Program-made: the position numbers and the translations under genes
The notes under the pieces: generated by a model
The model's database searches: none
What the model saw: only the letters and a program-made list of their open reading frames with translations
Told to the model about the DNA's origin: nothing
Shown: piece after piece, positions 1-64,000 of the stretch
Layout: the number at the start of each line of letters is the position of its first letter
How positions within the stretch are numbered: position 1 is the stretch's first letter
Assembly (NCBI RefSeq): GCF_036884845.1
Contig: NZ_CP145732.1
Location: 2,666,001 to 2,730,000, forward strand
Source of the DNA: Pseudomonas sp. MAG733B
GTDB taxonomy: Bacteria; Pseudomonadota; Gammaproteobacteria; Pseudomonadales; Pseudomonadaceae
DNA: 64,000 bases
Reading direction: 5' to 3'

Positions 1-1
1 C

Positions 2-661
2 ATCGTCGCGCTGGTGATGCTCGGCGTGGGCCTGTTCGGCTGGGTATTCATCCGACAGGTGCGCGTTGGCGAACGGGTCGAGGCGGATCTGCGCAAGGCC
101 CAGGAAGCGCTGGAGCTGATCGCCACCCACGACAGCCTGACCGGTCTGGCCAACCGGCGATTGTTCGAGCGGGCGCTGGATGTCGAGTTCGGACGTGGCG
201 CACGCCAGCACAGTGCGCTGAGCCTGATCATGCTCGATATCGATTATTTCAAGTGCTACAACGACACGTATGGCCATGTCGTGGGGGATCACTGCCTGGC
301 TGAGGTGGCGCGGGCGGTAAAAGCTTGCTGCCATCGCAAGGCCGACCTGGCGGTGCGTTACGGCGGCGAAGAGTTTGCGGTGTTGCTGCCCGATACCGAC
401 ATTCACGGCGCCATGACGATCGCCGAACATATCCGCCGCAGCGTCATGGACAAGAACATCAGCCACAGCGGTTCGCCCACCGGATACGTCACGGTCAGCC
501 TCGGCTGTTATTCGTTTATACCGACGGGGCGCGACAGCATGGAAGTGTTTATCCAGCGTGCGGACGCGGCGCTGTACCAGGCCAAGCATTCGGGGCGCAA
601 TCGCTCGGCCGTGCTGTCGATGGAGGGCGGCGTCCCGGCGCTAATGCGCTCGGATCGTTGA
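2..661 (+). CDS. GGDEF diguanylate cyclase, C-terminal part (5' end outside window)
   Basis: The reading frame is open from the first bases, so the start lies upstream. The visible part begins with a hydrophobic membrane segment (VALVMLGVGLFGWVFI), followed by a linker and one GGDEF domain of about 165 residues. The active-site motif is RYGGEEFAVLLPD, so the cyclase site is intact and should make cyclic di-GMP from two GTP at the inner face of the membrane. The missing N-terminus probably carries a periplasmic sensor domain, since the GGDEF directly follows a TM helix. No EAL domain follows. The family is certain; the signal sensed cannot be told. Confidence 0.9.
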   Translation: MVALVMLGVGLFGWVFIRQVRVGERVEADLRKAQEALELIATHDSLTGLANRRLFERALDVEFGRGARQHSALSLIMLDIDYFKCYNDTYGHVVGDHCLAEVARAVKACCHRKADLAVRYGGEEFAVLLPDTDIHGAMTIAEHIRRSVMDKNISHSGSPTGYVTVSLGCYSFIPTGRDSMEVFIQRADAALYQAKHSGRNRSAVLSMEGGVPALMRSDR

Positions 662-774
662 AGCGTTTCGCCCCGGTTGTATAACCCTCGAAACATCACA
701 AACGGCCCGGCCGTCCGCCTGTCAAAAGTTGTCCTCACGCCTGCGGTCAAACAGATGTAAAACTCAGGCAGTGG

Positions 775-808
775 AAGGCAGCCAACGATGCTCACCATCG
801 GCTGCCTT
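775..808 (-). terminator. Hairpin downstream of the glycine-rich gene
   Basis: The arms AAGGCAGC (775-782) and GCTGCCTT (801-808) pair, with an inner CGATG/CATCG extension. It lies 8 bases beyond the stop of the minus-strand gene at 816. There is no clear U-tract on the minus strand, so it is only a possible terminator. Confidence 0.35.
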
Positions 809-815
809 TACGCGT

Positions 816-1127
816 TCAGCTGCCCGTCCCGCCGCCAGCGCCGCCGGTTCCACCACCCGCCGAACCGGTGCCGCCACCCGCGCCCGAGCCACTGTTGCCG
901 CCTGCACCACCCGCGCTGCCGCTTGAAGATCCCGTCGCGCCGCCATCCCCGGCATTTCCGCCTGAAGGCGCAGCGGGGGTATTGTCGGGCGGCATGACAG
1001 GGCCGCTGGTTGCACCGGATTTGGTGCCCGTCGCATCAGCGCCATCGTTGGAGGCTGCGTAGGTGGCTAACGACGCCGTAGACAGCAATCCCGCCATCAG
1101 CAGTGAGGTAATTTTGATGTTCATCAT
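816..1127 (-). CDS. Small glycine-rich exported protein, unknown function
   Basis: A 103-residue protein that starts MMNIKITSLLMAGLLSTASLATYA, a good Sec signal peptide with probable cleavage after TYA. The mature part is low-complexity, with runs of GGTG, GGAGG and GSAGG ending in GGGTGS. The start was chosen because GGAG lies 7 bases upstream of the first ATG of an ATGATG pair; an upstream extension of 41 codons is possible but has no ribosome binding site and would bury the signal peptide. I do not recognise a family. Composition suggests a secreted or periplasmic disordered protein. It is transcribed away from the neighbouring exonuclease gene. Confidence 0.7.
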   Translation of the reverse strand: MMNIKITSLLMAGLLSTASLATYAASNDGADATGTKSGATSGPVMPPDNTPAAPSGGNAGDGGATGSSSGSAGGAGGNSGSGAGGGTGSAGGGTGGAGGGTGS

Positions 1128-1302
1128 GGTACGTCTCCAAAGGTGAGTCGTTACCTGATGTTGGTGTGAAGGGCGGGGTGGTTGGTGCCGGTTGGATGAC
1201 GAGCGGTATATTTGCGGCAACCCATAAAACCCTGTGGCCGACGCAACCACGGGCGGGCACTGAGGTCACAGTTTTTACACGTCGCCAAACGGAACGGTGG
1301 TC

Positions 1303-2097
1303 ATGAAAAAGCTGCGAATTGCGACCTTCAACGTCAACGGGATGCGTGCCCGGTTGCCGAACCTGCTGGCCTGGCTTGAACGCGAGAAACCGGACATCGC
1401 CTGTCTGCAGGAACTCAAATCGGTGGACAGCGCCTTTCCCGCCGCCGAGCTTGAGGCCATCGGCTACGGCGCGATCTGGCAGGGGCAGGCGTCGTGGAAC
1501 GGGGTGGCGATTCTGGCGCGGGATGCGCAGCCACTGGAGAGTCGGCGAGGGTTGCCGGGGGATGAGGGCGACAGCCACAGTCGCTACATCGAAGCCGCCG
1601 TGCATGGCGTGCTGGTGGGTTGCCTGTACCTGCCCAATGGCAACCCGCAGCCGGGGCCGAAATTCGACTACAAACTGGCCTGGTTCGAGCGGCTGATCCG
1701 CCATGCGCAGACGTTGCAGGACAGCGATCACCCGGTGGTGCTGGCCGGCGATTACAATGTGGTTCCTACCGACCTGGACATCTACAACCCGCGCTCCTGG
1801 CTCAAGGACGCCTTGCTGCAACCCGAGAGCCGCGCGTGTTATCAACGTTTGCTGGATCAGGGCTGGACCGACTCACTGCGCCACTTGCATCCCGAGGATC
1901 GGCTCTACACCTTCTGGGATTATTTTCGTCAGCACTGGCAGAAAAATTCCGGGTTGCGCATCGATCACCTGTTGCTCAATCCGGCCTTGAGCCCTTACTT
2001 GCAGGACGCTGGTGTCGACGCCTGGGTGCGCAACGAACCGCATGCCAGCGACCATGCGCCAACCTGGATTCAACTGGATTCGCGCAAACGCCGTTGA
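1303..2097 (+). CDS. xthA: Exodeoxyribonuclease III (AP endonuclease family)
   Basis: A 264-residue member of the exonuclease III/APE1 family (endonuclease-exonuclease-phosphatase fold), which cleaves abasic sites and removes 3' blocks in base excision repair. Visible motifs in order: the N-terminal TFNVNGMRAR, the metal-binding CLQELKS, GDYNVVPTDLDIYNP, LRIDHLLLNP and the terminal SDHAP. Length is normal for the family. The ATG at 1303 was preferred over the GTG two codons upstream because GGAACGG precedes it. Pseudomonads carry several paralogues of this fold, so the symbol describes the family and not certainly the main E. coli XthA counterpart. It stands alone. Confidence 0.85.
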   Translation: MKKLRIATFNVNGMRARLPNLLAWLEREKPDIACLQELKSVDSAFPAAELEAIGYGAIWQGQASWNGVAILARDAQPLESRRGLPGDEGDSHSRYIEAAVHGVLVGCLYLPNGNPQPGPKFDYKLAWFERLIRHAQTLQDSDHPVVLAGDYNVVPTDLDIYNPRSWLKDALLQPESRACYQRLLDQGWTDSLRHLHPEDRLYTFWDYFRQHWQKNSGLRIDHLLLNPALSPYLQDAGVDAWVRNEPHASDHAPTWIQLDSRKRR

Positions 2098-2209
2098 TTG
2101 TTTTCGCTGGGCCATTGGCTAAATCAATTGTCGTGCGCAACGGTTCATCCCTTATACATAGCGGCCATTGGCGGAACGATCCGCAGCCGCCGTGCAAAAG
2201 GACTGAACG

Positions 2210-3037
2210 ATGAGCGAGCCACGCCTGACCGACCGTGCGCTGTACCTGCGGCGCCTGGGCTTCGATGCGCCTCCGGCGCCGACCCTGGAAACCTTGCAGC
2301 AGCTTCAATTGCGCCACACCGGTGCTTTCCCGTTTGAAAACCTCACCACACTGTCGGGCGAACCCGTGCTGATCGACTTGCCGTCGATCGAGCAGAAAGT
2401 CCTGCACAACGGGCGAGGCGGGTACTGCTACGAACTCAACTATCTGTACCTGATTTTGCTTCAGGAATTGGGATTCGACGCGCGTGGCATCAGCGGTCGC
2501 GTGGTCATGGGCCAGCCCGAAGGCGCATGGACCGCTCGCACCCATCGCTTGAGCCTGGTGACACTGGACGGCGTGCGCTACATCACCGACGTCGGCTTCG
2601 GCGGTATGGTGCCCACCGCGCCGCTGTTGCTCGACAGTCCTGCCGAGCAATTCACACCCCACGAACCCTATCGCATCGAACAGCACACGGACGGCTACAC
2701 CCTCCGCGCCAGGGTCGGCGACGAGTGGCGAGCGATGTACATCTTCGATCTGCAACGCCAGGAAGACATCGATTACAGCGTCGGCAACTGGTACGTCTCG
2801 ACTCATCCGGAATCATCGTTCGCCAAGCAGCTGATGGTGGCGCGGACCGGGGAAGGGTGGCGCCGTACGCTCAATAACGGCAGTTTTGCGATCCATCGCA
2901 TAGGCCATGAGAGCGAACGCCGGCAGGTGGACGATGTGCCGCAATTGAGCGCCTTGCTGGAAAGCGAGTTCGGCATTCGGGTGCCGCCCCATGCGACCTT
3001 GATGCACACACTTGAACGCTTGATCAAACCGCAATAG
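2210..3037 (+). CDS. Arylamine N-acetyltransferase
   Basis: A 275-residue NAT that transfers acetyl from acetyl-CoA to arylamines, hydrazines or arylhydroxylamines in the cytosol. The catalytic triad is complete and in the usual places: Cys73 in RGGYCYELN, His112 in WTARTHRLS and Asp127 in ITDVGFGG. Full length for the family. AAAGGA lies 7 bases before the ATG. The gene is closed by a strong bidirectional terminator shared with the convergent brnA. The acceptor amine cannot be told from sequence. A nearby aromatic-amine (anthranilate) gene block is suggestive, but the two are not in one operon. Confidence 0.93.
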   Translation: MSEPRLTDRALYLRRLGFDAPPAPTLETLQQLQLRHTGAFPFENLTTLSGEPVLIDLPSIEQKVLHNGRGGYCYELNYLYLILLQELGFDARGISGRVVMGQPEGAWTARTHRLSLVTLDGVRYITDVGFGGMVPTAPLLLDSPAEQFTPHEPYRIEQHTDGYTLRARVGDEWRAMYIFDLQRQEDIDYSVGNWYVSTHPESSFAKQLMVARTGEGWRRTLNNGSFAIHRIGHESERRQVDDVPQLSALLESEFGIRVPPHATLMHTLERLIKPQ

Positions 3038-3055
3038 AAACAGCATCGTGCACAC

Positions 3056-3091
3056 AAAAAAGGGGCAGATTGAATCAATCTGCCCCTTTTT
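3056..3091. terminator. Bidirectional rho-independent terminator
   Basis: The arm 3056-3072 (A-tract then GGGGCAGATTG) pairs with 3076-3091 (CAATCTGCCCC then T-tract), with a loop of three bases. A- and T-tracts flank both sides, so it can end both the acetyltransferase gene and the convergent brnTA operon. Confidence 0.9.
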
Positions 3092-3099
3092 GCGTCAGT

Positions 3100-3426
3100 T
3101 CAGGGTTGTGCATCGGGTTCCATCACACGTTGAATTTCCCTGAGGGCCTCCAACAATTTTTTCTCCAGGTTTCTCAGTTCGGGAACCGTGACCCCCTTTT
3201 TGAGGTGCGCAGCGGAATTAGCCTCGGCGGCTTTGCCTTGGTCGGCCAGCAACGCCCGGCGCAGGGTGTTGTTGATTGCAGTCTGGTAGCCGTAGCCCTC
3301 ACTTTCGGCCAGTGAGCGTGCCGCCTCGATGACGACATCATCGAGCATGATGGTGATGCGGGTCTTGCCTTTGCTGGAGGCCACCGCCCCGCGCTTGGCG
3401 TTACTGAAGTCGTACTCGTCTTTCAT
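3100..3426 (-). CDS. brnA: BrnA-family antitoxin
   Basis: A 108-residue protein whose N-terminus (MKDEYDFSNAKRG) and ribbon-helix-helix segment (KTRITIMLDDVVIEAARSLAES) are typical of BrnA antitoxins, which bind BrnT and the operon promoter. It follows brnT by 3 bases in the usual toxin-first order. The C-terminal third (NLEKKLLEALREIQRVME) looks helical and may contact the toxin; it is somewhat longer than in the first described BrnA. Confidence 0.88.
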   Translation of the reverse strand: MKDEYDFSNAKRGAVASSKGKTRITIMLDDVVIEAARSLAESEGYGYQTAINNTLRRALLADQGKAAEANSAAHLKKGVTVPELRNLEKKLLEALREIQRVMEPDAQP

Positions 3427-3429
3427 GGG

Positions 3430-3711
3430 TCAAGCCTCCAGATACTGGCGCCGCTCGTTTTTGCTGGCGAGGCGCGCTGAAATGATTCGAACGAAATTCG
3501 GGTCACGGTAGGTGTACGCGACGACCAGCAAACGCCCTTTGCCATCCAGCCCCAAGGTAATCCAGCGTTGTTCATCATGGTGATCGTCCTGAAAGGTCAG
3601 GGCGCGTTCGTCATGGAACACCGGTTCTGTCTCGGCGAAGCTGATCCCTTGGTGCTTGAGTTTGTTGGCTGCGTTCTTTGCCTTGTGATACTGAATTTCG
3701 AATGGCTTCAT
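3430..3711 (-). CDS. brnT: BrnT-family type II toxin (ribonuclease)
   Basis: A 93-residue protein with the BrnT signature: an N-terminal FEI.YHKAKNAANKLKHQGISF, then ERALTFQDD, RWITLGLDGKGRLLVVAYTYR and the C-terminal IRIISARLASKNERRQY (here VRIISARLASKNERRQY). BrnT has a RelE-like fold and cleaves RNA to stop translation until bound by BrnA. Length is normal and no frame damage is seen. First gene of a two-gene operon. The start has no good Shine-Dalgarno sequence; the region just upstream is a very AT-rich partial palindrome. Confidence 0.88.
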   Translation of the reverse strand: MKPFEIQYHKAKNAANKLKHQGISFAETEPVFHDERALTFQDDHHDEQRWITLGLDGKGRLLVVAYTYRDPNFVRIISARLASKNERRQYLEA

Positions 3712-3734
3712 TATGCATACTTTATATGTATATG
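3712..3734 (-). promoter_or_regulatory. AT-rich partial palindrome at the brnTA promoter
   Basis: The bases directly before the brnT start contain GCATAC...GTATATG with TATAAAG-like -10 sequence on the minus strand. BrnA-type antitoxins repress their own promoter by binding inverted repeats near the -10, so this is a candidate operator. Short arms with one mismatch make it tentative. Confidence 0.35.
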
Positions 3735-3886
3735 GAAGATGGCGATTTCGACCGATGGTCGCCAGGAATTCAAAAGACTAGCGGGCGGGGGAGAATGGCT
3801 CGCGAGGATGTATTTCAAGGTTTTAGGTGAGATTGCGCACGATGGCAGACGGTTTGCATGACCAACCGTTCATAATTTGACGAGCA

Positions 3887-3900
3887 AGTTGTATACAACT
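3887..3900. promoter_or_regulatory. Perfect 14-bp palindrome, candidate GntR-type operator
   Basis: AGTTGTATACAACT is its own reverse complement and contains the GT...AC core of FadR-subfamily GntR operators. It lies 67 bases upstream of the permease start. A second imperfect copy (TTGCATACAG, 3923-3932) lies 25 bases downstream. No GntR gene is in the window, so the regulator would act from elsewhere. Confidence 0.55.
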
Positions 3901-3966
3901 CTATAGACATTTGTCCTGAGTCTTGCATACAGTGTGCGCATAACAAAAACCAGGGAACCCCCTAAC

Positions 3967-5484
3967 ATGAAAACGCCCCATGTTTCACACCAACGGCCAG
4001 AAGATGAAAATCTTGGTATCGGCGCGAATATGGCTTACGGCCTGCAACATGTTCTGACCATGTACGGTGGCATCGTCGCGGTGCCTTTGATTATTGGTCA
4101 GGCGGCCGGCCTCTCGCCGGCGGACATTGGATTGTTGATTGCTGCTTCATTGTTTGCGGGGGGGCTGGCGACGTTGCTGCAAACCCTGGGTCTACCGTTT
4201 TTCGGTTGTCAGTTGCCGCTGGTACAGGGCGTGTCGTTTTCCGGCGTCGCGACCATGGTGGCGATTGTCAGTAGCGGTGGTGAGGGAGGGTTCCAGTCGA
4301 TTCTGGGGGCGGTGATTGCGGCGTCCCTGATTGGATTGCTGATCACGCCGGTGTTCTCTCGAATCACCAAGTTCTTCCCACCGCTGGTCACGGGCATCGT
4401 GATCACCACCATCGGCCTGACGTTGATGCCGGTGGCCGCACGCTGGGCCATGGGCGGTAACAGCCATTCTCCAGAGTTCGGCAGCATGGCCAATATCGGC
4501 CTGGCCGCAATGACGCTGGTGCTGGTGCTGTTGCTGAGCAAGATCGGCAGCGCGACCATCTCGCGTCTATCGATCCTGCTGGCAATGGTCATCGGCACGA
4601 TCGTCGCGGTGTTCCTGGGCATGGCGGACTTCTCATCCGTCAGCGAAGGTCCAATGTTCGGCTTCCCGACCCCGTTCCATTTCGGCATGCCGACCTTCCA
4701 CTTCGCGGCAATCCTGTCGATGTGCATCGTGGTCATGGTGACGCTGGTGGAAACCTCGGCGGATATCCTGGCGGTCGGTGAAATCATCGAGACCAAGGTT
4801 GACTCCAAACGTCTGGGCAATGGCCTGCGCGCCGACATGCTGTCGAGCATGATCGCGCCGATCTTCGGCTCCTTTACCCAGAGTGCCTTCGCCCAGAACG
4901 TAGGGCTGGTGGCGGTAACCGGGATCAAGAGCCGTTACGTGGTTGCTACCGGCGGTCTGTTCCTGGTGCTCCTCGGCTTGCTGCCGTTCATGGGCCGGGT
5001 CATCGCGGCCGTGCCGACCTCCGTTCTCGGTGGCGCCGGTATCGTGTTGTTCGGCACCGTCGCGGCCAGCGGCATTCGTACGCTGTCGAAGGTCGACTAC
5101 CGCAACAACGTCAACCTGATCATCGTGGCGACCTCGATCGGCTTCGGCATGATCCCGATCGCAGCGCCGAACTTCTACGATCACTTCCCAAGCTGGTTCG
5201 CCACGATTTTCCATTCCGGGATCAGTTCGTCGGCGATCATGGCGATCGTGCTCAACCTGACCTTCAACCACCTCACGGCCGGTAACTCCGACCAGCAGTC
5301 GGTGTTTGCGGCGGGCACCGAGCGGGTTCTGCGTTATCAGGATCTGGCAGCGCTGCGCGAAGGGGATTACTTCAGCGACGGCAAACTGCATGACTGTGAT
5401 GGCAAGGAAATTCCGGTGGTTGAGGTGGACCACGGGCATGGCGAGCCACGGGCGGTGCATGCGAAAAGCAGTGAGCATGTCTGA
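3967..5484 (+). CDS. NCS2-family nucleobase (xanthine/urate/uracil) permease
   Basis: A 505-residue inner-membrane protein with about 12-14 hydrophobic segments. It belongs to the nucleobase:cation symporter-2 family: the N-terminal GLQHVLTMYGGIVAVPLIIG, QLPLVQGVSFSG in TM3, the substrate and family motif VETSADILAVGEI and AFAQNVGLVAVTGIKSRYV. The pattern is closer to the xanthine/uric acid branch than to UraA. An internal ATG at 3967 was chosen over an upstream one at 3934 because AGGGA precedes it and family members begin near here. Probably controlled from the palindrome upstream. Which purine it carries is inference. Confidence 0.87.
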   Translation: MKTPHVSHQRPEDENLGIGANMAYGLQHVLTMYGGIVAVPLIIGQAAGLSPADIGLLIAASLFAGGLATLLQTLGLPFFGCQLPLVQGVSFSGVATMVAIVSSGGEGGFQSILGAVIAASLIGLLITPVFSRITKFFPPLVTGIVITTIGLTLMPVAARWAMGGNSHSPEFGSMANIGLAAMTLVLVLLLSKIGSATISRLSILLAMVIGTIVAVFLGMADFSSVSEGPMFGFPTPFHFGMPTFHFAAILSMCIVVMVTLVETSADILAVGEIIETKVDSKRLGNGLRADMLSSMIAPIFGSFTQSAFAQNVGLVAVTGIKSRYVVATGGLFLVLLGLLPFMGRVIAAVPTSVLGGAGIVLFGTVAASGIRTLSKVDYRNNVNLIIVATSIGFGMIPIAAPNFYDHFPSWFATIFHSGISSSAIMAIVLNLTFNHLTAGNSDQQSVFAAGTERVLRYQDLAALREGDYFSDGKLHDCDGKEIPVVEVDHGHGEPRAVHAKSSEHV

Positions 5485-5498
5485 CGTTTAGATGAATG

Positions 5499-5537
5499 AA
5501 AAAAGGCCGATCTGTTGAATGACAGATCGGCCTTTTT
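5499..5537. terminator. Bidirectional rho-independent terminator
   Basis: An A-tract plus GGCCGATCTGT (to 5515) pairs with ACAGATCGGCC plus T-tract (5522-5537). It separates the permease gene from the end of the convergent catabolic operon. Confidence 0.9.
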
Positions 5538-5552
5538 GCATTCATGCAATCT

Positions 5553-6785
5553 CTATTGTTCGCTTTGCGTCCAGCGCCCCATCAACGTGTTGGACGGCAG
5601 TTGTTCATCCAACAGCTTTCTCGCCGTTTCCACGCCAGCCACCGGCAGCCCTTCAGGGTTCAACAAGCCAATCTGCACCAGCACACTGGCCTGATCCCAG
5701 TAGATATGTTCGTGGTACAGCTTGTCCCCCCGGAACTTGATCACGCCCAGCATCGGAATCTCGACGTATTTTCCGGTGGGAGCGACGTTGGGCAGCATCC
5801 AGTCGATTTCGGTGCTGTGGGTGAAGCACATGATGAATTCGTCGACGATCTGCAATGCGCCGATGGTGCGCGAGATCGGGATGAGCTTCATGTCCGGCGG
5901 GTTGCCGTGGACGAAATGGTGTTGGTAGAAGCGGCTGAGTTGCTTGGCGCCGACGCCGCCGGTCATGGTGGGAATATGGTTGACGTAGGGCTCGGCGACC
6001 ATGGTCGCCATGGTGGCCGGTACGTCGCGGGTCTCGAACTCGTGGCGGATATGGTCTTCCCACAGGGCTGACAGGTTGAAGTGGGGGCCGATCTCGCGCT
6101 TGAGGGCGGCGATGCTGCGTTCATGGGCCATCAGCGAGGCCGGTTTGTCGTAGTGTGAACTCCCGGCCCGGGCGAAGGCGTGGTCGACGCCTGGGTACAC
6201 GTAGATTTCGGCCTTGTCGTTGCCGGCCAGGTGTTGGCTGATCTGGGCGCGGGCACTGGCGTCGCAGTAACCATCGTTTTCGGCAAAATGCAGGACCAGG
6301 CGGCCCTTGAGGTTTTCCGATTCGTGCAGCAAATGTTCGATGCCCATGCCGTAGTAGCCGACGGCGCAGGCCACATCGGTGCGCGTGGCGGTCAGCCAGG
6401 CCAGCTTGCCGCCCATGCAGAAGCCGACATAACCCAGGCCCGCGCCTTCGACTTCAGGCAGTGCACGCAGGGCGTTGAAACTGGCGTCGATATCAGTGAC
6501 GGCCTTGTCCACATCCAGGCGCTGGAACAGGTCGATGGCCGTCGCAAAATCGGCTTCGGTGTAGCCCAGATCAATGCCCGGCTGCAGGCGCCAGAACAGG
6601 TCAGGCACCAACGCCACATAGCCTTCCTCGGCATAGAAATCGGCCACGGCGCGCATGTTGGCGTTGATCCCGAAAATCTCCTGGCCGATCACTACCCCGG
6701 GGCCCTTGCCGCTGGCCGGCAGGGCCAGGTAACCGCTGAACGTGGCGTTGCTGTCCGTTGCCCGGATCTCAATCATCTTGCCCAT
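5553..6785 (-). CDS. Dienelactone hydrolase fused to an NTF2/SnoaL-like domain
   Basis: A 410-residue two-domain protein. Residues 1-235 are a dienelactone hydrolase: the triad Cys123 (GFCMGG), Asp171 (ENDGYCD) and His202 (GVDHAFA), plus Glu36 (QEIFG), falls at the same numbers as in classical ClcD/TcbE enzymes. Residues about 240-410 form a separate domain with aromatic-rich strands (NHIPTMTGG, YQHHFVHGN, VIKFRGDKLYHEHIYWDQ) resembling NTF2/SnoaL folds found in polyketide cyclases and ring-modifying enzymes. Normal dienelactone hydrolases are about 235 residues and hydrolyse enol-lactones of (chloro)catechol pathways. It is the last gene of the long minus-strand aromatic operon. GAGG lies 8 bases before the ATG. 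The substrate is unknown. Confidence 0.88.
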   Translation of the reverse strand: MGKMIEIRATDSNATFSGYLALPASGKGPGVVIGQEIFGINANMRAVADFYAEEGYVALVPDLFWRLQPGIDLGYTEADFATAIDLFQRLDVDKAVTDIDASFNALRALPEVEGAGLGYVGFCMGGKLAWLTATRTDVACAVGYYGMGIEHLLHESENLKGRLVLHFAENDGYCDASARAQISQHLAGNDKAEIYVYPGVDHAFARAGSSHYDKPASLMAHERSIAALKREIGPHFNLSALWEDHIRHEFETRDVPATMATMVAEPYVNHIPTMTGGVGAKQLSRFYQHHFVHGNPPDMKLIPISRTIGALQIVDEFIMCFTHSTEIDWMLPNVAPTGKYVEIPMLGVIKFRGDKLYHEHIYWDQASVLVQIGLLNPEGLPVAGVETARKLLDEQLPSNTLMGRWTQSEQ

Positions 6786-6812
6786 GTCATCTACCTCATT
6801 CGGTTATCAGAT

Positions 6813-7601
6813 TTATTGGCTGTCACGGTGTTGCTGGAACCACACCCGCGGCGACACACCGCGGTCTGGCCCGAGAATCGAAAAGCCGCCATCCACCGGC
6901 ACGTCGACACCGGTCATCCAGCCGGCACCGGCACTGCACAGAAACGCCACCACGCTGCCGACCTCATGGCCCCGGCCGATGCGCCCGAGCGGATGAAAAG
7001 GCGCCCCGACCCGATCGGCCAGCTGCGGATCGTTGTCGCTGAACTCGGCGACGCTGGGTGACCAGGTCCAGGCCGGGGAAACGCTCAGCACTCGGACTTG
7101 CGCCGGAGCCAGGGTCATGGCCAGGTTTTTCGTCAGTTGCAGGATGCCGGCCTTGGACGCAGGGTAGAGCGCGCGCCCGGCCGCACCGAATTTGCCGCCG
7201 GTACTGCCGATGTTGATCACCACGCCACCGCTGGGCAGATGCACGGCGGCCTTCTGGGTAAAGATCGCCGCCGATACCAGATTGACGTTGAGGGTCTTCA
7301 GCCACTGCGCGCGATCCGACGCCAGTCCCTGATCGGCGTACAGGCACGCGTTGTTGACCAGAATGTCGAGCCTGCCGAAGCGGGCCAGCGTGGCAGCAAT
7401 GCACGCGTCGATGTCTTCGTCGCGCTCCACATCGCAGGCGCAAAATCCGCAGTCCAGCGCTTGCGCCAACGCCTGGCCACTGTCGGCGTTGCGCCCCACC
7501 AGCATCACGCGGGCACCCTCAGCCAACAGCTGCCGAGCGATGTCCAGCCCCAGCCCTTGCGTGCTGCCAGTCACAATCGCCACTTTGCCTTCGAGCATCA
7601 T
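6813..7601 (-). CDS. Short-chain dehydrogenase/reductase (SDR)
   Basis: A 262-residue classical SDR: the cofactor motif TGSTQGLG at residues 11-18, CDVER after it, NNAC near 83-86 and the catalytic Ser133, Tyr146 and Lys150 (YPASK). The C-terminal DVPVDGGFSI is typical. Its ATG overlaps the stop of the preceding gene (ATGA) with GGAGG 7 bases upstream, so the two are translationally coupled. In an operon with a ring-hydroxylating dioxygenase, the usual role is NAD-dependent oxidation of a cis-dihydrodiol or a side-chain alcohol; this is inferred from context. The C-terminal tail is about 15 residues longer than in typical SDRs. Confidence 0.87.
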   Translation of the reverse strand: MMLEGKVAIVTGSTQGLGLDIARQLLAEGARVMLVGRNADSGQALAQALDCGFCACDVERDEDIDACIAATLARFGRLDILVNNACLYADQGLASDRAQWLKTLNVNLVSAAIFTQKAAVHLPSGGVVINIGSTGGKFGAAGRALYPASKAGILQLTKNLAMTLAPAQVRVLSVSPAWTWSPSVAEFSDNDPQLADRVGAPFHPLGRIGRGHEVGSVVAFLCSAGAGWMTGVDVPVDGGFSILGPDRGVSPRVWFQQHRDSQ

Positions 7602-8191
7602 GCCAAGTCCTCCAGAGCTTCGTTGACGTGACTGATACGGGCGATCAGCGCCATGCTCGCCAGCGAGGCCGCGTGTACGCCGCTGTCCGCGCTGGCGCAG
7701 GCATCGGCCGCAACCGTCACCTCGAAACCGCAATCCACCGCATGGCGCACGGTGCTTTCCACCACCGAATGAGTCGCTACGCCGGCGATCAACAAGTGCG
7801 AGGGATTGAATCGGCGCACCACGGTTTCCAGTGGTGAGCCATAAAACGCATTGATCCGGTTGTGGGTGACGACGAACTCGCGGCGGTTGTTCAGTGGCGT
7901 TAGGGCGCTGAAAAACTCCGCGCCCCAACTGCCTTCCCGGACCGCGCCAAGGGTGGCGACCGTGCGCAGGATCGGCGCGTTCTGGATCAGGTCGGCGTAG
8001 TCCGGTCGGAACGCCACTCGCACGTGGACGATCGGCCAGCCCTTGGCGCGTGCGCCGGCGAGCAATCGGCCGGCCGCATCAAGCAGCGCCGCACGCACGC
8101 TGTCATCAGCCCCCAGCCCGACCCGAATCTTGCCCTCGGGGTGCAACACGTCGTTCTGATAGTGCAGGGCGATCACCAGCGGCGTGTTCAT
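7598..8191 (-). CDS. Isochorismatase-fold protein lacking the usual catalytic triad
   Basis: A 197-residue cysteine-hydrolase/isochorismatase fold protein: VIALHYQNDV at the N-terminus, GAEFF, INAFYGSPLE and GVATHSVVESTVRHA. By eye alignment the three catalytic positions of the family are all changed: Asp is His10, Lys is His110 and the nucleophile Cys (GxATxxC) is Val143. Relatives are amidases (nicotinamidase, carbamoylsarcosine amidase) or vinyl-ether hydrolases. This one either uses a different chemistry or is a non-catalytic partner. The ATG at 8191 overlaps the beta-subunit stop; a GTG one codon earlier (8194) has slightly better spacing from GAGG. Confidence 0.82.
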   Translation of the reverse strand: MNTPLVIALHYQNDVLHPEGKIRVGLGADDSVRAALLDAAGRLLAGARAKGWPIVHVRVAFRPDYADLIQNAPILRTVATLGAVREGSWGAEFFSALTPLNNRREFVVTHNRINAFYGSPLETVVRRFNPSHLLIAGVATHSVVESTVRHAVDCGFEVTVAADACASADSGVHAASLASMALIARISHVNEALEDLA

Positions 8192-8724
8192 CACACGAAC
8201 ACCTCAAGGTTGGCGAACACATCGTTGCAGTTGATGAGGTCCACGCGCTTGAGCTGGATCTGCCAGCCACCACCCTCCTGAGCGGCCAACTTATAGGTGT
8301 AGCGACCGGCGAGCTGGCGTTGTTCCAGGCGCCATTCGCTGTACTGGAAGCTCGCGCTGATCACCAGCAAGCCCTGGGCGTCGAGACCTTCGACCATGAC
8401 GTTGCCGACCAGGTGCGCGGTTTGGGTCTGCGGTTGCTGCGACCAGTTGCGGGCGTTTTCCACCCGCCGGATCCGCACTTCGCGCAGCATGCGGTTTTCC
8501 CAGAACAGCGAGATATGGTCGAACGGGTTGGCTTGCTCGTGCTTGTGCGGCACCCAATACATGCCGGTGTCGGTGAACAGCTTGTCCCACTCCCAGAAAC
8601 GCCGCTCATCCAGCAGTCGCGCTTCCTGATAAAGAAACTGTTCGATCTGGCGCAGGGTCTCGGCTGGCACCTGAGCGGGTGTTAACTGGCGGGTGTCGAC
8701 GTCGATTCGGCGGTCAAGCAGCAT
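8191..8724 (-). CDS. Ring-hydroxylating dioxygenase, beta subunit (second system)
   Basis: A 177-residue small subunit of a Rieske non-heme iron dioxygenase (SnoaL/NTF2-like fold): IEQFLYQEARLLDERRFWEWDKLF, then YWVPHKH, RVENARNWS and the C-terminal KRVDLINCNDVF. It helps form an alpha3beta3 oxygenase and has no metal of its own. AAGGAGAG lies 6 bases before the chosen ATG, and its start overlaps the alpha-subunit stop by 11 bases. Only about a quarter similar to AntB in this same window by eye, so it belongs to a separate enzyme. Confidence 0.9.
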   Translation of the reverse strand: MLLDRRIDVDTRQLTPAQVPAETLRQIEQFLYQEARLLDERRFWEWDKLFTDTGMYWVPHKHEQANPFDHISLFWENRMLREVRIRRVENARNWSQQPQTQTAHLVGNVMVEGLDAQGLLVISASFQYSEWRLEQRQLAGRYTYKLAAQEGGGWQIQLKRVDLINCNDVFANLEVFV

Positions 8725-10045
8725 GGGTGCTCTCCTTGGCAATCAGGGTGGCAGTCATGAACTGTTTCCAGGCGGCGAACTGGTTGCGCATCGGCAGTTC
8801 GCTGGTGCCGTTGGTGGAGACTGCGCCGTCTTCCAGCGGCGTATCGGTGCCGGCGTAGCGGTGCATGCTGATCCACTCGCCACCGCGGGTCATGTTGCCT
8901 TCCTGACAGCGAGCATAGACTTCGACGTCGTCGGGCATCACGTTCGAGGAGGGCGAATTGATGACGTTGGCGTAAGTCAGTGCGCGGTCGAACACGGCAT
9001 CCGGAGCCCCCTTGCAGCGGAAGGTCTGGATCTCGACCATGGTCTGGTCCACGGCGATGGGGCGGATGACCCGGAATTGCATGAACACCGTGTGTGGCGA
9101 GCCGCTGCCGTAAATCACCGTGTTGTGGCGATTCATGCCCAGAATCTCCTTGGCACGCTGCTCGCCATAGGCCTGGCTCAGGCATTCGAAGTGGGCGCGG
9201 GAGACTTCGTCGCGCTCGGCGGCGGCCGGGTCGAAGATCGCTTCCATGTAGCCGTGGCCGTTGTGGTAAGCGCGCAGTTCGAGTTTTTCCCAGAAGTCGT
9301 AGGGTTCGCCGTTACCGTCCATGATCAGCAGTTCGAAGGGCATTTCACCGATGGCTTCGGCTTCGCCACGCGCCGCGTCAACCGACGATTCGTGGGTCAC
9401 GCGGGCGTGCATGGTGTCGTGCAGGTTCTCGTAGAACACTTTCCAGTTCGAGCGTTGCTGCACACGGAAGATGCCGCCGGCCACCTCGACCTCGCCGACC
9501 GGCGAGCGGTCACAGAGGTTGTCGATGGAGGTGATGACGCCGCCCAAAAATGTTTTCAGATCCGGTCCGAACGCCGCCTGGCTGGCGAACACGAAGCCGC
9601 GATAGGTCTCAACGCGGGCGACGCTGACCATGGAAAAATCCGGGTGCTTGGGGTCATAGCAAGTGCCTTCGAAACCGCTCTTGAGCGGCGCCGACAGATG
9701 CTGGCCGTCGAGTTTGAAGGTCCAGGCGTGGTACGGGCAGCGGAAGAACTTGCCGACACTGCCGTCACCGTCGGCCACCAGTTTGGCGCCTTTGTGCGGG
9801 CAGCGGTTGTACAGCACGCTGACCTGCTGGTTGGCGCCGCGCACCATGATCACGTCCTGATCGCCAATGCGCGTGGTGTGATAGTCGCCGGGGTTCTTCA
9901 CCTGGCTTTCATGGCCGACGTAGATCCAGGCGTTGCCGTAGATGCGCTCCATTTCCAGCTTGAACAGGGTCGGGTCGGTGTAGACGCTCTTGTGTACGCT
10001 GTCCTCGCGGATCAAGGCAGCGATTTGTTCGTTGGTCGGTATCAC
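8714..10045 (-). CDS. Ring-hydroxylating dioxygenase, alpha subunit (second system)
   Basis: A 443-residue Rieske oxygenase large subunit. The Rieske cluster ligands are Cys82/His84 (RCPHKG) and Cys103/His106 (CPYHAW). The mononuclear iron site shows the bridging Asp210 and His213/His218 (ENLHDTMHARVTH), with an acidic third ligand near MPDDVEVYARCQEG. It adds both atoms of O2 to an aromatic ring using electrons from the adjacent reductase. It starts at a GTG (10045) with GAGG 7 bases upstream; no ATG is suitable. It differs widely from AntA. In operon position, subunit set and SDR neighbour it resembles IacC/IacD-type and benzoate-type oxygenases. The substrate is unknown. Confidence 0.92.
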   Translation of the reverse strand: MIPTNEQIAALIREDSVHKSVYTDPTLFKLEMERIYGNAWIYVGHESQVKNPGDYHTTRIGDQDVIMVRGANQQVSVLYNRCPHKGAKLVADGDGSVGKFFRCPYHAWTFKLDGQHLSAPLKSGFEGTCYDPKHPDFSMVSVARVETYRGFVFASQAAFGPDLKTFLGGVITSIDNLCDRSPVGEVEVAGGIFRVQQRSNWKVFYENLHDTMHARVTHESSVDAARGEAEAIGEMPFELLIMDGNGEPYDFWEKLELRAYHNGHGYMEAIFDPAAAERDEVSRAHFECLSQAYGEQRAKEILGMNRHNTVIYGSGSPHTVFMQFRVIRPIAVDQTMVEIQTFRCKGAPDAVFDRALTYANVINSPSSNVMPDDVEVYARCQEGNMTRGGEWISMHRYAGTDTPLEDGAVSTNGTSELPMRNQFAAWKQFMTATLIAKESTHAA

Positions 10046-10062
10046 GGAATGTCCTCGGCTTG

Positions 10063-11007
10063 TCACAGATCGAGCACCAGCAGCGCGCTGCTGGCACGGG
10101 AGACACAGGTGCAGAAACTGCCGCTGGCGCGGTCGCGCTCCGACAGGCAGATGTCGCGGTGATCGGGCTGGCCGTCGATGACTTGGGCGACGCACACCCC
10201 GCAGTCACCCCGTCGGCAGTCGAACATCGGGTCCAGGCCGGCCTCGAGCATGGCCTCTAGCACGCTTTGCGCGGCGGCCACTTGCAGGTTCACGCCGCTT
10301 TCGCGCAGGTGCACCTCAAAGCCTTTGTCGCCAGCCACTTCCAGGGCGCCGCTGAACAGTTCGTAATGCAGGTGATCTTCTGCCCAACCCTGTTCGCGAG
10401 CGCAGGTCAGCACGCTGTTGAGCATGGCGGTCGGGCCGCAGATGTAGAGGTGCAGGCCGGGTCTTGGCGTGGCCAGGATCGCAGCGGCAGGAAAGCGTTT
10501 TTGCGGGTCGCCGCCGCTGATCCAGCAATGGTTGTCCAGGCAGGCGCGGGCCTCAGGCAGATAGGCCATCTGCGCTTCATCGCGACCGGCGTAGTGCAGG
10601 GTGAACGGCTTGCCCGCCGCGTGCAGCGACCGGGCCATGCCAAGCATCGGCGTGATGCCGATACCACCGGCGATCAGCAGGGCATGTTCGGTGTTTTCAC
10701 GCAGTGGAAAGTGGTTGCGTGGCGCATCGGCCAGCAGTTCATCGCCGACCTTGAGTGAGTGCACCCAGCGCGATCCACCGCTACTTGCTTCTTCTAGCTG
10801 GACGGCGATTTCGTAGTGTTCACTGTCGGGCAGGTTGACCAGCGAATAGGCCCGGCGTTGAGCGCGACTGCCGGGAACATGCAGCTCGAGATGGGCTCCG
10901 GCAGTGAAGTCCGGCAGTGGCTGGGCATCGCTGGACACCAGCAGCACGCGGCGGATTCTGGGGGTCAGAGGATCAATTTGTTGGACCCTGAGCGAGAGGC
11001 TGGACAT
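10063..11007 (-). CDS. PDR/VanB-family oxygenase reductase (flavin, NAD, C-terminal 2Fe-2S)
   Basis: A 314-residue class IA reductase: a flavin-binding domain with RAYSLVN (residues 52-58), an NAD domain with AGGIGITPM (113-121) and a C-terminal plant-type ferredoxin with Cys264, Cys269, Cys272 and a fourth Cys at 299 or 301. The order flavin-NAD-ferredoxin is that of phthalate dioxygenase reductase and VanB, and opposite to AntC nearby, which has its ferredoxin first. It passes electrons from NAD(P)H to the adjacent alpha-beta oxygenase. AGGA precedes the ATG at 11007; a TTG two codons upstream is less likely. The gap to the alpha gene is only 17 bases. Confidence 0.92.
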   Translation of the reverse strand: MSSLSLRVQQIDPLTPRIRRVLLVSSDAQPLPDFTAGAHLELHVPGSRAQRRAYSLVNLPDSEHYEIAVQLEEASSGGSRWVHSLKVGDELLADAPRNHFPLRENTEHALLIAGGIGITPMLGMARSLHAAGKPFTLHYAGRDEAQMAYLPEARACLDNHCWISGGDPQKRFPAAAILATPRPGLHLYICGPTAMLNSVLTCAREQGWAEDHLHYELFSGALEVAGDKGFEVHLRESGVNLQVAAAQSVLEAMLEAGLDPMFDCRRGDCGVCVAQVIDGQPDHRDICLSERDRASGSFCTCVSRASSALLVLDL

Positions 11008-11124
11008 ACGCAATTCCTGTCTGAATTCGTAGTCACTGTATGAAGCTTGAGAGGGTCAAAAAAGCCGCAAACGGCAAACCGGTATCCACTTCTGGCGAGA
11101 GTTATTTTTTAGCTGCGATGCGTG

Positions 11125-11922
11125 CTACTGGCGGTTCAGGTGCTCAAGCAAGGCCCCCACGTGTTCGCCATCAACCCTGGCCAGATCGTCCAGCACCGCG
11201 AAGTGATGACACCCGGCAAGCTCGACAAGGCTCACAGTCTGGCCGGCCTCAAGGCAGGCACTGGCGTAATCGCGCGAATGTCGTATCAACTCCGGCAATT
11301 CATCCCCGCCCACGGTCACCAGCAACGGTGCGCCATCGCCGATCAGCCTTTGCGGGCTAAAACGGCGGACCTCTTCTTCGCTCAGTTGCAGCTTGTCGTT
11401 GAGCCAGCAGCGGCTGATGGGTTCAAGCTCCATCAGGCCGCTGATCGGCATGGCCAGGGTCACCAGCGGATGCCGACGATACAGCGCGGTCAGGTGGCCA
11501 CCCGCCGAGTGCCCGCACAGCACCACCTGCTGACCAATGTTCAAGGCTTCGCGATGCGCCAAAAGATAGTCCAGTGCCTTGCCGATCTGGCCGACGATGG
11601 TGCTCATGCTCGCTTCGGGTGCGAGGGTGTATTCCAGCAAACCGACATTGAACCCTGCCTCAATCAAGCCCTCGGCGATAAAGGCGTAGTCGTCCTTGTC
11701 CGAGGCTTGCCAGTAACCGCCATGAATGAACAGCAGTGTTGGCGCCCCGGCATTCGCCTGGGCATACCAGTCGAAACGCTCGCGCATGGCATTGCCATAC
11801 GGCACATCACGCTGCCAGGCGTGGCTCGCATAAGTCTCGGCGCTGCGCTGGCGAAAACGTTGCATGATCTGCGGAAAATTACCCACGGCGGCGACGTTGT
11901 TATAAGCCTGATCGAGGTCCAT
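11125..11922 (-). CDS. Alpha/beta hydrolase, kynurenine-formamidase-like
   Basis: A 265-residue alpha/beta hydrolase with the oxyanion motif HGGYW at 67-71, nucleophile Ser139 in GHSAGG, acid Asp207 (GGDELPE) and base His240 (CHHF). HGGYW together with PISGLMELEPI is characteristic of arylformamidases of the kynurenine-formamidase (BNA7/AFMID) type, not of bacterial KynB. Such enzymes cleave N-formyl groups from aromatic amines. Next to antABC, a deformylase giving free anthranilate from N-formylanthranilate or a related amide is plausible, but that is inference. It sits between the ABC importer genes and the second oxygenase. Confidence 0.85.
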   Translation of the reverse strand: MDLDQAYNNVAAVGNFPQIMQRFRQRSAETYASHAWQRDVPYGNAMRERFDWYAQANAGAPTLLFIHGGYWQASDKDDYAFIAEGLIEAGFNVGLLEYTLAPEASMSTIVGQIGKALDYLLAHREALNIGQQVVLCGHSAGGHLTALYRRHPLVTLAMPISGLMELEPISRCWLNDKLQLSEEEVRRFSPQRLIGDGAPLLVTVGGDELPELIRHSRDYASACLEAGQTVSLVELAGCHHFAVLDDLARVDGEHVGALLEHLNRQ

Positions 11923-11928
11923 GGCTGC

Positions 11929-12615
11929 TCACACTCCCAGGTAGCGTTGCGACAATTCGGGTTGGGCCGCCAGCTCCTGCGGTGTGCCATCCCAGACCTG
12001 TCGACCCTTCTCGATGATGTGATGGCGGTCGACCACCCGCGCCATTTCCTTGAGGTTTTTATCGATCACCAGAATCGTCTCGCCCTCGGCCTTGAGGGTG
12101 GCCAGGCAACTCCAGATCTGCTCGCGAATGATCGGCGCCAAACCTTCAGTGGCTTCATCGAGAATCAGCAGGCTGGGGTTGGTCAGCAGTGCGCGGCCGA
12201 CCACCAGCATCTGCTGTTCACCACCCGACAGCGTGCGTGACAGTTGGTCCTGACGCTCCAGCAGGCGCGGGAACAGTTCATAGACCCGCACCAGGTCCCA
12301 TTTGCCCCGCGTGGCGGTGGCCAGCAGATTTTCCCGCACGCTCAAGGTGCCGAAGGTGCGGCGGCCTTCCGGCACAAGACCAAGGCCAGCCTTGGCGATG
12401 CGATAGGGCGCGGCACCGCGCATTTCCGTGCCGTTGATACGGATGCTGCCGGCACTGGGCTTGAGCAATCCCATGATCGATTTGACCGTGGTGGTCTTGC
12501 CCATGCCGTTGCGGCCGATCAGCGACACCACTTGGCCCTGCTCGATGCTCAGGTGCATGTCGAACAACACCTGGCTCAAGCCATAACCCGCTTTCAAACC
12601 CTGAACTTCAAGCAT
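11929..12615 (-). CDS. HAAT-family ABC transporter ATP-binding protein (LivF-type)
   Basis: A 228-residue ATPase: Walker A GRNGMGKTT, the signature LSGGEQQ, Walker B LLILDEATEGLAP and the switch His region. The sequence pattern of the ATEGLAP segment marks the LivF branch of branched-chain amino acid/amide-type importers. It overlaps livG-like upstream by 8 bases. With four partners it forms a full importer that energises uptake across the inner membrane. Confidence 0.92.
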   Translation of the reverse strand: MLEVQGLKAGYGLSQVLFDMHLSIEQGQVVSLIGRNGMGKTTTVKSIMGLLKPSAGSIRINGTEMRGAAPYRIAKAGLGLVPEGRRTFGTLSVRENLLATATRGKWDLVRVYELFPRLLERQDQLSRTLSGGEQQMLVVGRALLTNPSLLILDEATEGLAPIIREQIWSCLATLKAEGETILVIDKNLKEMARVVDRHHIIEKGRQVWDGTPQELAAQPELSQRYLGV

Positions 12616-13357
12616 GTTCTTCTCCCAGGTAAGCGGCCCGTACTTGCGGGTCGTTGCGCACTTGTTCGACGCTGCCGGTCAGTACTGTCTGGCCGTACAC
12701 CAGCACCGTGATGCGGTCGGCGAGGGCGAATACCGCATCCATGTCGTGCTCGACCAGCAGGATTGCGTAGCGGCCCTTGAGGCTGTGCAGCAGCTCGGTC
12801 ATGCGCGCGGATTCGTCGGCCCCCATACCGGCCATCGGCTCATCGAGCAACAGCACCGACGCTTCCTGGGCCAGCGCCAGGGCAATCTCCAGTTGCCGCC
12901 GTTCGCCGTGGGACAGCGCCTGCACCGAGTCTTGCGCGCGAAGGCCCAGGCCCACCTGCTGCAAGTAGCCCCGTGCCGGTTCCAGCAGGCGGGTGTCGCG
13001 GCTCAACGGGCGCCACATGCCGAATGCCTTGCCCTCGCGGGCGGCAATGGCCAGGGCGACGTTCTCCAGCAGGGTGAACTCGGTGTAAAGCTGGCTGACC
13101 TGGAAAGCCCGCGCCAGCCCCAGGCGCGGACGCTGCCAGGCCGGCACGCGGGTGATGTCCTGGCCGTTGAGATGGATTTGGCCCTGGTCGGGGAAAATTT
13201 CGCCGGCAATCTGCGCGATCAAAGTGGACTTGCCGGCGCCGTTGGGGCCGATGATGGCGTGCAGTTCGCCCTTGAGCAGTTCAAGGCTGGCGCCGTTGGT
13301 GGCTTTCACGGCACCGAAGGCTTTGTGCAGATCACGAATCGACAGTTGTGCGCTCAT
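12608..13357 (-). CDS. HAAT-family ABC transporter ATP-binding protein (LivG-type)
   Basis: A 249-residue ATPase with Walker A GPNGAGKST, signature LSHGERRQLE, and Walker B VLLLDEPMAGMG as in LivG/UrtD-type subunits. Its ATG at 13357 overlaps the stop of the permease gene (ATGA), which fixes the start; longer upstream extensions read through the permease gene in another frame. Partner of the LivF-type ATPase directly downstream. Confidence 0.92.
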   Translation of the reverse strand: MSAQLSIRDLHKAFGAVKATNGASLELLKGELHAIIGPNGAGKSTLIAQIAGEIFPDQGQIHLNGQDITRVPAWQRPRLGLARAFQVSQLYTEFTLLENVALAIAAREGKAFGMWRPLSRDTRLLEPARGYLQQVGLGLRAQDSVQALSHGERRQLEIALALAQEASVLLLDEPMAGMGADESARMTELLHSLKGRYAILLVEHDMDAVFALADRITVLVYGQTVLTGSVEQVRNDPQVRAAYLGEEHA

Positions 13358-14370
13358 GGGCGTGCCTCCACGGCGGCGTTCGGTTTGACGGCAACCACCT
13401 TCGGCTTGCGCTGCAACAGGCTCAGCAGCAAACCGTAAACGCCTTTCTTGCCGAACAGCACCACCAGCAACAGCAATGGCCCGAAGATCAGCATCCAGTG
13501 CTCGGTCCACTGGCTCAGCACCTGTTCAAGACCCAGGTAGGTAGCGGCGCCCAGCAGAGGGCCGAGCAGGGTGCCGACGCCACCGAGAATCACCATCGCC
13601 ATCAACTCGCCGGACTTGTGCCAGGCGCCCATGTCGGGGCTGACGAACAACGCGTAGTTGGCCCACAGAATCCCCGCCAGGCCACCGCCGGTGCCGGCGA
13701 TCACAAACGCCGTCAGGCGATAGCGCAAGGGTTTTAGGCCCAGGCTGACGGTGCGCTGCTCGCTCTGCTTGAGCCCGCGCAAGACAAAACCAAAATGCGA
13801 ATTGACCAGTCGCCGACACAGCAGCAACCAGCCGGCCAGCAAGGCCACGCACAGGTAGTAGAAGTGGTTGGCCTCAGCCAGATCCAGTGCGCCGAGGGTA
13901 TTGCGCTCGTTGAGCAGAATGCCGTCGTCGCCGCCGTACAACGACAGCGAGCCGAGCACGAAATAAAGCATCTGGCCGAACGCCAGGGTGATCATGATGA
14001 ACTGCACGCCGCTGGTGCGCAGCGACAGATAACCCACCAGCAGCGAGAACAGTGCGCACACCATCAGGGCCAGCGGCCACACCACCAGCGCACTGTTGCT
14101 GCCTTCCCAGCCCCACAACGGCAGGCCTTGGGACGTGTGAAAGGCAATGACGCCGACGATGTAACCGCCCAGGCCGAAGAACGCGGCATGGCCGAAGCTG
14201 ACCATGGCGCCGTAGCCGATCAGCAAGTCCAGGCTGATGGCCGCCATGCCGTAGATTGCGAGGCGGGTGAAGAAACTGACCAGGTAAGGCTCGTGCAGCC
14301 AGTGGGCCAGCAGCGGCATGCAGGCGAAGGTCGCCAGGCACGCAAGGTCAATGATGAGGCGTGGTGACAT
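13354..14370 (-). CDS. HAAT-family ABC transporter permease (LivM-type)
   Basis: A 338-residue membrane protein with about 9-10 hydrophobic segments: LDLLIGYGAMVSFGHAAFFGLGGY near residue 50, LSLRTSGVQFIMITLAFGQM and AMVILGGVGTLLGPLLGAATY, all hallmarks of LivM. It forms the translocation channel with the LivH-type subunit. The C-terminus is basic and cytoplasmic. Confidence 0.92.
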   Translation of the reverse strand: MSPRLIIDLACLATFACMPLLAHWLHEPYLVSFFTRLAIYGMAAISLDLLIGYGAMVSFGHAAFFGLGGYIVGVIAFHTSQGLPLWGWEGSNSALVVWPLALMVCALFSLLVGYLSLRTSGVQFIMITLAFGQMLYFVLGSLSLYGGDDGILLNERNTLGALDLAEANHFYYLCVALLAGWLLLCRRLVNSHFGFVLRGLKQSEQRTVSLGLKPLRYRLTAFVIAGTGGGLAGILWANYALFVSPDMGAWHKSGELMAMVILGGVGTLLGPLLGAATYLGLEQVLSQWTEHWMLIFGPLLLLVVLFGKKGVYGLLLSLLQRKPKVVAVKPNAAVEARP

Positions 14371-14380
14371 AGCGTTCTCC

Positions 14381-15292
14381 TCAGGCGCGGGCCGGCAGCA
14401 GGCCGCGCGGGCGCACCAGCAGCACCAGGGCCATGACGATGTAGGCGCTGGCGGAAATCAGCCCGGCGCTCAGGGTGCCGCTGGTTTCGCTGGGCAACAG
14501 TTGGTCCAGCAGCGGCGGAATGTAGGCACGACCGAGGCTATCAACCATGCCGATCAGCAAGGCCCCCACCAACGCACCGCGCACCGAGCCGACACCGCCG
14601 ACGACGATGACCACGAAGGTGGTGATCAGGATCTTCTCGCCCATGCCTATTTCCACCGACAGCAGCGGTGCGGCCATGAAACCGGCCAGGCCGCACAGCA
14701 CGCAGCCGAATACGAACACCAGGGTGTACAGCCGGGCGATGTTGACGCCCAGGGCGCCGACCATTTCGTGATCGTCGGCACCGGCGCGAATCAACATGCC
14801 CAAGCGTGTGTGGTTGATCAGCAGCCACATGCCGACCGCCACGATCAGTCCGGCGGCGATGAACAGCAGCCGGCTGACCGGGTACATCAATCCCGGCAGC
14901 ACTTCGACGAAACTGGAATACCACTCGGGCGTGGGCATCGCTGGTGGGCTGCGGCCGAAGATCAGGGTCAGCAATTCGTTGCTGAAAAACACCACGGCCA
15001 ATGTCGCCAGCACCTGATCCAAATGATCGCGATTGTAGAGGCGGCGCATGATCGAGGTTTCGATCAGCGCGCCGTAACAGGCCGAGCCGATCAGCGCGGC
15101 CAGGCCGCCAAGCCAGAACGAACCGGTGGCCATGGCGGTATAGGCGGCGCAGAAAGCCCCGACCATGTAAAAGGCGCCGTGGGCCAGGTTGATCACGCCC
15201 ATAATGCCGAAAATCAGGGTCAGGCCTGAGGCCAGCAGAAACAGCAAGGCGCTGTATTGCAGGCCGTTGAGAATCTGTTCGAGCAATAGCAT
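14381..15292 (-). CDS. HAAT-family ABC transporter permease (LivH-type)
   Basis: A 303-residue membrane protein: MLLLEQILNGLQYSALLFLLASGL at the N-terminus, GVINLAHGAFYMVGAF, and FVVIVVGGVGSVRGALVGALLIG near the C-terminus, as in LivH. The ATG at 15292 has GAGG 9 bases upstream; an ATG five codons earlier (15307) lacks this. Ends 10 bases before the LivM-type gene. Confidence 0.92.
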   Translation of the reverse strand: MLLLEQILNGLQYSALLFLLASGLTLIFGIMGVINLAHGAFYMVGAFCAAYTAMATGSFWLGGLAALIGSACYGALIETSIMRRLYNRDHLDQVLATLAVVFFSNELLTLIFGRSPPAMPTPEWYSSFVEVLPGLMYPVSRLLFIAAGLIVAVGMWLLINHTRLGMLIRAGADDHEMVGALGVNIARLYTLVFVFGCVLCGLAGFMAAPLLSVEIGMGEKILITTFVVIVVGGVGSVRGALVGALLIGMVDSLGRAYIPPLLDQLLPSETSGTLSAGLISASAYIVMALVLLVRPRGLLPARA

Positions 15293-15358
15293 TGCTGCGT
15301 TCCTCATGAAAACGCCCCGCAGTTGTGCTGCAGGGCGAGGACGGGAGTCAGGTGCCGG

Positions 15359-16519
15359 TCAGATCGCGCATTGAGCGGCGTAGCTGTCGACGTGGCGGGT
15401 CGCCAGGGTCTTGATCGGCACTTCGATCAGCTTGCCGTCGGCGCCGGCCTGCACTTGCAGCAGGTACCAGTCGATCACCGGGTGTTGGTTCTGGGCGAAG
15501 CTGAAGTCACCGCGAATGGAATCGAACTTGACGTTCTTCATCGCCGACCGGAAGGCTGGCTGGTCTTTGAGATTGCCCTGGGAGGTTTTCAGGGCGGCGC
15601 CGATCAGCCGGGCCGTGTCGTAAGTCTGGGCGGCATACACCGTCGGCACGCGCTTGTATTTCTCGGTGAACGCCTTGACGAAGGCCTGGTTGGCCGGGTT
15701 GTCCGATTGCGGGTTCCACAGGGTGACGATGTTGGTGCCCTTGGCCACGTCGCCGGTGGCGGCGAGCATGCGTTCATCCATGGAGAACACCGGCACCACC
15801 ATCGGGATTTGCGCTGACAGGCCCGAGCCGCCGTATTGCTTGGCGAAGTTGATGCCGCCACCGCCCGGGTGAAACTGGAAGATCGCATCCGGCGCCAGCG
15901 CACGCACGCGCGCCAATTCCACCGAGAAATCCAGCTGGTTGAGCTTGGTGTAGATCTCGGTCACTTCGCCCTTGAAGGTGCGCTTGAAGCCGGCCAGTGC
16001 ATCGCGGCCGCCCTGATAGTTGGGCGCCAGGATCACCATCTTCTTGTAGCCCAGTTCATTGGCGGCGACACCGGCCATTTCGTGCGGGGTGTCGTTCTGG
16101 TAGGAGCCGACGAAGTAGTTGGCCATGCACTTTTCACCGGCAAGGGTCGACGGCGCGGTGTTGTTGCTGACGTAGAAACCGTCCTTGGTGGCGGTGTTGA
16201 TCACGGCCGCCAGCACGTTGGAAAAAATCACCCCGGTGTACAGCGAGATGCCGTCAAGGCTCATGCGGTCGGCGATCTGCTTGGCCTTGGCCGGTTGCAG
16301 GCCATCATCTTCGACGATGAGTTGCACCGGCACGCCGCCGAGCTTGCCGCCTTCCTGATCGATCGCCAGCTGAAAGCCATCTCGCGAGTCTTCGCCCAGG
16401 TAGCCGGCGGGGGTGGAGAGGGTGGTGATGAAACCGATTCGGACAGGCTCCACGGCCTGGGCAGCCGTCGCTGCGCAGAGGGAGGTTGCCAGACATGCAC
16501 GCAATACCAGGTTTTTCAT
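15359..16519 (-). CDS. Periplasmic substrate-binding protein of the HAAT importer
   Basis: A 386-residue exported protein with a Sec signal peptide (MKNLVLRACLATSLCAATAAQA, cleavage before VEPVRIG). The mature part has the type I periplasmic-binding/receptor ligand-binding fold (GFITTLSTPAGYLGEDSRDGFQLAI, IFSNVLAAVINTA, GYKKMVILAPNYQGGRDAL, YAAQTYDTARLIGAAL). Homologues in aromatic catabolic clusters bind benzoate-like acids, whereas LivJ binds leucine; placement between antABC and oxygenase genes argues for an aromatic ligand. It lies first among the transporter genes, with about 100 bases between it and antC. Confidence 0.9.
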   Translation of the reverse strand: MKNLVLRACLATSLCAATAAQAVEPVRIGFITTLSTPAGYLGEDSRDGFQLAIDQEGGKLGGVPVQLIVEDDGLQPAKAKQIADRMSLDGISLYTGVIFSNVLAAVINTATKDGFYVSNNTAPSTLAGEKCMANYFVGSYQNDTPHEMAGVAANELGYKKMVILAPNYQGGRDALAGFKRTFKGEVTEIYTKLNQLDFSVELARVRALAPDAIFQFHPGGGGINFAKQYGGSGLSAQIPMVVPVFSMDERMLAATGDVAKGTNIVTLWNPQSDNPANQAFVKAFTEKYKRVPTVYAAQTYDTARLIGAALKTSQGNLKDQPAFRSAMKNVKFDSIRGDFSFAQNQHPVIDWYLLQVQAGADGKLIEVPIKTLATRHVDSYAAQCAI

Positions 16520-16623
16520 GAGGCGGCCTATGAAGTAGGTCGTGCCAACGCACGGTAGATGTCGATGAGGGCAGTGATTCAGTGTTCGGTCGGGCCGATT
16601 GATTGTTGTTATGGGTCGCTGTG

Positions 16624-17646
16624 TCAGCTGTTGCTCTCGGTGAACTTCTCCAGGTAAAGGCGGCTTTGATCCAGGCCTTGCTGCTGACGCCAGTCCTTGA
16701 TCGACTCGACCATCGGCGGCGGGCCGCACAGGTACAGGTCGAACGGCTGGTCACGCAGCTCGGCCAACTCCAGATGTTCGGCGATGTAGCCGGTCTTGCC
16801 CGGCCAGTCGGGGTTGGGGTTGCTGACCACGGGCGTGAATCGGAACCCCGGGACCCTGGCGGCATAGGCCTCGATGCGTGAGATCTCGCACAAATCCTCG
16901 GCCTCGCGCACGCCGTAGTAGAGGTGTACCGGGTGACCGCAGCCTTGCTGCTCGGCGATTTGATCGAGCATGCCGAGGAACGCCGACAGCCCGGTGCCGC
17001 CGGCCACCATCACCAGCGGGCGGTCGATATGGCGCAAGTAAAAGGCACCCAGTGGCGCTTCCATGTGAATCACGTCACCGACCTGGCAGCGATCGCGCAC
17101 GTAGTCGGTCATCACGCCGCTGGGCAGCAGGCGAATGAGGAACTGCAGGTTGCTGCTGCCCGGTGCGCAGGCAAAGGAATACGAGCGCCGATGTTCGGTA
17201 CCGGGTACTTGCAGGCGTGCGTACTGGCCCGGCAGATAGTCCAGCGCCGCACCCGCAGCGCCGACTTCCACGTGCACGATGGCGGTGGTCGGGGAGACCT
17301 GGCGCACCTCGCTTACGGTGCCTTGCAAGCTGCTCGGGCCGTTGCTGCCGCAGAGGCTGGAATCGAAGTCGAAGTAGAACGCGGCATCCGACTGCACCCG
17401 CGTCTGGCAGCTCAGCACCTTGCGTTCAGCCAGGTCGCAGGCCGACAGCGCTTCATCGTCCACGTAGTCCTGGGTGTATTGCCCGGATTCACAGCGGCCC
17501 TGGCAGGTCGCGCAAACCCCTTCGCGACAGTCCAACGGAATCTTGATCCCGCTGCGCAGGGCCGCGTCGAGCAGGATTTCATTGTTCTGCACGTTGCAGA
17601 AGAGTGTTTTGCCGTCGGCGAAACTGAAGGCGACCTTGTACGTCAT
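16624..17646 (-). CDS. antC: Anthranilate 1,2-dioxygenase electron transfer component (reductase)
   Basis: A 340-residue reductase with an N-terminal 2Fe-2S domain (Cys40, Cys45, Cys48, Cys80; LDCREGVCATCQGRCESG), then an FAD domain with RRSYSFA and an NAD domain with AGGTGLSAFLGML and CGPPPMVESIKDW. Domain order and sequence (MTYKVAFSFADGKTL, DAAFYFDFDSSLC) match AntC/BenC closely. It carries electrons from NADH to AntAB. Start chosen at 17646, where the ferredoxin domain begins; 20 bases follow the end of antB. Confidence 0.94.
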   Translation of the reverse strand: MTYKVAFSFADGKTLFCNVQNNEILLDAALRSGIKIPLDCREGVCATCQGRCESGQYTQDYVDDEALSACDLAERKVLSCQTRVQSDAAFYFDFDSSLCGSNGPSSLQGTVSEVRQVSPTTAIVHVEVGAAGAALDYLPGQYARLQVPGTEHRRSYSFACAPGSSNLQFLIRLLPSGVMTDYVRDRCQVGDVIHMEAPLGAFYLRHIDRPLVMVAGGTGLSAFLGMLDQIAEQQGCGHPVHLYYGVREAEDLCEISRIEAYAARVPGFRFTPVVSNPNPDWPGKTGYIAEHLELAELRDQPFDLYLCGPPPMVESIKDWRQQQGLDQSRLYLEKFTESNS

Positions 17647-17665
17647 GAGCGTTAATCCGCAGGGT

Positions 17666-18157
17666 TCAGAGATGGTAGAAATCGAGTACGGAGTTGATCG
17701 TGTCGTTGAGCAGCACCACGTGCTTGCGGGCGATCTTCCAACTCTCGCCGTCGGGGCGCAGGCGGTAGGTGGCGCGGCCGAAGAATTGCTCGGCGGTCTG
17801 CATGCGGTAATACAGGGTGCTCCAGTTGACGCGCACCTCCAGCTCATCGTCTTGCAGCGGCGCGATGCGCACGTTGCTGATCAGATGCAAGGTGCGCGGC
17901 ATCGGAATGGTCGACGCGGCCTTGCCGGTGCGAATGCGGAACACCCGGTCTTCCAGGCCGCCCCGGTTGGGGTAATAGATCAGCGACATGCCTTTTTTTG
18001 GGTCGGTGGTGTAGACGTGCTCCGAATCCCATTGCGGCAGATGGAATTCGCTGTCGTCGCTGAACATGTCCAGGTAGGTGTCCCAGTCCTGGGCATCGCA
18101 GGCCTCGGCGTTGCGGTAAAGAAATTGCTCGATGCGGTATTGCAGTTGCGAATTCAT
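17666..18157 (-). CDS. antB: Anthranilate 1,2-dioxygenase small (beta) subunit
   Basis: A 163-residue small oxygenase subunit (MNSQLQYRIEQFLYRNAEACDAQDWDTYL... as key start, then HVYTTDPKKGMSLIYYPNRGGLEDRVFRI). It pairs with AntA. The ATG at 18157 has GAGG 7 bases upstream; a GTG two codons earlier overlaps the antA stop. Length and sequence fit AntB. Confidence 0.93.
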   Translation of the reverse strand: MNSQLQYRIEQFLYRNAEACDAQDWDTYLDMFSDDSEFHLPQWDSEHVYTTDPKKGMSLIYYPNRGGLEDRVFRIRTGKAASTIPMPRTLHLISNVRIAPLQDDELEVRVNWSTLYYRMQTAEQFFGRATYRLRPDGESWKIARKHVVLLNDTINSVLDFYHL

Positions 18158-18159
18158 GT

Positions 18160-19563
18160 TCACACCTCACGCAGTTTCAACGGTTGTTGTTCGGCCGCCT
18201 TGCGCGCCAGGCCTTCGAGCAAAAAGCGCTGCCAGTTGGCGTGCTGGTTGACGTACAGGCCTTCATGGGTGAACTCGGTGCCGGTCAGTGCCGGCGCGAT
18301 GCCAATGGCTTCGCTGTTGCGGGTGGCGCCTTTGACCCACTTGCCTTCGCCACGGGAAATATCGCTCCAGCGTTCCAGGCGGGCCTGGAAGCCACGTTGG
18401 GCTTCACGAAATTCCACCAGGTCATCCGGGGTGCCCATGCCAGACACGTTGAAGAAGTCTTCGAATTGGCGAATGCGGTTTTCCCGATCGGCATCCGACT
18501 CGCCGACCACGCCCAGGCAGAAGCTGTTGATCTCGGTTTTGTTCCAGGCCAGCGGGCGGATGATCCGCAGTTGCGAGCTGATCTGGTCGAGGAAGAACAT
18601 GCTCGGGTAGACGTTCAGGTTGCGCAGGCGATGCATCATCCACTCGGCCTTGCCCTGGCCGTGTTCCTTGACCAGGCGTGGCATGATGCTGGCGTAGCCG
18701 GGGCGCACGGCCGGGTTCGGCATGTCGCTGAACAGCACGCTGTGGCCGTTGTGGAACGCGAACCAGCCGTCGTCGGTTTCCTTGTCGCCGGCCCCCAGCT
18801 TGCTGTAGTCCAGGGTGTCGCCGGCGCTCAGGCCTTTTTCGGCGTTGACCTGCTGGCGGTGCTGCACGGTGGCCACGTAGTTGTAGTGGACAGTGCTGAC
18901 GTGATAACCGTCCAGGCCGTTCTCGTTCTGCAATTTCCAGTTGCCGTCGTAGGTGTAGGTCGACTTGCCCGGCAGCACTTCGAGCTGACCGGTAGGCGAC
19001 TGCGCCACCATCATGTCGAAGAACACTTTGGCGTCACCGAGGAAGTCTTCCAGGGTGTCGGTGCCCTCCACATTGAGGCTGACGAACACAAAGCCGTTGT
19101 AGCTTTCGATGCGGGCCTTTTTCAGGCCACGGGTGGCCTTGTCGAAGCCTTCGGAGTATTCGCCCGGCGCCTTGACCTTCACCAGTCGGCCGTCGCTTTT
19201 GTAGCACCAGGCGTGGAAGGGGCAGGTGAAGGTCGACTGATTGCCCTTGCCAACGCGGGTGAGGGTGGTGCCGCGGTGCTGGCAGGCGTTGATCAGTGCG
19301 TTGAGACGACCTTCACCGTCGCGGGTGATGATCAATGGTTGGCGTCCGGCGCGCATCGTCATGAAGTCGTGATTATTGGCGATCTCGCTTTCGTGGCAGG
19401 CGTAGATCCAGTTCTTCTCGAAAATCAGTTCCATTTCCAGATCGAACAATTCCGGGTCGGTAAACATGTCGCGGGCAATACGATAAACACCGTCTTCCGG
19501 GCGGAAGTCCAGGCAACTTTCTATATAACTTTTCCACTGTTCGACACTTCGTGCGGTTGTCAT
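18160..19563 (-). CDS. antA: Anthranilate 1,2-dioxygenase large (alpha) subunit
   Basis: A 467-residue Rieske oxygenase that converts anthranilate to catechol with loss of CO2 and ammonia. Rieske ligands are Cys94/His96 (ACQHRG) and Cys114/His117 (CPFHAWC); the iron site has Asp218, His221 and His226 (NGLDGYHVSTVHYNY). It starts MTTARSVEQWKSYIE as known AntA proteins do; the ATG at 19563 has GAGG 8 bases upstream. First gene of the minus-strand run that continues to 5553. The catechol product needs ortho-cleavage genes that are not in this window. Confidence 0.95.
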   Translation of the reverse strand: MTTARSVEQWKSYIESCLDFRPEDGVYRIARDMFTDPELFDLEMELIFEKNWIYACHESEIANNHDFMTMRAGRQPLIITRDGEGRLNALINACQHRGTTLTRVGKGNQSTFTCPFHAWCYKSDGRLVKVKAPGEYSEGFDKATRGLKKARIESYNGFVFVSLNVEGTDTLEDFLGDAKVFFDMMVAQSPTGQLEVLPGKSTYTYDGNWKLQNENGLDGYHVSTVHYNYVATVQHRQQVNAEKGLSAGDTLDYSKLGAGDKETDDGWFAFHNGHSVLFSDMPNPAVRPGYASIMPRLVKEHGQGKAEWMMHRLRNLNVYPSMFFLDQISSQLRIIRPLAWNKTEINSFCLGVVGESDADRENRIRQFEDFFNVSGMGTPDDLVEFREAQRGFQARLERWSDISRGEGKWVKGATRNSEAIGIAPALTGTEFTHEGLYVNQHANWQRFLLEGLARKAAEQQPLKLREV

Positions 19564-19923
19564 TTCCCAGTCCTCGGCCAATGGGCTAATTCATGGGTTC
19601 ATTTAATGCCTTGGTGGCTGGCAGGGTCTATCCGCTTAATAGTGGAAACCCATCCGGAAAATAAGCCCTGTAATTCGGCTATTACCGGTTTATCCCAGTA
19701 AACACTGGCTTCTGTCGCGCTTTTCGGCTGAGCAAGTGGCTATTTGTCGTTCAGTAACGGGATAGCCGCTGACGAACTTGTTACGGCTTAATTTCAATCG
19801 AAGCACCATCAGAGTGTCTCGCTGCAGGTCGCTGGAAACTGCCATTGCTCATGGCCTTGGGTTCCGTACCAAAAGTGCCTTCTATTCATGTGTTGCTAAA
19901 TAAGCAGCAGGGGAAGAAATAAT
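19564..19923. promoter_or_regulatory. Divergent control region between antA and the porin gene
   Basis: A 360-base gene-free region serving both directions. It contains an imperfect inverted repeat AGTGGCTAT (19735-19743) and ATAGCCGCT (19762-19770) with 18 bases between, and a further direct copy of GGCTATT at 19677-19683. AraC/XylS proteins usually bind two direct half-sites, so GGCTATT copies 61 bases apart or the inverted pair are candidate sites for the regulators encoded at 21434-23444. No confident -10/-35 pair was found. Confidence 0.4.
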
Positions 19924-21174
19924 ATGTTGCATAAAACTTGGTTAGTTCGGGGGGTTCAAACAGTTGGCTTGTTGACGCCATTGTTGGCACAAGCAGATGT
20001 GGTCAATGACAGCAAGCTGACGCTGGGTACGCGCAACTTTTACATCGATCGGGATTACAAAGAAAACGACCCGCCCCATTCGCGAGTAGGCAGCTGGACC
20101 CAGGGTTTCGACCTGCGTTTCGCCTCCGGCTATACCGAAGGCCCGGTGCAGTTCGGCCTCGATGCAGAGGCGCAATATGCCTTTCGCCTGGACGGCGGTG
20201 GCGGGCGCGGCGATGACACGATCATCCCTTACAGCCAGAGCCGCCAGGAGCAGGCCGATGAATACAGCCGCGGCGGTGTGACGTTGAAAATGCGCTACTC
20301 GAAAACCGAGCTGAAAGTCGGTGAGTTGCGGCCGTTTCTGCCCGTGGTGATCATTGACGATTCGCGCCAACTGGTCACGACCTACCGCGGTGCCTTGCTC
20401 GAATCCAAGGAAGTCGACCGTCTGACATTGACCGCCGGACGGCTGACGGAGATCGGCGCGCGTAACTCGTCCAACTACGAAAAGCTGTATTTGCAGACCG
20501 GCTCCGGCGTGCGCCATGGCAGCGACGGCCTTAACCTCGCCGGCGCCAGTTACGCCTTCACCCCATCGCTGACCGGCACCTACTTCTACGCGCAACTGGA
20601 AGATATCTACCAGCAGCACTACCTGGGTATCACTCATCTGGCGGATCTGGGTGACGGTTATGGGCTGAAGACCGACCTGCGTTACTTCAATAACAGCGAA
20701 GACGGTGAAGCCCTCTACGGCGATATCGACAACCGCTCCTACGGCGCCATGACCTCGCTGAAAAAGGGCGGGCACCGGTTCGGCGTGGGCTACCAGCGCA
20801 TGCTCGGTGATAGCAACTTCCCGACCCTGGGCGGTTATGTCCCGCAGCCGTTTCTGGTGAACTGGTCGCGGGTGGGATTCATCAAGCCCAACGAAAAATC
20901 CTGGCAACTGCGTTATGACTACGACTTTGCCGCCCTCGGCGTGCCGGGTCTGAACTTCATGACCCGCTACTTCAAGGGCACGTCGGTGGACCGTGGCGAC
21001 AACCTCAGTCAGGCAGCGGAGCAGGAGCGAAACCTGGTGCTGTCTTACGTGGTGCAAAGCGGCCCGCTCAAAGGCGTGGGCTTGGAGGCGGGCAATGTCG
21101 TCGCCAAATTCAGCCACGGCAATGACTGGGTGGAGAACCGCCTGATCACCACTTACACCTGGAAATTTTGGTAA
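19924..21174 (+). CDS. OprD-family outer membrane porin
   Basis: A 416-residue protein with a signal peptide ending in LLAQA followed by the OprD family opening VVNDSKLTLGTRNFYIDRDY. Further family features are SWTQGFDLRFASGYTEGPVQFGLDAEAQYAFRL (in parts), LKVGELRPFLPVV, DNRSYGAMTSLKKGGHRFGVGYQRM and the C-terminal TTYTWKFW with terminal aromatic residue for BAM insertion. Such 18-stranded porins admit small carboxylates; BenF-like members serve aromatic acids. It diverges from antA and probably lets the pathway substrate through the outer membrane. GGGGA lies about 9 bases before the ATG. Confidence 0.9.
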   Translation: MLHKTWLVRGVQTVGLLTPLLAQADVVNDSKLTLGTRNFYIDRDYKENDPPHSRVGSWTQGFDLRFASGYTEGPVQFGLDAEAQYAFRLDGGGGRGDDTIIPYSQSRQEQADEYSRGGVTLKMRYSKTELKVGELRPFLPVVIIDDSRQLVTTYRGALLESKEVDRLTLTAGRLTEIGARNSSNYEKLYLQTGSGVRHGSDGLNLAGASYAFTPSLTGTYFYAQLEDIYQQHYLGITHLADLGDGYGLKTDLRYFNNSEDGEALYGDIDNRSYGAMTSLKKGGHRFGVGYQRMLGDSNFPTLGGYVPQPFLVNWSRVGFIKPNEKSWQLRYDYDFAALGVPGLNFMTRYFKGTSVDRGDNLSQAAEQERNLVLSYVVQSGPLKGVGLEAGNVVAKFSHGNDWVENRLITTYTWKFW

Positions 21175-21217
21175 CGTCCTGCCCTCTAATCGAACGCGGT
21201 TGTGCGCTGAAGTGACG

Positions 21218-21241
21218 CCTTGGGTAGCGGATTACCCAAGG
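21218..21241. terminator. Hairpin after the porin gene
   Basis: CCTTGGGTA (21218-21226) and TACCCAAGG (21233-21241) form a perfect 9-bp stem with a 6-base loop. It has no T-tract, so it may be a weak terminator or a regulator-binding palindrome before the araC-type genes. Confidence 0.45.
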
Positions 21242-21433
21242 TGCTGATCATGACCGGCACCGTTGCTGTGCGTGCCAACGCCGCACAGCGCGTTCGATAT
21301 CCAGATAGTTTCCGATTACTAGCCAAAAAATGCGGATATCGCCTGTTCGCACCGGCTGGGCATAGCCCTTGCAAACGTAATGAGAATACGCGCCGAAGAG
21401 CGTGTCGATGTCCATTGCCGTGGGTGTACTGAG

Positions 21434-22447
21434 ATGACCGAACCAAATGTTGCCCAGTTTCGAGATATCCGCATAGATCGCTACGACCTGGCTGGTGCCC
21501 GTGCGTGGATGGCCGGTATTTGCGGGCCACACGAACTGCAGACCAGCCAGCCAAACCGGATTCAGTTTCACCACAAGGCCAATGTGTTCAAGTCCATGTC
21601 CACGACCTTGGGCCGGATGGAATACGGCACCGACGTGACCATCGGCGTCGAAGATGCCGAACACCTCAATTGCTACAGCCTGAGCCTGCCGATTCGCGGC
21701 GAACAGGAGTTGCTCAAGGACGGTCGCCGGCTGCATTCCAGCCAGGATCAGGGCCTGATCGTAACCCCGCACGAAACCCAGGCACTGACCATGGCCGGCG
21801 ACTGCCACAAGATTTCCGTGGTGATCACCCGCATGGCCATGCGCCAAACCCTGGAAGGCATGCTCCAGCGCCCGTTGGAAATGCCGGTGAAATTCGAGCC
21901 GGTGATGGACGCGGTCAACGGTGCCTCGGCCTCCTGGTGGCGGCTGGCCCGTTACTACATCGATGAGCTGGAGCGCGGTCAGGATCTGTTCAATCAAGTG
22001 TTCTTCACCCGCGATATCGAAAGCGCGCTGATCAAGGGCCTGATCCTTTCCCAGCCCAACAACTACAGCGCCGAACTGCGTGACCAATTGGGCGCCAAGT
22101 TGCCGTACTACCTGGTGCGCGCCAAGGACTTCATCGAAAGCAATGCCCGCGAAGACATGCACCTGGAAGACATCGAGGCGGCAGCAGGGGTGTCGCGCTT
22201 CAAACTGTTCGAAGGCTTTCGCAAGCACTTCGGCGTCTCGCCCATGGCTTACCTGAAAAAGTATCGCCTCGGCGCCGTACGCCAGGAAATCCTCGAAGAC
22301 GCTTCGGTGCGCAACATCTCGGTGATCGCGATGTGCTGGGGGTTCTCGCATCTGGGCCGGTTCGCCAGCGAGTACCGCAAGCTGTTCAACGAAACCCCCA
22401 GCGCCACTCTGCAACGCAGCGAAGCCCGTCGCAATCGGTCGCTTTGA
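21434..22447 (+). CDS. antR: AraC/XylS-family activator, probable AntR
   Basis: A 337-residue activator. The C-terminal 100 residues hold two helix-turn-helix motifs (MHLEDIEAAAGVSRFKLFEGFRKHFGVSPM, in parts, then NISVIAMCWGFSHLGRFASEYRKLFNETP). The N-terminal part is the ligand/dimer domain of the AraC-binding-like family seen in AntR, CbdS and AndR. Position beside antABC and the porin makes it the likely anthranilate-responsive activator. The ATG at 21434 was chosen; an in-frame ATG at 21380 would add 18 residues without a better ribosome site. One base separates it from the next regulator gene. Confidence 0.82.
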   Translation: MTEPNVAQFRDIRIDRYDLAGARAWMAGICGPHELQTSQPNRIQFHHKANVFKSMSTTLGRMEYGTDVTIGVEDAEHLNCYSLSLPIRGEQELLKDGRRLHSSQDQGLIVTPHETQALTMAGDCHKISVVITRMAMRQTLEGMLQRPLEMPVKFEPVMDAVNGASASWWRLARYYIDELERGQDLFNQVFFTRDIESALIKGLILSQPNNYSAELRDQLGAKLPYYLVRAKDFIESNAREDMHLEDIEAAAGVSRFKLFEGFRKHFGVSPMAYLKKYRLGAVRQEILEDASVRNISVIAMCWGFSHLGRFASEYRKLFNETPSATLQRSEARRNRSL

Positions 22448-22448
22448 G

Positions 22449-23444
22449 ATGACGACCTTACAAGCCGCCACCGCCAACAGCGTGGGCCTGAACTTGTCGC
22501 TGATGTGCCGCGAGCCGGTCTTCACCAGCCGCTCGGCGCAGGAAACCCAGCGCTTGATGGGGCAAGCGCTGGTGGAACATGAGCTGGATTGGCCACGGGG
22601 TGGCGTCGACACGGCGTTCTATCGCGGCCAGGTTGCCAGCTGCGAACTGTATGCGCTGCGTTACGGCGGCCAGGTAGAAATTCGGCCGCAGCCTTTCGAA
22701 GATTTCGTGCTGGTACAAATGCCGCTGCGCGGCAATGCCACCCTTGAGTCCGACGGCATGGGCTATGGCGTCAGCCCTGGAGAAGTGGCGATTCTGTCCC
22801 CGCGTGAACACGCGCGAGTGGTGTGGGAGGAGGGCTGTGAGCAACTGATCCTCAAACTGCCTCGGGCACTGATCGAGGCGAGCCAGCAAGTGCTGGCCGA
22901 TGACTTGCCGTCAGGCTTCACGTTGGCGCCGGTCAGTCGCCTGCAACGGCCACTGGCGATGCGCTGGTTTCGTCTGGTCAGCGAGTTGCTGGAGCACTTG
23001 CCCGGGGGCGAGGCGAGCGCAACGCCTTCGCGCTGGCTGCAGCATCTGGAGCAAAGCCTGCCGCTGTTTCTGCTCAGCCATTGTGGCGTTGCGCAGCAAG
23101 ACTCGCCTTCGCCGCGCCAGCCCACCCGCCAACTGCAAAAAATCGACAGCTGTATGCGCGAGCACCTTGCGCAGGGCATCAGCCTGGCTGAACTGGCGGT
23201 TGCCGCCGGGGTGAGCATTCGCAGCCTTAACACCTTATGCCAGCGCGAATACGGTCAAAGCCCGATGGACCGTTTGCGCGGATTACGGCTTGAAGCCGCG
23301 CGGGAATACTTGCTGGCGCGACCGCAGGCCAGCGTGACTGAGGTGGCGCTGGAGTTCGGGTTTGGGCATGTGGGGCGATTTGCCAATTACTATCGGCAAC
23401 GGTTTGGAGAGTTGCCCAGACAGACGATGAAGTCTCAGGCATGA
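22449..23444 (+). CDS. Second AraC-family transcriptional regulator
   Basis: A 331-residue AraC/XylS protein with C-terminal helix-turn-helix pair (ISLAELAVAAGVSIRSLNTLCQREYGQSPMDRLRGLRL, in parts, and ASVTEVALEFGFGHVGRFANYYRQRFGELP). The N-terminal domain (AraC-binding-like, FVLVQMPLRGNATLE, SPREHARVVWEEGCEQLILKLP) differs from that of the upstream AntR-like protein. It starts one base after the AntR stop (TGAGATG), so the two are co-transcribed. Likely role: sensing the substrate or an intermediate of the second oxygenase system; this is inference from position. Confidence 0.85.
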   Translation: MTTLQAATANSVGLNLSLMCREPVFTSRSAQETQRLMGQALVEHELDWPRGGVDTAFYRGQVASCELYALRYGGQVEIRPQPFEDFVLVQMPLRGNATLESDGMGYGVSPGEVAILSPREHARVVWEEGCEQLILKLPRALIEASQQVLADDLPSGFTLAPVSRLQRPLAMRWFRLVSELLEHLPGGEASATPSRWLQHLEQSLPLFLLSHCGVAQQDSPSPRQPTRQLQKIDSCMREHLAQGISLAELAVAAGVSIRSLNTLCQREYGQSPMDRLRGLRLEAAREYLLARPQASVTEVALEFGFGHVGRFANYYRQRFGELPRQTMKSQA

Positions 23445-23461
23445 GCAGGAAACGCGAGCAC

Positions 23462-23489
23462 AAAAAACCCGCCATAAGGCGGGTTTTTT
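23462..23489. terminator. Bidirectional rho-independent terminator
   Basis: AAAAAACCCGCC (23462-23473), loop ATAA, GGCGGGTTTTTT (23478-23489): a perfect 12-bp arm pair with A- and T-tracts. It can end both the regulator operon and the convergent tRNA-Asn transcript. Confidence 0.93.
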
Positions 23490-23521
23490 GTGGTCGGAGA
23501 TTTTGATCTCCGAACCGTGTC

Positions 23522-23597
<76 letters not shown>

Positions 23598-23827
23598 ATG
23601 GCGCCTATGTTACTGATTCAAAAAGAGAAGTCAAGCACCAGATGGCAACTCGACGGATTCATCGGGACGGACGGTGGTTTCTCGGCGATTGGCGGTTACC
23701 GGAATCGCCTCAGGGAGCTACCATGACCGCCCGGAAGTGGTTACACGCGCTGCCGGCCATTCGCCGAAAAGGTACGCGCCATGTCTCGCTTGACCACCAC
23801 AACACCCGAAACCAACGAGGTGCTCGC

Positions 23828-24058
23828 ATGAGCATCGCACAGATCAGCCTGCCCAAAGGCGTCGGCCCGCACGCTGAAAAACTCTTCGACGCGATCACTC
23901 AGGCCAGTACCGCTGATGAGTTGAATCGCGCGGGTGGCAAGGCCGAAGGGTTTGTTTTGGGGCTGGAAAGCACCAAGGCGATCAAAAGCCAGGTCGCCGA
24001 GTCGCTCTACGTCGCCTATGACGACGCCGCCAGCCAGCGCGCGACCGAACTGGCTTAA
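23828..24058 (+). CDS. Conserved small hypothetical protein
   Basis: A 76-residue acidic, probably helical cytosolic protein (MSIAQISLPKGVGPHAEKL..., AESLYVAYDDAASQRATELA). GAGG lies 7 bases before the ATG, which supports translation. No motif or signal peptide is seen and I do not recognise the family beyond similarity to small unnamed Pseudomonas proteins. Its stop overlaps the stop of the convergent membrane protein gene by 3 bases. The roughly 230 bases between the tRNA and this gene hold nothing else recognisable. Confidence 0.65.
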   Translation: MSIAQISLPKGVGPHAEKLFDAITQASTADELNRAGGKAEGFVLGLESTKAIKSQVAESLYVAYDDAASQRATELA

Positions 24059-24264
24059 CCGCCGAAGGTGATCGTGCCCATCATCAGTTTGGCGTAGAGC
24101 GCCGTGGCGCCCAGTTGCACCAGCCACAGCGCCAAACCGCCGAGAAACACGCCGGCAGCGACTTGCATCACCAGGTTATTGCCGCGTTTGGCCGCGGTGC
24201 GGGGGACGAAGCGATCCAGCTCATCCAGGTCATCGCGATCGGCGCGAAGGTCATCGTTTTTCAT
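24055..24264 (-). CDS. Small membrane protein, unknown function
   Basis: A 69-residue protein: a charged N-terminus rich in Asp/Arg (MKNDDLRADRDDLDELDRFV) and then one long hydrophobic segment (LVMQVAAGVFLGGLALWLVQLGATALYAKL), which should span the inner membrane with the N-terminus in the cytosol. Start at 24264 from the internal ATG; the ribosome site is weak. No family recognised. Confidence 0.6.
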   Translation of the reverse strand: MKNDDLRADRDDLDELDRFVPRTAAKRGNNLVMQVAAGVFLGGLALWLVQLGATALYAKLMMGTITFGG

Positions 24265-24302
24265 GTGGGTTCTCGCAGGAATTCCAGGGTGTACACAATA
24301 CC

Positions 24303-24394
24303 TGTAGGAGCGAGCCTGCTCGCGATGGCTGCAGCACATTCACCATCAACGGTGGCTGATACATCGCTATCGTGAGCAAGCTCGCTCCCACATT
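24303..24394. repeat. Paired REP element (GAGC-type)
   Basis: Two inverted copies: TGTAGGAGCGAGCCTGCTCG (from 24303) and GAGCAAGCTCGCTCCCACA ending near 24393, about 35 bases apart. This is a REP doublet of the kind dispersed between genes in P. fluorescens-group genomes. Confidence 0.85.
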
Positions 24395-24454
24395 TTGAAT
24401 TGTGTGGAGTTTAGAGGGCTCAGCCCGTGGTTTGAGATTTATCTGCGACAAATA

Positions 24455-24486
24455 AAAAACGGGAAGCCTTATGGCTTCCCGTTTTT
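24455..24486. terminator. Rho-independent terminator of tyrB
   Basis: AAAAACGGGAAGCC (24455-24468) pairs with GGCTTCCCGTTTTT (24473-24486); the minus-strand T-tract ends tyrB, 16 bases past its stop. Confidence 0.92.
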
Positions 24487-24502
24487 CGTATCACGACGCG
24501 AT

Positions 24503-25699
24503 TCAGATCACCTGAACGATGGCATCCGTAACGGCCTTGATGTTGCTCTGGTTCAGCGCGGCCACGCAGATGCGACCGGTGTCCAGGGCGTAGATGCCGA
24601 ACTCGTTGCGCAGACGGGTCACTTGCTCAACCGTCAGGCCGGAGTAGGAGAACATGCCACGCTGACGACCGACGAAGCTGAAATCACGCTGAGGTGCGTT
24701 TTTCGCCAGGGTGTCGACCATCTGGGTGCGCATGCCGCGAATGCGCAGGCGCATTTCGGCCAGTTCGGCTTCCCACTGAGCGCGCAGTTCCGGGCTGTTC
24801 AGCACAGCAGCGACGATGCTTGCACCGTGGGTCGGCGGGTTAGAGTAGTTGGTGCGGATCACGCGTTTGACTTGCGACAGCACGCGCGCGCTTTCTTCTT
24901 TCGATTCGCTGACGATCGACAGGGCGCCAACGCGCTCGCCGTACAGCGAGAACGATTTGGAGAACGAGCTGGACACGAAGAAGGTCAGGCCGGATTCAGC
25001 GAACAGACGTACAGCAGCGGCGTCTTCGTCGATGCCGTCGCCGAAACCTTGATAGGCCATGTCGAGGAAAGGCACGTGGCCTTTGGCTTTGACTACTTCC
25101 AGAACGTTTTTCCAGTCCTCTGGGCTCAGGTCCACGCCGGTCGGGTTGTGGCAGCAGGCGTGCAGCACAACGATCGAACCGGACGGCAGGGCGTTGAGGT
25201 CTTCCAGCAGGCCAGCACGGTTTACGTCGTGGGTCGCGGCGTCGTAGTAACGGTAGTTCTGCACCGGGAAGCCAGCGGTTTCGAACAGTGCGCGGTGGTT
25301 TTCCCAGCTCGGGTCGCTGATCGCCACAACGGCATTCGGCAACAGTTGCTTGAGGAAGTCGGCACCGATTTTCAGTGCGCCAGTACCGCCAACGGCCTGG
25401 GTGGTGATGACGCGGCCAGCAGCGATCAGCGGCGAATCATTGCCGAACAGCAGCTTTTGTACGGCCTGATCGTAGGCAGCGATGCCATCGATTGGCAGGT
25501 AGCCACGGGAAGCGTGTTGAGCGACGCGAATCGTTTCGGCTTCGACAACGGCGCGCAGGAGTGGAATTCGCCCCTCCTCGTTGCAATAAACACCGACCCC
25601 TAGGTTGACCTTATTGGTACGGGTATCGGCGTTGAATGCTTCGTTGAGGCCCAGGATTGGATCGCGTGGTGCCATTTCGACAGCGGAGAACAGGCTCAT
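24503..25699 (-). CDS. tyrB: Aromatic amino acid aminotransferase
   Basis: A 398-residue class I PLP aminotransferase of the AspC/TyrB type: it interconverts aromatic amino acids (and aspartate) with their 2-oxo acids using 2-oxoglutarate/glutamate. Visible: GVGVYCNEEGRIPLLRAV, HACCHNPTGVDLS, DMAYQGFGDG, the PLP lysine in SSSFSKSFSLYGERVG and the substrate Arg in a C-terminal GRQRGMFSYSGL. Length is exactly typical. It diverges from uvrB, an arrangement shared by pseudomonads. Specificity between TyrB, PhhC and AspC cannot be settled from motifs. Confidence 0.92.
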   Translation of the reverse strand: MSLFSAVEMAPRDPILGLNEAFNADTRTNKVNLGVGVYCNEEGRIPLLRAVVEAETIRVAQHASRGYLPIDGIAAYDQAVQKLLFGNDSPLIAAGRVITTQAVGGTGALKIGADFLKQLLPNAVVAISDPSWENHRALFETAGFPVQNYRYYDAATHDVNRAGLLEDLNALPSGSIVVLHACCHNPTGVDLSPEDWKNVLEVVKAKGHVPFLDMAYQGFGDGIDEDAAAVRLFAESGLTFFVSSSFSKSFSLYGERVGALSIVSESKEESARVLSQVKRVIRTNYSNPPTHGASIVAAVLNSPELRAQWEAELAEMRLRIRGMRTQMVDTLAKNAPQRDFSFVGRQRGMFSYSGLTVEQVTRLRNEFGIYALDTGRICVAALNQSNIKAVTDAIVQVI

Positions 25700-26035
25700 T
25701 TTTGCGGCGGCTCTGAATGGAGAATGGAGGGACGTGTCGCGCTCCAGCCGAATGCACTAGAGCGGTGCACAAACGGGGAGCTAGTATAGAGGCCATCTGC
25801 GACACATGGCGACAGACGAATCGGCTTTTCCAGTAAGTTTTTCCGATTATTTTTCGACCGTTAGTCGATTGGTGTCGTCAAAGGCTTTACGCGTTGTAGG
25901 ACGTTTGCCTTGAAAGCGATGGCAATCGGCTCCACATTGAGCGCAATCCAGTTTTTTCCTCGGGCGACATCGGTCGTTTGCGGTCTTTCTCGTTCGTGCC
26001 GGTTTTCGCCGGCAAGAGCGAACCAGAGGTAGTTC
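25700..26035. other. Divergent intergenic region tyrB/uvrB
   Basis: 336 bases without a gene. On the minus strand a TATACT -10-like hexamer lies at 25783-25788, about 85 bases before tyrB. The uvrB side shows AGAGG before its start but no LexA box (CTGTN8ACAG) that I can see, so SOS control of uvrB is not supported here. An AT-rich stretch at 25830-25860 is otherwise featureless. Confidence 0.5.
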
Positions 26036-28051
26036 ATGTCTGAATTCCAGCTAGTCACCCGCTTTGAACCCGCCGGCGATCAACCGGAAGCCATCCGTTT
26101 GATGGTCGAGGGCATTGAAGCCGGGTTGGCGCACCAGACGTTGCTCGGTGTAACCGGCTCGGGCAAGACCTTCAGCATCGCCAACGTGATCGCCCAGGTG
26201 CAGCGCCCGACGCTGGTGCTGGCGCCGAACAAGACCCTGGCGGCGCAGCTGTACGGCGAGTTCAAGGCGTTCTTCCCGAACAATGCCGTGGAGTATTTCG
26301 TTTCCTATTACGACTACTACCAGCCCGAAGCCTATGTGCCGTCCTCGGACACCTTCATCGAGAAGGATGCCTCGATCAACGATCACATCGAACAGATGCG
26401 ACTGTCGGCGACCAAGGCGCTTCTGGAGCGCAAAGACGCGATCATCGTCACCACCGTGTCGTGCATCTACGGTCTGGGCAGCCCGGAAACCTATCTGAAG
26501 ATGGTCTTGCACGTGGATCGCGGCGACCGGCTCGACCAGCGCGAACTGCTGCGACGCCTGGCCGATCTGCAATACACCCGCAACGACATGGATTTCGCCC
26601 GTGCAACCTTTCGGGTGCGCGGCGATGTGATCGATATCCATCCGGCGGAATCCGATTTCGAAGCGATCCGCATAGAACTGTTCGATGACGAAGTGGAAAG
26701 CCTGTCGGCGTTCGATCCGCTGACCGGTGAAGTCATCCGCAAACTGCCGCGCTTCACCTTTTACCCGAAGAGCCACTACGTGACGCCCCGGGAAACCCTG
26801 ATGGGGGCCGTGGAAGGGATCAAGGAGGAATTGAAGGAGCGTCTGGAATACCTGCGCTCCAACAACAAACTGGTAGAAGCCCAGCGACTGGAGCAGCGCA
26901 CGCGGTTCGATCTGGAGATGATCCTCGAACTGGGTTACTGCAACGGCATCGAAAACTACTCGCGTTACCTGTCCGGCCGCGAAGCCGGCGCACCGCCGCC
27001 GACTCTTTATGATTACCTGCCGGCAGACGCCTTGCTGGTGATCGACGAATCCCACGTCAGCGTGCCGCAGGTTGGCGCGATGTATAAAGGTGACCGCTCG
27101 CGTAAAGAGACGCTGGTCGAGTACGGCTTCCGTCTGCCGTCGGCGCTGGACAACCGGCCGATGCGTTTCGATGAATGGGAAAGCATCAGTCCGCAGACGA
27201 TTTTCGTCTCGGCGACCCCGGGCAATTACGAAGCCGAGCACGCCGGTCGCGTCATTGACATGGTGGTGCGTCCGACCGGGTTGGTTGACCCACAAATCGA
27301 GATCCGCCCGGCACTGACCCAGGTCGACGACTTGCTGTCGGAAATCGGCAAGCGCGTCGCTCTGGAAGAGCGAGTACTGGTCACCACGCTGACCAAGCGC
27401 ATGGCCGAGGATTTGACCGATTACCTGGCCGACCACGGCGTGCGCGTGCGTTACCTGCACTCGGACATCGACACCGTGGAGCGTGTGGAAATCATCCGCG
27501 ATCTGCGCCTGGGCACCTTCGATGTGCTGGTGGGGATCAACCTTCTGCGTGAAGGTCTGGACATGCCGGAAGTGTCGCTCGTGGCGATCCTCGATGCCGA
27601 CAAGGAAGGCTTCCTGCGTTCTGAGCGCTCGCTGATCCAGACCATTGGCCGGGCGGCGCGTAACCTCAACGGTCGGGCGATTCTGTATGCCGACCGGATC
27701 ACCGGTTCCATGGAGCGAGCGATCGGCGAAACCGAGCGTCGTCGTGACAAGCAGATCGCTTTCAACCTGGCCAACGGCATCACCCCGAAAGGTGTGTTCA
27801 AGGACGTTGCCGACATCATGGAAGGCGCCACCGTGCCGGGTTCGCGCAGCAAGAAGCGCAAGGGCATGGCCAAGGCCGCCGAGGAAAACGCCAGATACGA
27901 AGCGGAACTGCGCTCGCCTGGGGAGATTGCCAAGCGTATTAAAGCTCTGGAAGAGAAGATGTATCAGTTGGCCCGCGACCTAGAGTTCGAAGCGGCGGCG
28001 CAGATGCGCGATGAGATTGCCAAGATGCGTGAGCGGTTGATCACTGTTTGA
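26036..28051 (+). CDS. uvrB: Excinuclease ABC subunit B
   Basis: A 671-residue UvrB, the damage-verifying helicase-like core of nucleotide excision repair. Walker A GVTGSGKT at residues 38-45, the beta-hairpin region [21 protein letters not shown] (in parts) near 92, DEAD-like VIDESHVS, the helicase motif QTIGRAARN and the C-terminal UVR domain for UvrC contact ([24 protein letters not shown], in parts). AGAGG precedes the ATG by 6 bases. Full length and undamaged. Confidence 0.98.
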
Positions 28052-28070
28052 TTTGTAGTGCCTGAGCCGG

Positions 28071-28168
28071 CCCCATCGCGAGCAAGCTCGGCTCCTACAG
28101 GTTTTGTGTCGTATGCCAATGTGGCAAGCGCCAAATAATCTGTAGGAGCCGAGCTTGCTCGCGATGGG
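28071..28168. repeat. Paired REP element (GAGC-type)
   Basis: CCCATCGCGAGCAAGCTCGG...CTCCTACAG (28071-28100) and its inverted copy TGTAGGAGCCGAGCTTGCTC...CGATGGG (28141-28168), about 40 bases apart. Fills the gap between the convergent uvrB and MFS genes. Confidence 0.88.
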
Positions 28169-28180
28169 CGCGCCTCGGTT

Positions 28181-29731
28181 TCAATGTGCCTCACCAGCCT
28201 TCAGACCGGCCGGCAATTTCTTGGTCAACAACACCGCCAGCATGCTGATCCCCAGCGCAATCCCGACAAAGTGAAACGCATCGTTGTAGGCCATGATCGA
28301 CGCCTGCTGATGAGCGATCTCACTGAGCTTGCCCAGCGCTGCGTTTTCGTTGCCCAGCCGATCCGTCAGTGACGCAATGCGCTCGGCCACCTGCGGGTTG
28401 CTCGGCACGATGGATTCGCGCAAGTAATCAAAATAGGTCTTGGTTCGCGCATCCAGCAGCGTCGCGAGGAGGGCGATGCCGATGGCGCCGCCGAGGTTAC
28501 GCAGGATGTTGAACAGGCTCGACGCCGAACCCGCATCCTGCGGCAGGATGTATGCCGTGGCGATCAACGAAATAGTGACCATGATCAGCGGCTGGCCGAG
28601 CGCGCGGATGATCTGGATCTGATTGAACTGCGGTCCGGCGAAATCCGGATTCAATACGCCCGAAGAAAAACTCGCCAAGCCGAACAAACCAAAACCCAGC
28701 GTACACAGCCACTTCGGCGACACGTACTTCATCAGCTTGGGCACCAGCGGAATCAGGAACAGCTGCGGCACGCCCATCCACATGATCACTTCTCCGATCT
28801 GCAAGGCGTTGTAGTTCTGGATCTGCGCCAGGTAAAGCGGCAGCAGGTAGATCGAACCATACAAGCCGACACCCATCCCGATACTGGATATGCTCGACAG
28901 ACCGAAGTTTCGATTGCCGAGGATGCCGAGGTTGATCAGCGGATTGGGCTTGGAAAACTGCACGATCACGAAGGTGATCAGGCTGATCAGCGCAATGCTG
29001 CCGAGGGTCACGATCAGGTTCGATTCCAGCCAGTCCTTGCGATGGCCTTCCTCCAGAAATACCTGCAAGCAACCGAGGCCGACGCCGAGGGTGACGATGC
29101 CGGCGTAGTCGGTGCTTTTCAGCAATTCCCAATGCGCTTCTTTCTTTTCCAGGCCGTACATCAGGCCGGCGATCATGATCAGGCCGGGCGGAATGTTGAT
29201 GTAGAAGATGTATTCCCAGCCCCAGTTTTCAGTCAGCCAGCCGCCCAGAGTCGGGCCGATGGAAGGCGCGAAAGTAGCGGTCATGGCGAACATCGCCATG
29301 CCCTTGGCGCGATGGTGTTCGGGGAGTTTGATCAGCGTGAGGGTGAATGCCAGCGGAATCAGCGCGCCGCCGGTAAAGCCCTGCAAGGCGCGGAAGACGA
29401 TCATGCTTTCCAGGCTCCAGGCCATGGAACACAGCAAGGACGCGAACAGGAACCCGAGGGACACCCACACCGCCAGCCGACGCGCCGACAGCAACTGAAC
29501 CAGCCACGCGGTCAGCGGGATCATGATGATTTCCGCCACCAGATACGAGGTGGAAATCCACGAGCCTTCTTCCAGCGTTGCCGACAGTGCGCCCTGAATA
29601 TCCTTGAGCGACGAGTTGGTGATCTGGATATCCAGCACCGCCATGAAGGCGCCGAGCATCACACTCATCACCGCAATCCAGTCCCGCCGCGTCGGTTCAC
29701 CGACGGGGCGGATCAGTTGATCACCGGCCAT
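28181..29731 (-). CDS. DHA2-family MFS multidrug efflux permease (EmrB/QacA type)
   Basis: A 516-residue inner-membrane protein with about 14 hydrophobic segments. Signatures: VMLGAFMAVLDIQITNSSLKDIQGAL in TM1 (motif D1), STSYLVAEIIMIPLTAWL, and GFTGGALIPLAFTLTLI with motif C-like NWGWEYIFYINIPPG. It exports hydrophobic drugs with proton uptake and forms a tripartite pump with the adaptor encoded upstream, whose 3' end it overlaps by 11 bases. The outer membrane channel is not encoded here. Confidence 0.92.
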   Translation of the reverse strand: MAGDQLIRPVGEPTRRDWIAVMSVMLGAFMAVLDIQITNSSLKDIQGALSATLEEGSWISTSYLVAEIIMIPLTAWLVQLLSARRLAVWVSLGFLFASLLCSMAWSLESMIVFRALQGFTGGALIPLAFTLTLIKLPEHHRAKGMAMFAMTATFAPSIGPTLGGWLTENWGWEYIFYINIPPGLIMIAGLMYGLEKKEAHWELLKSTDYAGIVTLGVGLGCLQVFLEEGHRKDWLESNLIVTLGSIALISLITFVIVQFSKPNPLINLGILGNRNFGLSSISSIGMGVGLYGSIYLLPLYLAQIQNYNALQIGEVIMWMGVPQLFLIPLVPKLMKYVSPKWLCTLGFGLFGLASFSSGVLNPDFAGPQFNQIQIIRALGQPLIMVTISLIATAYILPQDAGSASSLFNILRNLGGAIGIALLATLLDARTKTYFDYLRESIVPSNPQVAERIASLTDRLGNENAALGKLSEIAHQQASIMAYNDAFHFVGIALGISMLAVLLTKKLPAGLKAGEAH

Positions 29732-30809
29732 CGTCAGCGGCGTCTTTGCTGCTCAATTTGGCGCGTTCGTTTTCCGGGGCGTCCTTGATGTTCACCTTGG
29801 CGGTGACCGACATGCCCGGGCGGATCTTGCCGCGCAGCGGGTTGTCTGCGGCGAAGGTCAGTTTGACCGGAATCCGTTGCACGACTTTGGTGAAGTTGCC
29901 GGTGGCGTTGTCTGGCGGCAACAGGCTGAACTGCGCGCCCGAGGCGGCAAACAGGCTGTCGACCCGCGCTTCGATCGGCGTGTCGCCGTAGGCATCGAAG
30001 GTCAGTTCGGCTTTCTGGCCGGGCTGCATGTGGCCGATCTGGGTTTCCTTGAAGTTGGCCTGAATCCAGATGTCTTCATCGGGCACGATCGACAGCAGGT
30101 AAGCGCCGGCCTGTACATATTGACCATTGCGCGCGGCACGCTGGCCGATCAGGCCGCTGATCGGCGCGTGGATATCACTGCGGGTCAGGTTCAGTTCAGC
30201 CTGGGCCAGATCGGCCTTGGCATTGGCTATCTGCGCGTCGAGTCGTTTGATTTCAGCGGTCAACGCGTTGACTTGCTGGCGTTGCCCTTGGGCATCCGCC
30301 TGGGCTTTGGTCAGTTGCGAGCGGGCGATGTGATTGTCGGCGGAGAGGGTGGTCACGCGCTCTTCCGAGACATAACCGGGCTTGCGCAAGGTTTCAGCGC
30401 GGGTCAGGTCGATCTGTGAGCGACCGAGGCTGGCCTGGCTGGACGCAACTTGCGCGTCGCTGGCGGCGATCAGGCTGGCCTGTTGGGTCAGCTTGCTCTG
30501 GGCTTGCAGGCGTTCGGCCTGGCGGGTGGCGAGGGTCGCGTTGGCGCGATCGACGGCGAGGCGGAAGTCATCGCCTTCGAGCCGGATCAGCAACTGGCCT
30601 TTCTCGACGTGCTGGTTGTCCTGCACCAGCACCTGGTCGATGCGCGCGCCCAACTGGCTCGACACACGGGTGATCTCGCCCTGCACATACGCGTTGTCAG
30701 TGCTTTCATAAAACCGCCCTTTAAAGAACCAATGGGCAAAGAAGCCCCCGGCAATCAGCAGGACGAGCAGCAGGAAAATGGACAGGCGACGCTTGAGTTG
30801 GGCAGGCAT
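29721..30809 (-). CDS. HlyD/EmrA-family membrane fusion protein
   Basis: A 362-residue periplasmic adaptor: a basic N-terminus, one TM anchor (LSIFLLLVLLIAGGFFAHWF), a biotinyl-lipoyl half-motif (YVQGEITRVSSQLGARIDQVLV, in parts), a long Ala/Gln-rich coiled coil (residues about 95-200) and beta-barrel domains (IHAPISGLIGQRAARNGQYV; GMSVTAKVNI). It links the MFS permease to an outer membrane channel. ATG at 30809 is preferred over a TTG two codons upstream. The region 30810-31038 is the divergent promoter area with gltX; no regulator gene sits there. Confidence 0.92.
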   Translation of the reverse strand: MPAQLKRRLSIFLLLVLLIAGGFFAHWFFKGRFYESTDNAYVQGEITRVSSQLGARIDQVLVQDNQHVEKGQLLIRLEGDDFRLAVDRANATLATRQAERLQAQSKLTQQASLIAASDAQVASSQASLGRSQIDLTRAETLRKPGYVSEERVTTLSADNHIARSQLTKAQADAQGQRQQVNALTAEIKRLDAQIANAKADLAQAELNLTRSDIHAPISGLIGQRAARNGQYVQAGAYLLSIVPDEDIWIQANFKETQIGHMQPGQKAELTFDAYGDTPIEARVDSLFAASGAQFSLLPPDNATGNFTKVVQRIPVKLTFAADNPLRGKIRPGMSVTAKVNIKDAPENERAKLSSKDAADDGR

Positions 30810-31038
30810 GGGCAAACTGTAGTCGAGAATATGTAAGGAAAGTTATCAGCAGGCGAATCTGGCATACAGCCGATAAGCGGTAAATGCCCTCGGCTGATAT
30901 TCGGCCATTCACCGCGCCATACGGGCGTTACAGACGCAACCTTGGCTTAAATGCCCTGTTCACTGGAGCCGGGCGGGGTCCGCCTGTTACCATTCGCCTC
31001 TTGTTTGCACTTTGCTTTTATTCTTTTCGAGACATGCC

Positions 31039-32520
31039 ATGACCACCGTCCGCACTCGCATCGCGCCATCGCCTACCGGGGATCCCCACGTAGGTACCGC
31101 CTACATCGCCTTGTTCAACTACTGCTTTGCCAAGCAGCATGGCGGTGAGTTCATCCTGCGGATCGAAGACACCGACCAGTTGCGTTCGACCCGCGAGTCC
31201 GAGCAGCAGATCTTCGACGCCCTGCGCTGGTTGGGTATCGACTGGAGCGAAGGCCCGGACGTCGGCGGCCCGCACGGTCCATACCGTCAGAGCGAGCGCG
31301 GCGATATTTATCAGAAGTACTGTCAGCAACTGGTCGACATGGGCCATGCCTTCCCGTGCTTCTGCACCGCCGAAGAGCTGGACCAGATGCGCGCCGAGCA
31401 AATGGCTCGCGGCGAAACCCCGCGTTACGACGGCCGCGCGCTGTTGCTGTCGAAGGAAGAAGTCGCGAGTCGCCTCGCCGCTGGCGAACCGCACGTGATC
31501 CGCATGAAGGTGCCGAGCGAAGGCGTCTGCGTGGTGCCGGACATGCTGCGTGGCGACGTGGAAATCCCGTGGGACCGCATGGACATGCAAGTCCTGATGA
31601 AGACCGACGGCCTGCCGACGTACTTCCTGGCCAACGTGGTCGACGACCACCTGATGGGCATCACCCACGTACTGCGTGGCGAAGAGTGGCTGCCATCGGC
31701 ACCGAAACTGATCCTGCTTTACGAGTACTTCGGCTGGGAACAACCGGAGCTGTGCTACATGCCGCTGCTGCGTAACCCGGACAAGAGCAAGCTGTCCAAG
31801 CGCAAGAACCCGACCTCGGTGACGTTCTACGAGCGCATGGGCTTCATGCCTGAAGCGATGCTCAACTACCTGGGCCGCATGGGCTGGTCGATGCCGGACG
31901 AGCGCGAGAAGTTCTCGTTGCAGGAGATGGTCGATAACTTCGATCTGAAGCGCGTGTCCCTCGGCGGGCCGATTTTCGACATCGAGAAACTGTCGTGGCT
32001 CAACGGCCAATGGCTGCGTGACTTGCCGGTGGAAGAGTTCGCTGCTCGGGTACAGAAGTGGGCACTCAACTCCGAATACATGATGAAGATCGCCCCGCAC
32101 GTACAAGGCCGGGTTGAAACCTTCAGCCAGGTTGCACCGCTGGCCGGTTTCTTCTTCGCCGGTGGCGTGAACCCGGATGCCAAGCTGTTCGAATCCAAGA
32201 AGCTCTCGGGCGATCAGGTTCGCCAGTTGATGCAGTTGATCCTGTGGAAGCTCGAAAGCCTGCGTCAGTGGGAAAAGGACAGCATCACCGCGACCATTCA
32301 GGCCGTGGTGGAATCCCTGGAGCTGAAGCTGCGTGACGCCATGCCGCTGATGTTCGCTGCGATCACCGGTCAGGCCAGTTCGGTTTCGGTGCTCGATGCA
32401 ATGGAAATTCTCGGGCCGGACCTGACTCGTTTCCGTCTGCGCCAGGCCATCGACTTGCTCGGTGGCGTGTCGAAGAAAGAAAACAAAGAGTGGGAAAAAC
32501 TGTTGGGCAACATTGCTTAA
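31039..32520 (+). CDS. gltX: Glutamyl-tRNA synthetase
   Basis: A 493-residue class I aminoacyl-tRNA synthetase that charges tRNA-Glu in the cytosol. HIGH-equivalent [10 protein letters not shown] at residues 10-19 and KMSKS-equivalent [11 protein letters not shown] near 250. Full length for the proteobacterial enzyme. The ATG at 31039 fits the family N-terminus ([14 protein letters not shown]); an upstream in-frame start lacks support. It lies next to two tRNA-Glu genes, its own substrates, about 350 and 640 bases downstream. Confidence 0.97.
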
Positions 32521-32535
32521 CGACGTTTGACCCCA

Positions 32536-32569
32536 TGTAGGAGCTGCCGAAGGCTGCGATCTTTTGATC
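32536..32569. repeat. Single REP element (GCTGCCGAAGGCTGCGATC type)
   Basis: TGTAGGAGCTGCCGAAGGCT followed by GCGATCTTTTGATC, the same unit that occurs twice as an inverted pair at 35320-35400 and in part at 54697. Unpaired here. Confidence 0.75.
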
Positions 32570-32659
32570 CTGTTCTTCGGCGGTACCCCGGATTTTCGGG
32601 GGAAGGCGGTAAGTGGTTGTTATGCCGACAAAAAGTTTTGATTTTTTTCAAAAATAAGT

Positions 32660-32688
32660 TTGACAGGCTTTCGATACGCCCTTAAGAT
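32660..32688 (+). promoter_or_regulatory. Sigma-70 promoter of the tRNA-Ala/Glu cluster
   Basis: TTGACA (32660-32665), a 17-base spacer and TAAGAT (32683-32688), followed by a GC-rich discriminator (TCGCCCCG) typical of stringently controlled stable-RNA promoters, and preceded by A/T-tracts like an UP element (32625-32655). The first tRNA starts 33 bases further on. Confidence 0.88.
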
Positions 32689-32721
32689 TCGCCCCGTCCT
32701 CAGCGATGACATCAACGATGA

Positions 32722-32797
<76 letters not shown>

Positions 32798-32876
32798 ATT
32801 TACACTTCAAGGCCTGGCCACACCGGCCTTGAAGCGATCAACGCTCAGCGTTGATCAGTTGTATAGAAGGGTTTGC

Positions 32877-32952
32877 GTCCCCTTCGTCTAGTGGCCTAGG
32901 ACACCGCCCTTTCACGGCGGTAACAGGGGTTCGAGTCCCCTAGGGGACGCCA
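32877..32952 (+). tRNA. tRNA-Glu (TTC), copy 1
   Basis: 76 bases with CCA: acceptor GTCCCCT/AGGGGAC, anticodon stem CCGCC/GGCGG with loop CTTTCAC and anticodon TTC, T-loop GGTTCGAGTCC. Identical to the copy at 33162. Confidence 0.97.
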
Positions 32953-33005
32953 GTTTTACAGAAGCGATGTTGCAAAATGTCGCTCCGCCGCGAGGCGAAA
33001 AATCC

Positions 33006-33081
33006 GGGGCTTTAGCTCAGCTGGGAGAGCGCCTGCATGGCATGCAGGAGGTCAGCGGTTCGATCCCGCTAAGCTCCACCA
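33006..33081 (+). tRNA. tRNA-Ala (GGC), copy 2
   Basis: 76 bases with CCA, anticodon GGC. It differs from copy 1 at several stem positions, and each change is compensated on the other arm: acceptor GGGGCTT/AAGCTCC, anticodon stem CCTGC/GCAGG. Both copies should therefore be functional. Confidence 0.97.
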
Positions 33082-33161
33082 ATTTTACAGTTCAAGGTCT
33101 GGCCACACCGGCCTTGAATCGATCAGCTCTCAGCACTGATCAGTTGTATAGAAGGTTTTGC

Positions 33162-33237
33162 GTCCCCTTCGTCTAGTGGCCTAGGACACCGCCCTTTCAC
33201 GGCGGTAACAGGGGTTCGAGTCCCCTAGGGGACGCCA
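33162..33237 (+). tRNA. tRNA-Glu (TTC), copy 2
   Basis: 76 bases with CCA, same sequence as copy 1. Last gene of the four-tRNA transcript. Confidence 0.97.
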
Positions 33238-33263
33238 CGATTACCCGCTCTGCGGGATTTTAT

Positions 33264-33294
33264 AAGGGTCATTCAATTATTGAATGGCCCTTTT
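33264..33294 (+). terminator. Rho-independent terminator of the tRNA cluster
   Basis: AAGGGTCATTCAA (33264-33276) pairs with TTGAATGGCCCTT (33280-33292, one G-T) followed by TT and a T-rich run. A smaller CCCGC/GCGGG hairpin lies directly before it. Confidence 0.85.
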
Positions 33295-33386
33295 GTTTGT
33301 CTGGCGTTTGGCCAAATCTCCCTCTTTCTTTCAAACTGTTCTTCAGACCAGCGGTCACATCCACGACTTGCAGAAAATTATTATGA

Positions 33387-33397
33387 GAATAATATTC
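33387..33397. promoter_or_regulatory. Palindrome, candidate autoregulatory operator of the TetR gene
   Basis: GAATAATATTC is a perfect palindrome 25 bases before the TetR start, with a further AATATTC half-site at 33405-33411 next to the GGAGG ribosome site. TetR regulators usually bind such sites at their own promoter. Confidence 0.5.
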
Positions 33398-33421
33398 TAG
33401 TCGTAATATTCGGAGGCAACG

Positions 33422-33961
33422 ATGAACGATAAAAAAGCTCAAACCCGCGAACGCATCCTCAAGGCCGCCAGTGCAGCGCTGATTCAGCGCGGCCCGGCCG
33501 AACCGAGCGTGGGCGAAGTGATGGGCGCAGCCGGCCTGACGGTCGGTGGCTTCTATGCGCACTTCGAAAGCAAGGACGCGATGATGCTGGAGGCCTTCAA
33601 GCAATTGCTGGGTCGCCGTCGTGACTTGATTGCCGACATGGATGCCGAGTTGACCGGTGAAGAGCGTCGCGCCTTGGTCGCTGCGTTCTATCTGTCGCGC
33701 AAGCATCGCGATTCCAGCGAGGCGGCGTGCCCGATTCCGGCCTCGATCGGTGAGCTTGGGCGTCTGCCCGAGTCCTTCCGAATCGCGCTGAACGAACACC
33801 TGGAGTTGATGGTCGCGCAGTTGGCGGCCAGTCCGGAGGACACCGACAAAGCTTTGGCCGACATGGCCTTGATGGTGGGTGGCCTGGCGCTGGCACGCGC
33901 GCTGGGGCCAGGTGATTTATCTGATCGATTGTTGCGCGCTGCCAAGACCGCGGTGCGTTGA
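33422..33961 (+). CDS. TetR-family transcriptional repressor
   Basis: A 179-residue TetR protein: N-terminal helix-turn-helix (TRERILKAASAALIQRGPAEPSVGEVMGAAGLTVGGFYAHFESKDAM, in parts) and a helical ligand-binding domain with a CPIPASIGELGR segment typical of the AcrR-like branch that controls oxidoreductase or hydrolase genes. GGAGG lies 6 bases before the ATG. It is followed after 29 bases by an alpha/beta hydrolase gene that it probably controls. Confidence 0.92.
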   Translation: MNDKKAQTRERILKAASAALIQRGPAEPSVGEVMGAAGLTVGGFYAHFESKDAMMLEAFKQLLGRRRDLIADMDAELTGEERRALVAAFYLSRKHRDSSEAACPIPASIGELGRLPESFRIALNEHLELMVAQLAASPEDTDKALADMALMVGGLALARALGPGDLSDRLLRAAKTAVR

Positions 33962-33990
33962 ATTGAAGGCGGCAGCCTGAGGATAGAGCG

Positions 33991-34824
33991 ATGAGCACGT
34001 TGAAGTGGGTTCGTGGCGTTAATGGCACCTTGGGTTGGTTTGCTCCGAAGCTGGTGGCGAGCAAAATGCGCGTGGCATTCATGACACCGCGAAATTTCCA
34101 GCCGGGTGATTGGGAATTGCCGCTGCTGGCCAAATCCGAACGGATCACTCTGCGCTTTGGTCTTTCGGCATTGCGTTGGGGACAGGGACCGACGGTGCTG
34201 CTGATGCACGGTTGGGAAGGCCGGCCAACGCAGTTTGCCAACCTCATCACCGCGTTGGTCGATGCCGGTTACACCGTGGTTGCCCTCGACGGTCCGGCAC
34301 ACGGTCGTTCGCCGGGCACCGAGGCGAATGTCGTGTTGTTCGCCCGAGCCATGCTCGAAGCCGCCGCTGAATTGCCGCCGCTGCAAGCGGTCATCGGTCA
34401 CTCCATGGGCGGTGCCAGTGCCATGCTGGCCGTGCAGTTGGGCTTGCGCACGGAAACGTTGGTCAGCATCGCCGCGCCAGCGCGAATCCTCGGCGTATTG
34501 CGTGGTTTCGCCCGGTATGTGCGATTGCCGCCGAAAGCCCGCTCGGCCTTCATTCGTCAGGTCGAGAAAGACGTGGGCATGCGTGCTGCCACGCTGGATG
34601 TCGCGCACTATCAACTCGATATGCCGGGCCTGATCGTGCATGCCGAGGACGACAACTTTGTCTCGGTCAAGGAATCGCAACTGATCCACGAAGCCTGGTT
34701 CGACAGCCGTCTGTTGCGCCTGGAAGAGGGCGGTCATCAGCGGGTGTTGGCTGACCCCCGGGTGATTGATGGCGTGTTATCACTGCTGGCCGGCCGCAGC
34801 CTGCAATCGCGCCAATCGGCCTGA
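33991..34824 (+). CDS. Alpha/beta hydrolase
   Basis: A 277-residue alpha/beta hydrolase: oxyanion-loop HGWEGRPTQF, nucleophile Ser in GHSMGGASA, acid Asp in HAEDDNFVS and base His in EGGHQRVL. No lid or membrane segment beyond a weakly hydrophobic start. Sits between a TetR gene and a thioesterase gene on the same strand. Substrate unknown. Confidence 0.9.
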   Translation: MSTLKWVRGVNGTLGWFAPKLVASKMRVAFMTPRNFQPGDWELPLLAKSERITLRFGLSALRWGQGPTVLLMHGWEGRPTQFANLITALVDAGYTVVALDGPAHGRSPGTEANVVLFARAMLEAAAELPPLQAVIGHSMGGASAMLAVQLGLRTETLVSIAAPARILGVLRGFARYVRLPPKARSAFIRQVEKDVGMRAATLDVAHYQLDMPGLIVHAEDDNFVSVKESQLIHEAWFDSRLLRLEEGGHQRVLADPRVIDGVLSLLAGRSLQSRQSA

Positions 34825-34872
34825 GCATCCGTTACACTGCCCCGGTCGAAATTATCTGACCGGGAGTGGGGC

Positions 34873-35310
34873 ATGGGCTGGGATCGGGCAACGCCGTTTA
34901 TCATTGATCTGCAAGTGGGTGCCGAAGACATCGACGGGCTAGGCCACGCCAATAATGCGGTGTACGTGACCTGGCTCGAACGTTGTGCCTGGCGCCATTC
35001 CCAGCGCCTTGGCCTGGACTTGGTCGAATACCGTCGGCTGGACCGGGCGATGGCGGTGGTGCGGCATGAGATCGATTACCTGGCCGCAGCCTATGAAGGC
35101 GATGAGTTGCAATTGGCGACCTGGATCGTCGATTGGGACCAGCGCCTGAAAATGACCCGGCACTTCCAGTTGAAGCGCCCGAGTGACAATTCGACGTTGC
35201 TGCGCGCGCAAACCACATTCGTTTGCATAGAGCTGTCCAGCGGCAAGCCCAAGCGCATGCCGACCGAATTCATCGAAGGCTACGGCCCCGCGTTGCAAAC
35301 TCCGGCCTGA
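34873..35310 (+). CDS. Acyl-CoA thioesterase, hot-dog fold (4HBT family)
   Basis: A 145-residue single hot-dog domain protein: DIDGLGHANNAVYVTWLERCAW carries the family active-site segment (Asp/Asn-His-N around GHANNAVY), then the central strand EGDELQLATWIVDW. Probably cleaves acyl-CoA thioesters. It lies 48 bases after the hydrolase gene, likely in one operon. GGAG (in GGGAGTGGGGC) precedes the ATG. Confidence 0.88.
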   Translation: MGWDRATPFIIDLQVGAEDIDGLGHANNAVYVTWLERCAWRHSQRLGLDLVEYRRLDRAMAVVRHEIDYLAAAYEGDELQLATWIVDWDQRLKMTRHFQLKRPSDNSTLLRAQTTFVCIELSSGKPKRMPTEFIEGYGPALQTPA

Positions 35311-35319
35311 CACAATTTG

Positions 35320-35400
35320 TGTAAGAGCTGCCGAAGGCTGCGATCTTTTGATCTTCAAAAAGCAAAATCAAAAGATCGCAGCCTTCGGCAGCTCCTACAG
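35320..35400. repeat. REP inverted pair forming a long hairpin
   Basis: TGTAAGAGCTGCCGAAGGCT plus GCGATCTTTTGAT (35320-35352) and the almost perfect reverse complement (35367-35400) are separated by only 14 bases, giving an approximately 33-bp stem. It lies between two co-directional genes and could end or stabilise the upstream transcript. Confidence 0.88.
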
Positions 35401-35464
35401 GGTTTACCTTTTCAAGAGTGAAAACCAGTAAACTGCCGCACGTTTTTCGTTGAGTGTGTTTTTC

Positions 35465-36424
35465 ATGCAAATTGCTTTGGCGCCCATGGAGGGGTTGGTC
35501 GACGACATCCTGCGCGACGTGCTGACCCGAGTGGGCGGCATCGATTGGTGTGTGACCGAGTTCATTCGAGTCAATGACCAGTTGCTCACGCCGGCCTATT
35601 TCCACAAGTTCGGCCCCGAGTTGCTCAACGGTGCCCGCACCGCGTCCGGTGTACCGCTGCGCGTGCAGTTGCTGGGTTCCGATCCGGTGTGCCTGGCGGA
35701 GAACGCTGCTCTGGCCTGCGAGTTGGGCTCGGAAGTGATCGACCTGAATTTCGGTTGCCCGGCCAAGACCGTGAATAAATCCCGTGGCGGCGCAGTTCTG
35801 CTGAAAGAACCTGAACTGCTGAACCAGATCGTCGAGCACGTCCGTCGCGCCGTTCCGGCGCACATTCCCGTCACCGCCAAGATGCGCCTGGGCTTCGACA
35901 GTCCCGACGGTTCGCTGGTGTGCGCCACGGCTTTGGCCGAAGGCGGCGCTGAACACATCGTGGTTCATGCGCGAACCAAGGTCGATGGCTACAAACCGCC
36001 GGCGCATTGGGAATGGATTCCGCGAGTGCAAGAGGTGGTCAAGGTGCCGGTGTTCGCCAATGGTGATATCTGGAGCGTCGAAGATTGGCGTCGTTGTCGC
36101 GAAATCAGCGGCGTTGAAGACATCATGCTCGGTCGCGGCCTGGTTTCGCGCCCCGATCTGGCGAAGCAAATCGCCGCCGCGCGGGCCGGTGAAGAGGTTG
36201 TGGAAATGACCTGGGCCGAGCTGCTGCCGCTGATCCAGGACTTCTGGCTGCAAGCCAAGGCGCAGATGACGGCGCGCCAATCGCCGGGCCGCTTGAAGCA
36301 ATGGCTGGCGATGCTGACCCGCAATTATCCCGAGGCCGTGGAGTTGTTCACCGTCCTGCGGCGCGAGACTGAACTGGACAACGTCTCGCGTTTGCTGGGG
36401 TTGCCGGTGGCGGAAGCGGCCTGA
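35465..36424 (+). CDS. dusC: tRNA-dihydrouridine(16) synthase
   Basis: A 319-residue FMN-dependent TIM-barrel enzyme that reduces uridine in tRNA D-loops. N-terminal [21 protein letters not shown], catalytic Cys98 in [16 protein letters not shown] (same number as in E. coli DusC), [20 protein letters not shown], and [16 protein letters not shown] for FMN phosphate. The WV/HWE... pattern after the Dus core and overall length fit DusC rather than DusA/DusB. The ATG at 35465 was chosen over a GTG 15 bases upstream. Confidence 0.9.
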
Positions 36425-36459
36425 AAAATCTCTGAGTAATCTCTTCCAGAGCAATCAAG

Positions 36460-36484
36460 AAGGGCGCCAATGGCGCCCTTTTTT
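36460..36484. terminator. Rho-independent terminator between dusC and norZ
   Basis: AAGGGCGCCA (36460-36469) pairs with TGGCGCCCTT (36471-36480), then TTTT. The minus-strand side has only AAGAAGG-derived T's, so it mainly ends dusC and may also help end norZ. Confidence 0.85.
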
Positions 36485-36495
36485 GTGTCTGCGAT

Positions 36496-38772
36496 TCAAC
36501 GTTGACCGGTGAACGTCGCTGATTCAATTGCACGGGGATGCCGGGACGAAAACAGTAAGCCGCCAGCAATCTGCCAGATCACCGCAAACGCGCCGACCAG
36601 GAACACAATGTCGCCGAACGTGCGCACCCAGCGCAGGGTTTGCAGCAGGTCTTGCTGCATGAACGCTTCGCTGCGGGCGTACCACAGGCCTTGGCTGGCA
36701 CTGGCGTAAAACTGCAGGATGCCAATCGGCAACAGGCTGGTGACGATCATCAGCATCAGGCCGCCGTTGAGCCACCAGAATCCGGTGTTCATCAGTCGGT
36801 CGTTGAACTGCAGATTCGGTCGCAGGTAACGCAGGATCAGCAAGCTGAAGCCCAGCGCCAGGGAGCCATAAACCCCGAACAGCGCCGCGTGTGCATGCAA
36901 GGGCGTGGTGTTCAGGCCCTGAATGTAATACAGCGCGATCGGTGGGTTGATCAGGAAGCCGAATACCCCGGCGCCTAGCATGTTCCAGAACGCGGTGGCG
37001 ATGAAAAACTGCAACGGCCAACGCAGCCGTGCCATCCACGGTGCACGCTCCTTCAGGCGCCAGTTTTCCCAGGCTTCATAGCCGAGCAAAATCAGCGGCA
37101 CCACTTCCAGGGCGCTGAAGGTCGCGCCGACAGCCATCACCGGCGTGGTGGTTCCGGCGAAGTAGATGTGGTGGAACGTGCCGGGTACGCCGCCGAGCAT
37201 GAACAGCGAAGCCGAGCCGAGTGTAGCGGTGGTCGCGAGGCGTTTGGAGGCCAGCCCCATGCTGGTGAAAATGAAAGCCAGGGCAGTGGTGGCGAACACT
37301 TCGAAGAAACCTTCGACCCACAGATGCACGACCCACCAGCGCCAGTACTCCATCACCGACAGGTTGGTGCGCTCGCCATAAAACAGGCCGGCACCGTAGA
37401 ACAGACCGATGGCGATGACCGACGCGGCCAGCAAGGCCAGCAGGTTTTTGTCGCCGGGCTGGCGCAAGGCCGGGACCATCGCGCGCAGCATCAACACCAG
37501 CCAGAACACGATCCCGGCAAACTTGGCGATTTGCCACAGACGACCGAGGTCAACGTATTCGTAACCCTGATGGCCGAGCCAGAAGCTCCATTGCGCCGGC
37601 ATCAATTGAGCGATGGCGAGGAAGTTGCCGGCATACGAGCCGACCACCACCAGCACCAGCGCCCAGAACAGCACATCCACGCCAAGCTTCTGCCACTTCG
37701 GGTCTTTGCCACCGTTGATAAACGGTGCCAGAAACAGCCCCGCCGCGAGGAACCCGGTAGCGATCCAGAACATCGCACTCTGCAAATGCCAGGTTCGGGT
37801 CAGCGAGTAGGGGAACCACTTCGACAGCGGCACACCATAAAAATCCTGGCCCTCGACCGTGTAGTGCGCGGTCAGGCCGCCCATCAGCACCTGGAAGCCG
37901 AACAGTGCACCGACCAGCAACAGGTATTTGCCCAGGGCCTTTTGCGAAGGCGTGAGTTTGATCAGGCTCAACGGGTCCTGTGCTGGAACCTTGGGTTCGC
38001 CTTCCTCGTGATTGCGCAGGAACGCCCAGCCCCAGACCAGAAAACCAATACCCGCCAACAGCACGACGATGCTGACGATCGACCAGACCATGTTTTCGGC
38101 GGTCGGGTGATTGTCGATCAACGGTTCGTGGGGCCAGTTGTTGGTGAATGTCGCGCTCTGGCCATCGCGCTCGGTGGCGGCGGCCCACGCAGTCCAGAAG
38201 AAAAACTGCGTCAACTGCTGGCGTCGGGCGGCGTCGGGCAGGGTGTTTTCTTTCATGGCAAAGCTTTCGCGGCTGTGATGCAGCGAAGGATCGTCGCCGA
38301 ACAGATCGTGGTAATACGCGGCAGTTTGCGCGATGGCCTGGACACGGCGATCACTGAGGATCAGCGTGCCGTCGACCAGTCGATTGCCGCGGTACTCGCG
38401 TTTGAGTTGATGGCGCAGCAAGGCCTGCTGGTCGTCATCGATATCCTGATAAGCCTTGGCGTAATTCTGCTGCGCCGCCAGCTCCAGCCAGGCGAGCAAT
38501 TCGCGGTGCAGCCAGTCGGCGGTCCAGTCCGGTGCCTGATAGGCGCCGTGGCCCCAGATCGAGCCCAGCTGCATGCCACCGATGCTTTGCCACGCGGTTT
38601 GGCCATCAAGAATATCGTCGGCGCGGAAAAGGGTTTTGCCCTCGACGCTTTGCACCTGATCGGGAATCGGCGGTGCCTGTCGATAGATCTCGTGACCGAA
38701 CCAGCCGAGCAGGCAGAAGGTCACGCCGAGGACGCCAATCAGCGACCACCATAATTTGCGGTATTCACCCAT
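36496..38772 (-). CDS. norZ: Quinol-dependent nitric oxide reductase (qNOR)
   Basis: A 758-residue inner-membrane protein of the heme-copper oxidase superfamily that reduces NO to N2O with quinol as donor. The first 220 residues (one TM, then a periplasmic cytochrome-c-like domain without a CXXCH heme site) are the qNOR-specific extension. It is followed by a NorB-like 12-TM core with metal-ligand histidines in TWHLQSAMFW, VVHLWVEGFFEVF, FHHIYFAG and LHAHAALFGVYG. No norC is present, as expected for qNOR. AAGG lies about 9 bases before the ATG. Just upstream is a terminator-like hairpin (38789-38823), so expression probably involves its leader. Likely role is NO detoxification, since no other denitrification genes are near. 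Confidence 0.93.
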   Translation of the reverse strand: MGEYRKLWWSLIGVLGVTFCLLGWFGHEIYRQAPPIPDQVQSVEGKTLFRADDILDGQTAWQSIGGMQLGSIWGHGAYQAPDWTADWLHRELLAWLELAAQQNYAKAYQDIDDDQQALLRHQLKREYRGNRLVDGTLILSDRRVQAIAQTAAYYHDLFGDDPSLHHSRESFAMKENTLPDAARRQQLTQFFFWTAWAAATERDGQSATFTNNWPHEPLIDNHPTAENMVWSIVSIVVLLAGIGFLVWGWAFLRNHEEGEPKVPAQDPLSLIKLTPSQKALGKYLLLVGALFGFQVLMGGLTAHYTVEGQDFYGVPLSKWFPYSLTRTWHLQSAMFWIATGFLAAGLFLAPFINGGKDPKWQKLGVDVLFWALVLVVVGSYAGNFLAIAQLMPAQWSFWLGHQGYEYVDLGRLWQIAKFAGIVFWLVLMLRAMVPALRQPGDKNLLALLAASVIAIGLFYGAGLFYGERTNLSVMEYWRWWVVHLWVEGFFEVFATTALAFIFTSMGLASKRLATTATLGSASLFMLGGVPGTFHHIYFAGTTTPVMAVGATFSALEVVPLILLGYEAWENWRLKERAPWMARLRWPLQFFIATAFWNMLGAGVFGFLINPPIALYYIQGLNTTPLHAHAALFGVYGSLALGFSLLILRYLRPNLQFNDRLMNTGFWWLNGGLMLMIVTSLLPIGILQFYASASQGLWYARSEAFMQQDLLQTLRWVRTFGDIVFLVGAFAVIWQIAGGLLFSSRHPRAIESATFTGQR

Positions 38773-38788
38773 GGATCACCTTAATGTC

Positions 38789-38823
38789 AAAAAAAAGCGC
38801 CCGCATAACGAGTATGCGGGCGC
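38789..38823 (-). terminator. Terminator-like hairpin in the norZ leader
   Basis: On the minus strand GCGCCCGCATA and TATGCGGGCGC form a perfect 11-bp GC-rich stem with a 5-base loop, followed at once by eight T's (A's at 38789-38796). It ends 16 bases before the norZ ATG, leaving no room for a promoter in between. It is therefore either an attenuator inside the norZ transcript or a terminator for upstream transcription that norZ must overcome. Confidence 0.75.
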
Positions 38824-38874
38824 AGAAAACCCGGCCGTGTGATCGGGAAGAGACGCCGGGGTGTTGCCAGGGAA

Positions 38875-38897
38875 AATGATCGGTTGTCGCGATCATT
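38875..38897. promoter_or_regulatory. Inverted repeat upstream of norZ
   Basis: AATGATCG (38875-38882), 7 bases, CGATCATT (38890-38897): a perfect 8-bp inverted repeat about 105 bases before norZ. It is not a match to the FNR/ANR/DNR box (TTGATN4ATCAA) because of arm sequence and spacing. Candidate site for an NO-responsive or other regulator of norZ; no norR gene is in the window. Confidence 0.4.
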
Positions 38898-39034
38898 GAC
38901 TAGCGGGGGCGAGACGTTTGTTCGCCATGGGATGAATGTACGGTGCACCCGATACTGCGTCACTCCTACACAGGGTCAGTGACTTCATGTATGGGTTTTA
39001 ATGATTCATACGAAGGTATGAAGAAGTGTGAGGT

Positions 39035-39103
39035 CCGTAGGAGCAAGGCTTGCCCGCGATGGCGTTCTCGAAATCGCTATCGCGGGCAAGCCTTGCTCCT
39101 ACA
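39035..39103. repeat. Paired REP element (GCAAGGCTTGCCCGCGATGG type)
   Basis: CCGTAGGAGCAAGGCTTGCC...CGATGGC (39035-39063) and its inverted copy GCTATCGCGGGCAAGCCTTG...CTCCTACA (39076-39103) sit only 12 bases apart and 10 bases beyond the stop of the GGDEF-EAL gene. Confidence 0.88.
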
Positions 39104-39113
39104 AAAAAACGCA

Positions 39114-42100
39114 TCACCTGAGCAATTTTTGAAACTCTTCCACCGGCAACGGCTGGCTGTGCAGATAGCCCTGATAAAAGTGACAACCCAGCCCCTGCAA
39201 AAACTCCAGCTGCTCCGGCGTCTCCACGCCTTCGGCAATCACTTTCAGTTCCAGGCTGCGGGCCATGGCGACGATGGCGCGGATGATCTCGGCGTCGTTG
39301 GGGTCGGTGGTGGCGTCGCGGATGAACGACTGGTCGATTTTCAGGGTGTCGACCGGCAGACGCTTGAGGTAAGTCAGCGATGAATAACCGGTGCCGAAGT
39401 CGTCCATGGCGAAACTGACGCCGAGCTTTTTCAGGCGACGCATTTTGCTGATGGTGTCTTCCAGGTTCTGGATGACGATGCCTTCGGTGATTTCCAGTTT
39501 CAGCAGTGAGCAGGGCAAGCCGTAGCTGGCGAGGCTTTCCTCGATGCGCTCGACGAAGTCGTTCTGGCGGAACTGCCGTGGGCTGATGTTCACGCACAGG
39601 CTGAAATCGAGTGGGTCCACCAGACCGTTGGCAATCATCAGGTGGCAGGCCTGGCACGCTTCGTCGAGAATCCAGGTGCCGACCTCCAGGATCAGGCCAC
39701 TGTCTTCCAGTACCTTGATGAACTCGGTGGGCGATTGCGCGCCGAGCTCCGGATGGTTCCAGCGCACCAGCGCTTCGGCGCCGACGATGCGGTTATCCCG
39801 GGCATCGAGTTGCGGTTGGTAATGCACACGGAATTCGCCACGGGACAGGGCCAGGCGCAGATCGGTTTCCATGCGCAGGCGCTCGCTCGCGGCTTTCTGC
39901 ATGGTGTTGTGGTACATCTGCGCGGTATTGCGCCCCGAATCCTTGGCGCGATACAGGGCAATATCCGCCCGCTTGAGCAGGTCGGTGGGAGTGGAGCCGT
40001 GATCGGGAATCAGCGCGATGCCGATACTCGGCGTCACTTGCAGGCGCTGACCGTCGAGGAACATCGGCTCGGACAGCAATTCGCGCAAGGTATCGGCCAG
40101 TTGCCGCACTTGGGCGCTGACGTCGTTGCGCGAACCTTCAAGACCGCTGAGCAGCACCACGAACTCATCGCCGCCAAGGCGCGCGACGGTGTCTTCCATG
40201 CGCACGCTGGCTTCCAGGCGTGCAGTGATGATTTTCAGCACCGTGTCGCCCACCGGATGGCCGAGGGAATCATTGATGTGCTTGAAGTGGTCGAGGTCGA
40301 GGAACATCAGCGCGCCGCGCAGGTTGTGTCGCTTGAGCAGGGCAATTTGCTGGCTCAGGCGATCCATCAGCAGGGCGCGGTTGGGCAGGTTGGTCAGAGG
40401 GTCGTGGTAGGCGAGGTGGCGGATCTGCGCCTCGGCGTTTTTCAACAGGCTGACGTCCCGCGCAGTCAGCAGCAGACACGCGGTTTCGTTGAGGGTGATC
40501 GGTTCCACCGAGACTTCGACGGTCAGCAACTCGCCGCGCTTGTTGCGCCCGAGCATTTCCTGATGATGAACCCGACCCTTGATCTGCAGCTCGGCCAACA
40601 GCGCCGAGCGTTGCTTCTCTTCAGCCCAGATGCCGACTTGATAAACCGTGCGGCCGATGACTTCATCGGCACGATAGCCGGTCAAGCGGCAGAAACCGTC
40701 GTTGACCTCCAGATAGCGCCCGGTATCGCGTTCGGTGATGGTGATGGCGTCGGGGCTGGAGTGGAACGCCTTGGCGAATTTCTCTTCGCTGGCCTTCAGT
40801 GCCGCTTCCGAGCGCTGTTGTTGGGTGATGTCGCGCAGGGTGGTGACGATGCACGGCTGGTCGCCGACGCTGATCTGTCGGCTGGAAATCACGCAGGTCA
40901 GGGATTGCCCGTCCTTGTGCTGGACGAGAATCGCTACGTTATTGAGGCCTTGTTCGCGGATCACTTGTTCGATTCGCTGCAGGCTTTTCGCCGAGGCGTC
41001 CCACAGGCCGATTTCGTCGGCGCTGCGACCGATCACGTCGGCGGCGCTCCAGCCGAAGGTTTGGGTGAAACTGGAGTTGATCTCGATGAACTGGCCGGTG
41101 TCCTGGCGGGTCACGCAGATCGGGTCCGGGCTGACCTGGAACAGCGTGGCGAATTTCTCTTCGGAGGCCACCAGCCTCTGTTCGCGTTCGACCTGGTCGG
41201 TGATGTCGAGCAAGGTGCCGGCCATGCGCAGCGGCAGGCCGTTTTCATCGCGATAGAGCCGGGCGCGGCTTTCCAGATAGCGCGAGCTGCCGTCCGGCAA
41301 TTGCACGCGATAGGTCAGTTGATAGTTGCCGGCCGGACCTTCGCGCAGGCTGCGGTAGGCGTCACGCATGGTGTCGCGTTCTTCGCCGGGCACGCCTTCG
41401 AAGAACTCGTCGAAAGATTCATGGAATGGCTTGGCTTCCAGGCCGTGCAACTGCGCTGCGCGAGCCGAGCCGTAGAGCATGCCGCTGGGGATGTGCCAAT
41501 CCCAGGTGCCCAGTTGCGCTGAATCGAGCGCCAGATCAAGGCGTTCCTGGCTGTCCTTCAAGGCGTGCTCGGCGGCTTTGCGTTCAGTGGTGTCGAGGAA
41601 CGTGCTCAGCAGATACGGCTGACCTTCGAGTTCAACCTTTTGCGCGCTGAGGATGCCGTCATGAATCTGCCCGTTGCTGGCGCGAAACTGCACCTCCATG
41701 CTGGTCAACTCACCCTTGGCCTTGGTCGCCGTGACCAATTGCGCCCGTTGCTCGGGGTGCACCCATAAGCCCAATTCCAGGGTGGTGCGGCCAATCGCGT
41801 CCTGCACCGGCCAACCGAACAGGCTTTCGAAATACTGGTTGGCTTCGGTGATCAGGCCGTCTTCCTGGCGAGTCAACAGGACCATGTTAGGGCACAGGTG
41901 AAACAGCGTGGCGAAGCGTTTTTCCGAGCTGCTTAGCGCCTGTTCGCGCTGGCGCTGGTGGGTGATCTCGCGGATCACGCCGATCATCCGGGGCCGACCG
42001 TCTTTGTCCGGCAGCAGGCTGCCGTTGATCTCCAGCCAATGCAGGCTGCCGTCGGGCCAGCGAATGCGGTGGTGCATCGCATGCTCCAGCGGTGCGCCGG

Positions 42101-42392
42101 CGATCACCGCGTGGAAGGCGCGGACAGTTTTCGCCCGGTCTTCGGGTGGCAGCAAATCGAGGTATTCCAGATCCGCCGGCAATGGCTGCCGGGGATCGAA
42201 GCCGAACAGTGCCTGCGTACCCCGCGACCAACTGATCTGCCCGCGCTCGATGTCCCAATACCAGGCGCCCAAACGTGCGCCGTTCAGGGCTGCCAGCAAT
42301 TGTGGGGCACTTTCCCAGCTCTGCTCGGAGCGTTTGGGGTCAAGTGCCTGGATGCGCGGCATCGGCGGAATACGGTCAACAGATTTCGGCAT
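39114..42392 (-). CDS. Multi-PAS GGDEF-EAL cyclic di-GMP protein
   Basis: A 1092-residue cytosolic sensor. In order: about five PAS/PAC repeats (residues about 25-650; PAC-like LEINGSLLPDKDGRPRMIGVIREI, DGILSAQKVELEGQPYLLST, SRYLESRARLYRDENG, TCVISSRQISVGDQPCIVTTLRDIT and LLTVEVSVEPI, each in parts), a GGDEF domain (motif ARLGGDEFVVLLSG) and a C-terminal EAL domain (GAEALVRWNHP, DDFGTGYSSL, KLEITEG). Both GGDEF and EAL key residues are intact, so it may make or break cyclic di-GMP. No TM segment or signal peptide is seen. The ATG at 42392 follows an in-frame TTG two codons earlier. Confidence 0.93.
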   Translation of the reverse strand: MPKSVDRIPPMPRIQALDPKRSEQSWESAPQLLAALNGARLGAWYWDIERGQISWSRGTQALFGFDPRQPLPADLEYLDLLPPEDRAKTVRAFHAVIAGAPLEHAMHHRIRWPDGSLHWLEINGSLLPDKDGRPRMIGVIREITHQRQREQALSSSEKRFATLFHLCPNMVLLTRQEDGLITEANQYFESLFGWPVQDAIGRTTLELGLWVHPEQRAQLVTATKAKGELTSMEVQFRASNGQIHDGILSAQKVELEGQPYLLSTFLDTTERKAAEHALKDSQERLDLALDSAQLGTWDWHIPSGMLYGSARAAQLHGLEAKPFHESFDEFFEGVPGEERDTMRDAYRSLREGPAGNYQLTYRVQLPDGSSRYLESRARLYRDENGLPLRMAGTLLDITDQVEREQRLVASEEKFATLFQVSPDPICVTRQDTGQFIEINSSFTQTFGWSAADVIGRSADEIGLWDASAKSLQRIEQVIREQGLNNVAILVQHKDGQSLTCVISSRQISVGDQPCIVTTLRDITQQQRSEAALKASEEKFAKAFHSSPDAITITERDTGRYLEVNDGFCRLTGYRADEVIGRTVYQVGIWAEEKQRSALLAELQIKGRVHHQEMLGRNKRGELLTVEVSVEPITLNETACLLLTARDVSLLKNAEAQIRHLAYHDPLTNLPNRALLMDRLSQQIALLKRHNLRGALMFLDLDHFKHINDSLGHPVGDTVLKIITARLEASVRMEDTVARLGGDEFVVLLSGLEGSRNDVSAQVRQLADTLRELLSEPMFLDGQRLQVTPSIGIALIPDHGSTPTDLLKRADIALYRAKDSGRNTAQMYHNTMQKAASERLRMETDLRLALSRGEFRVHYQPQLDARDNRIVGAEALVRWNHPELGAQSPTEFIKVLEDSGLILEVGTWILDEACQACHLMIANGLVDPLDFSLCVNISPRQFRQNDFVERIEESLASYGLPCSLLKLEITEGIVIQNLEDTISKMRRLKKLGVSFAMDDFGTGYSSLTYLKRLPVDTLKIDQSFIRDATTDPNDAEIIRAIVAMARSLELKVIAEGVETPEQLEFLQGLGCHFYQGYLHSQPLPVEEFQKLLR

Positions 42393-42458
42393 TGGCAAGC
42401 CTTAGGCTGAATTGGGTATTTGTGACAGGTTTTCGCGGCTCTATAGGAGTAGCACAAG

Positions 42459-43349
42459 TTAGCCTTGAGTCCCTGGCAGATCGATTTGAGCGTCCAGCAA
42501 GGCCATGAAGGCCCGTGCGGCATTCGACAGCGTCCGTTCCGTGTGCAGGATATAGCCTAGCTGGCGAGACAGTTGTATGCCCGGCAAAGGTATTCGCGCA
42601 ACTTGATCGTCAAGCATGGTGCGCGGTAGCACGCTCCAGGCCAGGCCAATCGACACCATCATCTTGATGGTTTCCAGGTAATTGGTGCTCATGGCGATGT
42701 TCGGCGTCAGGCCCTGGGCCTCAAACAGGCGCTGGACGATGTGGTGGGTAAAGGTGTTGCCACCGGGGAACACCGCCGGGTGGCGGGCGATGTCCGCGAG
42801 GCTGACCTTGCCGTTATTGAGCAGCGAATGCTCCGGGGCGACCACGAAATCCAGCGGGTCGTCCCACACCGGCGTGGCCTTGACCAAGGCGTGGGGCTCC
42901 GGCGCGAGGGTAATCACCGCCAGTTCCGCGCGGCCATGGAGGATTTCTTCGTAGGCCACTTCCGAATCGAGAAACTGAATATCCAGCGCGACCTCGGGAT
43001 AACGTCGAGTGAACTCCCTTAATAAGGGCGGCAAACGGTGCAGGCCGATGTGGTGACTGGTGGCCAGGGTCAGACGACCGGTCACCTCGCCGGTGAGGTT
43101 GGTCAAGGCGCGGCGCGTATCATCAAGGACATTCAGAATCTGGTAGGCCCGCGGCAGCAGGGCGCGACCGGCCTCGGTCAGTCCGACTTCGCGGCCCAAT
43201 CGATCAAACAGTCGTACCTTCAATTGCTGCTCCAGCCCGGCGATGCGCTTGCTGATCGCCGGCTGTGTCAGGTGCAGCCGTTCGCCCGCACCGGAGAAAC
43301 TTCCGGTCTCGGCGATGGCAATAAAGGCATTCAGGTTGGCCAGGTCCAT
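42459..43349 (-). CDS. LysR-family regulator divergent from leuC
   Basis: A 296-residue LysR regulator: N-terminal winged helix (MDLANLNAFIAIAETGSFSGAGERLHLTQPAISKRIAGLEQQL, in parts) and a periplasmic-binding-type effector domain (GRLTLATSHHIGLHRLPPLLREF; IQFLDSEVAYEEILHGRAELAVI, in parts). It diverges from leuC with 147 bases between the starts. The AT-rich spacer holds ATTCATATTTTTTATGC-like sequence where LysR sites would lie. Probably controls leuCDB or a linked pathway. Confidence 0.9.
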   Translation of the reverse strand: MDLANLNAFIAIAETGSFSGAGERLHLTQPAISKRIAGLEQQLKVRLFDRLGREVGLTEAGRALLPRAYQILNVLDDTRRALTNLTGEVTGRLTLATSHHIGLHRLPPLLREFTRRYPEVALDIQFLDSEVAYEEILHGRAELAVITLAPEPHALVKATPVWDDPLDFVVAPEHSLLNNGKVSLADIARHPAVFPGGNTFTHHIVQRLFEAQGLTPNIAMSTNYLETIKMMVSIGLAWSVLPRTMLDDQVARIPLPGIQLSRQLGYILHTERTLSNAARAFMALLDAQIDLPGTQG

Positions 43350-43496
43350 GGTCGTATTCCAGTTGGTTATCCAAAGCATAAAAAATATGAATTTGAGTTA
43401 TTTAATGTAACCCCATAGGATCAGCCTCACAAGCCAAAGGGTTATTGAGTTACTCAAGATCCAGGGCATAGAAACAAGCTGATGAGGAACCGTCTG

Positions 43497-44927
43497 ATGG
43501 CCGGCAAAACGCTCTACGACAAGCTCTGGGATTCGCATTTGGTCAAGCAGCGCGACGATGGCTCTGCGCTGATCTACATCGATCGTCACATCATCCACGA
43601 AGTGACCTCGCCGCAAGCCTTCGAAGGCCTGCGTCTGGCCGGGCGCAAGCCTTGGCGCATCGATGCCAACATCGCGACCCCGGACCACAACGTACCGACC
43701 ACCCCTGAGCGCAAGGGCGGCATAGAAGCCATTGCCGATCAGGTCTCGCGTTTGCAAGTCCAGACCCTCGACGACAACTGCGATGAATACGGCATCGTCG
43801 AGTTCAAGATGAACGATATCCGCCAAGGCATCGTCCACGTCATCGGCCCGGAGCAGGGCGCTACCTTGCCGGGCATGACCGTGGTCTGCGGCGACTCCCA
43901 TACCTCGACCCACGGCGCATTCGGCGCTCTGGCTCACGGTATCGGCACTTCCGAGGTCGAGCACGTGCTCGCCACTCAGTGCCTGGTCGCCAAGAAAATG
44001 AAAAACATGCTGGTGTCGGTCGAGGGCAAATTGCCGTTCGGCGTGACCGCCAAGGACATCGTCCTCGCGGTGATCGGCAAGATCGGCACCGCCGGCGGTA
44101 ACGGCCACGCCATCGAATTCGCCGGCAGCGCGATTCGCGACCTGTCCGTTGAAGGCCGCATGACCATCTGCAACATGTCCATCGAGGCCGGCGCTCGCGT
44201 AGGTCTGGTGGCGGCTGACGAAAAAACCGTGGCCTACGTGAAGGGCCGTCCATTTGCTCCCAAAGGCGCGGAATGGGACTTGGCCGTCGAAGCCTGGAAA
44301 GACCTGGTGTCCGATGCCGATGCGAAGTTCGACACCATCGTCGAGCTCGACGCGACCCAGATCAAGCCGCAAGTCAGCTGGGGCACTTCGCCTGAAATGG
44401 TATTGGCTGTGGATCAGAACGTGCCGGATCCTGCGAAGGAAATGGACCTGGTCAAGCGCGGTTCCATCGAGCGTGCCTTGAAATACATGGGTTTGACCGC
44501 CAATCAGGCGATCACCGACATTCAGCTGGATCGCGTGTTCATCGGCTCTTGCACCAACTCGCGGATCGAAGATTTGCGCGCTGCGGCAGTGATCGCCAAG
44601 GGCCGCAAAGTGGCTTCGACCATCAAGCAGGCCATCGTGGTGCCGGGCTCGGGTCTGGTGAAGGCGCAGGCTGAATCGGAAGGCCTGGACAAGATTTTCC
44701 TCGAGGCCGGTTTCGAATGGCGCGAGCCAGGTTGCTCGATGTGCCTGGCGATGAACCCGGACCGCTTGGAGTCGGGCGAGCATTGCGCCTCGACGTCCAA
44801 CCGTAACTTCGAAGGCCGTCAGGGCGCCGGTGGTCGTACTCACCTCGTCAGCCCGGCCATGGCCGCCGCCGCCGCTGTGAACGGTCGTTTCGTCGACGTC
44901 CGTGAATTGATCCAGGGAGCGCAGTAA
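43497..44927 (+). CDS. leuC: 3-isopropylmalate dehydratase large subunit
   Basis: A 476-residue aconitase-family subunit that with LeuD isomerises 2- to 3-isopropylmalate in leucine synthesis. 4Fe-4S ligands lie in [11 protein letters not shown] and [38 protein letters not shown] (in parts) is the family hallmark. GAGGA is 8 bases before the ATG at 43497. Two bases separate it from leuD. Confidence 0.97.
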
Positions 44928-44929
44928 GC

Positions 44930-45574
44930 ATGAGAGCATTTACCCAACATACTGGACTTGTCGCGCCTTTGGATCGTGCCAACGTCGACACCGATCAGAT
45001 CATTCCGAAGCAGTTCTTGAAGTCGATCAAGCGCACCGGTTTCGGTCCGAACCTGTTCGATGAATGGCGCTACCTTGATGTGGGGCAGCCGTACCAGGAC
45101 AACTCCAAGCGTCCGTTGAACAAGGATTTCGTCCTCAACGCCGAGCGTTATCAAGGCGCCAGCGTGTTGCTGGCCCGCGAGAACTTCGGTTGCGGCTCCA
45201 GCCGTGAGCACGCGCCATGGGCGCTGGAAGAATACGGTTTCCGCAGCATCATCGCGCCGAGCTACGCCGACATCTTCTTCAACAACAGCTTCAAGAACGG
45301 CTTGCTGCCGATCATCTTGAGCGACGCTGAAGTCGATGAGCTGTTCGAGCAGGTTGAAGCCGATCCGGGCTATCAATTGCAGGTTGATCTGCAAGCCCAG
45401 ACCGTGACCCGTCCGGACGGCAAGGTGTTGGACTTTGAAATCGATGCTTTCCGCAAACACTGCTTGCTCAACGGTCTGGACGATATCGGCCTGACCTTGC
45501 AGGACGGCGATGCGATTGCGACGTTTGAAGCCAAGCACCGTGCGAGCCAGCCGTGGTTGTTTCGCGACGCTTGA
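44930..45574 (+). CDS. leuD: 3-isopropylmalate dehydratase small subunit
   Basis: A 214-residue swivel-domain subunit: [20 protein letters not shown] and [14 protein letters not shown] are the LeuD hallmarks. GGGAG precedes the ATG. It partners LeuC, directly upstream. Confidence 0.97.
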
Positions 45575-45606
45575 TTGATCCGAGATTTATGTAGGTAGGG
45601 CCGGCC

Positions 45607-45685
45607 TCTTCGCGAGCAAGCCCGCTCCCACATTGGATTTGTGGTGTTTACAAAACCCCTGTGGGAGCGGGCTTGCTCGCGAAGA
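45607..45685. repeat. Paired REP element (GGGAGCGGGCTTGCTCGCGA type)
   Basis: TCTTCGCGAGCAAGCCCGCT...CCCACA (45607-45632) and its perfect inverted copy TGTGGGAGCGGGCTTGCTCG...CGAAGA (45660-45685), 27 bases apart, between leuD and the methyltransferase gene. Confidence 0.9.
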
Positions 45686-45732
45686 CGGCAGCTCAGGCGA
45701 CACAAGGCTAAACCCCAAAAAAGGAAGTCCCC

Positions 45733-46500
45733 ATGACCAGCACTGCCCAGCACACCCAGGTAGTTCAGAAGCAATTCGGTGAACAGGCTTCGGCCTATCT
45801 GAGCAGCGCCGTACACGCTCAAGGCACCGAATTCGCGCTGCTACAGGCCGAGTTGGCGGGGCAGGGCGAGGCCAGGGTTCTGGACTTGGGCTGTGGCGCC
45901 GGCCACGTGAGTTTTCACGTCGCCTCGTTGGTGAAAGAAGTGGTGGCCTATGACCTGTCGCAGCAAATGCTCGACGTGGTGACGGCTGCTGCTGTCGACC
46001 GTGGCTTGAGCAACGTGTCCACGGTCAACGGTGCCGCCGAGCGTCTGCCATTCGCCGACGGCGAGTTCGATTTCGTCTTCAGCCGTTATTCGGCGCATCA
46101 CTGGAGCGATCTCGGCCTGGCCCTGCGCGAAGTACGCCGGGTGTTGAAGCCGGGTGGCGTGGCGGCGTTCATCGATGTGTTGTCACCGGGCAGCCCGTTG
46201 TTCGACACTTACCTGCAAAGCGTCGAAGTGCTGCGCGACACCAGCCATGTGCGCGATTATTCCGCCGGTGAGTGGTTGCGTCAGGTCAGCGAAGCGGGGT
46301 TGCATACCCGCAGTACCACGCGTCAGCGTCTGCGCCTGGAATACAACAGCTGGGTCGAACGCATGCGCACACCGCAAGTGATGCGTGCAGCGATCCGCGA
46401 ACTGCAGCAATCGATGGGCAACGAAGTACGCGAATATTTTGAGATTGAGGCCGATGGTTCGTTCAGTACGGATGTACTCGTGCTGATGGCTGAACGATAA
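45733..46500 (+). CDS. Class I SAM-dependent methyltransferase
   Basis: A 255-residue methyltransferase of the UbiE/Coq5-like Methyltransf_11 type: SAM motif I VLDLGCGAGHVSFHVA near residue 50, motif II DLSQQMLD, then AERLPFADGEFDFVFSRYSAHHW and VRRVLKPGGVAAFIDV. It sits between leuD and leuB in the conserved Pseudomonas order; no role in leucine synthesis is known, and its substrate is unknown. Confidence 0.92.
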   Translation: MTSTAQHTQVVQKQFGEQASAYLSSAVHAQGTEFALLQAELAGQGEARVLDLGCGAGHVSFHVASLVKEVVAYDLSQQMLDVVTAAAVDRGLSNVSTVNGAAERLPFADGEFDFVFSRYSAHHWSDLGLALREVRRVLKPGGVAAFIDVLSPGSPLFDTYLQSVEVLRDTSHVRDYSAGEWLRQVSEAGLHTRSTTRQRLRLEYNSWVERMRTPQVMRAAIRELQQSMGNEVREYFEIEADGSFSTDVLVLMAER

Positions 46501-46569
46501 GCGCCGAACGATAAGCATTTTTCCGGGCGCGCCGGTCGATGGCGCACCGACTGAAGACATGAGGAAAGC

Positions 46570-47652
<1,083 letters not shown>

Positions 47653-47718
47653 TCTCTCGGGCCCGCTGCCAAATTCAAGATAAAGCAGCGGCCCACATTT
47701 CAAGAAGGTGTAGTTGCG

Positions 47719-48831
47719 ATGAAACGTGTAGGTCTGATCGGTTGGCGCGGTATGGTCGGTTCCGTGCTCATGCAGCGGATGCTGGAAGAGCAGGATTTCG
47801 ATCTTATCGAGCCGGTGTTTTTCACCACTTCCAATGTCGGTGGCCAAGGCCCGTCCGTGGGCAAGGACATTGCTCCGCTCAAGGACGCTTACAGCATTGA
47901 AGAGCTGAAAACCCTCGACGTGATTCTGACCTGCCAGGGTGGCGACTACACCAGCGAAGTGTTCCCCAAGCTGCGCGAAGCCGGCTGGCAGGGTTACTGG
48001 ATCGACGCCGCTTCCAGCCTGCGCATGCAGGATGACGCGGTCATCGTTCTGGACCCGGTCAACCGCAAGGTTATCGACCAGCAACTGGACGCGGGCACCA
48101 AGAACTACATCGGCGGCAACTGCACCGTCAGCCTGATGCTGATGGGCCTGGGCGGTCTGTTCGAAGCCGGTCTGGTCGAGTGGATGAGCGCCATGACTTA
48201 TCAGGCGGCCTCCGGTGCCGGCGCGCAGAACATGCGTGAATTGATCAAGCAAATGGGCGCGACCCACGCCGCTGTCGCCGATCAACTGGCCGACCCGGCC
48301 AGCGCGATCCTCGACATCGACCGTCGTGTGGCCGAAGCCATGCGCAGCGACGCGTACCCAACCGAAAACTTCGGCGTACCGCTGGCCGGCAGCCTGATCC
48401 CGTGGATCGACAAGGAACTGCCGAACGGTCAGAGCCGCGAAGAGTGGAAGGCCCAGGCCGAGACCAACAAGATCCTCGGTCGCTTCAAGAGTCCGATCCC
48501 GGTGGATGGCATCTGCGTGCGCATCGGCGCCATGCGCTGCCACAGCCAGGCGCTGACCATCAAGCTGAACAAAGACGTGCCAATGGCCGATATCGAAGGG
48601 CTGATCAGCCAGCACAACCCTTGGGTCAAGCTGGTGCCGAACAACCGCGATATCAGCATTCAGGAGCTGAGCCCGAACAAGGTCACCGGCACCCTGAACA
48701 TTCCGGTCGGCCGTTTGCGCAAGCTGAACATGGGTTCGCAGTTCCTTGGCGCGTTCACCGTCGGCGACCAACTGCTGTGGGGCGCGGCCGAACCGCTGCG
48801 TCGAATGCTGCGGATCCTGCTTGAGCGTTGA
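47719..48831 (+). CDS. asd: Aspartate-semialdehyde dehydrogenase
   Basis: A 370-residue enzyme that reduces aspartyl phosphate to aspartate semialdehyde for lysine, threonine, methionine and diaminopimelate. N-terminal [18 protein letters not shown], nucleophile Cys135 in [15 protein letters not shown] (as in E. coli) and the base His in [20 protein letters not shown] precedes the ATG. Closed by a terminator; a catalytically altered paralogue follows 260 bases on. Confidence 0.97.
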
Positions 48832-48850
48832 TCGATTGATGCAATGAAAC

Positions 48851-48883
48851 AACCCGCGCCTTGAAAGAGGTGCGGGTTTTTTT
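48851..48883 (+). terminator. Rho-independent terminator of asd
   Basis: AACCCGCGCCT (48851-48861) pairs with AGGTGCGGGTT (48868-48878, one G-T), then a run of T's to 48883. Confidence 0.9.
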
Positions 48884-48913
48884 ATCCCTGAGGTTTCTCG
48901 GCTATCTGCTCTG

Positions 48914-49013
48914 GCCTCATCGCTGGCAAGCCAGCTCCCACAACGTCGGGAGTCAAACATGAAATGTGTGTACACCAGCAAATCCTGTGGGAGCTGGCTT
49001 GCCAGCGATGGGG
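48914..49013. repeat. Paired REP element (TCGCTGGCAAGCCAGCTCCC type)
   Basis: GCCTCATCGCTGGCAAGCCA...CTCCCACA (48914-48942) and its inverted copy CTGTGGGAGCTGGCTTGCCA...GATGGGG (48985-49013), about 42 bases apart. Confidence 0.9.
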
Positions 49014-49094
49014 CCGTTACGGGCACCATCGAATTGCCTGTGTGGCACCCACCCGGTAAAGTGCCGCTCCCCCCGTTTCGCCAGAGGTAGAACC

Positions 49095-50105
49095 ATGAGC
49101 CAGTCCATTGATATTGCCGTGATCGGCGCCACCGGTACTGTCGGCGAAACGCTGGTGCAGATTCTCGAAGAGCGCGACTTCCCGGTCGGCAACCTGCACT
49201 TGCTGGCCAGTAGCGAATCCGCCGGCAGTTCGGTGCCGTTTCGCGGCAAGAACGTGCGTGTGCGCGAAGCCGATGAGTTCGACTTCAGCAAAGTGCAACT
49301 GGTGTTCTTTGCCGCAGGCCCGGCAGCGACCCTGAGTTTCGCTTCCCGCGCCACCGCTGCCGGTTGCTCGATCATCGACCTGTCCGGCGCCTTGCCCGCC
49401 GATCAAGCGCCGCAAGTGGTGCCGGAAGCCAACGCGCAAGTACTGGCCGGTCTGAAAAAGCCATTCCAGGTCAGCAGCCCGAGCCCATCGGCCACCACTT
49501 TGGCGGTGGTGCTCGCGCCATTGCTGGGCTTGCTCGATTTGCAGCGCGTCAGCCTGACCGCCAGCCTGGCGGTGTCGGCTCAAGGTCGCGAGGCTGTCAG
49601 CGAGCTGGCGCGGCAGACCGCCGAGCTATTGAATGTGCGCCCGCTGGAGCCGAAGTTCTTTGATCGGCAGATGGCCTTCAACCTGCTGGCACAAGTCGGC
49701 AAGCAGGACGAGCAGGGTCATACGCTGCTGGAAAAACGCCTGGTGCGAGAGCTGCGGCAGGTCATGGCACTGCCTTCTCTGAAAATATCCGTCACTTGCA
49801 TTCAAGCCCCGGTGTTTTTTGGCGATAGCTATAGCGTGACCCTGCAGTCCGCGAGCGATATCGACCTGACGAAAGTCAACGCTGCACTGGAAGACGCACC
49901 CGGCATCGAACTGGTCGAGGCCGGTGATTATCCGACTGCGGTCGGCGATGCGGTGGGGCAGGATGTGGTCTACGTTGGTCGGGTTCGCCATGGTATCGAC
50001 GACCTGTCGGAACTAAATATGTGGCTGACGTCAGATAACGTACGCAAGGGCGCCGCGCTCAATGCTGTGCAGCTGGCTGAGTTGTTGATTAAAGACCTGC
50101 TGTAA
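49095..50105 (+). CDS. Aspartate-semialdehyde dehydrogenase paralogue (Usg-like)
   Basis: A 336-residue protein with the same fold as Asd: IAVIGATGTVGETLVQILEERDFP nucleotide-binding start, FFAAGPAATLSFA, DLSGALPAD and KISVTCIQAPVFFGDSYSV near the end. The family nucleophile motif NPNCST is SPSPSAT here, so the Cys is replaced by Pro131 and the usual reaction cannot occur. It matches the Usg-1/asd2 proteins that sit between asd and fimV in pseudomonads. AGAGG precedes the ATG. A regulatory or structural role is likely but unknown. Confidence 0.9.
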   Translation: MSQSIDIAVIGATGTVGETLVQILEERDFPVGNLHLLASSESAGSSVPFRGKNVRVREADEFDFSKVQLVFFAAGPAATLSFASRATAAGCSIIDLSGALPADQAPQVVPEANAQVLAGLKKPFQVSSPSPSATTLAVVLAPLLGLLDLQRVSLTASLAVSAQGREAVSELARQTAELLNVRPLEPKFFDRQMAFNLLAQVGKQDEQGHTLLEKRLVRELRQVMALPSLKISVTCIQAPVFFGDSYSVTLQSASDIDLTKVNAALEDAPGIELVEAGDYPTAVGDAVGQDVVYVGRVRHGIDDLSELNMWLTSDNVRKGAALNAVQLAELLIKDLL

Positions 50106-50192
50106 AAGATACTTGATCGCGCGCAACGCCCTACGGCAGCGGCAATCAACACCTTCTCGCTGGCCGAGGAATGTTCAAACTAAGGATGAGCT

Positions 50193-52913
50193 ATGGTTCA
50201 AGTTCGCAAACTGGTGTTAGCAATAGCGGCCGCCTCGGCGCTGTCCTCCGGTATGGCGCATGCCCTCGGGCTCGGGGAGCTGACCCTGAAATCGACGCTC
50301 AACCAGCCGCTGGTGGCGGAAATCGAGCTGCTCGATGTCAAGGATCTGACCGCTGCCGAAGTGGTGCCGAGCCTGGCTTCGCCTGAAGATTTCGCCAAGG
50401 CGGGTGTCGACCGCCAGGCGTTTCTCAACGACTTGACCTTTACCCCGGTGCTTAACGCCAGTGGTAAAAGCATCCTGCGTGTGACTTCCAGCAAGCCGCT
50501 CTCCGAACCGATGGTGAAATTCCTGGTTCAAGTGATGTGGCCCAACGGTCGTTTGCTGCGCGACTACAGCGTGCTGCTCGATCCGTCCAAATTCTCGCCG
50601 CAAACCGCTGAAGCGGCTGCGCAGCCGGCGCCGACCGGCACCACGCCTGTCACCGGCGCAACCCAGCCGTCCCAATACACCACCACGCCGCGCGACACCC
50701 TTTGGGAAATCGCAGCGAAGGCGCGTAATGGCGGTTCGATTCAACAAACCATGCTGGCGATCCAGGCGCTGAACCCGGATGCCTTCATCGACGGCAACAT
50801 CAATCGCTTGAAAACCGGGCAAGTGCTGCGCCTGCCGGATCAAACGCAAAGCACCAACCTGCCGCAACCCAAGGCCATTGCCGAAGTGGCGGCGCAGAAC
50901 ACCGCGTGGCGTCAGGGTCGTCGTTATGTGGCGAAGCCTGGCACCGGGCAGCAGCAACTCGATGCGACCAATCGCGGTCGTGGTGACGCGCCAGCCACGC
51001 AAACCGGTCAGGACAAGCTGAGCCTGGTTTCCGCCGAGTCCGGCAAGGCCGGTGGCAAAGGTCAGGCAGGTGATGCCAAGGCTTTGGGCAACAAACTGGC
51101 CGTCACCCAGGAAAGCCTCGACACGACCCGTCGTGACAATGCCGAGCTGAAAAGTCGCGTGGCCGATCTGCAAAGTCAGATGGACAAGCTGCAACGCCTG
51201 ATCGAACTGAAGAACAATCAACTGGCCAAGTTGCAAGCCGAAGGTGCCGCGGGTGCGCCGGCTGCCGCTACTGCCGCGACCGCTCCGGCGATCACCGCTG
51301 AGCTGGCGCCCAATCCGACTGCAACGCCTGCCGAGCCTGTGGCTGCGGTGCCGGCAGCTCCTGAAGCCACTCCGGCGCCAGCCGAACAACCCGTCGAGCC
51401 AAAACCGGCTGCCTCCGACGAGCAGAAGTTCAACGAGTTGCTGACCAACCCATGGCTATTGGGTCTGGCCGGTGGCGGGGCGGTAGTCGTTTTGCTGTTG
51501 TTGCTGTTGCTGGCACGTCGCCGCAAAGCCCAGCAGGAAGCCGAGAAACACCTGCGCATGGCCCGTGCCTTGTCCGAAGAGCAAGAGTTCTCCGCCGAAC
51601 TCGACCTGCCGGAAAGCAGCTTCGAAGGCCTGGAAGTTCCACCGCCAAGCGTGAAGCTTGCGACCGCTCCGGCACCTGCGCCAGCGCCAGTGATTACCCC
51701 GGTTGTGGTAACGCCACCGATTGCAGCGCCGCTGGTCGCTCCAGCCGCCGAGCGTTCGGACGATGTGTTGGGTCAAGCCCAGTCGCACATCGCTGCCGGT
51801 CGCCTGAACCAGGCTGCCGCGCTGCTGGAAGATGGCATCAAGCAAGAGCCGCAGCGCAGTGATCTGCGTCTCAAGCTGATGGAAGTCTACGGTCTGCAGG
51901 GCGACCGCGATGCGTTCGTGGTTCAAGAGCGTCAGTTGGTGGCCAATGGCGACAACTTCGCCCAGGTCGAAAAACTGAAAAGCCGTTTCCCGGCCATGGC
52001 GCTGGTCGCTGCTGGCGGTATCGCGGCTGCTGCCGTCGCGGCCGAGCTGGACGCGCAATACGTCAAGGATCTGTTGCTGGATGAGCCGCAAGCACTAGAA
52101 TCAGAGCCCGCGCCAATTGACGACGACTTCGACAGTGCTTTCGATCTGAGTCTCGACGACCTGGAAAACGTTGCGCCGGCCGCGGCTGAACCCGTTCCAG
52201 CCCCGGCCGTCGACGACCTCGACAGTGCTTTCGATCTGAGTCTTGATGACCTGGACAACATCACTCCGGCAGCTGCTGCGCCAGCGCCGCAGGCGGAACC
52301 GGAACCGATTGCGACTCTGGACGAGCTGGAAGATTTCCCGCTGGACGACGACCTGAGCTTCGAGTCGGTGTTGCAGCAGCAGACTGAAATCAAGGAAAAC
52401 CTCGACGACCTGTCGGATTTCGATCTGGACATGGACCTCGGTGCCGAACCGTCTCCGGCCATTCTGGCGGAAGACGATTTCCTGCTGGATCTGGATGAGG
52501 GCGTGAAGGATCTGCCGCCGGTCGAAGCGCCAACCGTGGCCGAAGCACCGCTGGACGACCTGGAGCTGCCGGCCGATTTCGACTTGTCGCTGGCCGACGA
52601 GATGGACGCTGCAACGACTCCGAATGCATTCGAGTCCGAGCTGGATGACGTCAACGCCGAACTGGATCGCCTGTCCCAGAGCATCAGCGAGCCAACGTTC
52701 ACCGTGGATGATGCCTTGGCTACCGTGGACGACGAGCCGGACTTCGATTTCTTGTCCGGCACCGACGAAGTCGCTACCAAACTCGATCTGGCCCAGGCCT
52801 ACATCGACATGGGTGACAACGACGGCGCCCGCGACATCCTCAATGAGGTGGTAACCGAAGGCGATGCCGGGCAGAAGAGCGAAGCCAAGGAGATGCTTTC
52901 GCGTCTGGCTTGA
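50193..52913 (+). CDS. fimV: FimV polar hub protein (motility, type IV pilus assembly)
   Basis: A 906-residue inner-membrane protein. Signal peptide (MVQVRKLVLAIAAASALSSGMAHA), the FimV N-terminal domain GLGELTLKSTLNQPLVAEIELLDV (in parts), a LysM peptidoglycan-binding domain (about residues 165-215), a coiled coil (about 305-350), a Pro/Ala linker, one TM segment (GLAGGGAVVVLLLLLLLA, about 425-442) and a long acidic cytoplasmic part ending in a TPR-like FimV C-terminal domain (ATKLDLAQAYIDMGDNDGARDILNEVV, in parts). The acidic part holds two copies of DSAFDLSLDDL. FimV marks the cell pole and supports type IV pili and cAMP signalling. Confidence 0.95.
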   Translation: MVQVRKLVLAIAAASALSSGMAHALGLGELTLKSTLNQPLVAEIELLDVKDLTAAEVVPSLASPEDFAKAGVDRQAFLNDLTFTPVLNASGKSILRVTSSKPLSEPMVKFLVQVMWPNGRLLRDYSVLLDPSKFSPQTAEAAAQPAPTGTTPVTGATQPSQYTTTPRDTLWEIAAKARNGGSIQQTMLAIQALNPDAFIDGNINRLKTGQVLRLPDQTQSTNLPQPKAIAEVAAQNTAWRQGRRYVAKPGTGQQQLDATNRGRGDAPATQTGQDKLSLVSAESGKAGGKGQAGDAKALGNKLAVTQESLDTTRRDNAELKSRVADLQSQMDKLQRLIELKNNQLAKLQAEGAAGAPAAATAATAPAITAELAPNPTATPAEPVAAVPAAPEATPAPAEQPVEPKPAASDEQKFNELLTNPWLLGLAGGGAVVVLLLLLLLARRRKAQQEAEKHLRMARALSEEQEFSAELDLPESSFEGLEVPPPSVKLATAPAPAPAPVITPVVVTPPIAAPLVAPAAERSDDVLGQAQSHIAAGRLNQAAALLEDGIKQEPQRSDLRLKLMEVYGLQGDRDAFVVQERQLVANGDNFAQVEKLKSRFPAMALVAAGGIAAAAVAAELDAQYVKDLLLDEPQALESEPAPIDDDFDSAFDLSLDDLENVAPAAAEPVPAPAVDDLDSAFDLSLDDLDNITPAAAAPAPQAEPEPIATLDELEDFPLDDDLSFESVLQQQTEIKENLDDLSDFDLDMDLGAEPSPAILAEDDFLLDLDEGVKDLPPVEAPTVAEAPLDDLELPADFDLSLADEMDAATTPNAFESELDDVNAELDRLSQSISEPTFTVDDALATVDDEPDFDFLSGTDEVATKLDLAQAYIDMGDNDGARDILNEVVTEGDAGQKSEAKEMLSRLA

Positions 52914-52927
52914 GTTAATCGTTGAAT

Positions 52928-52957
52928 AAAGCGGCAGCCCATTGAGGCTGCCGTTTT
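52928..52957 (+). terminator. Rho-independent terminator of fimV
   Basis: CGGCAGCC (52932-52939) pairs with GGCTGCCG (52946-52953), then TTTT; an A-tract precedes it. Confidence 0.88.
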
Positions 52958-52990
52958 AGTTTCTGGCTGCAGTTGAGGTTGGATGTAGGG

Positions 52991-53071
52991 GCCTCATCGC
53001 TGGCAAGCCAGCTCCCACAGTGATTTATGTCGCCCGGAAAACCTGTGGGAGTTGGCTTGCCAGCGATGGGG
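52991..53071. repeat. Paired REP element (TCGCTGGCAAGCCAGCTCCC type)
   Basis: GCCTCATCGCTGGCAAGCCA...CTCCCACAG (52991-53020) and inverted CTGTGGGAGTTGGCTTGCCA...GATGGGG (53043-53071). Same subtype as the pair at 48914, 4 kb upstream. Confidence 0.9.
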
Positions 53072-53095
53072 TCGTAACAGTCAATGGAGATCTCA

Positions 53096-53124
53096 CTGGC
53101 ATCCCCGCCCGAGCACCTTATAAT
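53096..53124 (+). promoter_or_regulatory. Sigma-70-like promoter of truA
   Basis: CTGGCA (53096-53101), a 17-base spacer and a perfect TATAAT (53119-53124). Transcription should start near 53131, which helps choose the truA start codon. Confidence 0.75.
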
Positions 53125-53159
53125 GCCCGCCTTTGCGTACATCAGCAGGCTGTCACTCC

Positions 53160-54014
53160 TTGGCAAATATAGATAACCCGGCCGCCGAACTGGCAGCCGA
53201 GGGCTTTTACCGGATCGCGTTGGGCGTCGAATACAAAGGCTCGCGCTATCGCGGCTGGCAGCGCCAGGCCTCCGGCGTGCTCACCGTGCAGGAAACCCTC
53301 GAAAACGCCTTGTCCAAAGTCGCCGATTCGCCGGTTTCGCTGCTGTGCGCCGGGCGTACCGACGCTGGCGTGCATGCTTGCGGACAGGTGGTGCATTTCG
53401 ATACCCAGGTCGAGCGATCGATGAAAGCCTGGGTCATGGGCGCCAACATCAACCTGCCGCACGACGTCAGTGTCAGTTGGGCCAAGGTCATGCCGGCGCA
53501 CTTCCATGCGCGGTTCAAGGCCATCGCCCGGCGTTATCGCTACGTGATCTACAACGATCAGATCCGTCCGGCGCACCTGAACGAAGAAATCACCTGGAAC
53601 CACCGTCCGCTGGACGTCGAGCGCATGGCCGAAGCGGCGCAATATCTGGTGGGCACCCACGATTTCAGCGCTTTCCGCGCCGGCCAGTGCCAGGCCAAGT
53701 CGCCGATCAAGGAGCTGCATCACCTGCGCGTCACGCGCCACGGCAAGATGATCGTGCTGGATATCCGTGCCAGTGCCTTTCTGCACCACATGGTGCGCAA
53801 CATCGCCGGTGTGCTGATGACCATCGGTGCCGGCGAGCGTCCGGTGGAGTGGATGAAAGAAGTGCTGGAAAGCCGAATCCGCCGTTCCGGCGGGGTAACG
53901 GCGCATCCGTTTGGGCTGTATCTGGTGCAGGTCGAGTACCGCGACGAGTTCGAATTGCCCGAGCGTTACATTGGCCCACACTTCCTCACCGGTTTCTCCG
54001 AACTTGACGGCTGA
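53160..54014 (+). CDS. truA: tRNA pseudouridine(38-40) synthase
   Basis: A 284-residue enzyme that isomerises U38-U40 in tRNA anticodon arms. The core starts YRIALGVEYKGSRYRGWQRQ, with catalytic Asp in CAGRTDAGVHACGQVVHFDT (in parts), RRYRYVIYN and FLHHMVRNIAGVLM. There is no ATG or GTG in the upstream frame. The TTG at 53160 was chosen because the TATAAT promoter puts the transcript start near 53131, which excludes the TTG at 53133 as an ordinary start. Exact start uncertain by about 10-15 residues. Confidence 0.93.
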   Translation: MANIDNPAAELAAEGFYRIALGVEYKGSRYRGWQRQASGVLTVQETLENALSKVADSPVSLLCAGRTDAGVHACGQVVHFDTQVERSMKAWVMGANINLPHDVSVSWAKVMPAHFHARFKAIARRYRYVIYNDQIRPAHLNEEITWNHRPLDVERMAEAAQYLVGTHDFSAFRAGQCQAKSPIKELHHLRVTRHGKMIVLDIRASAFLHHMVRNIAGVLMTIGAGERPVEWMKEVLESRIRRSGGVTAHPFGLYLVQVEYRDEFELPERYIGPHFLTGFSELDG

Positions 54015-54077
54015 CGCCCTCGAACGCTTTTGTTACCATCCGGGACTTTCTCGGATTTGCCGTGGGGTTTTATCGAC

Positions 54078-54701
54078 ATGTCAGCCGTTCGCAGCAAGAT
54101 TTGCGGGATTACCCGCATAGAAGATGCGTTGGCAGCGGTCGAAGCCGGGGCCGATGCCATCGGATTTGTGTTTTACGCCAAGAGCCCGCGGGCGGTGACG
54201 TTCCAGCAGGCGCGCGCGATCGTCAAGGCGCTGCCGCCGTTTGTCACGACCGTCGGTTTGTTCGTCAATGCCAGCCGTGCCGAGTTGAGCGAGATCCTCG
54301 ATGCCGTGCCGCTGGACCTGTTGCAGTTCCATGGCGATGAAACCGCCGCGGAGTGCGAAAGCTGGGATCGTCCGTACATCAAAGCGTTGCGGGTCAAGGC
54401 CGGCGACGACATTGCCGCGGCGTGCGAGGCTTATCCGAGTGCCAGCGGCATTCTGCTCGACGCCTATGTCGAAGGCATTCCCGGCGGAACCGGCGAGGCG
54501 TTCGACTGGTCTCTGATACCTCAAGGCTTGAGCAAGCCGATCATTCTCGCGGGTGGATTGACCCCGGATAACGTCGCCGATGCAGTGGCCCGGGTCCGGC
54601 CTTATGCCGTGGATGTCAGCGGCGGGGTAGAGGCGAGCAAGGGCATCAAGGATCACGCAAAGATTCAGGCATTTATCAAAGCGGCTGCAGGAAAGTTGTA
54701 G
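54078..54701 (+). CDS. trpF: Phosphoribosylanthranilate isomerase
   Basis: A 207-residue TIM-barrel enzyme of tryptophan synthesis (Amadori rearrangement). [26 protein letters not shown] (in parts) with the catalytic Cys, [30 protein letters not shown]. Full length. The ATG at 54078 fits; an upstream ATG at 54030 would add 16 atypical residues. The last stop-codon bases overlap the start of a REP unit. Confidence 0.95.
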
Positions 54702-54739
54702 GAGCTGTCGAGTGAAACGAGGCTGCGATCTTTTGATCC
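54697..54739. repeat. Single degenerate REP-like unit at the end of trpF
   Basis: TGTAGGAGCTGTCGAGTGAAACGAGGCT plus GCGATCTTTTGATCC: same head and tail as the unit at 32536, with a different middle. It begins inside the trpF stop codon. The remaining 210 bases before accD show only a short TGACGGC/GCCGTCA hairpin (about 54749-54774). Confidence 0.65.
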
Positions 54740-54949
54740 AGCTCGCATGTGACGGCTGGCACACTGCCGCCGTCAGTAACTGCACTTGCACAAAGCAGGC
54801 ATGGCTGAGGGTTTTTTGGAGTTGCACGCAGGTCAAGTTTCCTGACCCGGCAATCCAGCGATCATCGCCGCACACATGAATTTAGCGCTAGGGCATACGC
54901 GGGGCTGCGAACCAGAGCGTTCGGGCCGCCGGTACTGGAGAAAGAAAGC

Positions 54950-55870
54950 ATGAGCAACTGGTTAGTAGACAAACTGATCCCTTCGATCATGCGTTCCGAG
55001 GTCAAGAAGAGCTCGGTGCCTGAAGGTCTTTGGCACAAATGCCCGTCTTGCGAGGCTGTGCTGTATCGTCCAGAGCTTGAAAAAACCCTGGACGTTTGCC
55101 CCAAGTGCAACCATCACATGCGTATTGGCGCACGCGCCCGTATCGACATTTTCCTCGACGTCGAAGGCCGTACCGAGCTGGGCGCGGACCTGGAGCCGGT
55201 TGACCGTCTGAAATTCCGTGACGGCAAGAAGTACAAGGATCGCCTGACCGCTGCACAAAAGCAGACCGGCGAAAAAGACGCACTGGTCTCCATGAGCGGT
55301 ACGCTGCTGGGCATGCCGGTGGTGGTTTCGGCGTTCGAATTCTCCTTCATGGGTGGTTCGATGGGCGCCATCGTCGGTGAGCGCTTCGTGCGCGCCGCCA
55401 ACTACGCGCTGGAAAAACGCTGCCCGATGATCTGCTTCTCCGCCTCTGGTGGTGCGCGGATGCAGGAAGCGCTGATCTCCCTGATGCAAATGGCCAAGAC
55501 CTCCGCGGTACTGGCGCGTCTGCGTGAAGAAGGCATTCCGTTCATCTCCGTACTGACCGACCCGGTCTACGGCGGTGTTTCCGCCAGTCTGGCGATGCTG
55601 GGCGACGTGATCGTCGGCGAGCCGAAAGCCCTGATCGGTTTTGCCGGTCCGCGCGTGATCGAGCAAACCGTGCGCGAAAAACTGCCGGAAGGCTTCCAGC
55701 GCAGCGAGTTCCTGCTGGAGCACGGCGCCATCGACATGATCGTTCACCGTCAGGAGCTGCGTCCGCGCCTGGGCAACCTGCTGGCACAAATGATGGGCCT
55801 GCCGACGCCGAAATTCGTCGCTGCGCCAATCGAGCCGATCGTCGTTCCGCCGGTGCCTGCCAACATATGA
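54950..55870 (+). CDS. accD: Acetyl-CoA carboxylase carboxyltransferase, beta subunit
   Basis: A 306-residue subunit that with AccA makes malonyl-CoA for fatty acid synthesis. N-terminal zinc ribbon with CPSC and CPKC ([12 protein letters not shown]... [11 protein letters not shown]) and crotonase-fold core ([35 protein letters not shown]). Stop overlaps the folC start by 4 bases. Confidence 0.97.
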
Positions 55871-57174
55871 CCCAACGTACCCTTGGCGAGTGGCTCGCCT
55901 ACCTTGAGCAGTTGCACCCTTCGGCCATCGACATGGGCCTTGAGCGCTCGCAACAGGTAGCGTCCCGCATGGGACTGGGCAAGCCGGCGCCTCGGGTGAT
56001 CACGGTCACCGGCACCAACGGCAAGGGTTCTACCTGTGCGTTCGTGGCTTCATTGCTGCGGGCCCAGGGCCTGAAAGTCGGTGTCTACAGTTCCCCGCAC
56101 CTGCTGCGCTACAACGAGCGGGTGCAGGTCAACGGCGTCGAAGCCACTGACGCCGAGCTGTGCCAGGCCTTCGCTGCGGTGGAGGCCGGTCGCGGCGACA
56201 CTTCCCTGACCTATTTCGAGATGGGCACCCTGGCGGCGTTCTGGCTGTTTCAACAGTCCGGGCTCGATGCCGTGGTGCTGGAAGTCGGTCTCGGCGGGCG
56301 TCTGGACACGGTCAACGTGGTCGACGCCGATATGGCGCTGGTCACCAGCATCGGTGTCGATCACGCGGATTACCTGGGTGATACCCGCGAGTCCGTGGCC
56401 TTCGAGAAGGCCGGCATTTTCCGCCAGGGCGCGCCTGCGCTCTGTGGCGACCTGAATCCTCCGCAACCCTTGCTGGACAAAGCGCGCGAGCTCAATTGCC
56501 CGTTTTTCCTGCGTGGGCGCGATTTCGATCTCGGCATCACCGATCACAACTGGCAATGGCGCGGTCTTGACGCTCAGGGTCGTGTGGTCGAGCTGCGCGA
56601 TCTGCCATTGCTCGATCTGCCGATGGAAAACGCCGCGCTGGCCTTGCAGGCCTATCTGCTGCTCGGTCTGCCTTGGGTGGATGCGCAGATTGTTCAGGCT
56701 CTGCAAGCGACGCGAGTGGTCGGTCGTCTCGATCGTCGGCAGTTCAACTGGCAGGGCAAGCGTCTTAACCTGTTGCTGGATGTAGGGCACAACCCCCATG
56801 CGGCAGAATACCTGGCACGGCGTCTGGCCAACCGCCCACCGGTCGGCAAGCGTCTGGCGGTGTTCGGGTTGCTGGCGGACAAGGATCTGAATGGTGTTGT
56901 TGATGAGTTGAGTGCTAGTGTCGAGCACTGGGCTGTCGCACCGCTGGATTCGCCACGGGCGCGACCGGTTAACGATTTGCACGAAGCGCTGCACAAGCGC
57001 GGCGCTTCAGTAACGTCTTATGATAGCGTGGCTGCCGCCCTGGAAGGGCAGAGCGCGCTGGCAACGAGCGACGACGAAATTCTGTTGTTCGGATCATTTT
57101 ATTGTGTCGCCGAGGCCCTGGAATGGCTGGCCCGGCGCTCCACGGAGGAAGCGGCAAATGGCATTGCTGGATAA
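55867..57174 (+). CDS. folC: Dihydrofolate synthase / folylpolyglutamate synthase
   Basis: A 435-residue Mur-ligase-like enzyme that adds glutamate to dihydropteroate and folates. P-loop [49 protein letters not shown] and the C-terminal [19 protein letters not shown] overlaps the accD stop (ATGA), so translation is coupled. Confidence 0.97.
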
Positions 57175-57817
57175 GGCCTACAAACAGCGCATGGTCGGCG
57201 CCCTGGTTCTGGTGGCGCTGGCGGTGATTTTCCTGCCAATGCTGTTCTCGCGGCAGGATGAGCAGCGCCATGTGACGGTTGAAGCCCCGGCTGCACCGCA
57301 AGCACCGGCGATGCCGCAAGTGCAGGTTGAGCCGGTGGTGGTGCCTGAGCCGCAAGCCTTGCCTCAGGAACCAGTGCCGAGCGATGACGAAATCGCCCAG
57401 CAGGAAGTGCCCGTTGCGCCTGTCGCGCCAGCGCCAACCGCAAAAGCTGTCACGCCGCCTCCTGCTCCAGCACCGGTTCCGGCGCTCGCGGCAAAACCTG
57501 CGACCGCGCCCGCCCAGCCGATCACCGCGGCTCCGGGCAAGCCGGACACCACGCAAAGCCGCGTCGATGCCAATGGTCTCTCGGTGAGCTGGTCGGTGCA
57601 ACTGGCCAGCCTGGCCAATCGTGAAAGTGCGGAAAAGCTGCAGAAGACCCTGCGCAGCCAGGGTTACAACGCTTATATCCGTACCGCCGACGGCAAGAAT
57701 CGGGTGTTTGTCGGGCCGCTGATCGAGCGTGCCGAAGCCGATCGTCTGCGTGACTTGTTGAACCGCCAGCAGAACCTCAAGGGGTTTGTGGTGCGTTTTC
57801 AGCCAGAGCGCGGCTAA
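57158..57817 (+). CDS. SPOR-domain protein (DedD-like)
   Basis: A 219-residue bitopic membrane protein: a basic start ([12 protein letters not shown]), one TM segment (VGALVLVALAVIFLPMLF), a Pro/Ala-rich periplasmic linker (about residues 45-145) and a C-terminal SPOR domain (WSVQLASLANRESAEKLQKTLRSQGYNAYI, in parts, VFVGPLIERAEADRL). SPOR domains bind denuded peptidoglycan at the division septum. The start at 57158 lies inside the end of folC (17-base overlap) with GGAGGAAG upstream. Confidence 0.92.
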   Translation: MALLDKAYKQRMVGALVLVALAVIFLPMLFSRQDEQRHVTVEAPAAPQAPAMPQVQVEPVVVPEPQALPQEPVPSDDEIAQQEVPVAPVAPAPTAKAVTPPPAPAPVPALAAKPATAPAQPITAAPGKPDTTQSRVDANGLSVSWSVQLASLANRESAEKLQKTLRSQGYNAYIRTADGKNRVFVGPLIERAEADRLRDLLNRQQNLKGFVVRFQPERG

Positions 57818-57915
57818 ATCTATCGCACCGATTTGAAATGCACTGACAATCGCAGCTTACCGATAAGCATGGGCTCTGCTAAAATGCGCCGCCTTATCCG
57901 TCTGTAGGCTGCACT

Positions 57916-58476
57916 GTGCCATTTACCTGGGTTGACTGGGCGATCGTTGCAATCGTCGCCATCTCCGCATTGATCAGTCTGAGCCGCGGCTTCGTCAAAG
58001 AAGCACTGTCGCTGGTGACCTGGATCATCGCAGGAGCCGTTGCCTGGATGTTCGGTGGCTCATTGTCCGAGTACCTCGCCGGATACATTCAAACACCTTC
58101 GGCTCGCGTGATCGCGGGCTGTGCCATCATGTTTGTCGCCACGTTGATCGTAGGCGCAATGATCAATTATCTGATCGGCGAATTGGTACGCGTCACCGGG
58201 TTGTCCGGGACCGATCGATTCCTCGGCATGGCCTTTGGCGCCGCGCGTGGCGTTTTGCTGGTGGTCGTGGCGGTCGGGCTATTGAGCCTGGGGCCGGTAC
58301 AGCAGGACGAGTGGTGGCAGCAGTCGCAACTCGTGCCAAAATTTCTATTGGTCGCCGATTGGTCCAAAAACCTGATTCTCGGGTGGAGCAGTCAGTGGCT
58401 TGCCAGCGGTATCAGCGTACCCGCTGAAATACCGTTCAAGGAGCACCTCTTGCCGATGGCCAAAACGCCTCAGTGA
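57916..58476 (+). CDS. cvpA: CvpA family membrane protein
   Basis: A 186-residue inner-membrane protein with four hydrophobic segments and the CvpA opening TWVDWAIVAIVAISALISLSRGFVKEALSL (in parts). It starts with GTG at 57916. CvpA is needed for colicin V export and for envelope stress tolerance in other bacteria; its molecular role is unclear. In the usual place before purF. Confidence 0.93.
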   Translation: MPFTWVDWAIVAIVAISALISLSRGFVKEALSLVTWIIAGAVAWMFGGSLSEYLAGYIQTPSARVIAGCAIMFVATLIVGAMINYLIGELVRVTGLSGTDRFLGMAFGAARGVLLVVVAVGLLSLGPVQQDEWWQQSQLVPKFLLVADWSKNLILGWSSQWLASGISVPAEIPFKEHLLPMAKTPQ

Positions 58477-58517
58477 GTTGTGTTCAGTTCAGATCCATTA
58501 AGTAGGGGTTGCGTCGC

Positions 58518-60023
58518 ATGTGTGGCATCGTCGGTATCGTCGGTAAGTCGAACGTCAATCAGGCGCTGTATGACGCGCTAACCGTCCTCCAGCACCGCGG
58601 CCAGGACGCTGCCGGTATCGTGACCAGCCATGATGGCCGGTTATTCCTGCGCAAGGACAACGGCCTGGTGCGTGACGTGTTCCAGCAGCGTCACATGCAG
58701 CGCCTGGTCGGCCACATGGGCATTGGCCATGTGCGCTATCCGACCGCGGGCAGCTCGACCTCGGCCGAAGCTCAACCGTTTTACGTCAACTCGCCTTACG
58801 GCATCACCCTGGCGCACAACGGTAACCTGACCAACGTTGAACAGCTGGCCAAGGAGATTTACGAATCTGACCTGCGCCACGTCAACACCAGCTCCGACTC
58901 GGAAGTGCTGCTCAACGTGTTCGCACACGAACTGGCCCAGCGCGGCAAGTTGCAGCCAACCGAAGAAGACGTGTTTGCCGCCGTCACCGACGTGCACAAC
59001 CGTTGCGTCGGTGGTTACGCCGTCGTGGCGATGGTGACCGGCTACGGTATCGTCGGTTTCCGTGACCCGCACGGCATCCGCCCGATCGTGTTCGGCCAGC
59101 GTCACACCGACGAAGGCGTCGAGTACATGATCGCGTCCGAAAGCGTGTCCCTGGACGTGCTCGGCTTCACCCTGATTCGCGACCTGGCACCGGGCGAAGC
59201 GGTCTACATCACTGAAGACGGCAAGCTGCACACCCGTCAGTGCGCGACCAACCCGTCCCTGACTCCGTGCATCTTCGAACACGTGTACTTGGCGCGTCCG
59301 GACTCGATCATCGACGGCGTGTCGGTGTACAAGGCCCGCCTGCGCATGGGCGAGAAACTCGCCGAGAAGATCCTGCGCGAGCGTCCTGAGCACGACATCG
59401 ACGTGGTCATCCCGATCCCGGACACCAGCCGCACCGCGGCCTTGGAGCTGGCGAACCACCTGGGCGTGAAGTTCCGCGAAGGCTTCGTGAAGAACCGCTA
59501 CATCGGCCGCACCTTCATCATGCCGGGCCAGGCAGCACGGAAAAAATCCGTACGCCAGAAGCTCAACGCAATCGAGCTGGAATTCCGCGGCAAGAACGTG
59601 ATGCTGGTGGACGACTCCATCGTTCGCGGCACCACCTGCAAGCAGATCATCCAGATGGCACGTGAAGCGGGCGCCAAGAACGTCTACTTCTGTTCCGCTG
59701 CGCCGGCCGTGCGTTTCCCGAACGTCTACGGCATCGACATGCCGAGCGCCCATGAACTGATCGCTCACAACCGTTCGACCCAGGACGTGGCTGACCTGAT
59801 CGGCGCTGACTGGCTGATCTATCAGGACTTGCCTGACTTGATCGAAGCGGTCGGTGGCGGCAAGATCAAGATCGACAAGTTCGATTGCGCGGTGTTCGAC
59901 GGCCAGTACGTCACCGGCGACGTCGACGAGGCTTACCTGAACAAGATCGAGCAGGCACGCAACGATGCCTCCAAGGTCAAGACGCAGGCAGTCAGCGCGA
60001 TCATCGATCTGTACAACAACTGA
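58518..60023 (+). CDS. purF: Amidophosphoribosyltransferase
   Basis: A 501-residue enzyme for the first step of purine synthesis. It begins [10 protein letters not shown], so Cys2 becomes the N-terminal nucleophile after Met removal, which fixes the ATG at 58518. Glutaminase signals [20 protein letters not shown], and the PRPP motif [14 protein letters not shown]. Closed by a terminator. Confidence 0.98.
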
Positions 60024-60027
60024 GTAA

Positions 60028-60050
60028 TTACCGGCCCTGAGGGGCCGGTT
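60028..60050 (+). terminator. Rho-independent terminator of purF
   Basis: ACCGGCCC (60028-60035), loop TGAG, GGGCCGGT (60040-60047), then TTT. Confidence 0.85.
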
Positions 60051-60097
60051 TTGTATCCGGCTTTTAATTTACGAGAATTAGGGAAAGGAGTGACAGC

Positions 60098-61309
60098 ATG
60101 AGTCAGGATTGGGATGCCGGTCGGTTGGACAGCGACCTCGAAGGCGTAGCGTTCGATACCCTGGCCGTACGTGCCGGTCAGCACCGTACGCCGGAAGGCG
60201 AACACGGTGATCCGATGTTCTTCACTTCCAGCTACGTATTCCGCACCGCTGCCGACGCCGCCGCGCGTTTTGCCGGCGAAGTGCCGGGCAACGTCTACTC
60301 GCGCTACACCAACCCGACCGTGCGCGCCTTCGAAGAGCGCATCGCGGCCCTGGAAAGCGCCGAGCAAGCCGTGGCCACCGCAACCGGCATGGCTGCGATC
60401 ATGGCGGTGGTGATGAGCCTGTGCAGCGCCGGCGACCACGTATTGGTGTCGCGCAGCGTGTTTGGCTCGACCATCAGCCTGTTCGAGAAGTACTTCAAAC
60501 GCTTCGGGATCGAAGTCGATTACGTGGCCCTGGCGGACTTGTCCGGTTGGGACGCGGCGATCAAGGCCAACACCAAATTGCTGTTCGTCGAGTCGCCATC
60601 CAACCCTCTGGCCGAGCTGGTCGACATCGCCGAACTGGCGAAAATCGCTCACGCCAAAGGCGCGATGCTGGTGGTCGACAACTGTTTCTGCACCCCTGCG
60701 TTGCAGCAGCCGCTGAAAATGGGCGCGGACATCGTCGTGCACTCGGCGACCAAGTTCATCGACGGCCAGGGCCGTTGCATGGGCGGTGTCGTCGCCGGTC
60801 GCAGCGAGCAGATGAAAGAAGTGGTCGGTTTCCTGCGTACTGCCGGGCCGACCCTGAGCCCGTTCAACGCCTGGATCTTCCTCAAGGGCCTGGAAACCCT
60901 GAACCTGCGGATGAAGGCGCACTGCGCCAACGCCCAGCAACTGGCCGAGTGGCTGGAGCAGCAGGACGGCATCGAGAAAGTCCATTACGCCGGTCTCAAG
61001 AGCCATCCGCAGCACGAATTGGCCCTGCGTCAGCAGAAGGGGTTCGGCGCGGTGGTGAGCTTCGAAGTGAAGGGCGGCAAAGAGGGCGCCTGGCGCTTTA
61101 TCGATGCAACGCGCCTGATTTCGATCACCGCCAACCTGGGCGACAGTAAAACCACCATCACTCACCCGAGCACCACCTCTCACGGCCGTCTGGCGCCGCA
61201 AGAGCGTGAAGCCGCGGGCATTCGTGACAGCCTGATCCGCGTCGCGGTCGGTCTGGAAGACGTGGCAGACCTGCAAGCCGACCTGGCGCGCGGGTTGGCT
61301 GCCTTGTGA
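60098..61309 (+). CDS. metZ: O-succinylhomoserine sulfhydrylase
   Basis: A 403-residue PLP enzyme of the Cys/Met metabolism family that makes homocysteine directly from O-succinylhomoserine and sulfide. [34 protein letters not shown], the PLP lysine in [19 protein letters not shown] and [11 protein letters not shown]. The order purF-metZ and the GQGRCMGG segment support MetZ over MetB/MetC. GGAAAGGAG lies before the ATG. Confidence 0.95.
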
Positions 61310-62079
61310 TCGAGCTGTCTACGCCACCCGCTTCCAATGGTCGTGTTGCACTGGTAACCGGTGCTGCGCGGGGCATTGGGTTGGGGATTGCGGCCTGGCT
61401 GATCAGCGAGGGCTGGCAAGTCGTGCTGACGGACCTGGATCGTCAGCGCGGTTCGAAAGTGGCGAAGGTACTCGGCGACAATGCCTGGTTCATCGCCATG
61501 GACGTCTCGAACGAAGGGCAGGTCGCGCTGGGTGTTGCCGAGGTGCTGGGGCAATTCGGGCGTCTGGATGCGTTGGTGTGCAACGCGGCAGTTGCCGATC
61601 CGCACAACATCACCCTGGAAAGCCTCGATCTGGCTTACTGGAATCGGGTGTTGGCGGTGAACCTCAGTGGGCCGATGCTATTGGCCAAGCACTGTGCGCC
61701 GTATCTTCGCGCTCACAACGGGTCGATCGTCAATCTGGCCTCGACCCGTGCCGCGCAATCGGAGCCTGATACCGAGGCGTATGCGGCGAGCAAGGGCGGT
61801 TTGCTGGCCCTGACTCACGCGCTCGCCATCAGCCTTGGCCCGGAAATTCGCGTCAATGCCGTCAGCCCGGGCTGGATCGATGCGCGCGACCCTTCTGCGC
61901 GCCGTGCCGAACCGCTGACCGATGCCGATCATGCCCAACATCCGGCGGGCAGGGTAGGGACGGTCGAGGATGTGGCGGCGATGGTGGCCTGGTTGCTGTC
62001 GAAGAACGCCGGTTTCGTCACGGGCCAGGAGTTCGTGGTGGACGGTGGCATGACCAAGAAGATGATTTACAGCGAGTAA
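61306..62079 (+). CDS. SDR-family oxidoreductase
   Basis: A 257-residue classical [34 protein letters not shown], catalytic Ser (NLAS), YAASK and the end [14 protein letters not shown]. It starts with GTG at 61306, overlapping the metZ stop (GTGA), so it is coupled to metZ. Substrate unknown; similar to 3-oxoacyl-reductase-type and sugar dehydrogenases. The following 130 bases are the tRNA promoter region. Confidence 0.9.
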
Positions 62080-62157
62080 CTCCAGCGGTCTGGCTACTAG
62101 CGACATTGTGCGGATTGAAACGATTTTGTCTTTTTCAGAAAAACTTCAATCCTGCTA

Positions 62158-62186
62158 TTGACTTAGGTTCGCCACCTGCGTAAATT
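62158..62186 (+). promoter_or_regulatory. Sigma-70 promoter of the tRNA-Val/Asp cluster
   Basis: TTGACT (62158-62163), a 17-base spacer and TAAATT (62181-62186), then a CG-rich discriminator 23 bases before tRNA-Val. Confidence 0.8.
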
Positions 62187-62208
62187 TCGCGGCCTCGGAG
62201 ATGCAAAC

Positions 62209-62284
62209 GGGTGATTAGCTCAGCTGGGAGAGCGTCTGCCTTACAAGCAGAATGTCGGCGGTTCGATCCCGTCATCACCCACCA
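62209..62284 (+). tRNA. tRNA-Val (TAC)
   Basis: 76 bases with CCA: acceptor GGGTGAT/ATCACCC, anticodon stem TCTGC/GCAGA, loop CTTACAA, anticodon TAC, T-loop GGTTCGATCCC. Confidence 0.97.
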
Positions 62285-62337
62285 CTCCCGAGAAACTTGC
62301 GAAAGCAAGAAGGAAGCTGAAATGCCTCCACCGACGC

Positions 62338-62414
62338 GCAGCGGTAGTTCAGTCGGTTAGAATACCGGCCTGTCACGCCGGGGGTCGCGGGTTCGAGTCC
62401 CGTCCGCTGCGCCA
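62338..62414 (+). tRNA. tRNA-Asp (GTC), copy 1
   Basis: 77 bases with CCA: acceptor GCAGCGG/CCGCTGC, anticodon stem CCGGC.../GCCGG with anticodon GTC (CCTGTCACG), T-loop GGTTCGAGTCC. Confidence 0.97.
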
Positions 62415-62509
62415 TTATTTACGAAGCAGATTTCGCTCTGGTTCGCGATTGAAAAGCACCGAAGCTCTTCAATCAAACGAGTTACTTGGGCGAAAGTCCA
62501 AAGCGATAC

Positions 62510-62586
62510 GCAGCGGTAGTTCAGTCGGTTAGAATACCGGCCTGTCACGCCGGGGGTCGCGGGTTCGAGTCCCGTCCGCTGCGCCA
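62510..62586 (+). tRNA. tRNA-Asp (GTC), copy 2
   Basis: Identical to copy 1 over all 77 bases; the 95-base spacer between them is unique sequence, unlike the Ala/Glu cluster. Confidence 0.97.
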
Positions 62587-62661
62587 TATCTGCACTGAGG
62601 CCTACTGAACGCCTCGGAGCTACGAAGAAAGCCACTGGTTTACTTCGAGTCGATAGCAAAG

Positions 62662-62688
62662 ACCCTGGTCGAAAGACCGGGGTTTTTT
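62662..62688 (+). terminator. Rho-independent terminator of the tRNA-Val/Asp cluster
   Basis: CCCTGGTC (62663-62670), loop GAAA, GACCGGGG (62675-62682, one T-G), then six T's. Confidence 0.9.
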
Positions 62689-62783
62689 GTGTCTGAAATT
62701 TGGCTTTTTCTACTCTTTCGCTCTTAGCGCCCAATCTTTCTGCACTCGCGGTGCATAAAGCGCTTGGTTCGTTGCTGCAACAT

Positions 62784-62803
62784 TAATTAGAATCACTCTC
62801 ATT
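62784..62803. promoter_or_regulatory. Fur-box-like site before the ECF sigma gene
   Basis: TAATTAGAATCACTCTCATT keeps the GA-AT-A/T-ATC...ATT pattern of Pseudomonas Fur boxes, including the common GAATCA-N-TCTCATT form, about 30 bases before the sigma factor start. This fits iron-repressed FecI-type genes. Confidence 0.6.
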
Positions 62804-62831
62804 TACGACTCCTGGCACAGGGCTTCTTGAG

Positions 62832-63341
62832 ATGAGTGATGCAGCGATGCCGAAGGAGCAAACCCTTCACGACCTGTACCGCGATCACCGTGGCTGGCTT
62901 GAGAGCTGGTTAAGGCGACGCATGGGCAATGCCTGCGATGCGGCGGACCTCAGTCAGGATACGTTTTTGCGTTTGCTCGCCAGCTCCCAGCGGGTCGCGG
63001 ATCTGCATGAGCCCCGTGCCTATCTGCTGACAGTGGGCAAGCGCCTGCTGAGCAACTTCTATCAGCGCCGCAGTCTCGAGCAGGCTTACCTGAATGCCTT
63101 GGCATCCCTGCCGGAAGACTGCGTGCCGTCCCCGGAACAGCGCTGGTTACTACTGGAAACCCTGCAAGCCCTGGACGAATTGCTCGATGGATTGCCGCGA
63201 GCAGTACGACGGGCTTTTCTCTGGAGTCAGCTCGAAGGCCTGAGCTACCAGCAAATCGCCGAGCGCTTGTCAGTCTCCGAACGCACGATCAAGCGCTACA
63301 TGGCGCAAGCCTACGAGCATTGCCTGTTGGTGGAACTGTGA
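62832..63341 (+). CDS. ECF sigma factor (FecI-like, iron-starvation type)
   Basis: A 169-residue ECF sigma factor: region 2 (LHDLYRDHRGWLESWLRRRMGNACDAADLSQDTFLRLLA, in parts) and region 4 (LPRAVRRAFLWSQLEGLSYQQIAERLSVSERTIKRYMAQA, in parts). The DAADLSQDTFLRLL and SVSERTIKRYMA segments mark the FecI group. An alternative ATG lies at 62847. Its stop overlaps the GTG start of the fecR-like gene. Expected to drive a TonB-dependent receptor gene beyond the window edge. Confidence 0.93.
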   Translation: MSDAAMPKEQTLHDLYRDHRGWLESWLRRRMGNACDAADLSQDTFLRLLASSQRVADLHEPRAYLLTVGKRLLSNFYQRRSLEQAYLNALASLPEDCVPSPEQRWLLLETLQALDELLDGLPRAVRRAFLWSQLEGLSYQQIAERLSVSERTIKRYMAQAYEHCLLVEL

Positions 63342-64000
63342 ACAGCGCCGCGCCCGATGCCCGTCAGGTGGTGCGAGCGGCCGCGCAATGGCTGGCTTTG
63401 CTCGAATCCGGTGGTGCCACCGAGCAGGATCGCGCGAACCTGCAGCGCTGGCGCGATACGTCGCCCAGCCATGAGCAAGCCTGGCAGAAGGCGCAAGCTT
63501 TGCGTCAGCGCTTCGCCGACCTGCCTTCAGCGTTGGCCCTGAGCAGCCTCGACCGTCCCGATCCTGGGCGCCGCGTGGTGCTCAAACGCGCACTGGGCGC
63601 CGTAGCGTTGGTGCCCGCAGCCTGGCTGATCAGCCGGCAATTACCTATGAACGTCTGGCGCGCCGATCTGCACACCGCCACTGGCGAGCGCAAACAAGTG
63701 CATCTCGCGGATGGCAGCTCCCTGCAACTAAATACCGCCAGCGCCGTCGATGTGGATTTGCCGAATCGCCGGTTGAAGCTGGTGGAGGGCGAAATGTCGC
63801 TGAAGGTGTCGGGTGTCTCGCCATTGACGATCCAGACCCGCTTCGGTCAAGTGATCGTCAGCCAAAGCGAAGTCTGCGTGCGCCAGGACAATCGCGGTTG
63901 TCGAGTCTCGGTGTTCAACGGCGCCGTGCAGTTGCAACCGTTGCAGGGCTCAACACTGACGCTGCGCGCGGGTCAGCAGGTGAATCTTCAAGCCGCAGGC
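63338..64000 (+). CDS. FecR-type anti-sigma/sigma regulator (3' end outside window)
   Basis: The frame is open from a GTG at 63338 (GTGA overlap with the sigma gene) to the window end, 221 residues. N-terminal cytosolic DUF4880 domain (AAAQWLALLESGGATEQDRANLQRWRD, in parts; HEQAWQKAQALRQRF), one TM segment (LGAVALVPAAWLISRQL, about residues 88-104) and a periplasmic FecR domain (TATGERKQVHLADGSSLQLNTASAV, in parts; VFNGAVQLQP). It relays receptor signal to the sigma factor. The C-terminal part that contacts the receptor is missing here. Confidence 0.92.
   Translation, partial: MNSAAPDARQVVRAAAQWLALLESGGATEQDRANLQRWRDTSPSHEQAWQKAQALRQRFADLPSALALSSLDRPDPGRRVVLKRALGAVALVPAAWLISRQLPMNVWRADLHTATGERKQVHLADGSSLQLNTASAVDVDLPNRRLKLVEGEMSLKVSGVSPLTIQTRFGQVIVSQSEVCVRQDNRGCRVSVFNGAVQLQPLQGSTLTLRAGQQVNLQAAG

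Follow-up and report, generated by a model that had tools for sequence, protein, structure and literature searches.

In the iad system of Variovorax paradoxus CL14/CL014, a nine-gene region from iadC to iadK2, the oxygenase IadDE oxidises the auxin indole-3-acetate (IAA) and the pathway ends in anthranilate, as described in PMC10374108 and PMC12633357. According to PMC9613470, iad clusters carry MarR regulators. The iif route, as outlined in PMC12538310 and PMC7225977, leads from indole diol through dioxindole to anthranilate, and it is considered here together with the ind genes and the WHOP island (ipoABC, dhoAB, antABC, catBCA). The iac cluster of Pseudomonas putida 1290 also has a Rieske alpha/beta pair. 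A further Pseudomonas cluster, named 'iad' in PMC8383072, is likened there to iac in gene order, and on that description it is not the module presented here. Our search of the literature, with supplements outside its scope, found no description of this gene set or its chemistry.

We analysed a window of 64,000 nt from Pseudomonas sp. MAG733B (GCF_036884845.1, NZ_CP145732.1, positions 2,666,001-2,730,000). It contains a run of 15 open frames, all on the minus strand, from 19563 to 5553 (Table 1). The core module consists of six genes, encoding a reductase, a Rieske alpha and beta, an isochorismatase-fold protein, an SDR and a DLH-SnoaL fusion. From sequence comparison we give a probability of roughly one half to the reading that the module converts an indole-type acid via dioxindole to anthranilate, which AntABC would pass on to catechol. 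The indole-to-anthranilate part is predicted with about the same even confidence. The likeliest candidate for the acid is indole-3-carboxylate, but as the actual substrate it remains doubtful.

Table 1. Positions, strands and supporting matches of the features in the window.
Feature	Coordinates	Strand	Evidence
antA, anthranilate 1,2-dioxygenase alpha	18160..19563	-	TIGR03228 942 bits, NCBIfam cut-off 672
antB, anthranilate dioxygenase beta	17666..18157	-	PF00866, ring-hydroxylating beta; position between antA and antC
antC, reductase	16624..17646	-	NF008822 596 bits, cut-off 402
ABC importer substrate-binding protein	15359..16519	-	PF13458 (Peripla_BP_6); closest solved chains 4zpj, 4evq, E ~1e-43
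ABC permease, LivH type	14381..15307	-	PF02653 (BPD_transp_2)
ABC permease, LivM type	13354..14370	-	PF02653 (BPD_transp_2)
ABC ATPase, LivG type	12608..13357	-	PF00005, PF12399
ABC ATPase, LivF type	11929..12615	-	PF00005
Alpha/beta hydrolase, accessory	11125..11922	-	PF20434/PF07859 (BD-FAE/Abhydrolase_3)
AraC/XylS-type direct repeat GCCAGAAGTGGATACCGGTTTGCCGTTTGCGGC before core module	11064..11096	-	83 bp to reductase
Core reductase of oxygenase, IadC-like	10063..11013	-	Fer2, NAD_binding_1
Core Rieske oxygenase alpha	8714..10045	-	9o71/7yls E ~1e-111; tree; pocket GNG244-246, H318
Core oxygenase beta (start uncertain)	8191..8724	-	PF00866
Core isochorismatase-fold protein without catalytic triad	7598..8191	-	
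Core SDR dehydrogenase	6813..7601	-	PF13561
Core DLH-SnoaL fusion, IifA/DhoA-like	5553..6785	-	PF01738
OprD-family porin, divergent from antA	19924..21174	+	PF03573
AraC-family regulator, antR by position	21380..22447	+	PF14525, PF12833
Second AraC-family regulator	22449..23444	+	PF14525, PF12833

Gene layout, transcripts and accessory genes

In transcription order from antA to the DLH fusion, the gaps are 2, 19, 104, 51, 10, -7, -8, 6, 111, 17, -17, -1, -4 and 27 bp (some starts may shift by a few codons). The widest are thus 104 and 111 bp, in agreement with the first-pass annotation, which had described 15 same-strand genes with overlaps or gaps of no more than about 120 bases. Because other Pseudomonas genomes repeat it, this layout is more than chance. 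The antABC operon known from Pseudomonas is complete here, with AntA and AntC above their curated cut-offs and AntB between them, and it is followed by the importer, the hydrolase and the module. Domain matches likewise confirmed the proposed five-part importer (a binding protein, two BPD_transp_2 permeases and two ABC ATPases), the second oxygenase, the isochorismatase fold, the SDR and the DLH domain.

In all 13 loci L096-L108 the repeat before the module recurs with 0-5 mismatches, always 83 bp from the reductase. XylS-type sites have the form TGCA-N6-GGNTA. Since this conserved AraC-type repeat lies so close before the reductase, the core module probably has its own promoter, and the run is likely to form at least two transcripts. 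The earlier proposal of one transcript or two is therefore narrowed: two or more are likely and a single one is unlikely. Scans for sigma-70 promoters and terminators gave nothing above shuffled sequences. The regulator in the antR position scored 133 bits against the AndR model, under its cut-off of 350.

For comparison, 80 loci were kept, 34 from Pseudomonas and 46 from other genera (26 of the 80 from Achromobacter and 3 from Alcaligenes). The second AraC regulator has a homologue of at least 30% identity in 42 of the 46 non-Pseudomonas core loci. The hydrolase has one in 12 of the 34 Pseudomonas loci and in none of the 46 others, and no importer lies in the stretch at six arrangement-C loci. 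Both hydrolase and importer are accessory to the module. The description of the hydrolase as arylformamidase-like did not hold: it is of the BD-FAE/Abhydrolase_3 type, and its match to its best solved relative, 'Lipase 1' (9n8r, E 6e-81), is far stronger than that to kynurenine formamidase 4e11 (E 2e-17), so the latter identity was dropped. IadI was also rejected. Three candidate IadI proteins from iad loci are PF04199 in a domain scan, this cyclase family is not found among the 15 window genes, and the hydrolase has no BLASTP match at 1e-3 to open reading frames of the compared iad loci. The residues printed for IadK2 do not agree with the binding protein found in Variovorax, so a comparison of the window's binding protein with IadK2 is unusable.

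Clade and pocket of the second oxygenase

The closest solved-structure relative of the window alpha is Variovorax IadD, the auxin (IAA) oxygenase. In a tree with a very long outgroup branch, 26 core alpha rows fall on one side of a branch with support 91/86, and 21 iad- and iac-range alphas group together with support 96/95. The iac-range alphas are nested within the iad rows and the window alpha is not, and by this placement its clade is sister to IadD plus IacC, inside neither. The window reductase shares 40-46% identity with the reductases of eight iad loci, and the beta 35-41% with beta subunits next to iad-range alphas.

The IAA-pocket residues of IadD are listed in PMC10374108. All 78 core alphas keep the iron ligands and the places N210, L211, H311, R329 and Y362 (IadD numbering). 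In all 78 distinct sequences F251 is replaced by N and K322 by H, the F251/N245 column adjoining an alignment gap. Both residues are kept in 15/15 iad-range and 6/6 iac-range alphas. With five pocket places and the ligands retained and these two replaced throughout, the core alphas are predicted to have a pocket of the indole type that recognises the side chain differently.

The module might instead degrade IAA as a shortened iad system, in which the acetyl side chain would be removed by the isochorismatase-fold protein together with the SDR and the DLH fusion in place of IadF, IadG and IadH. In line with this, an IAA oxygenase is the closest solved relative, most pocket residues are kept, and the window genome lacks an iad-range alpha, with its remaining Rieske matches at 32% or below. 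The reading is nevertheless unlikely, given the two changed pocket residues, the iad-range alpha already present in 20 of 21 tested non-Pseudomonas core genomes, and Pseudomonas genome G049, which has an iac-range alpha in addition to the module.

Gene content was compared with each known system. Homologous alpha, beta and reductase of a two-component Rieske system, a dehydrogenase after the oxygenase, an ABC binding protein and a route to anthranilate (predicted for the window) are common to window and iad. Unlike iad, the window alpha lies outside the iad/iac clade with F251 and K322 of the IAA pocket replaced, the window has an isochorismatase-fold protein and a DLH fusion but no AMP ligase, thiolase or cyclase-family IadI, and its regulators are AraC rather than the MarR type described for iad in PMC9613470. 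In tblastn at 1e-5, two queries each for the AMP-forming acyl-CoA ligase (IadF) and the thiolase (IadG) had no match in the window, indicating that an acetyl side chain is not removed through CoA-dependent steps of the iad kind. With iac the window shares homologous Rieske alpha/beta, reductase and SDR, but iac-range alphas nest among iad rows and the window alpha lies outside them. An assignment of the cluster to iac or iad was dropped, as clade, pocket and gene content all disagree with it. The first-pass annotation had compared the run with iac alone; iad and iif are closer. It had also named, as a result that would count against it, a close oxygenase relative acting on a substrate unrelated to anthranilate. 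This came out in its favour because the closest characterised relative, IadDE, is described as oxidising IAA in a pathway ending in anthranilate (PMC10374108, PMC12633357).

Predicted route from an indole acid to anthranilate

The DLH fusion shares 61-69% identity with the fusions of ten iif-type loci, which were identified through gene content and not via a published IifA sequence. In all ten it stands beside an SDR, an SMO-type oxygenase and a flavin reductase, and ant genes lie within the stretch in seven. A Pfam scan gave no match in the second half of the window fusion, but several homologues at 78-83% identity have a precomputed PF12680, making this half SnoaL-like by homology; the structure model has low confidence there and is too weak for use. 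The fusion matches the iif/WHOP enzyme that acts on dioxindole. The window SDR is 43-48% identical to the SDRs of these ten loci (homology, with orthology not implied) and 24-34% to those in iad loci, a 43% match in L213 being an iif-type SDR.

The window shares with iif, ind and WHOP an SDR and DLH-SnoaL fusion as lower half, an AraC regulator and ant genes close by. It differs in having a Rieske system where an SMO-type flavin oxygenase and flavin reductase open iif, and in its isochorismatase-fold partner and ABC importer. IifC and IifD, the SMO-type indole oxygenase and flavin reductase, had no match in the window, and an SMO query had none in the whole genome in a search without a positive control. 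Plain indole could be the substrate, with a Rieske indole dioxygenase replacing the flavin oxygenase and IifB- and IifA-like enzymes finishing the route; the iif-like SDR and fusion fit, and no side-chain removal would be required to reach dioxindole. We consider this quite unlikely, as a porin and an ABC importer with a binding protein accompany the module, iif coexists with it in 2 of 15 Pseudomonas genomes, and the isochorismatase-fold protein, not seen in iif-type loci, would be left without a role.

In the isochorismatase family, Asp, Lys and Cys form the catalytic triad. The window protein has the fold, with H10, H110 and V143 at the aligned triad places, and H10 and H110 are invariant (46 of 46). 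Our guess is that the protein, which lacks the triad, would not work as a cysteine hydrolase but as a lyase, using histidine acid-base or metal chemistry.

In the indole-acid route, the acid would enter through the OprD porin and ABC importer. The reductase and alpha/beta would oxidise the indole ring at C2-C3, in the way that IadCDE acts on IAA, and the SDR would convert the 2,3-diol to a 3-hydroxy-2-oxindole, comparable to IifB on indole diol and IadJ on the hydrated IAA product. The carboxyl group would then be lost to give dioxindole, perhaps aided by the isochorismatase-fold protein, although this step might proceed without any enzyme. Oxidative decarboxylation of the BenD type is known chemistry. 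The DLH-SnoaL fusion would turn dioxindole into anthranilate, as IifA does, and AntABC would yield catechol. Homology to IadDE and to the DLH fusions supports the proposed import of an N-aromatic, probably an indole, and its oxidation first to anthranilate and from there to catechol.

Another N-aromatic ending in anthranilate, such as indole-3-lactate or -pyruvate, a quinolone or an N-acyl anthranilate, is improbable. The importer and the alpha/beta hydrolase are compatible with many acids and sequence fixes no substrate, but the chemistry suggested by the oxygenase, the SDR and the DLH fusion alike is that of an indole ring. We tentatively propose a third, undescribed aerobic indole-acid route, opened by a distinct Rieske clade, in which the triad-less isochorismatase-fold protein with its conserved histidines would be a new lyase or decarboxylase taking the 3-hydroxy-2-oxindole acid to dioxindole.

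Distribution of the module and its neighbours

The six-gene module occurs in 15 of 199 Pseudomonas genomes. Four of its parts, the alpha, the beta, the isochorismatase-fold protein and the SDR, turn up again in further soil and plant bacteria, among them Achromobacter, Alcaligenes and Variovorax, with the core oxygenase clade in 38 of 101 Variovorax-group genomes. No core-type alpha was found in 368 other genomes of a class-wide sample, indicating that the module is patchy. FAD oxidoreductases stand next to the SDR in Alcaligenes and Paenalcaligenes and give no substrate clue. A permease at L041 was discarded as a hint of tryptophan: it matches Pfam Trp_Tyr_perm, but an NCBIfam serine/threonine transporter model scores above cut-off.

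The blocks and antABC are not always found together, a point the first-pass annotation had wanted checked. Ant genes or antR lie near the core in 31 of 34 Pseudomonas loci (the remaining three stretches stop at a contig end), whereas none of the 46 non-Pseudomonas loci shows either. We consider it very unlikely that antABC with the importer, on one side, and the six-gene module, on the other, form independent operons for unrelated substrates that are neighbours by chance. Such independence would suit the module's own conserved repeat, the 46 loci without antABC nearby and the failure of all 21 non-Pseudomonas genomes to reach the AntA cut-off. Against it, ant genes or antR stand next to the module in those 31 Pseudomonas loci in three distinct arrangements, of which one looks like a single antABC-module run. 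In one arrangement the module stands close behind antABC with an aldehyde dehydrogenase next (6/6 named loci), which would suit indole-3-carbaldehyde feeding in.

Outside Pseudomonas, a reductase of at least 40% identity is nearby in only 5 of 46 loci. The DLH fusion is absent at E 1e-60 in 10 of the 21 genomes and none of them has an AntA above cut-off, which indicates that the lower half of the route is not fixed. An AMP ligase adjoins the iad-range alpha in 8 of 8 loci fetched, and in L213 iif is adjacent to iad. As these genomes are also equipped with other indole routes, the module is unlikely to be a mere duplicate of IAA or indole use. A likely dioxindole consumer, either the DLH fusion or an iad-range alpha, is present in 35 of 36 core-bearing genomes, the sole exception being G587, in which both the alpha and the DLH fusion are split. 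However, iad-range alphas are common in the module genera (some match in 91 of 101 Variovorax-group genomes), so this co-occurrence and the dioxindole-consumer argument may reflect lineage alone; the background samples for the families around G400 and G318 comprise only 23 genomes and 1 genome.

The predicted route would stand third after the known auxin (iac/iad) and indole (iif) pathways, and the isochorismatase-fold protein may do new chemistry. The core clade would caution against naming every IadDE-like gene an IAA degrader. If true, a third oxygenase clade would bring more plant indoles within reach of removal by the root microbiome.

Gene run, module and link to anthranilate genes

The first-pass annotation described a one-strand run of fifteen genes with short gaps, and this was confirmed: all fifteen lie on the minus strand and the largest gap is 111 bp. 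In a profile search AntA and AntC exceeded their curated cut-offs. The intradiol-dioxygenase N-domain PF04444 gave four matches over cut-off on the chromosome, so an outlet for catechol is likely. Flanking genes, together with genes beside the module in other genera, are listed in the table. The acetyltransferase-like gene near the cluster scored 200 bits against NF011621, below the cut-off of 493; its product might acetylate amines of the anthranilate type.

Positions of the gene run, its neighbours and genes close to the module elsewhere
Stretch	Position	Strand	Feature
Window	19563..5553	-	15-gene run
Window		+	OprD porin, beside the run
Window		+	AraC regulator in antR position, beside the run
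Window	22449..23444	+	Second AraC regulator (AraC2), beside the run
Window	2210-3034	+	N-hydroxyarylamine O-acetyltransferase-like gene
Window	3103-3711	-	Toxin-antitoxin pair BrnT/BrnA, flanked by acetyltransferase and permease genes
Window	3934-5484	+	Xanthine-type NCS2 permease, convergent with module end
L237 (Variovorax-group genome)	6015-6857		MbnB/TglH-type RiPP enzyme gene close to module
L169 (Alcaligenes)	11527-13116		CrtI/amine-oxidase-like FAD oxidoreductase directly 3' of SDR
L163 (Paenalcaligenes hominis)	11392-12969		CrtI/amine-oxidase-like FAD oxidoreductase directly 3' of SDR

The Rieske oxygenase alpha of the module (core-type alpha) was found, here at 84% identity or more, in 15 of 199 Pseudomonas genomes including the window's own, one of them with two copies. 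All 15 Pseudomonas copies fetched besides the window's carry reductase, alpha, beta, isochorismatase-fold protein, SDR and DLH-SnoaL fusion (DLH fusion) in the same order. Among 369 genomes drawn from the whole class, the core-type alpha occurred nowhere but in the window's own genome; three others have an alpha at 43-50%, adjoined in two by an AMP ligase and a thiolase (the third is not annotated). Scanning named genomes for the isochorismatase-fold family gave 136 relatives, of which 80 loci were kept (34 Pseudomonas, 46 others). The alpha is present in 78/80, the exceptions being L133, cut by a contig end, and L130 from Polaromonas sp. P2-4, where alpha and DLH fusion are each split over two frames. 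The SDR is missing only from L173 (79/80). The DLH fusion was found in 34/34 Pseudomonas loci and 27/46 loci of other genera; the latter also carry a binding protein (43/46) and an AraC2 homologue (42/46), with the reductase in only five of the 46.

The blocks do not always accompany antABC: ant genes or antR lie near the module in 31/34 Pseudomonas loci and in 0/46 loci of other genera. The AntA cut-off was reached in none of 21 non-Pseudomonas genomes, six of which gave a weaker match.

Arrangements and probable promoters in Pseudomonas

Three arrangements were recognised. Arrangement A (antR-OprD-antABC-importer-hydrolase-module) is that of the window and L032-L036; L096-L106 and L108 match it as far as their stretches extend, L100 lacking the hydrolase. 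The NCS2 permease is retained at the module end in most of these loci. In arrangement B the module is followed by opposite-strand AraC2, antR and OprD, then antABC (e.g. L109, L111, L113-L119), with the binding protein after antABC wherever the stretch extends that far. In arrangement C, antR and antABC precede a module within about 120 bp of antABC, followed by an aldehyde dehydrogenase (6/6 named loci: L122, L123, L125, L126, L134, L137). Pseudomonas sp. Root562 has two copies of the module, one in arrangement A (L098) and one in C (L137).

A 33-bp direct-repeat element lies 83 bp 5' of the reductase in 13/13 loci L096-L108, including L107, where a divergent antR replaces the hydrolase upstream, and 109-113 bp 5' of it in 13 arrangement B loci. 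An upstream pattern search found it in no arrangement C locus (L110 and L133 are cut). Across ten arrangement A loci, the last 95 bp or so of the gap before the reductase are conserved and the outer part is variable. A promoter of its own is thus probable for the module in arrangements A and B, and in C it may share that of antABC. Where one transcript or two was first proposed, the conserved repeat makes at least two likely in the window's layout. A looser form of the repeat pattern, relaxed after arrangement B had been seen, gave 177 matches in 1.5 Mb elsewhere; of the 37 loci with an upstream match, 3 to 4 are thus attributable to chance, and most of the 11 non-Pseudomonas matches should not be trusted. 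Short extragenic repeats (ctgtaggagcgag...gctcgcg) lie 5' of the conserved promoter-like block in L032, L034, L035, L036 and L102, not in the window.

An oxygenase related to the auxin oxygenases

Against all solved chains, the window alpha best matched Variovorax IadD (9o71, 7yls, 8h2t; E about 1e-111), the next match being at 8e-39. Residues of the IadD pocket for indole-3-acetate (IAA), as given in PMC10374108, were transferred by alignment and tallied over distinct alphas. Positions N210, L211, H311, R329 and Y362 and iron ligands H216, H221 and D377 are the same in 78/78 core alphas, which all differ at two others: F251 becomes N245, flanked by glycine on both sides, and K322 becomes H318. 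These two are F and K in 15/15 IadD-like (iad-range) and 6/6 IacC-like (iac-range) alphas. Among these relatives position L211 varies (iad range 6 L, 8 Q, 1 I; iac range 6 Q) and H311 is once Q. Five further Variovorax alphas, belonging to a 60-62% branch, show the core-type switch as well. A tree of 48 rows places the core rows on one side of a branch (91/86) and the iad and iac rows together on another (96/95), iac nested within iad; as its only outgroup, one antA, sits on a very long branch, the root is unsure.

Carriers often possess other indole routes. Core (70-82%) and iad-range (40-46%) alphas occur together in 20 of the 21 non-Pseudomonas genomes tested; several of the iad-range copies are interrupted by a stop within the alignment. 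At iad-range loci fetched from eight genomes, an AMP ligase (62-69%) lies beside the alpha in 8/8 and a thiolase in 7/8. A core-type alpha occurs in 38/101 Variovorax-group genomes (7 at 73-82%, 31 at 60-63%), all of which give at least one further, weaker match among those listed. Of the 15 module-bearing Pseudomonas genomes, two also have iif (G092, G181) and one an iac-range alpha (G049). Paenalcaligenes hominis has the module at L163 and elsewhere an iad cluster running into an iif-type SDR and styrene-monooxygenase-type oxygenase (L213). A third gene set for the same substrates would be of little use to a genome that already degrades IAA and indole; this is an argument rather than proof, iad being frequent in these genera.

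The lower half and the proposed route

Fourteen loci with DLH-fusion homologues outside the module were fetched. In ten (L086-L095, 61-69%) the fusion has an SDR, a styrene-monooxygenase-type oxygenase and a flavin reductase as neighbours, seven with ant genes in the stretch; these are indole clusters of the iif/WHOP type. Four (L082-L085, 71-84%) lack that oxygenase. At L082, where the fusion is 84% identical to the window's, a ketosynthase, an ApeP-like dehydratase and an FAD monooxygenase adjoin in place of the module. According to PMC12538310 and PMC7225977, IifB and IifA convert indole diol via 3-hydroxyindolin-2-one (dioxindole) to anthranilate, and IifA has a C-terminal SnoaL-fold domain. 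In the iad route, C8H7NO2 lies upstream of the IadI step, and the acetyl chain is taken off by IadF/G/H (PMC12633357). Queries for AMP ligase, thiolase, styrene monooxygenase and flavin reductase had no match in the window. We take the C8H7NO2 of the iad route to be dioxindole.

A route from an indole-type acid to anthranilate is given odds of about 0.5, and no higher in part because in one of 36 genomes (G587, Polaromonas sp. P2-4) the DLH fusion is present only as fragments. A literature search, with subscription papers and supplements outside its scope, returned no description of the module gene set or its chemistry. That another N-aromatic compound is the substrate seems improbable. For the indole-type acid, our leading guess is indole-3-carboxylate, since an acid suits the importer, an indole ring suits the oxygenase, the carboxyl can leave and the product dioxindole has a taker. 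The importer would take it up as the acid and the oxygenase would act on its indole ring. In benzoate-dihydrodiol dehydrogenation the carboxyl is lost as CO2, and on this model it would leave likewise once C2 is oxidised. The resulting dioxindole would be taken by the DLH fusion, or by IadI in iad genomes. The cluster would work like a hybrid, pairing an iad upper half with an iif lower half, though it belongs to neither type.
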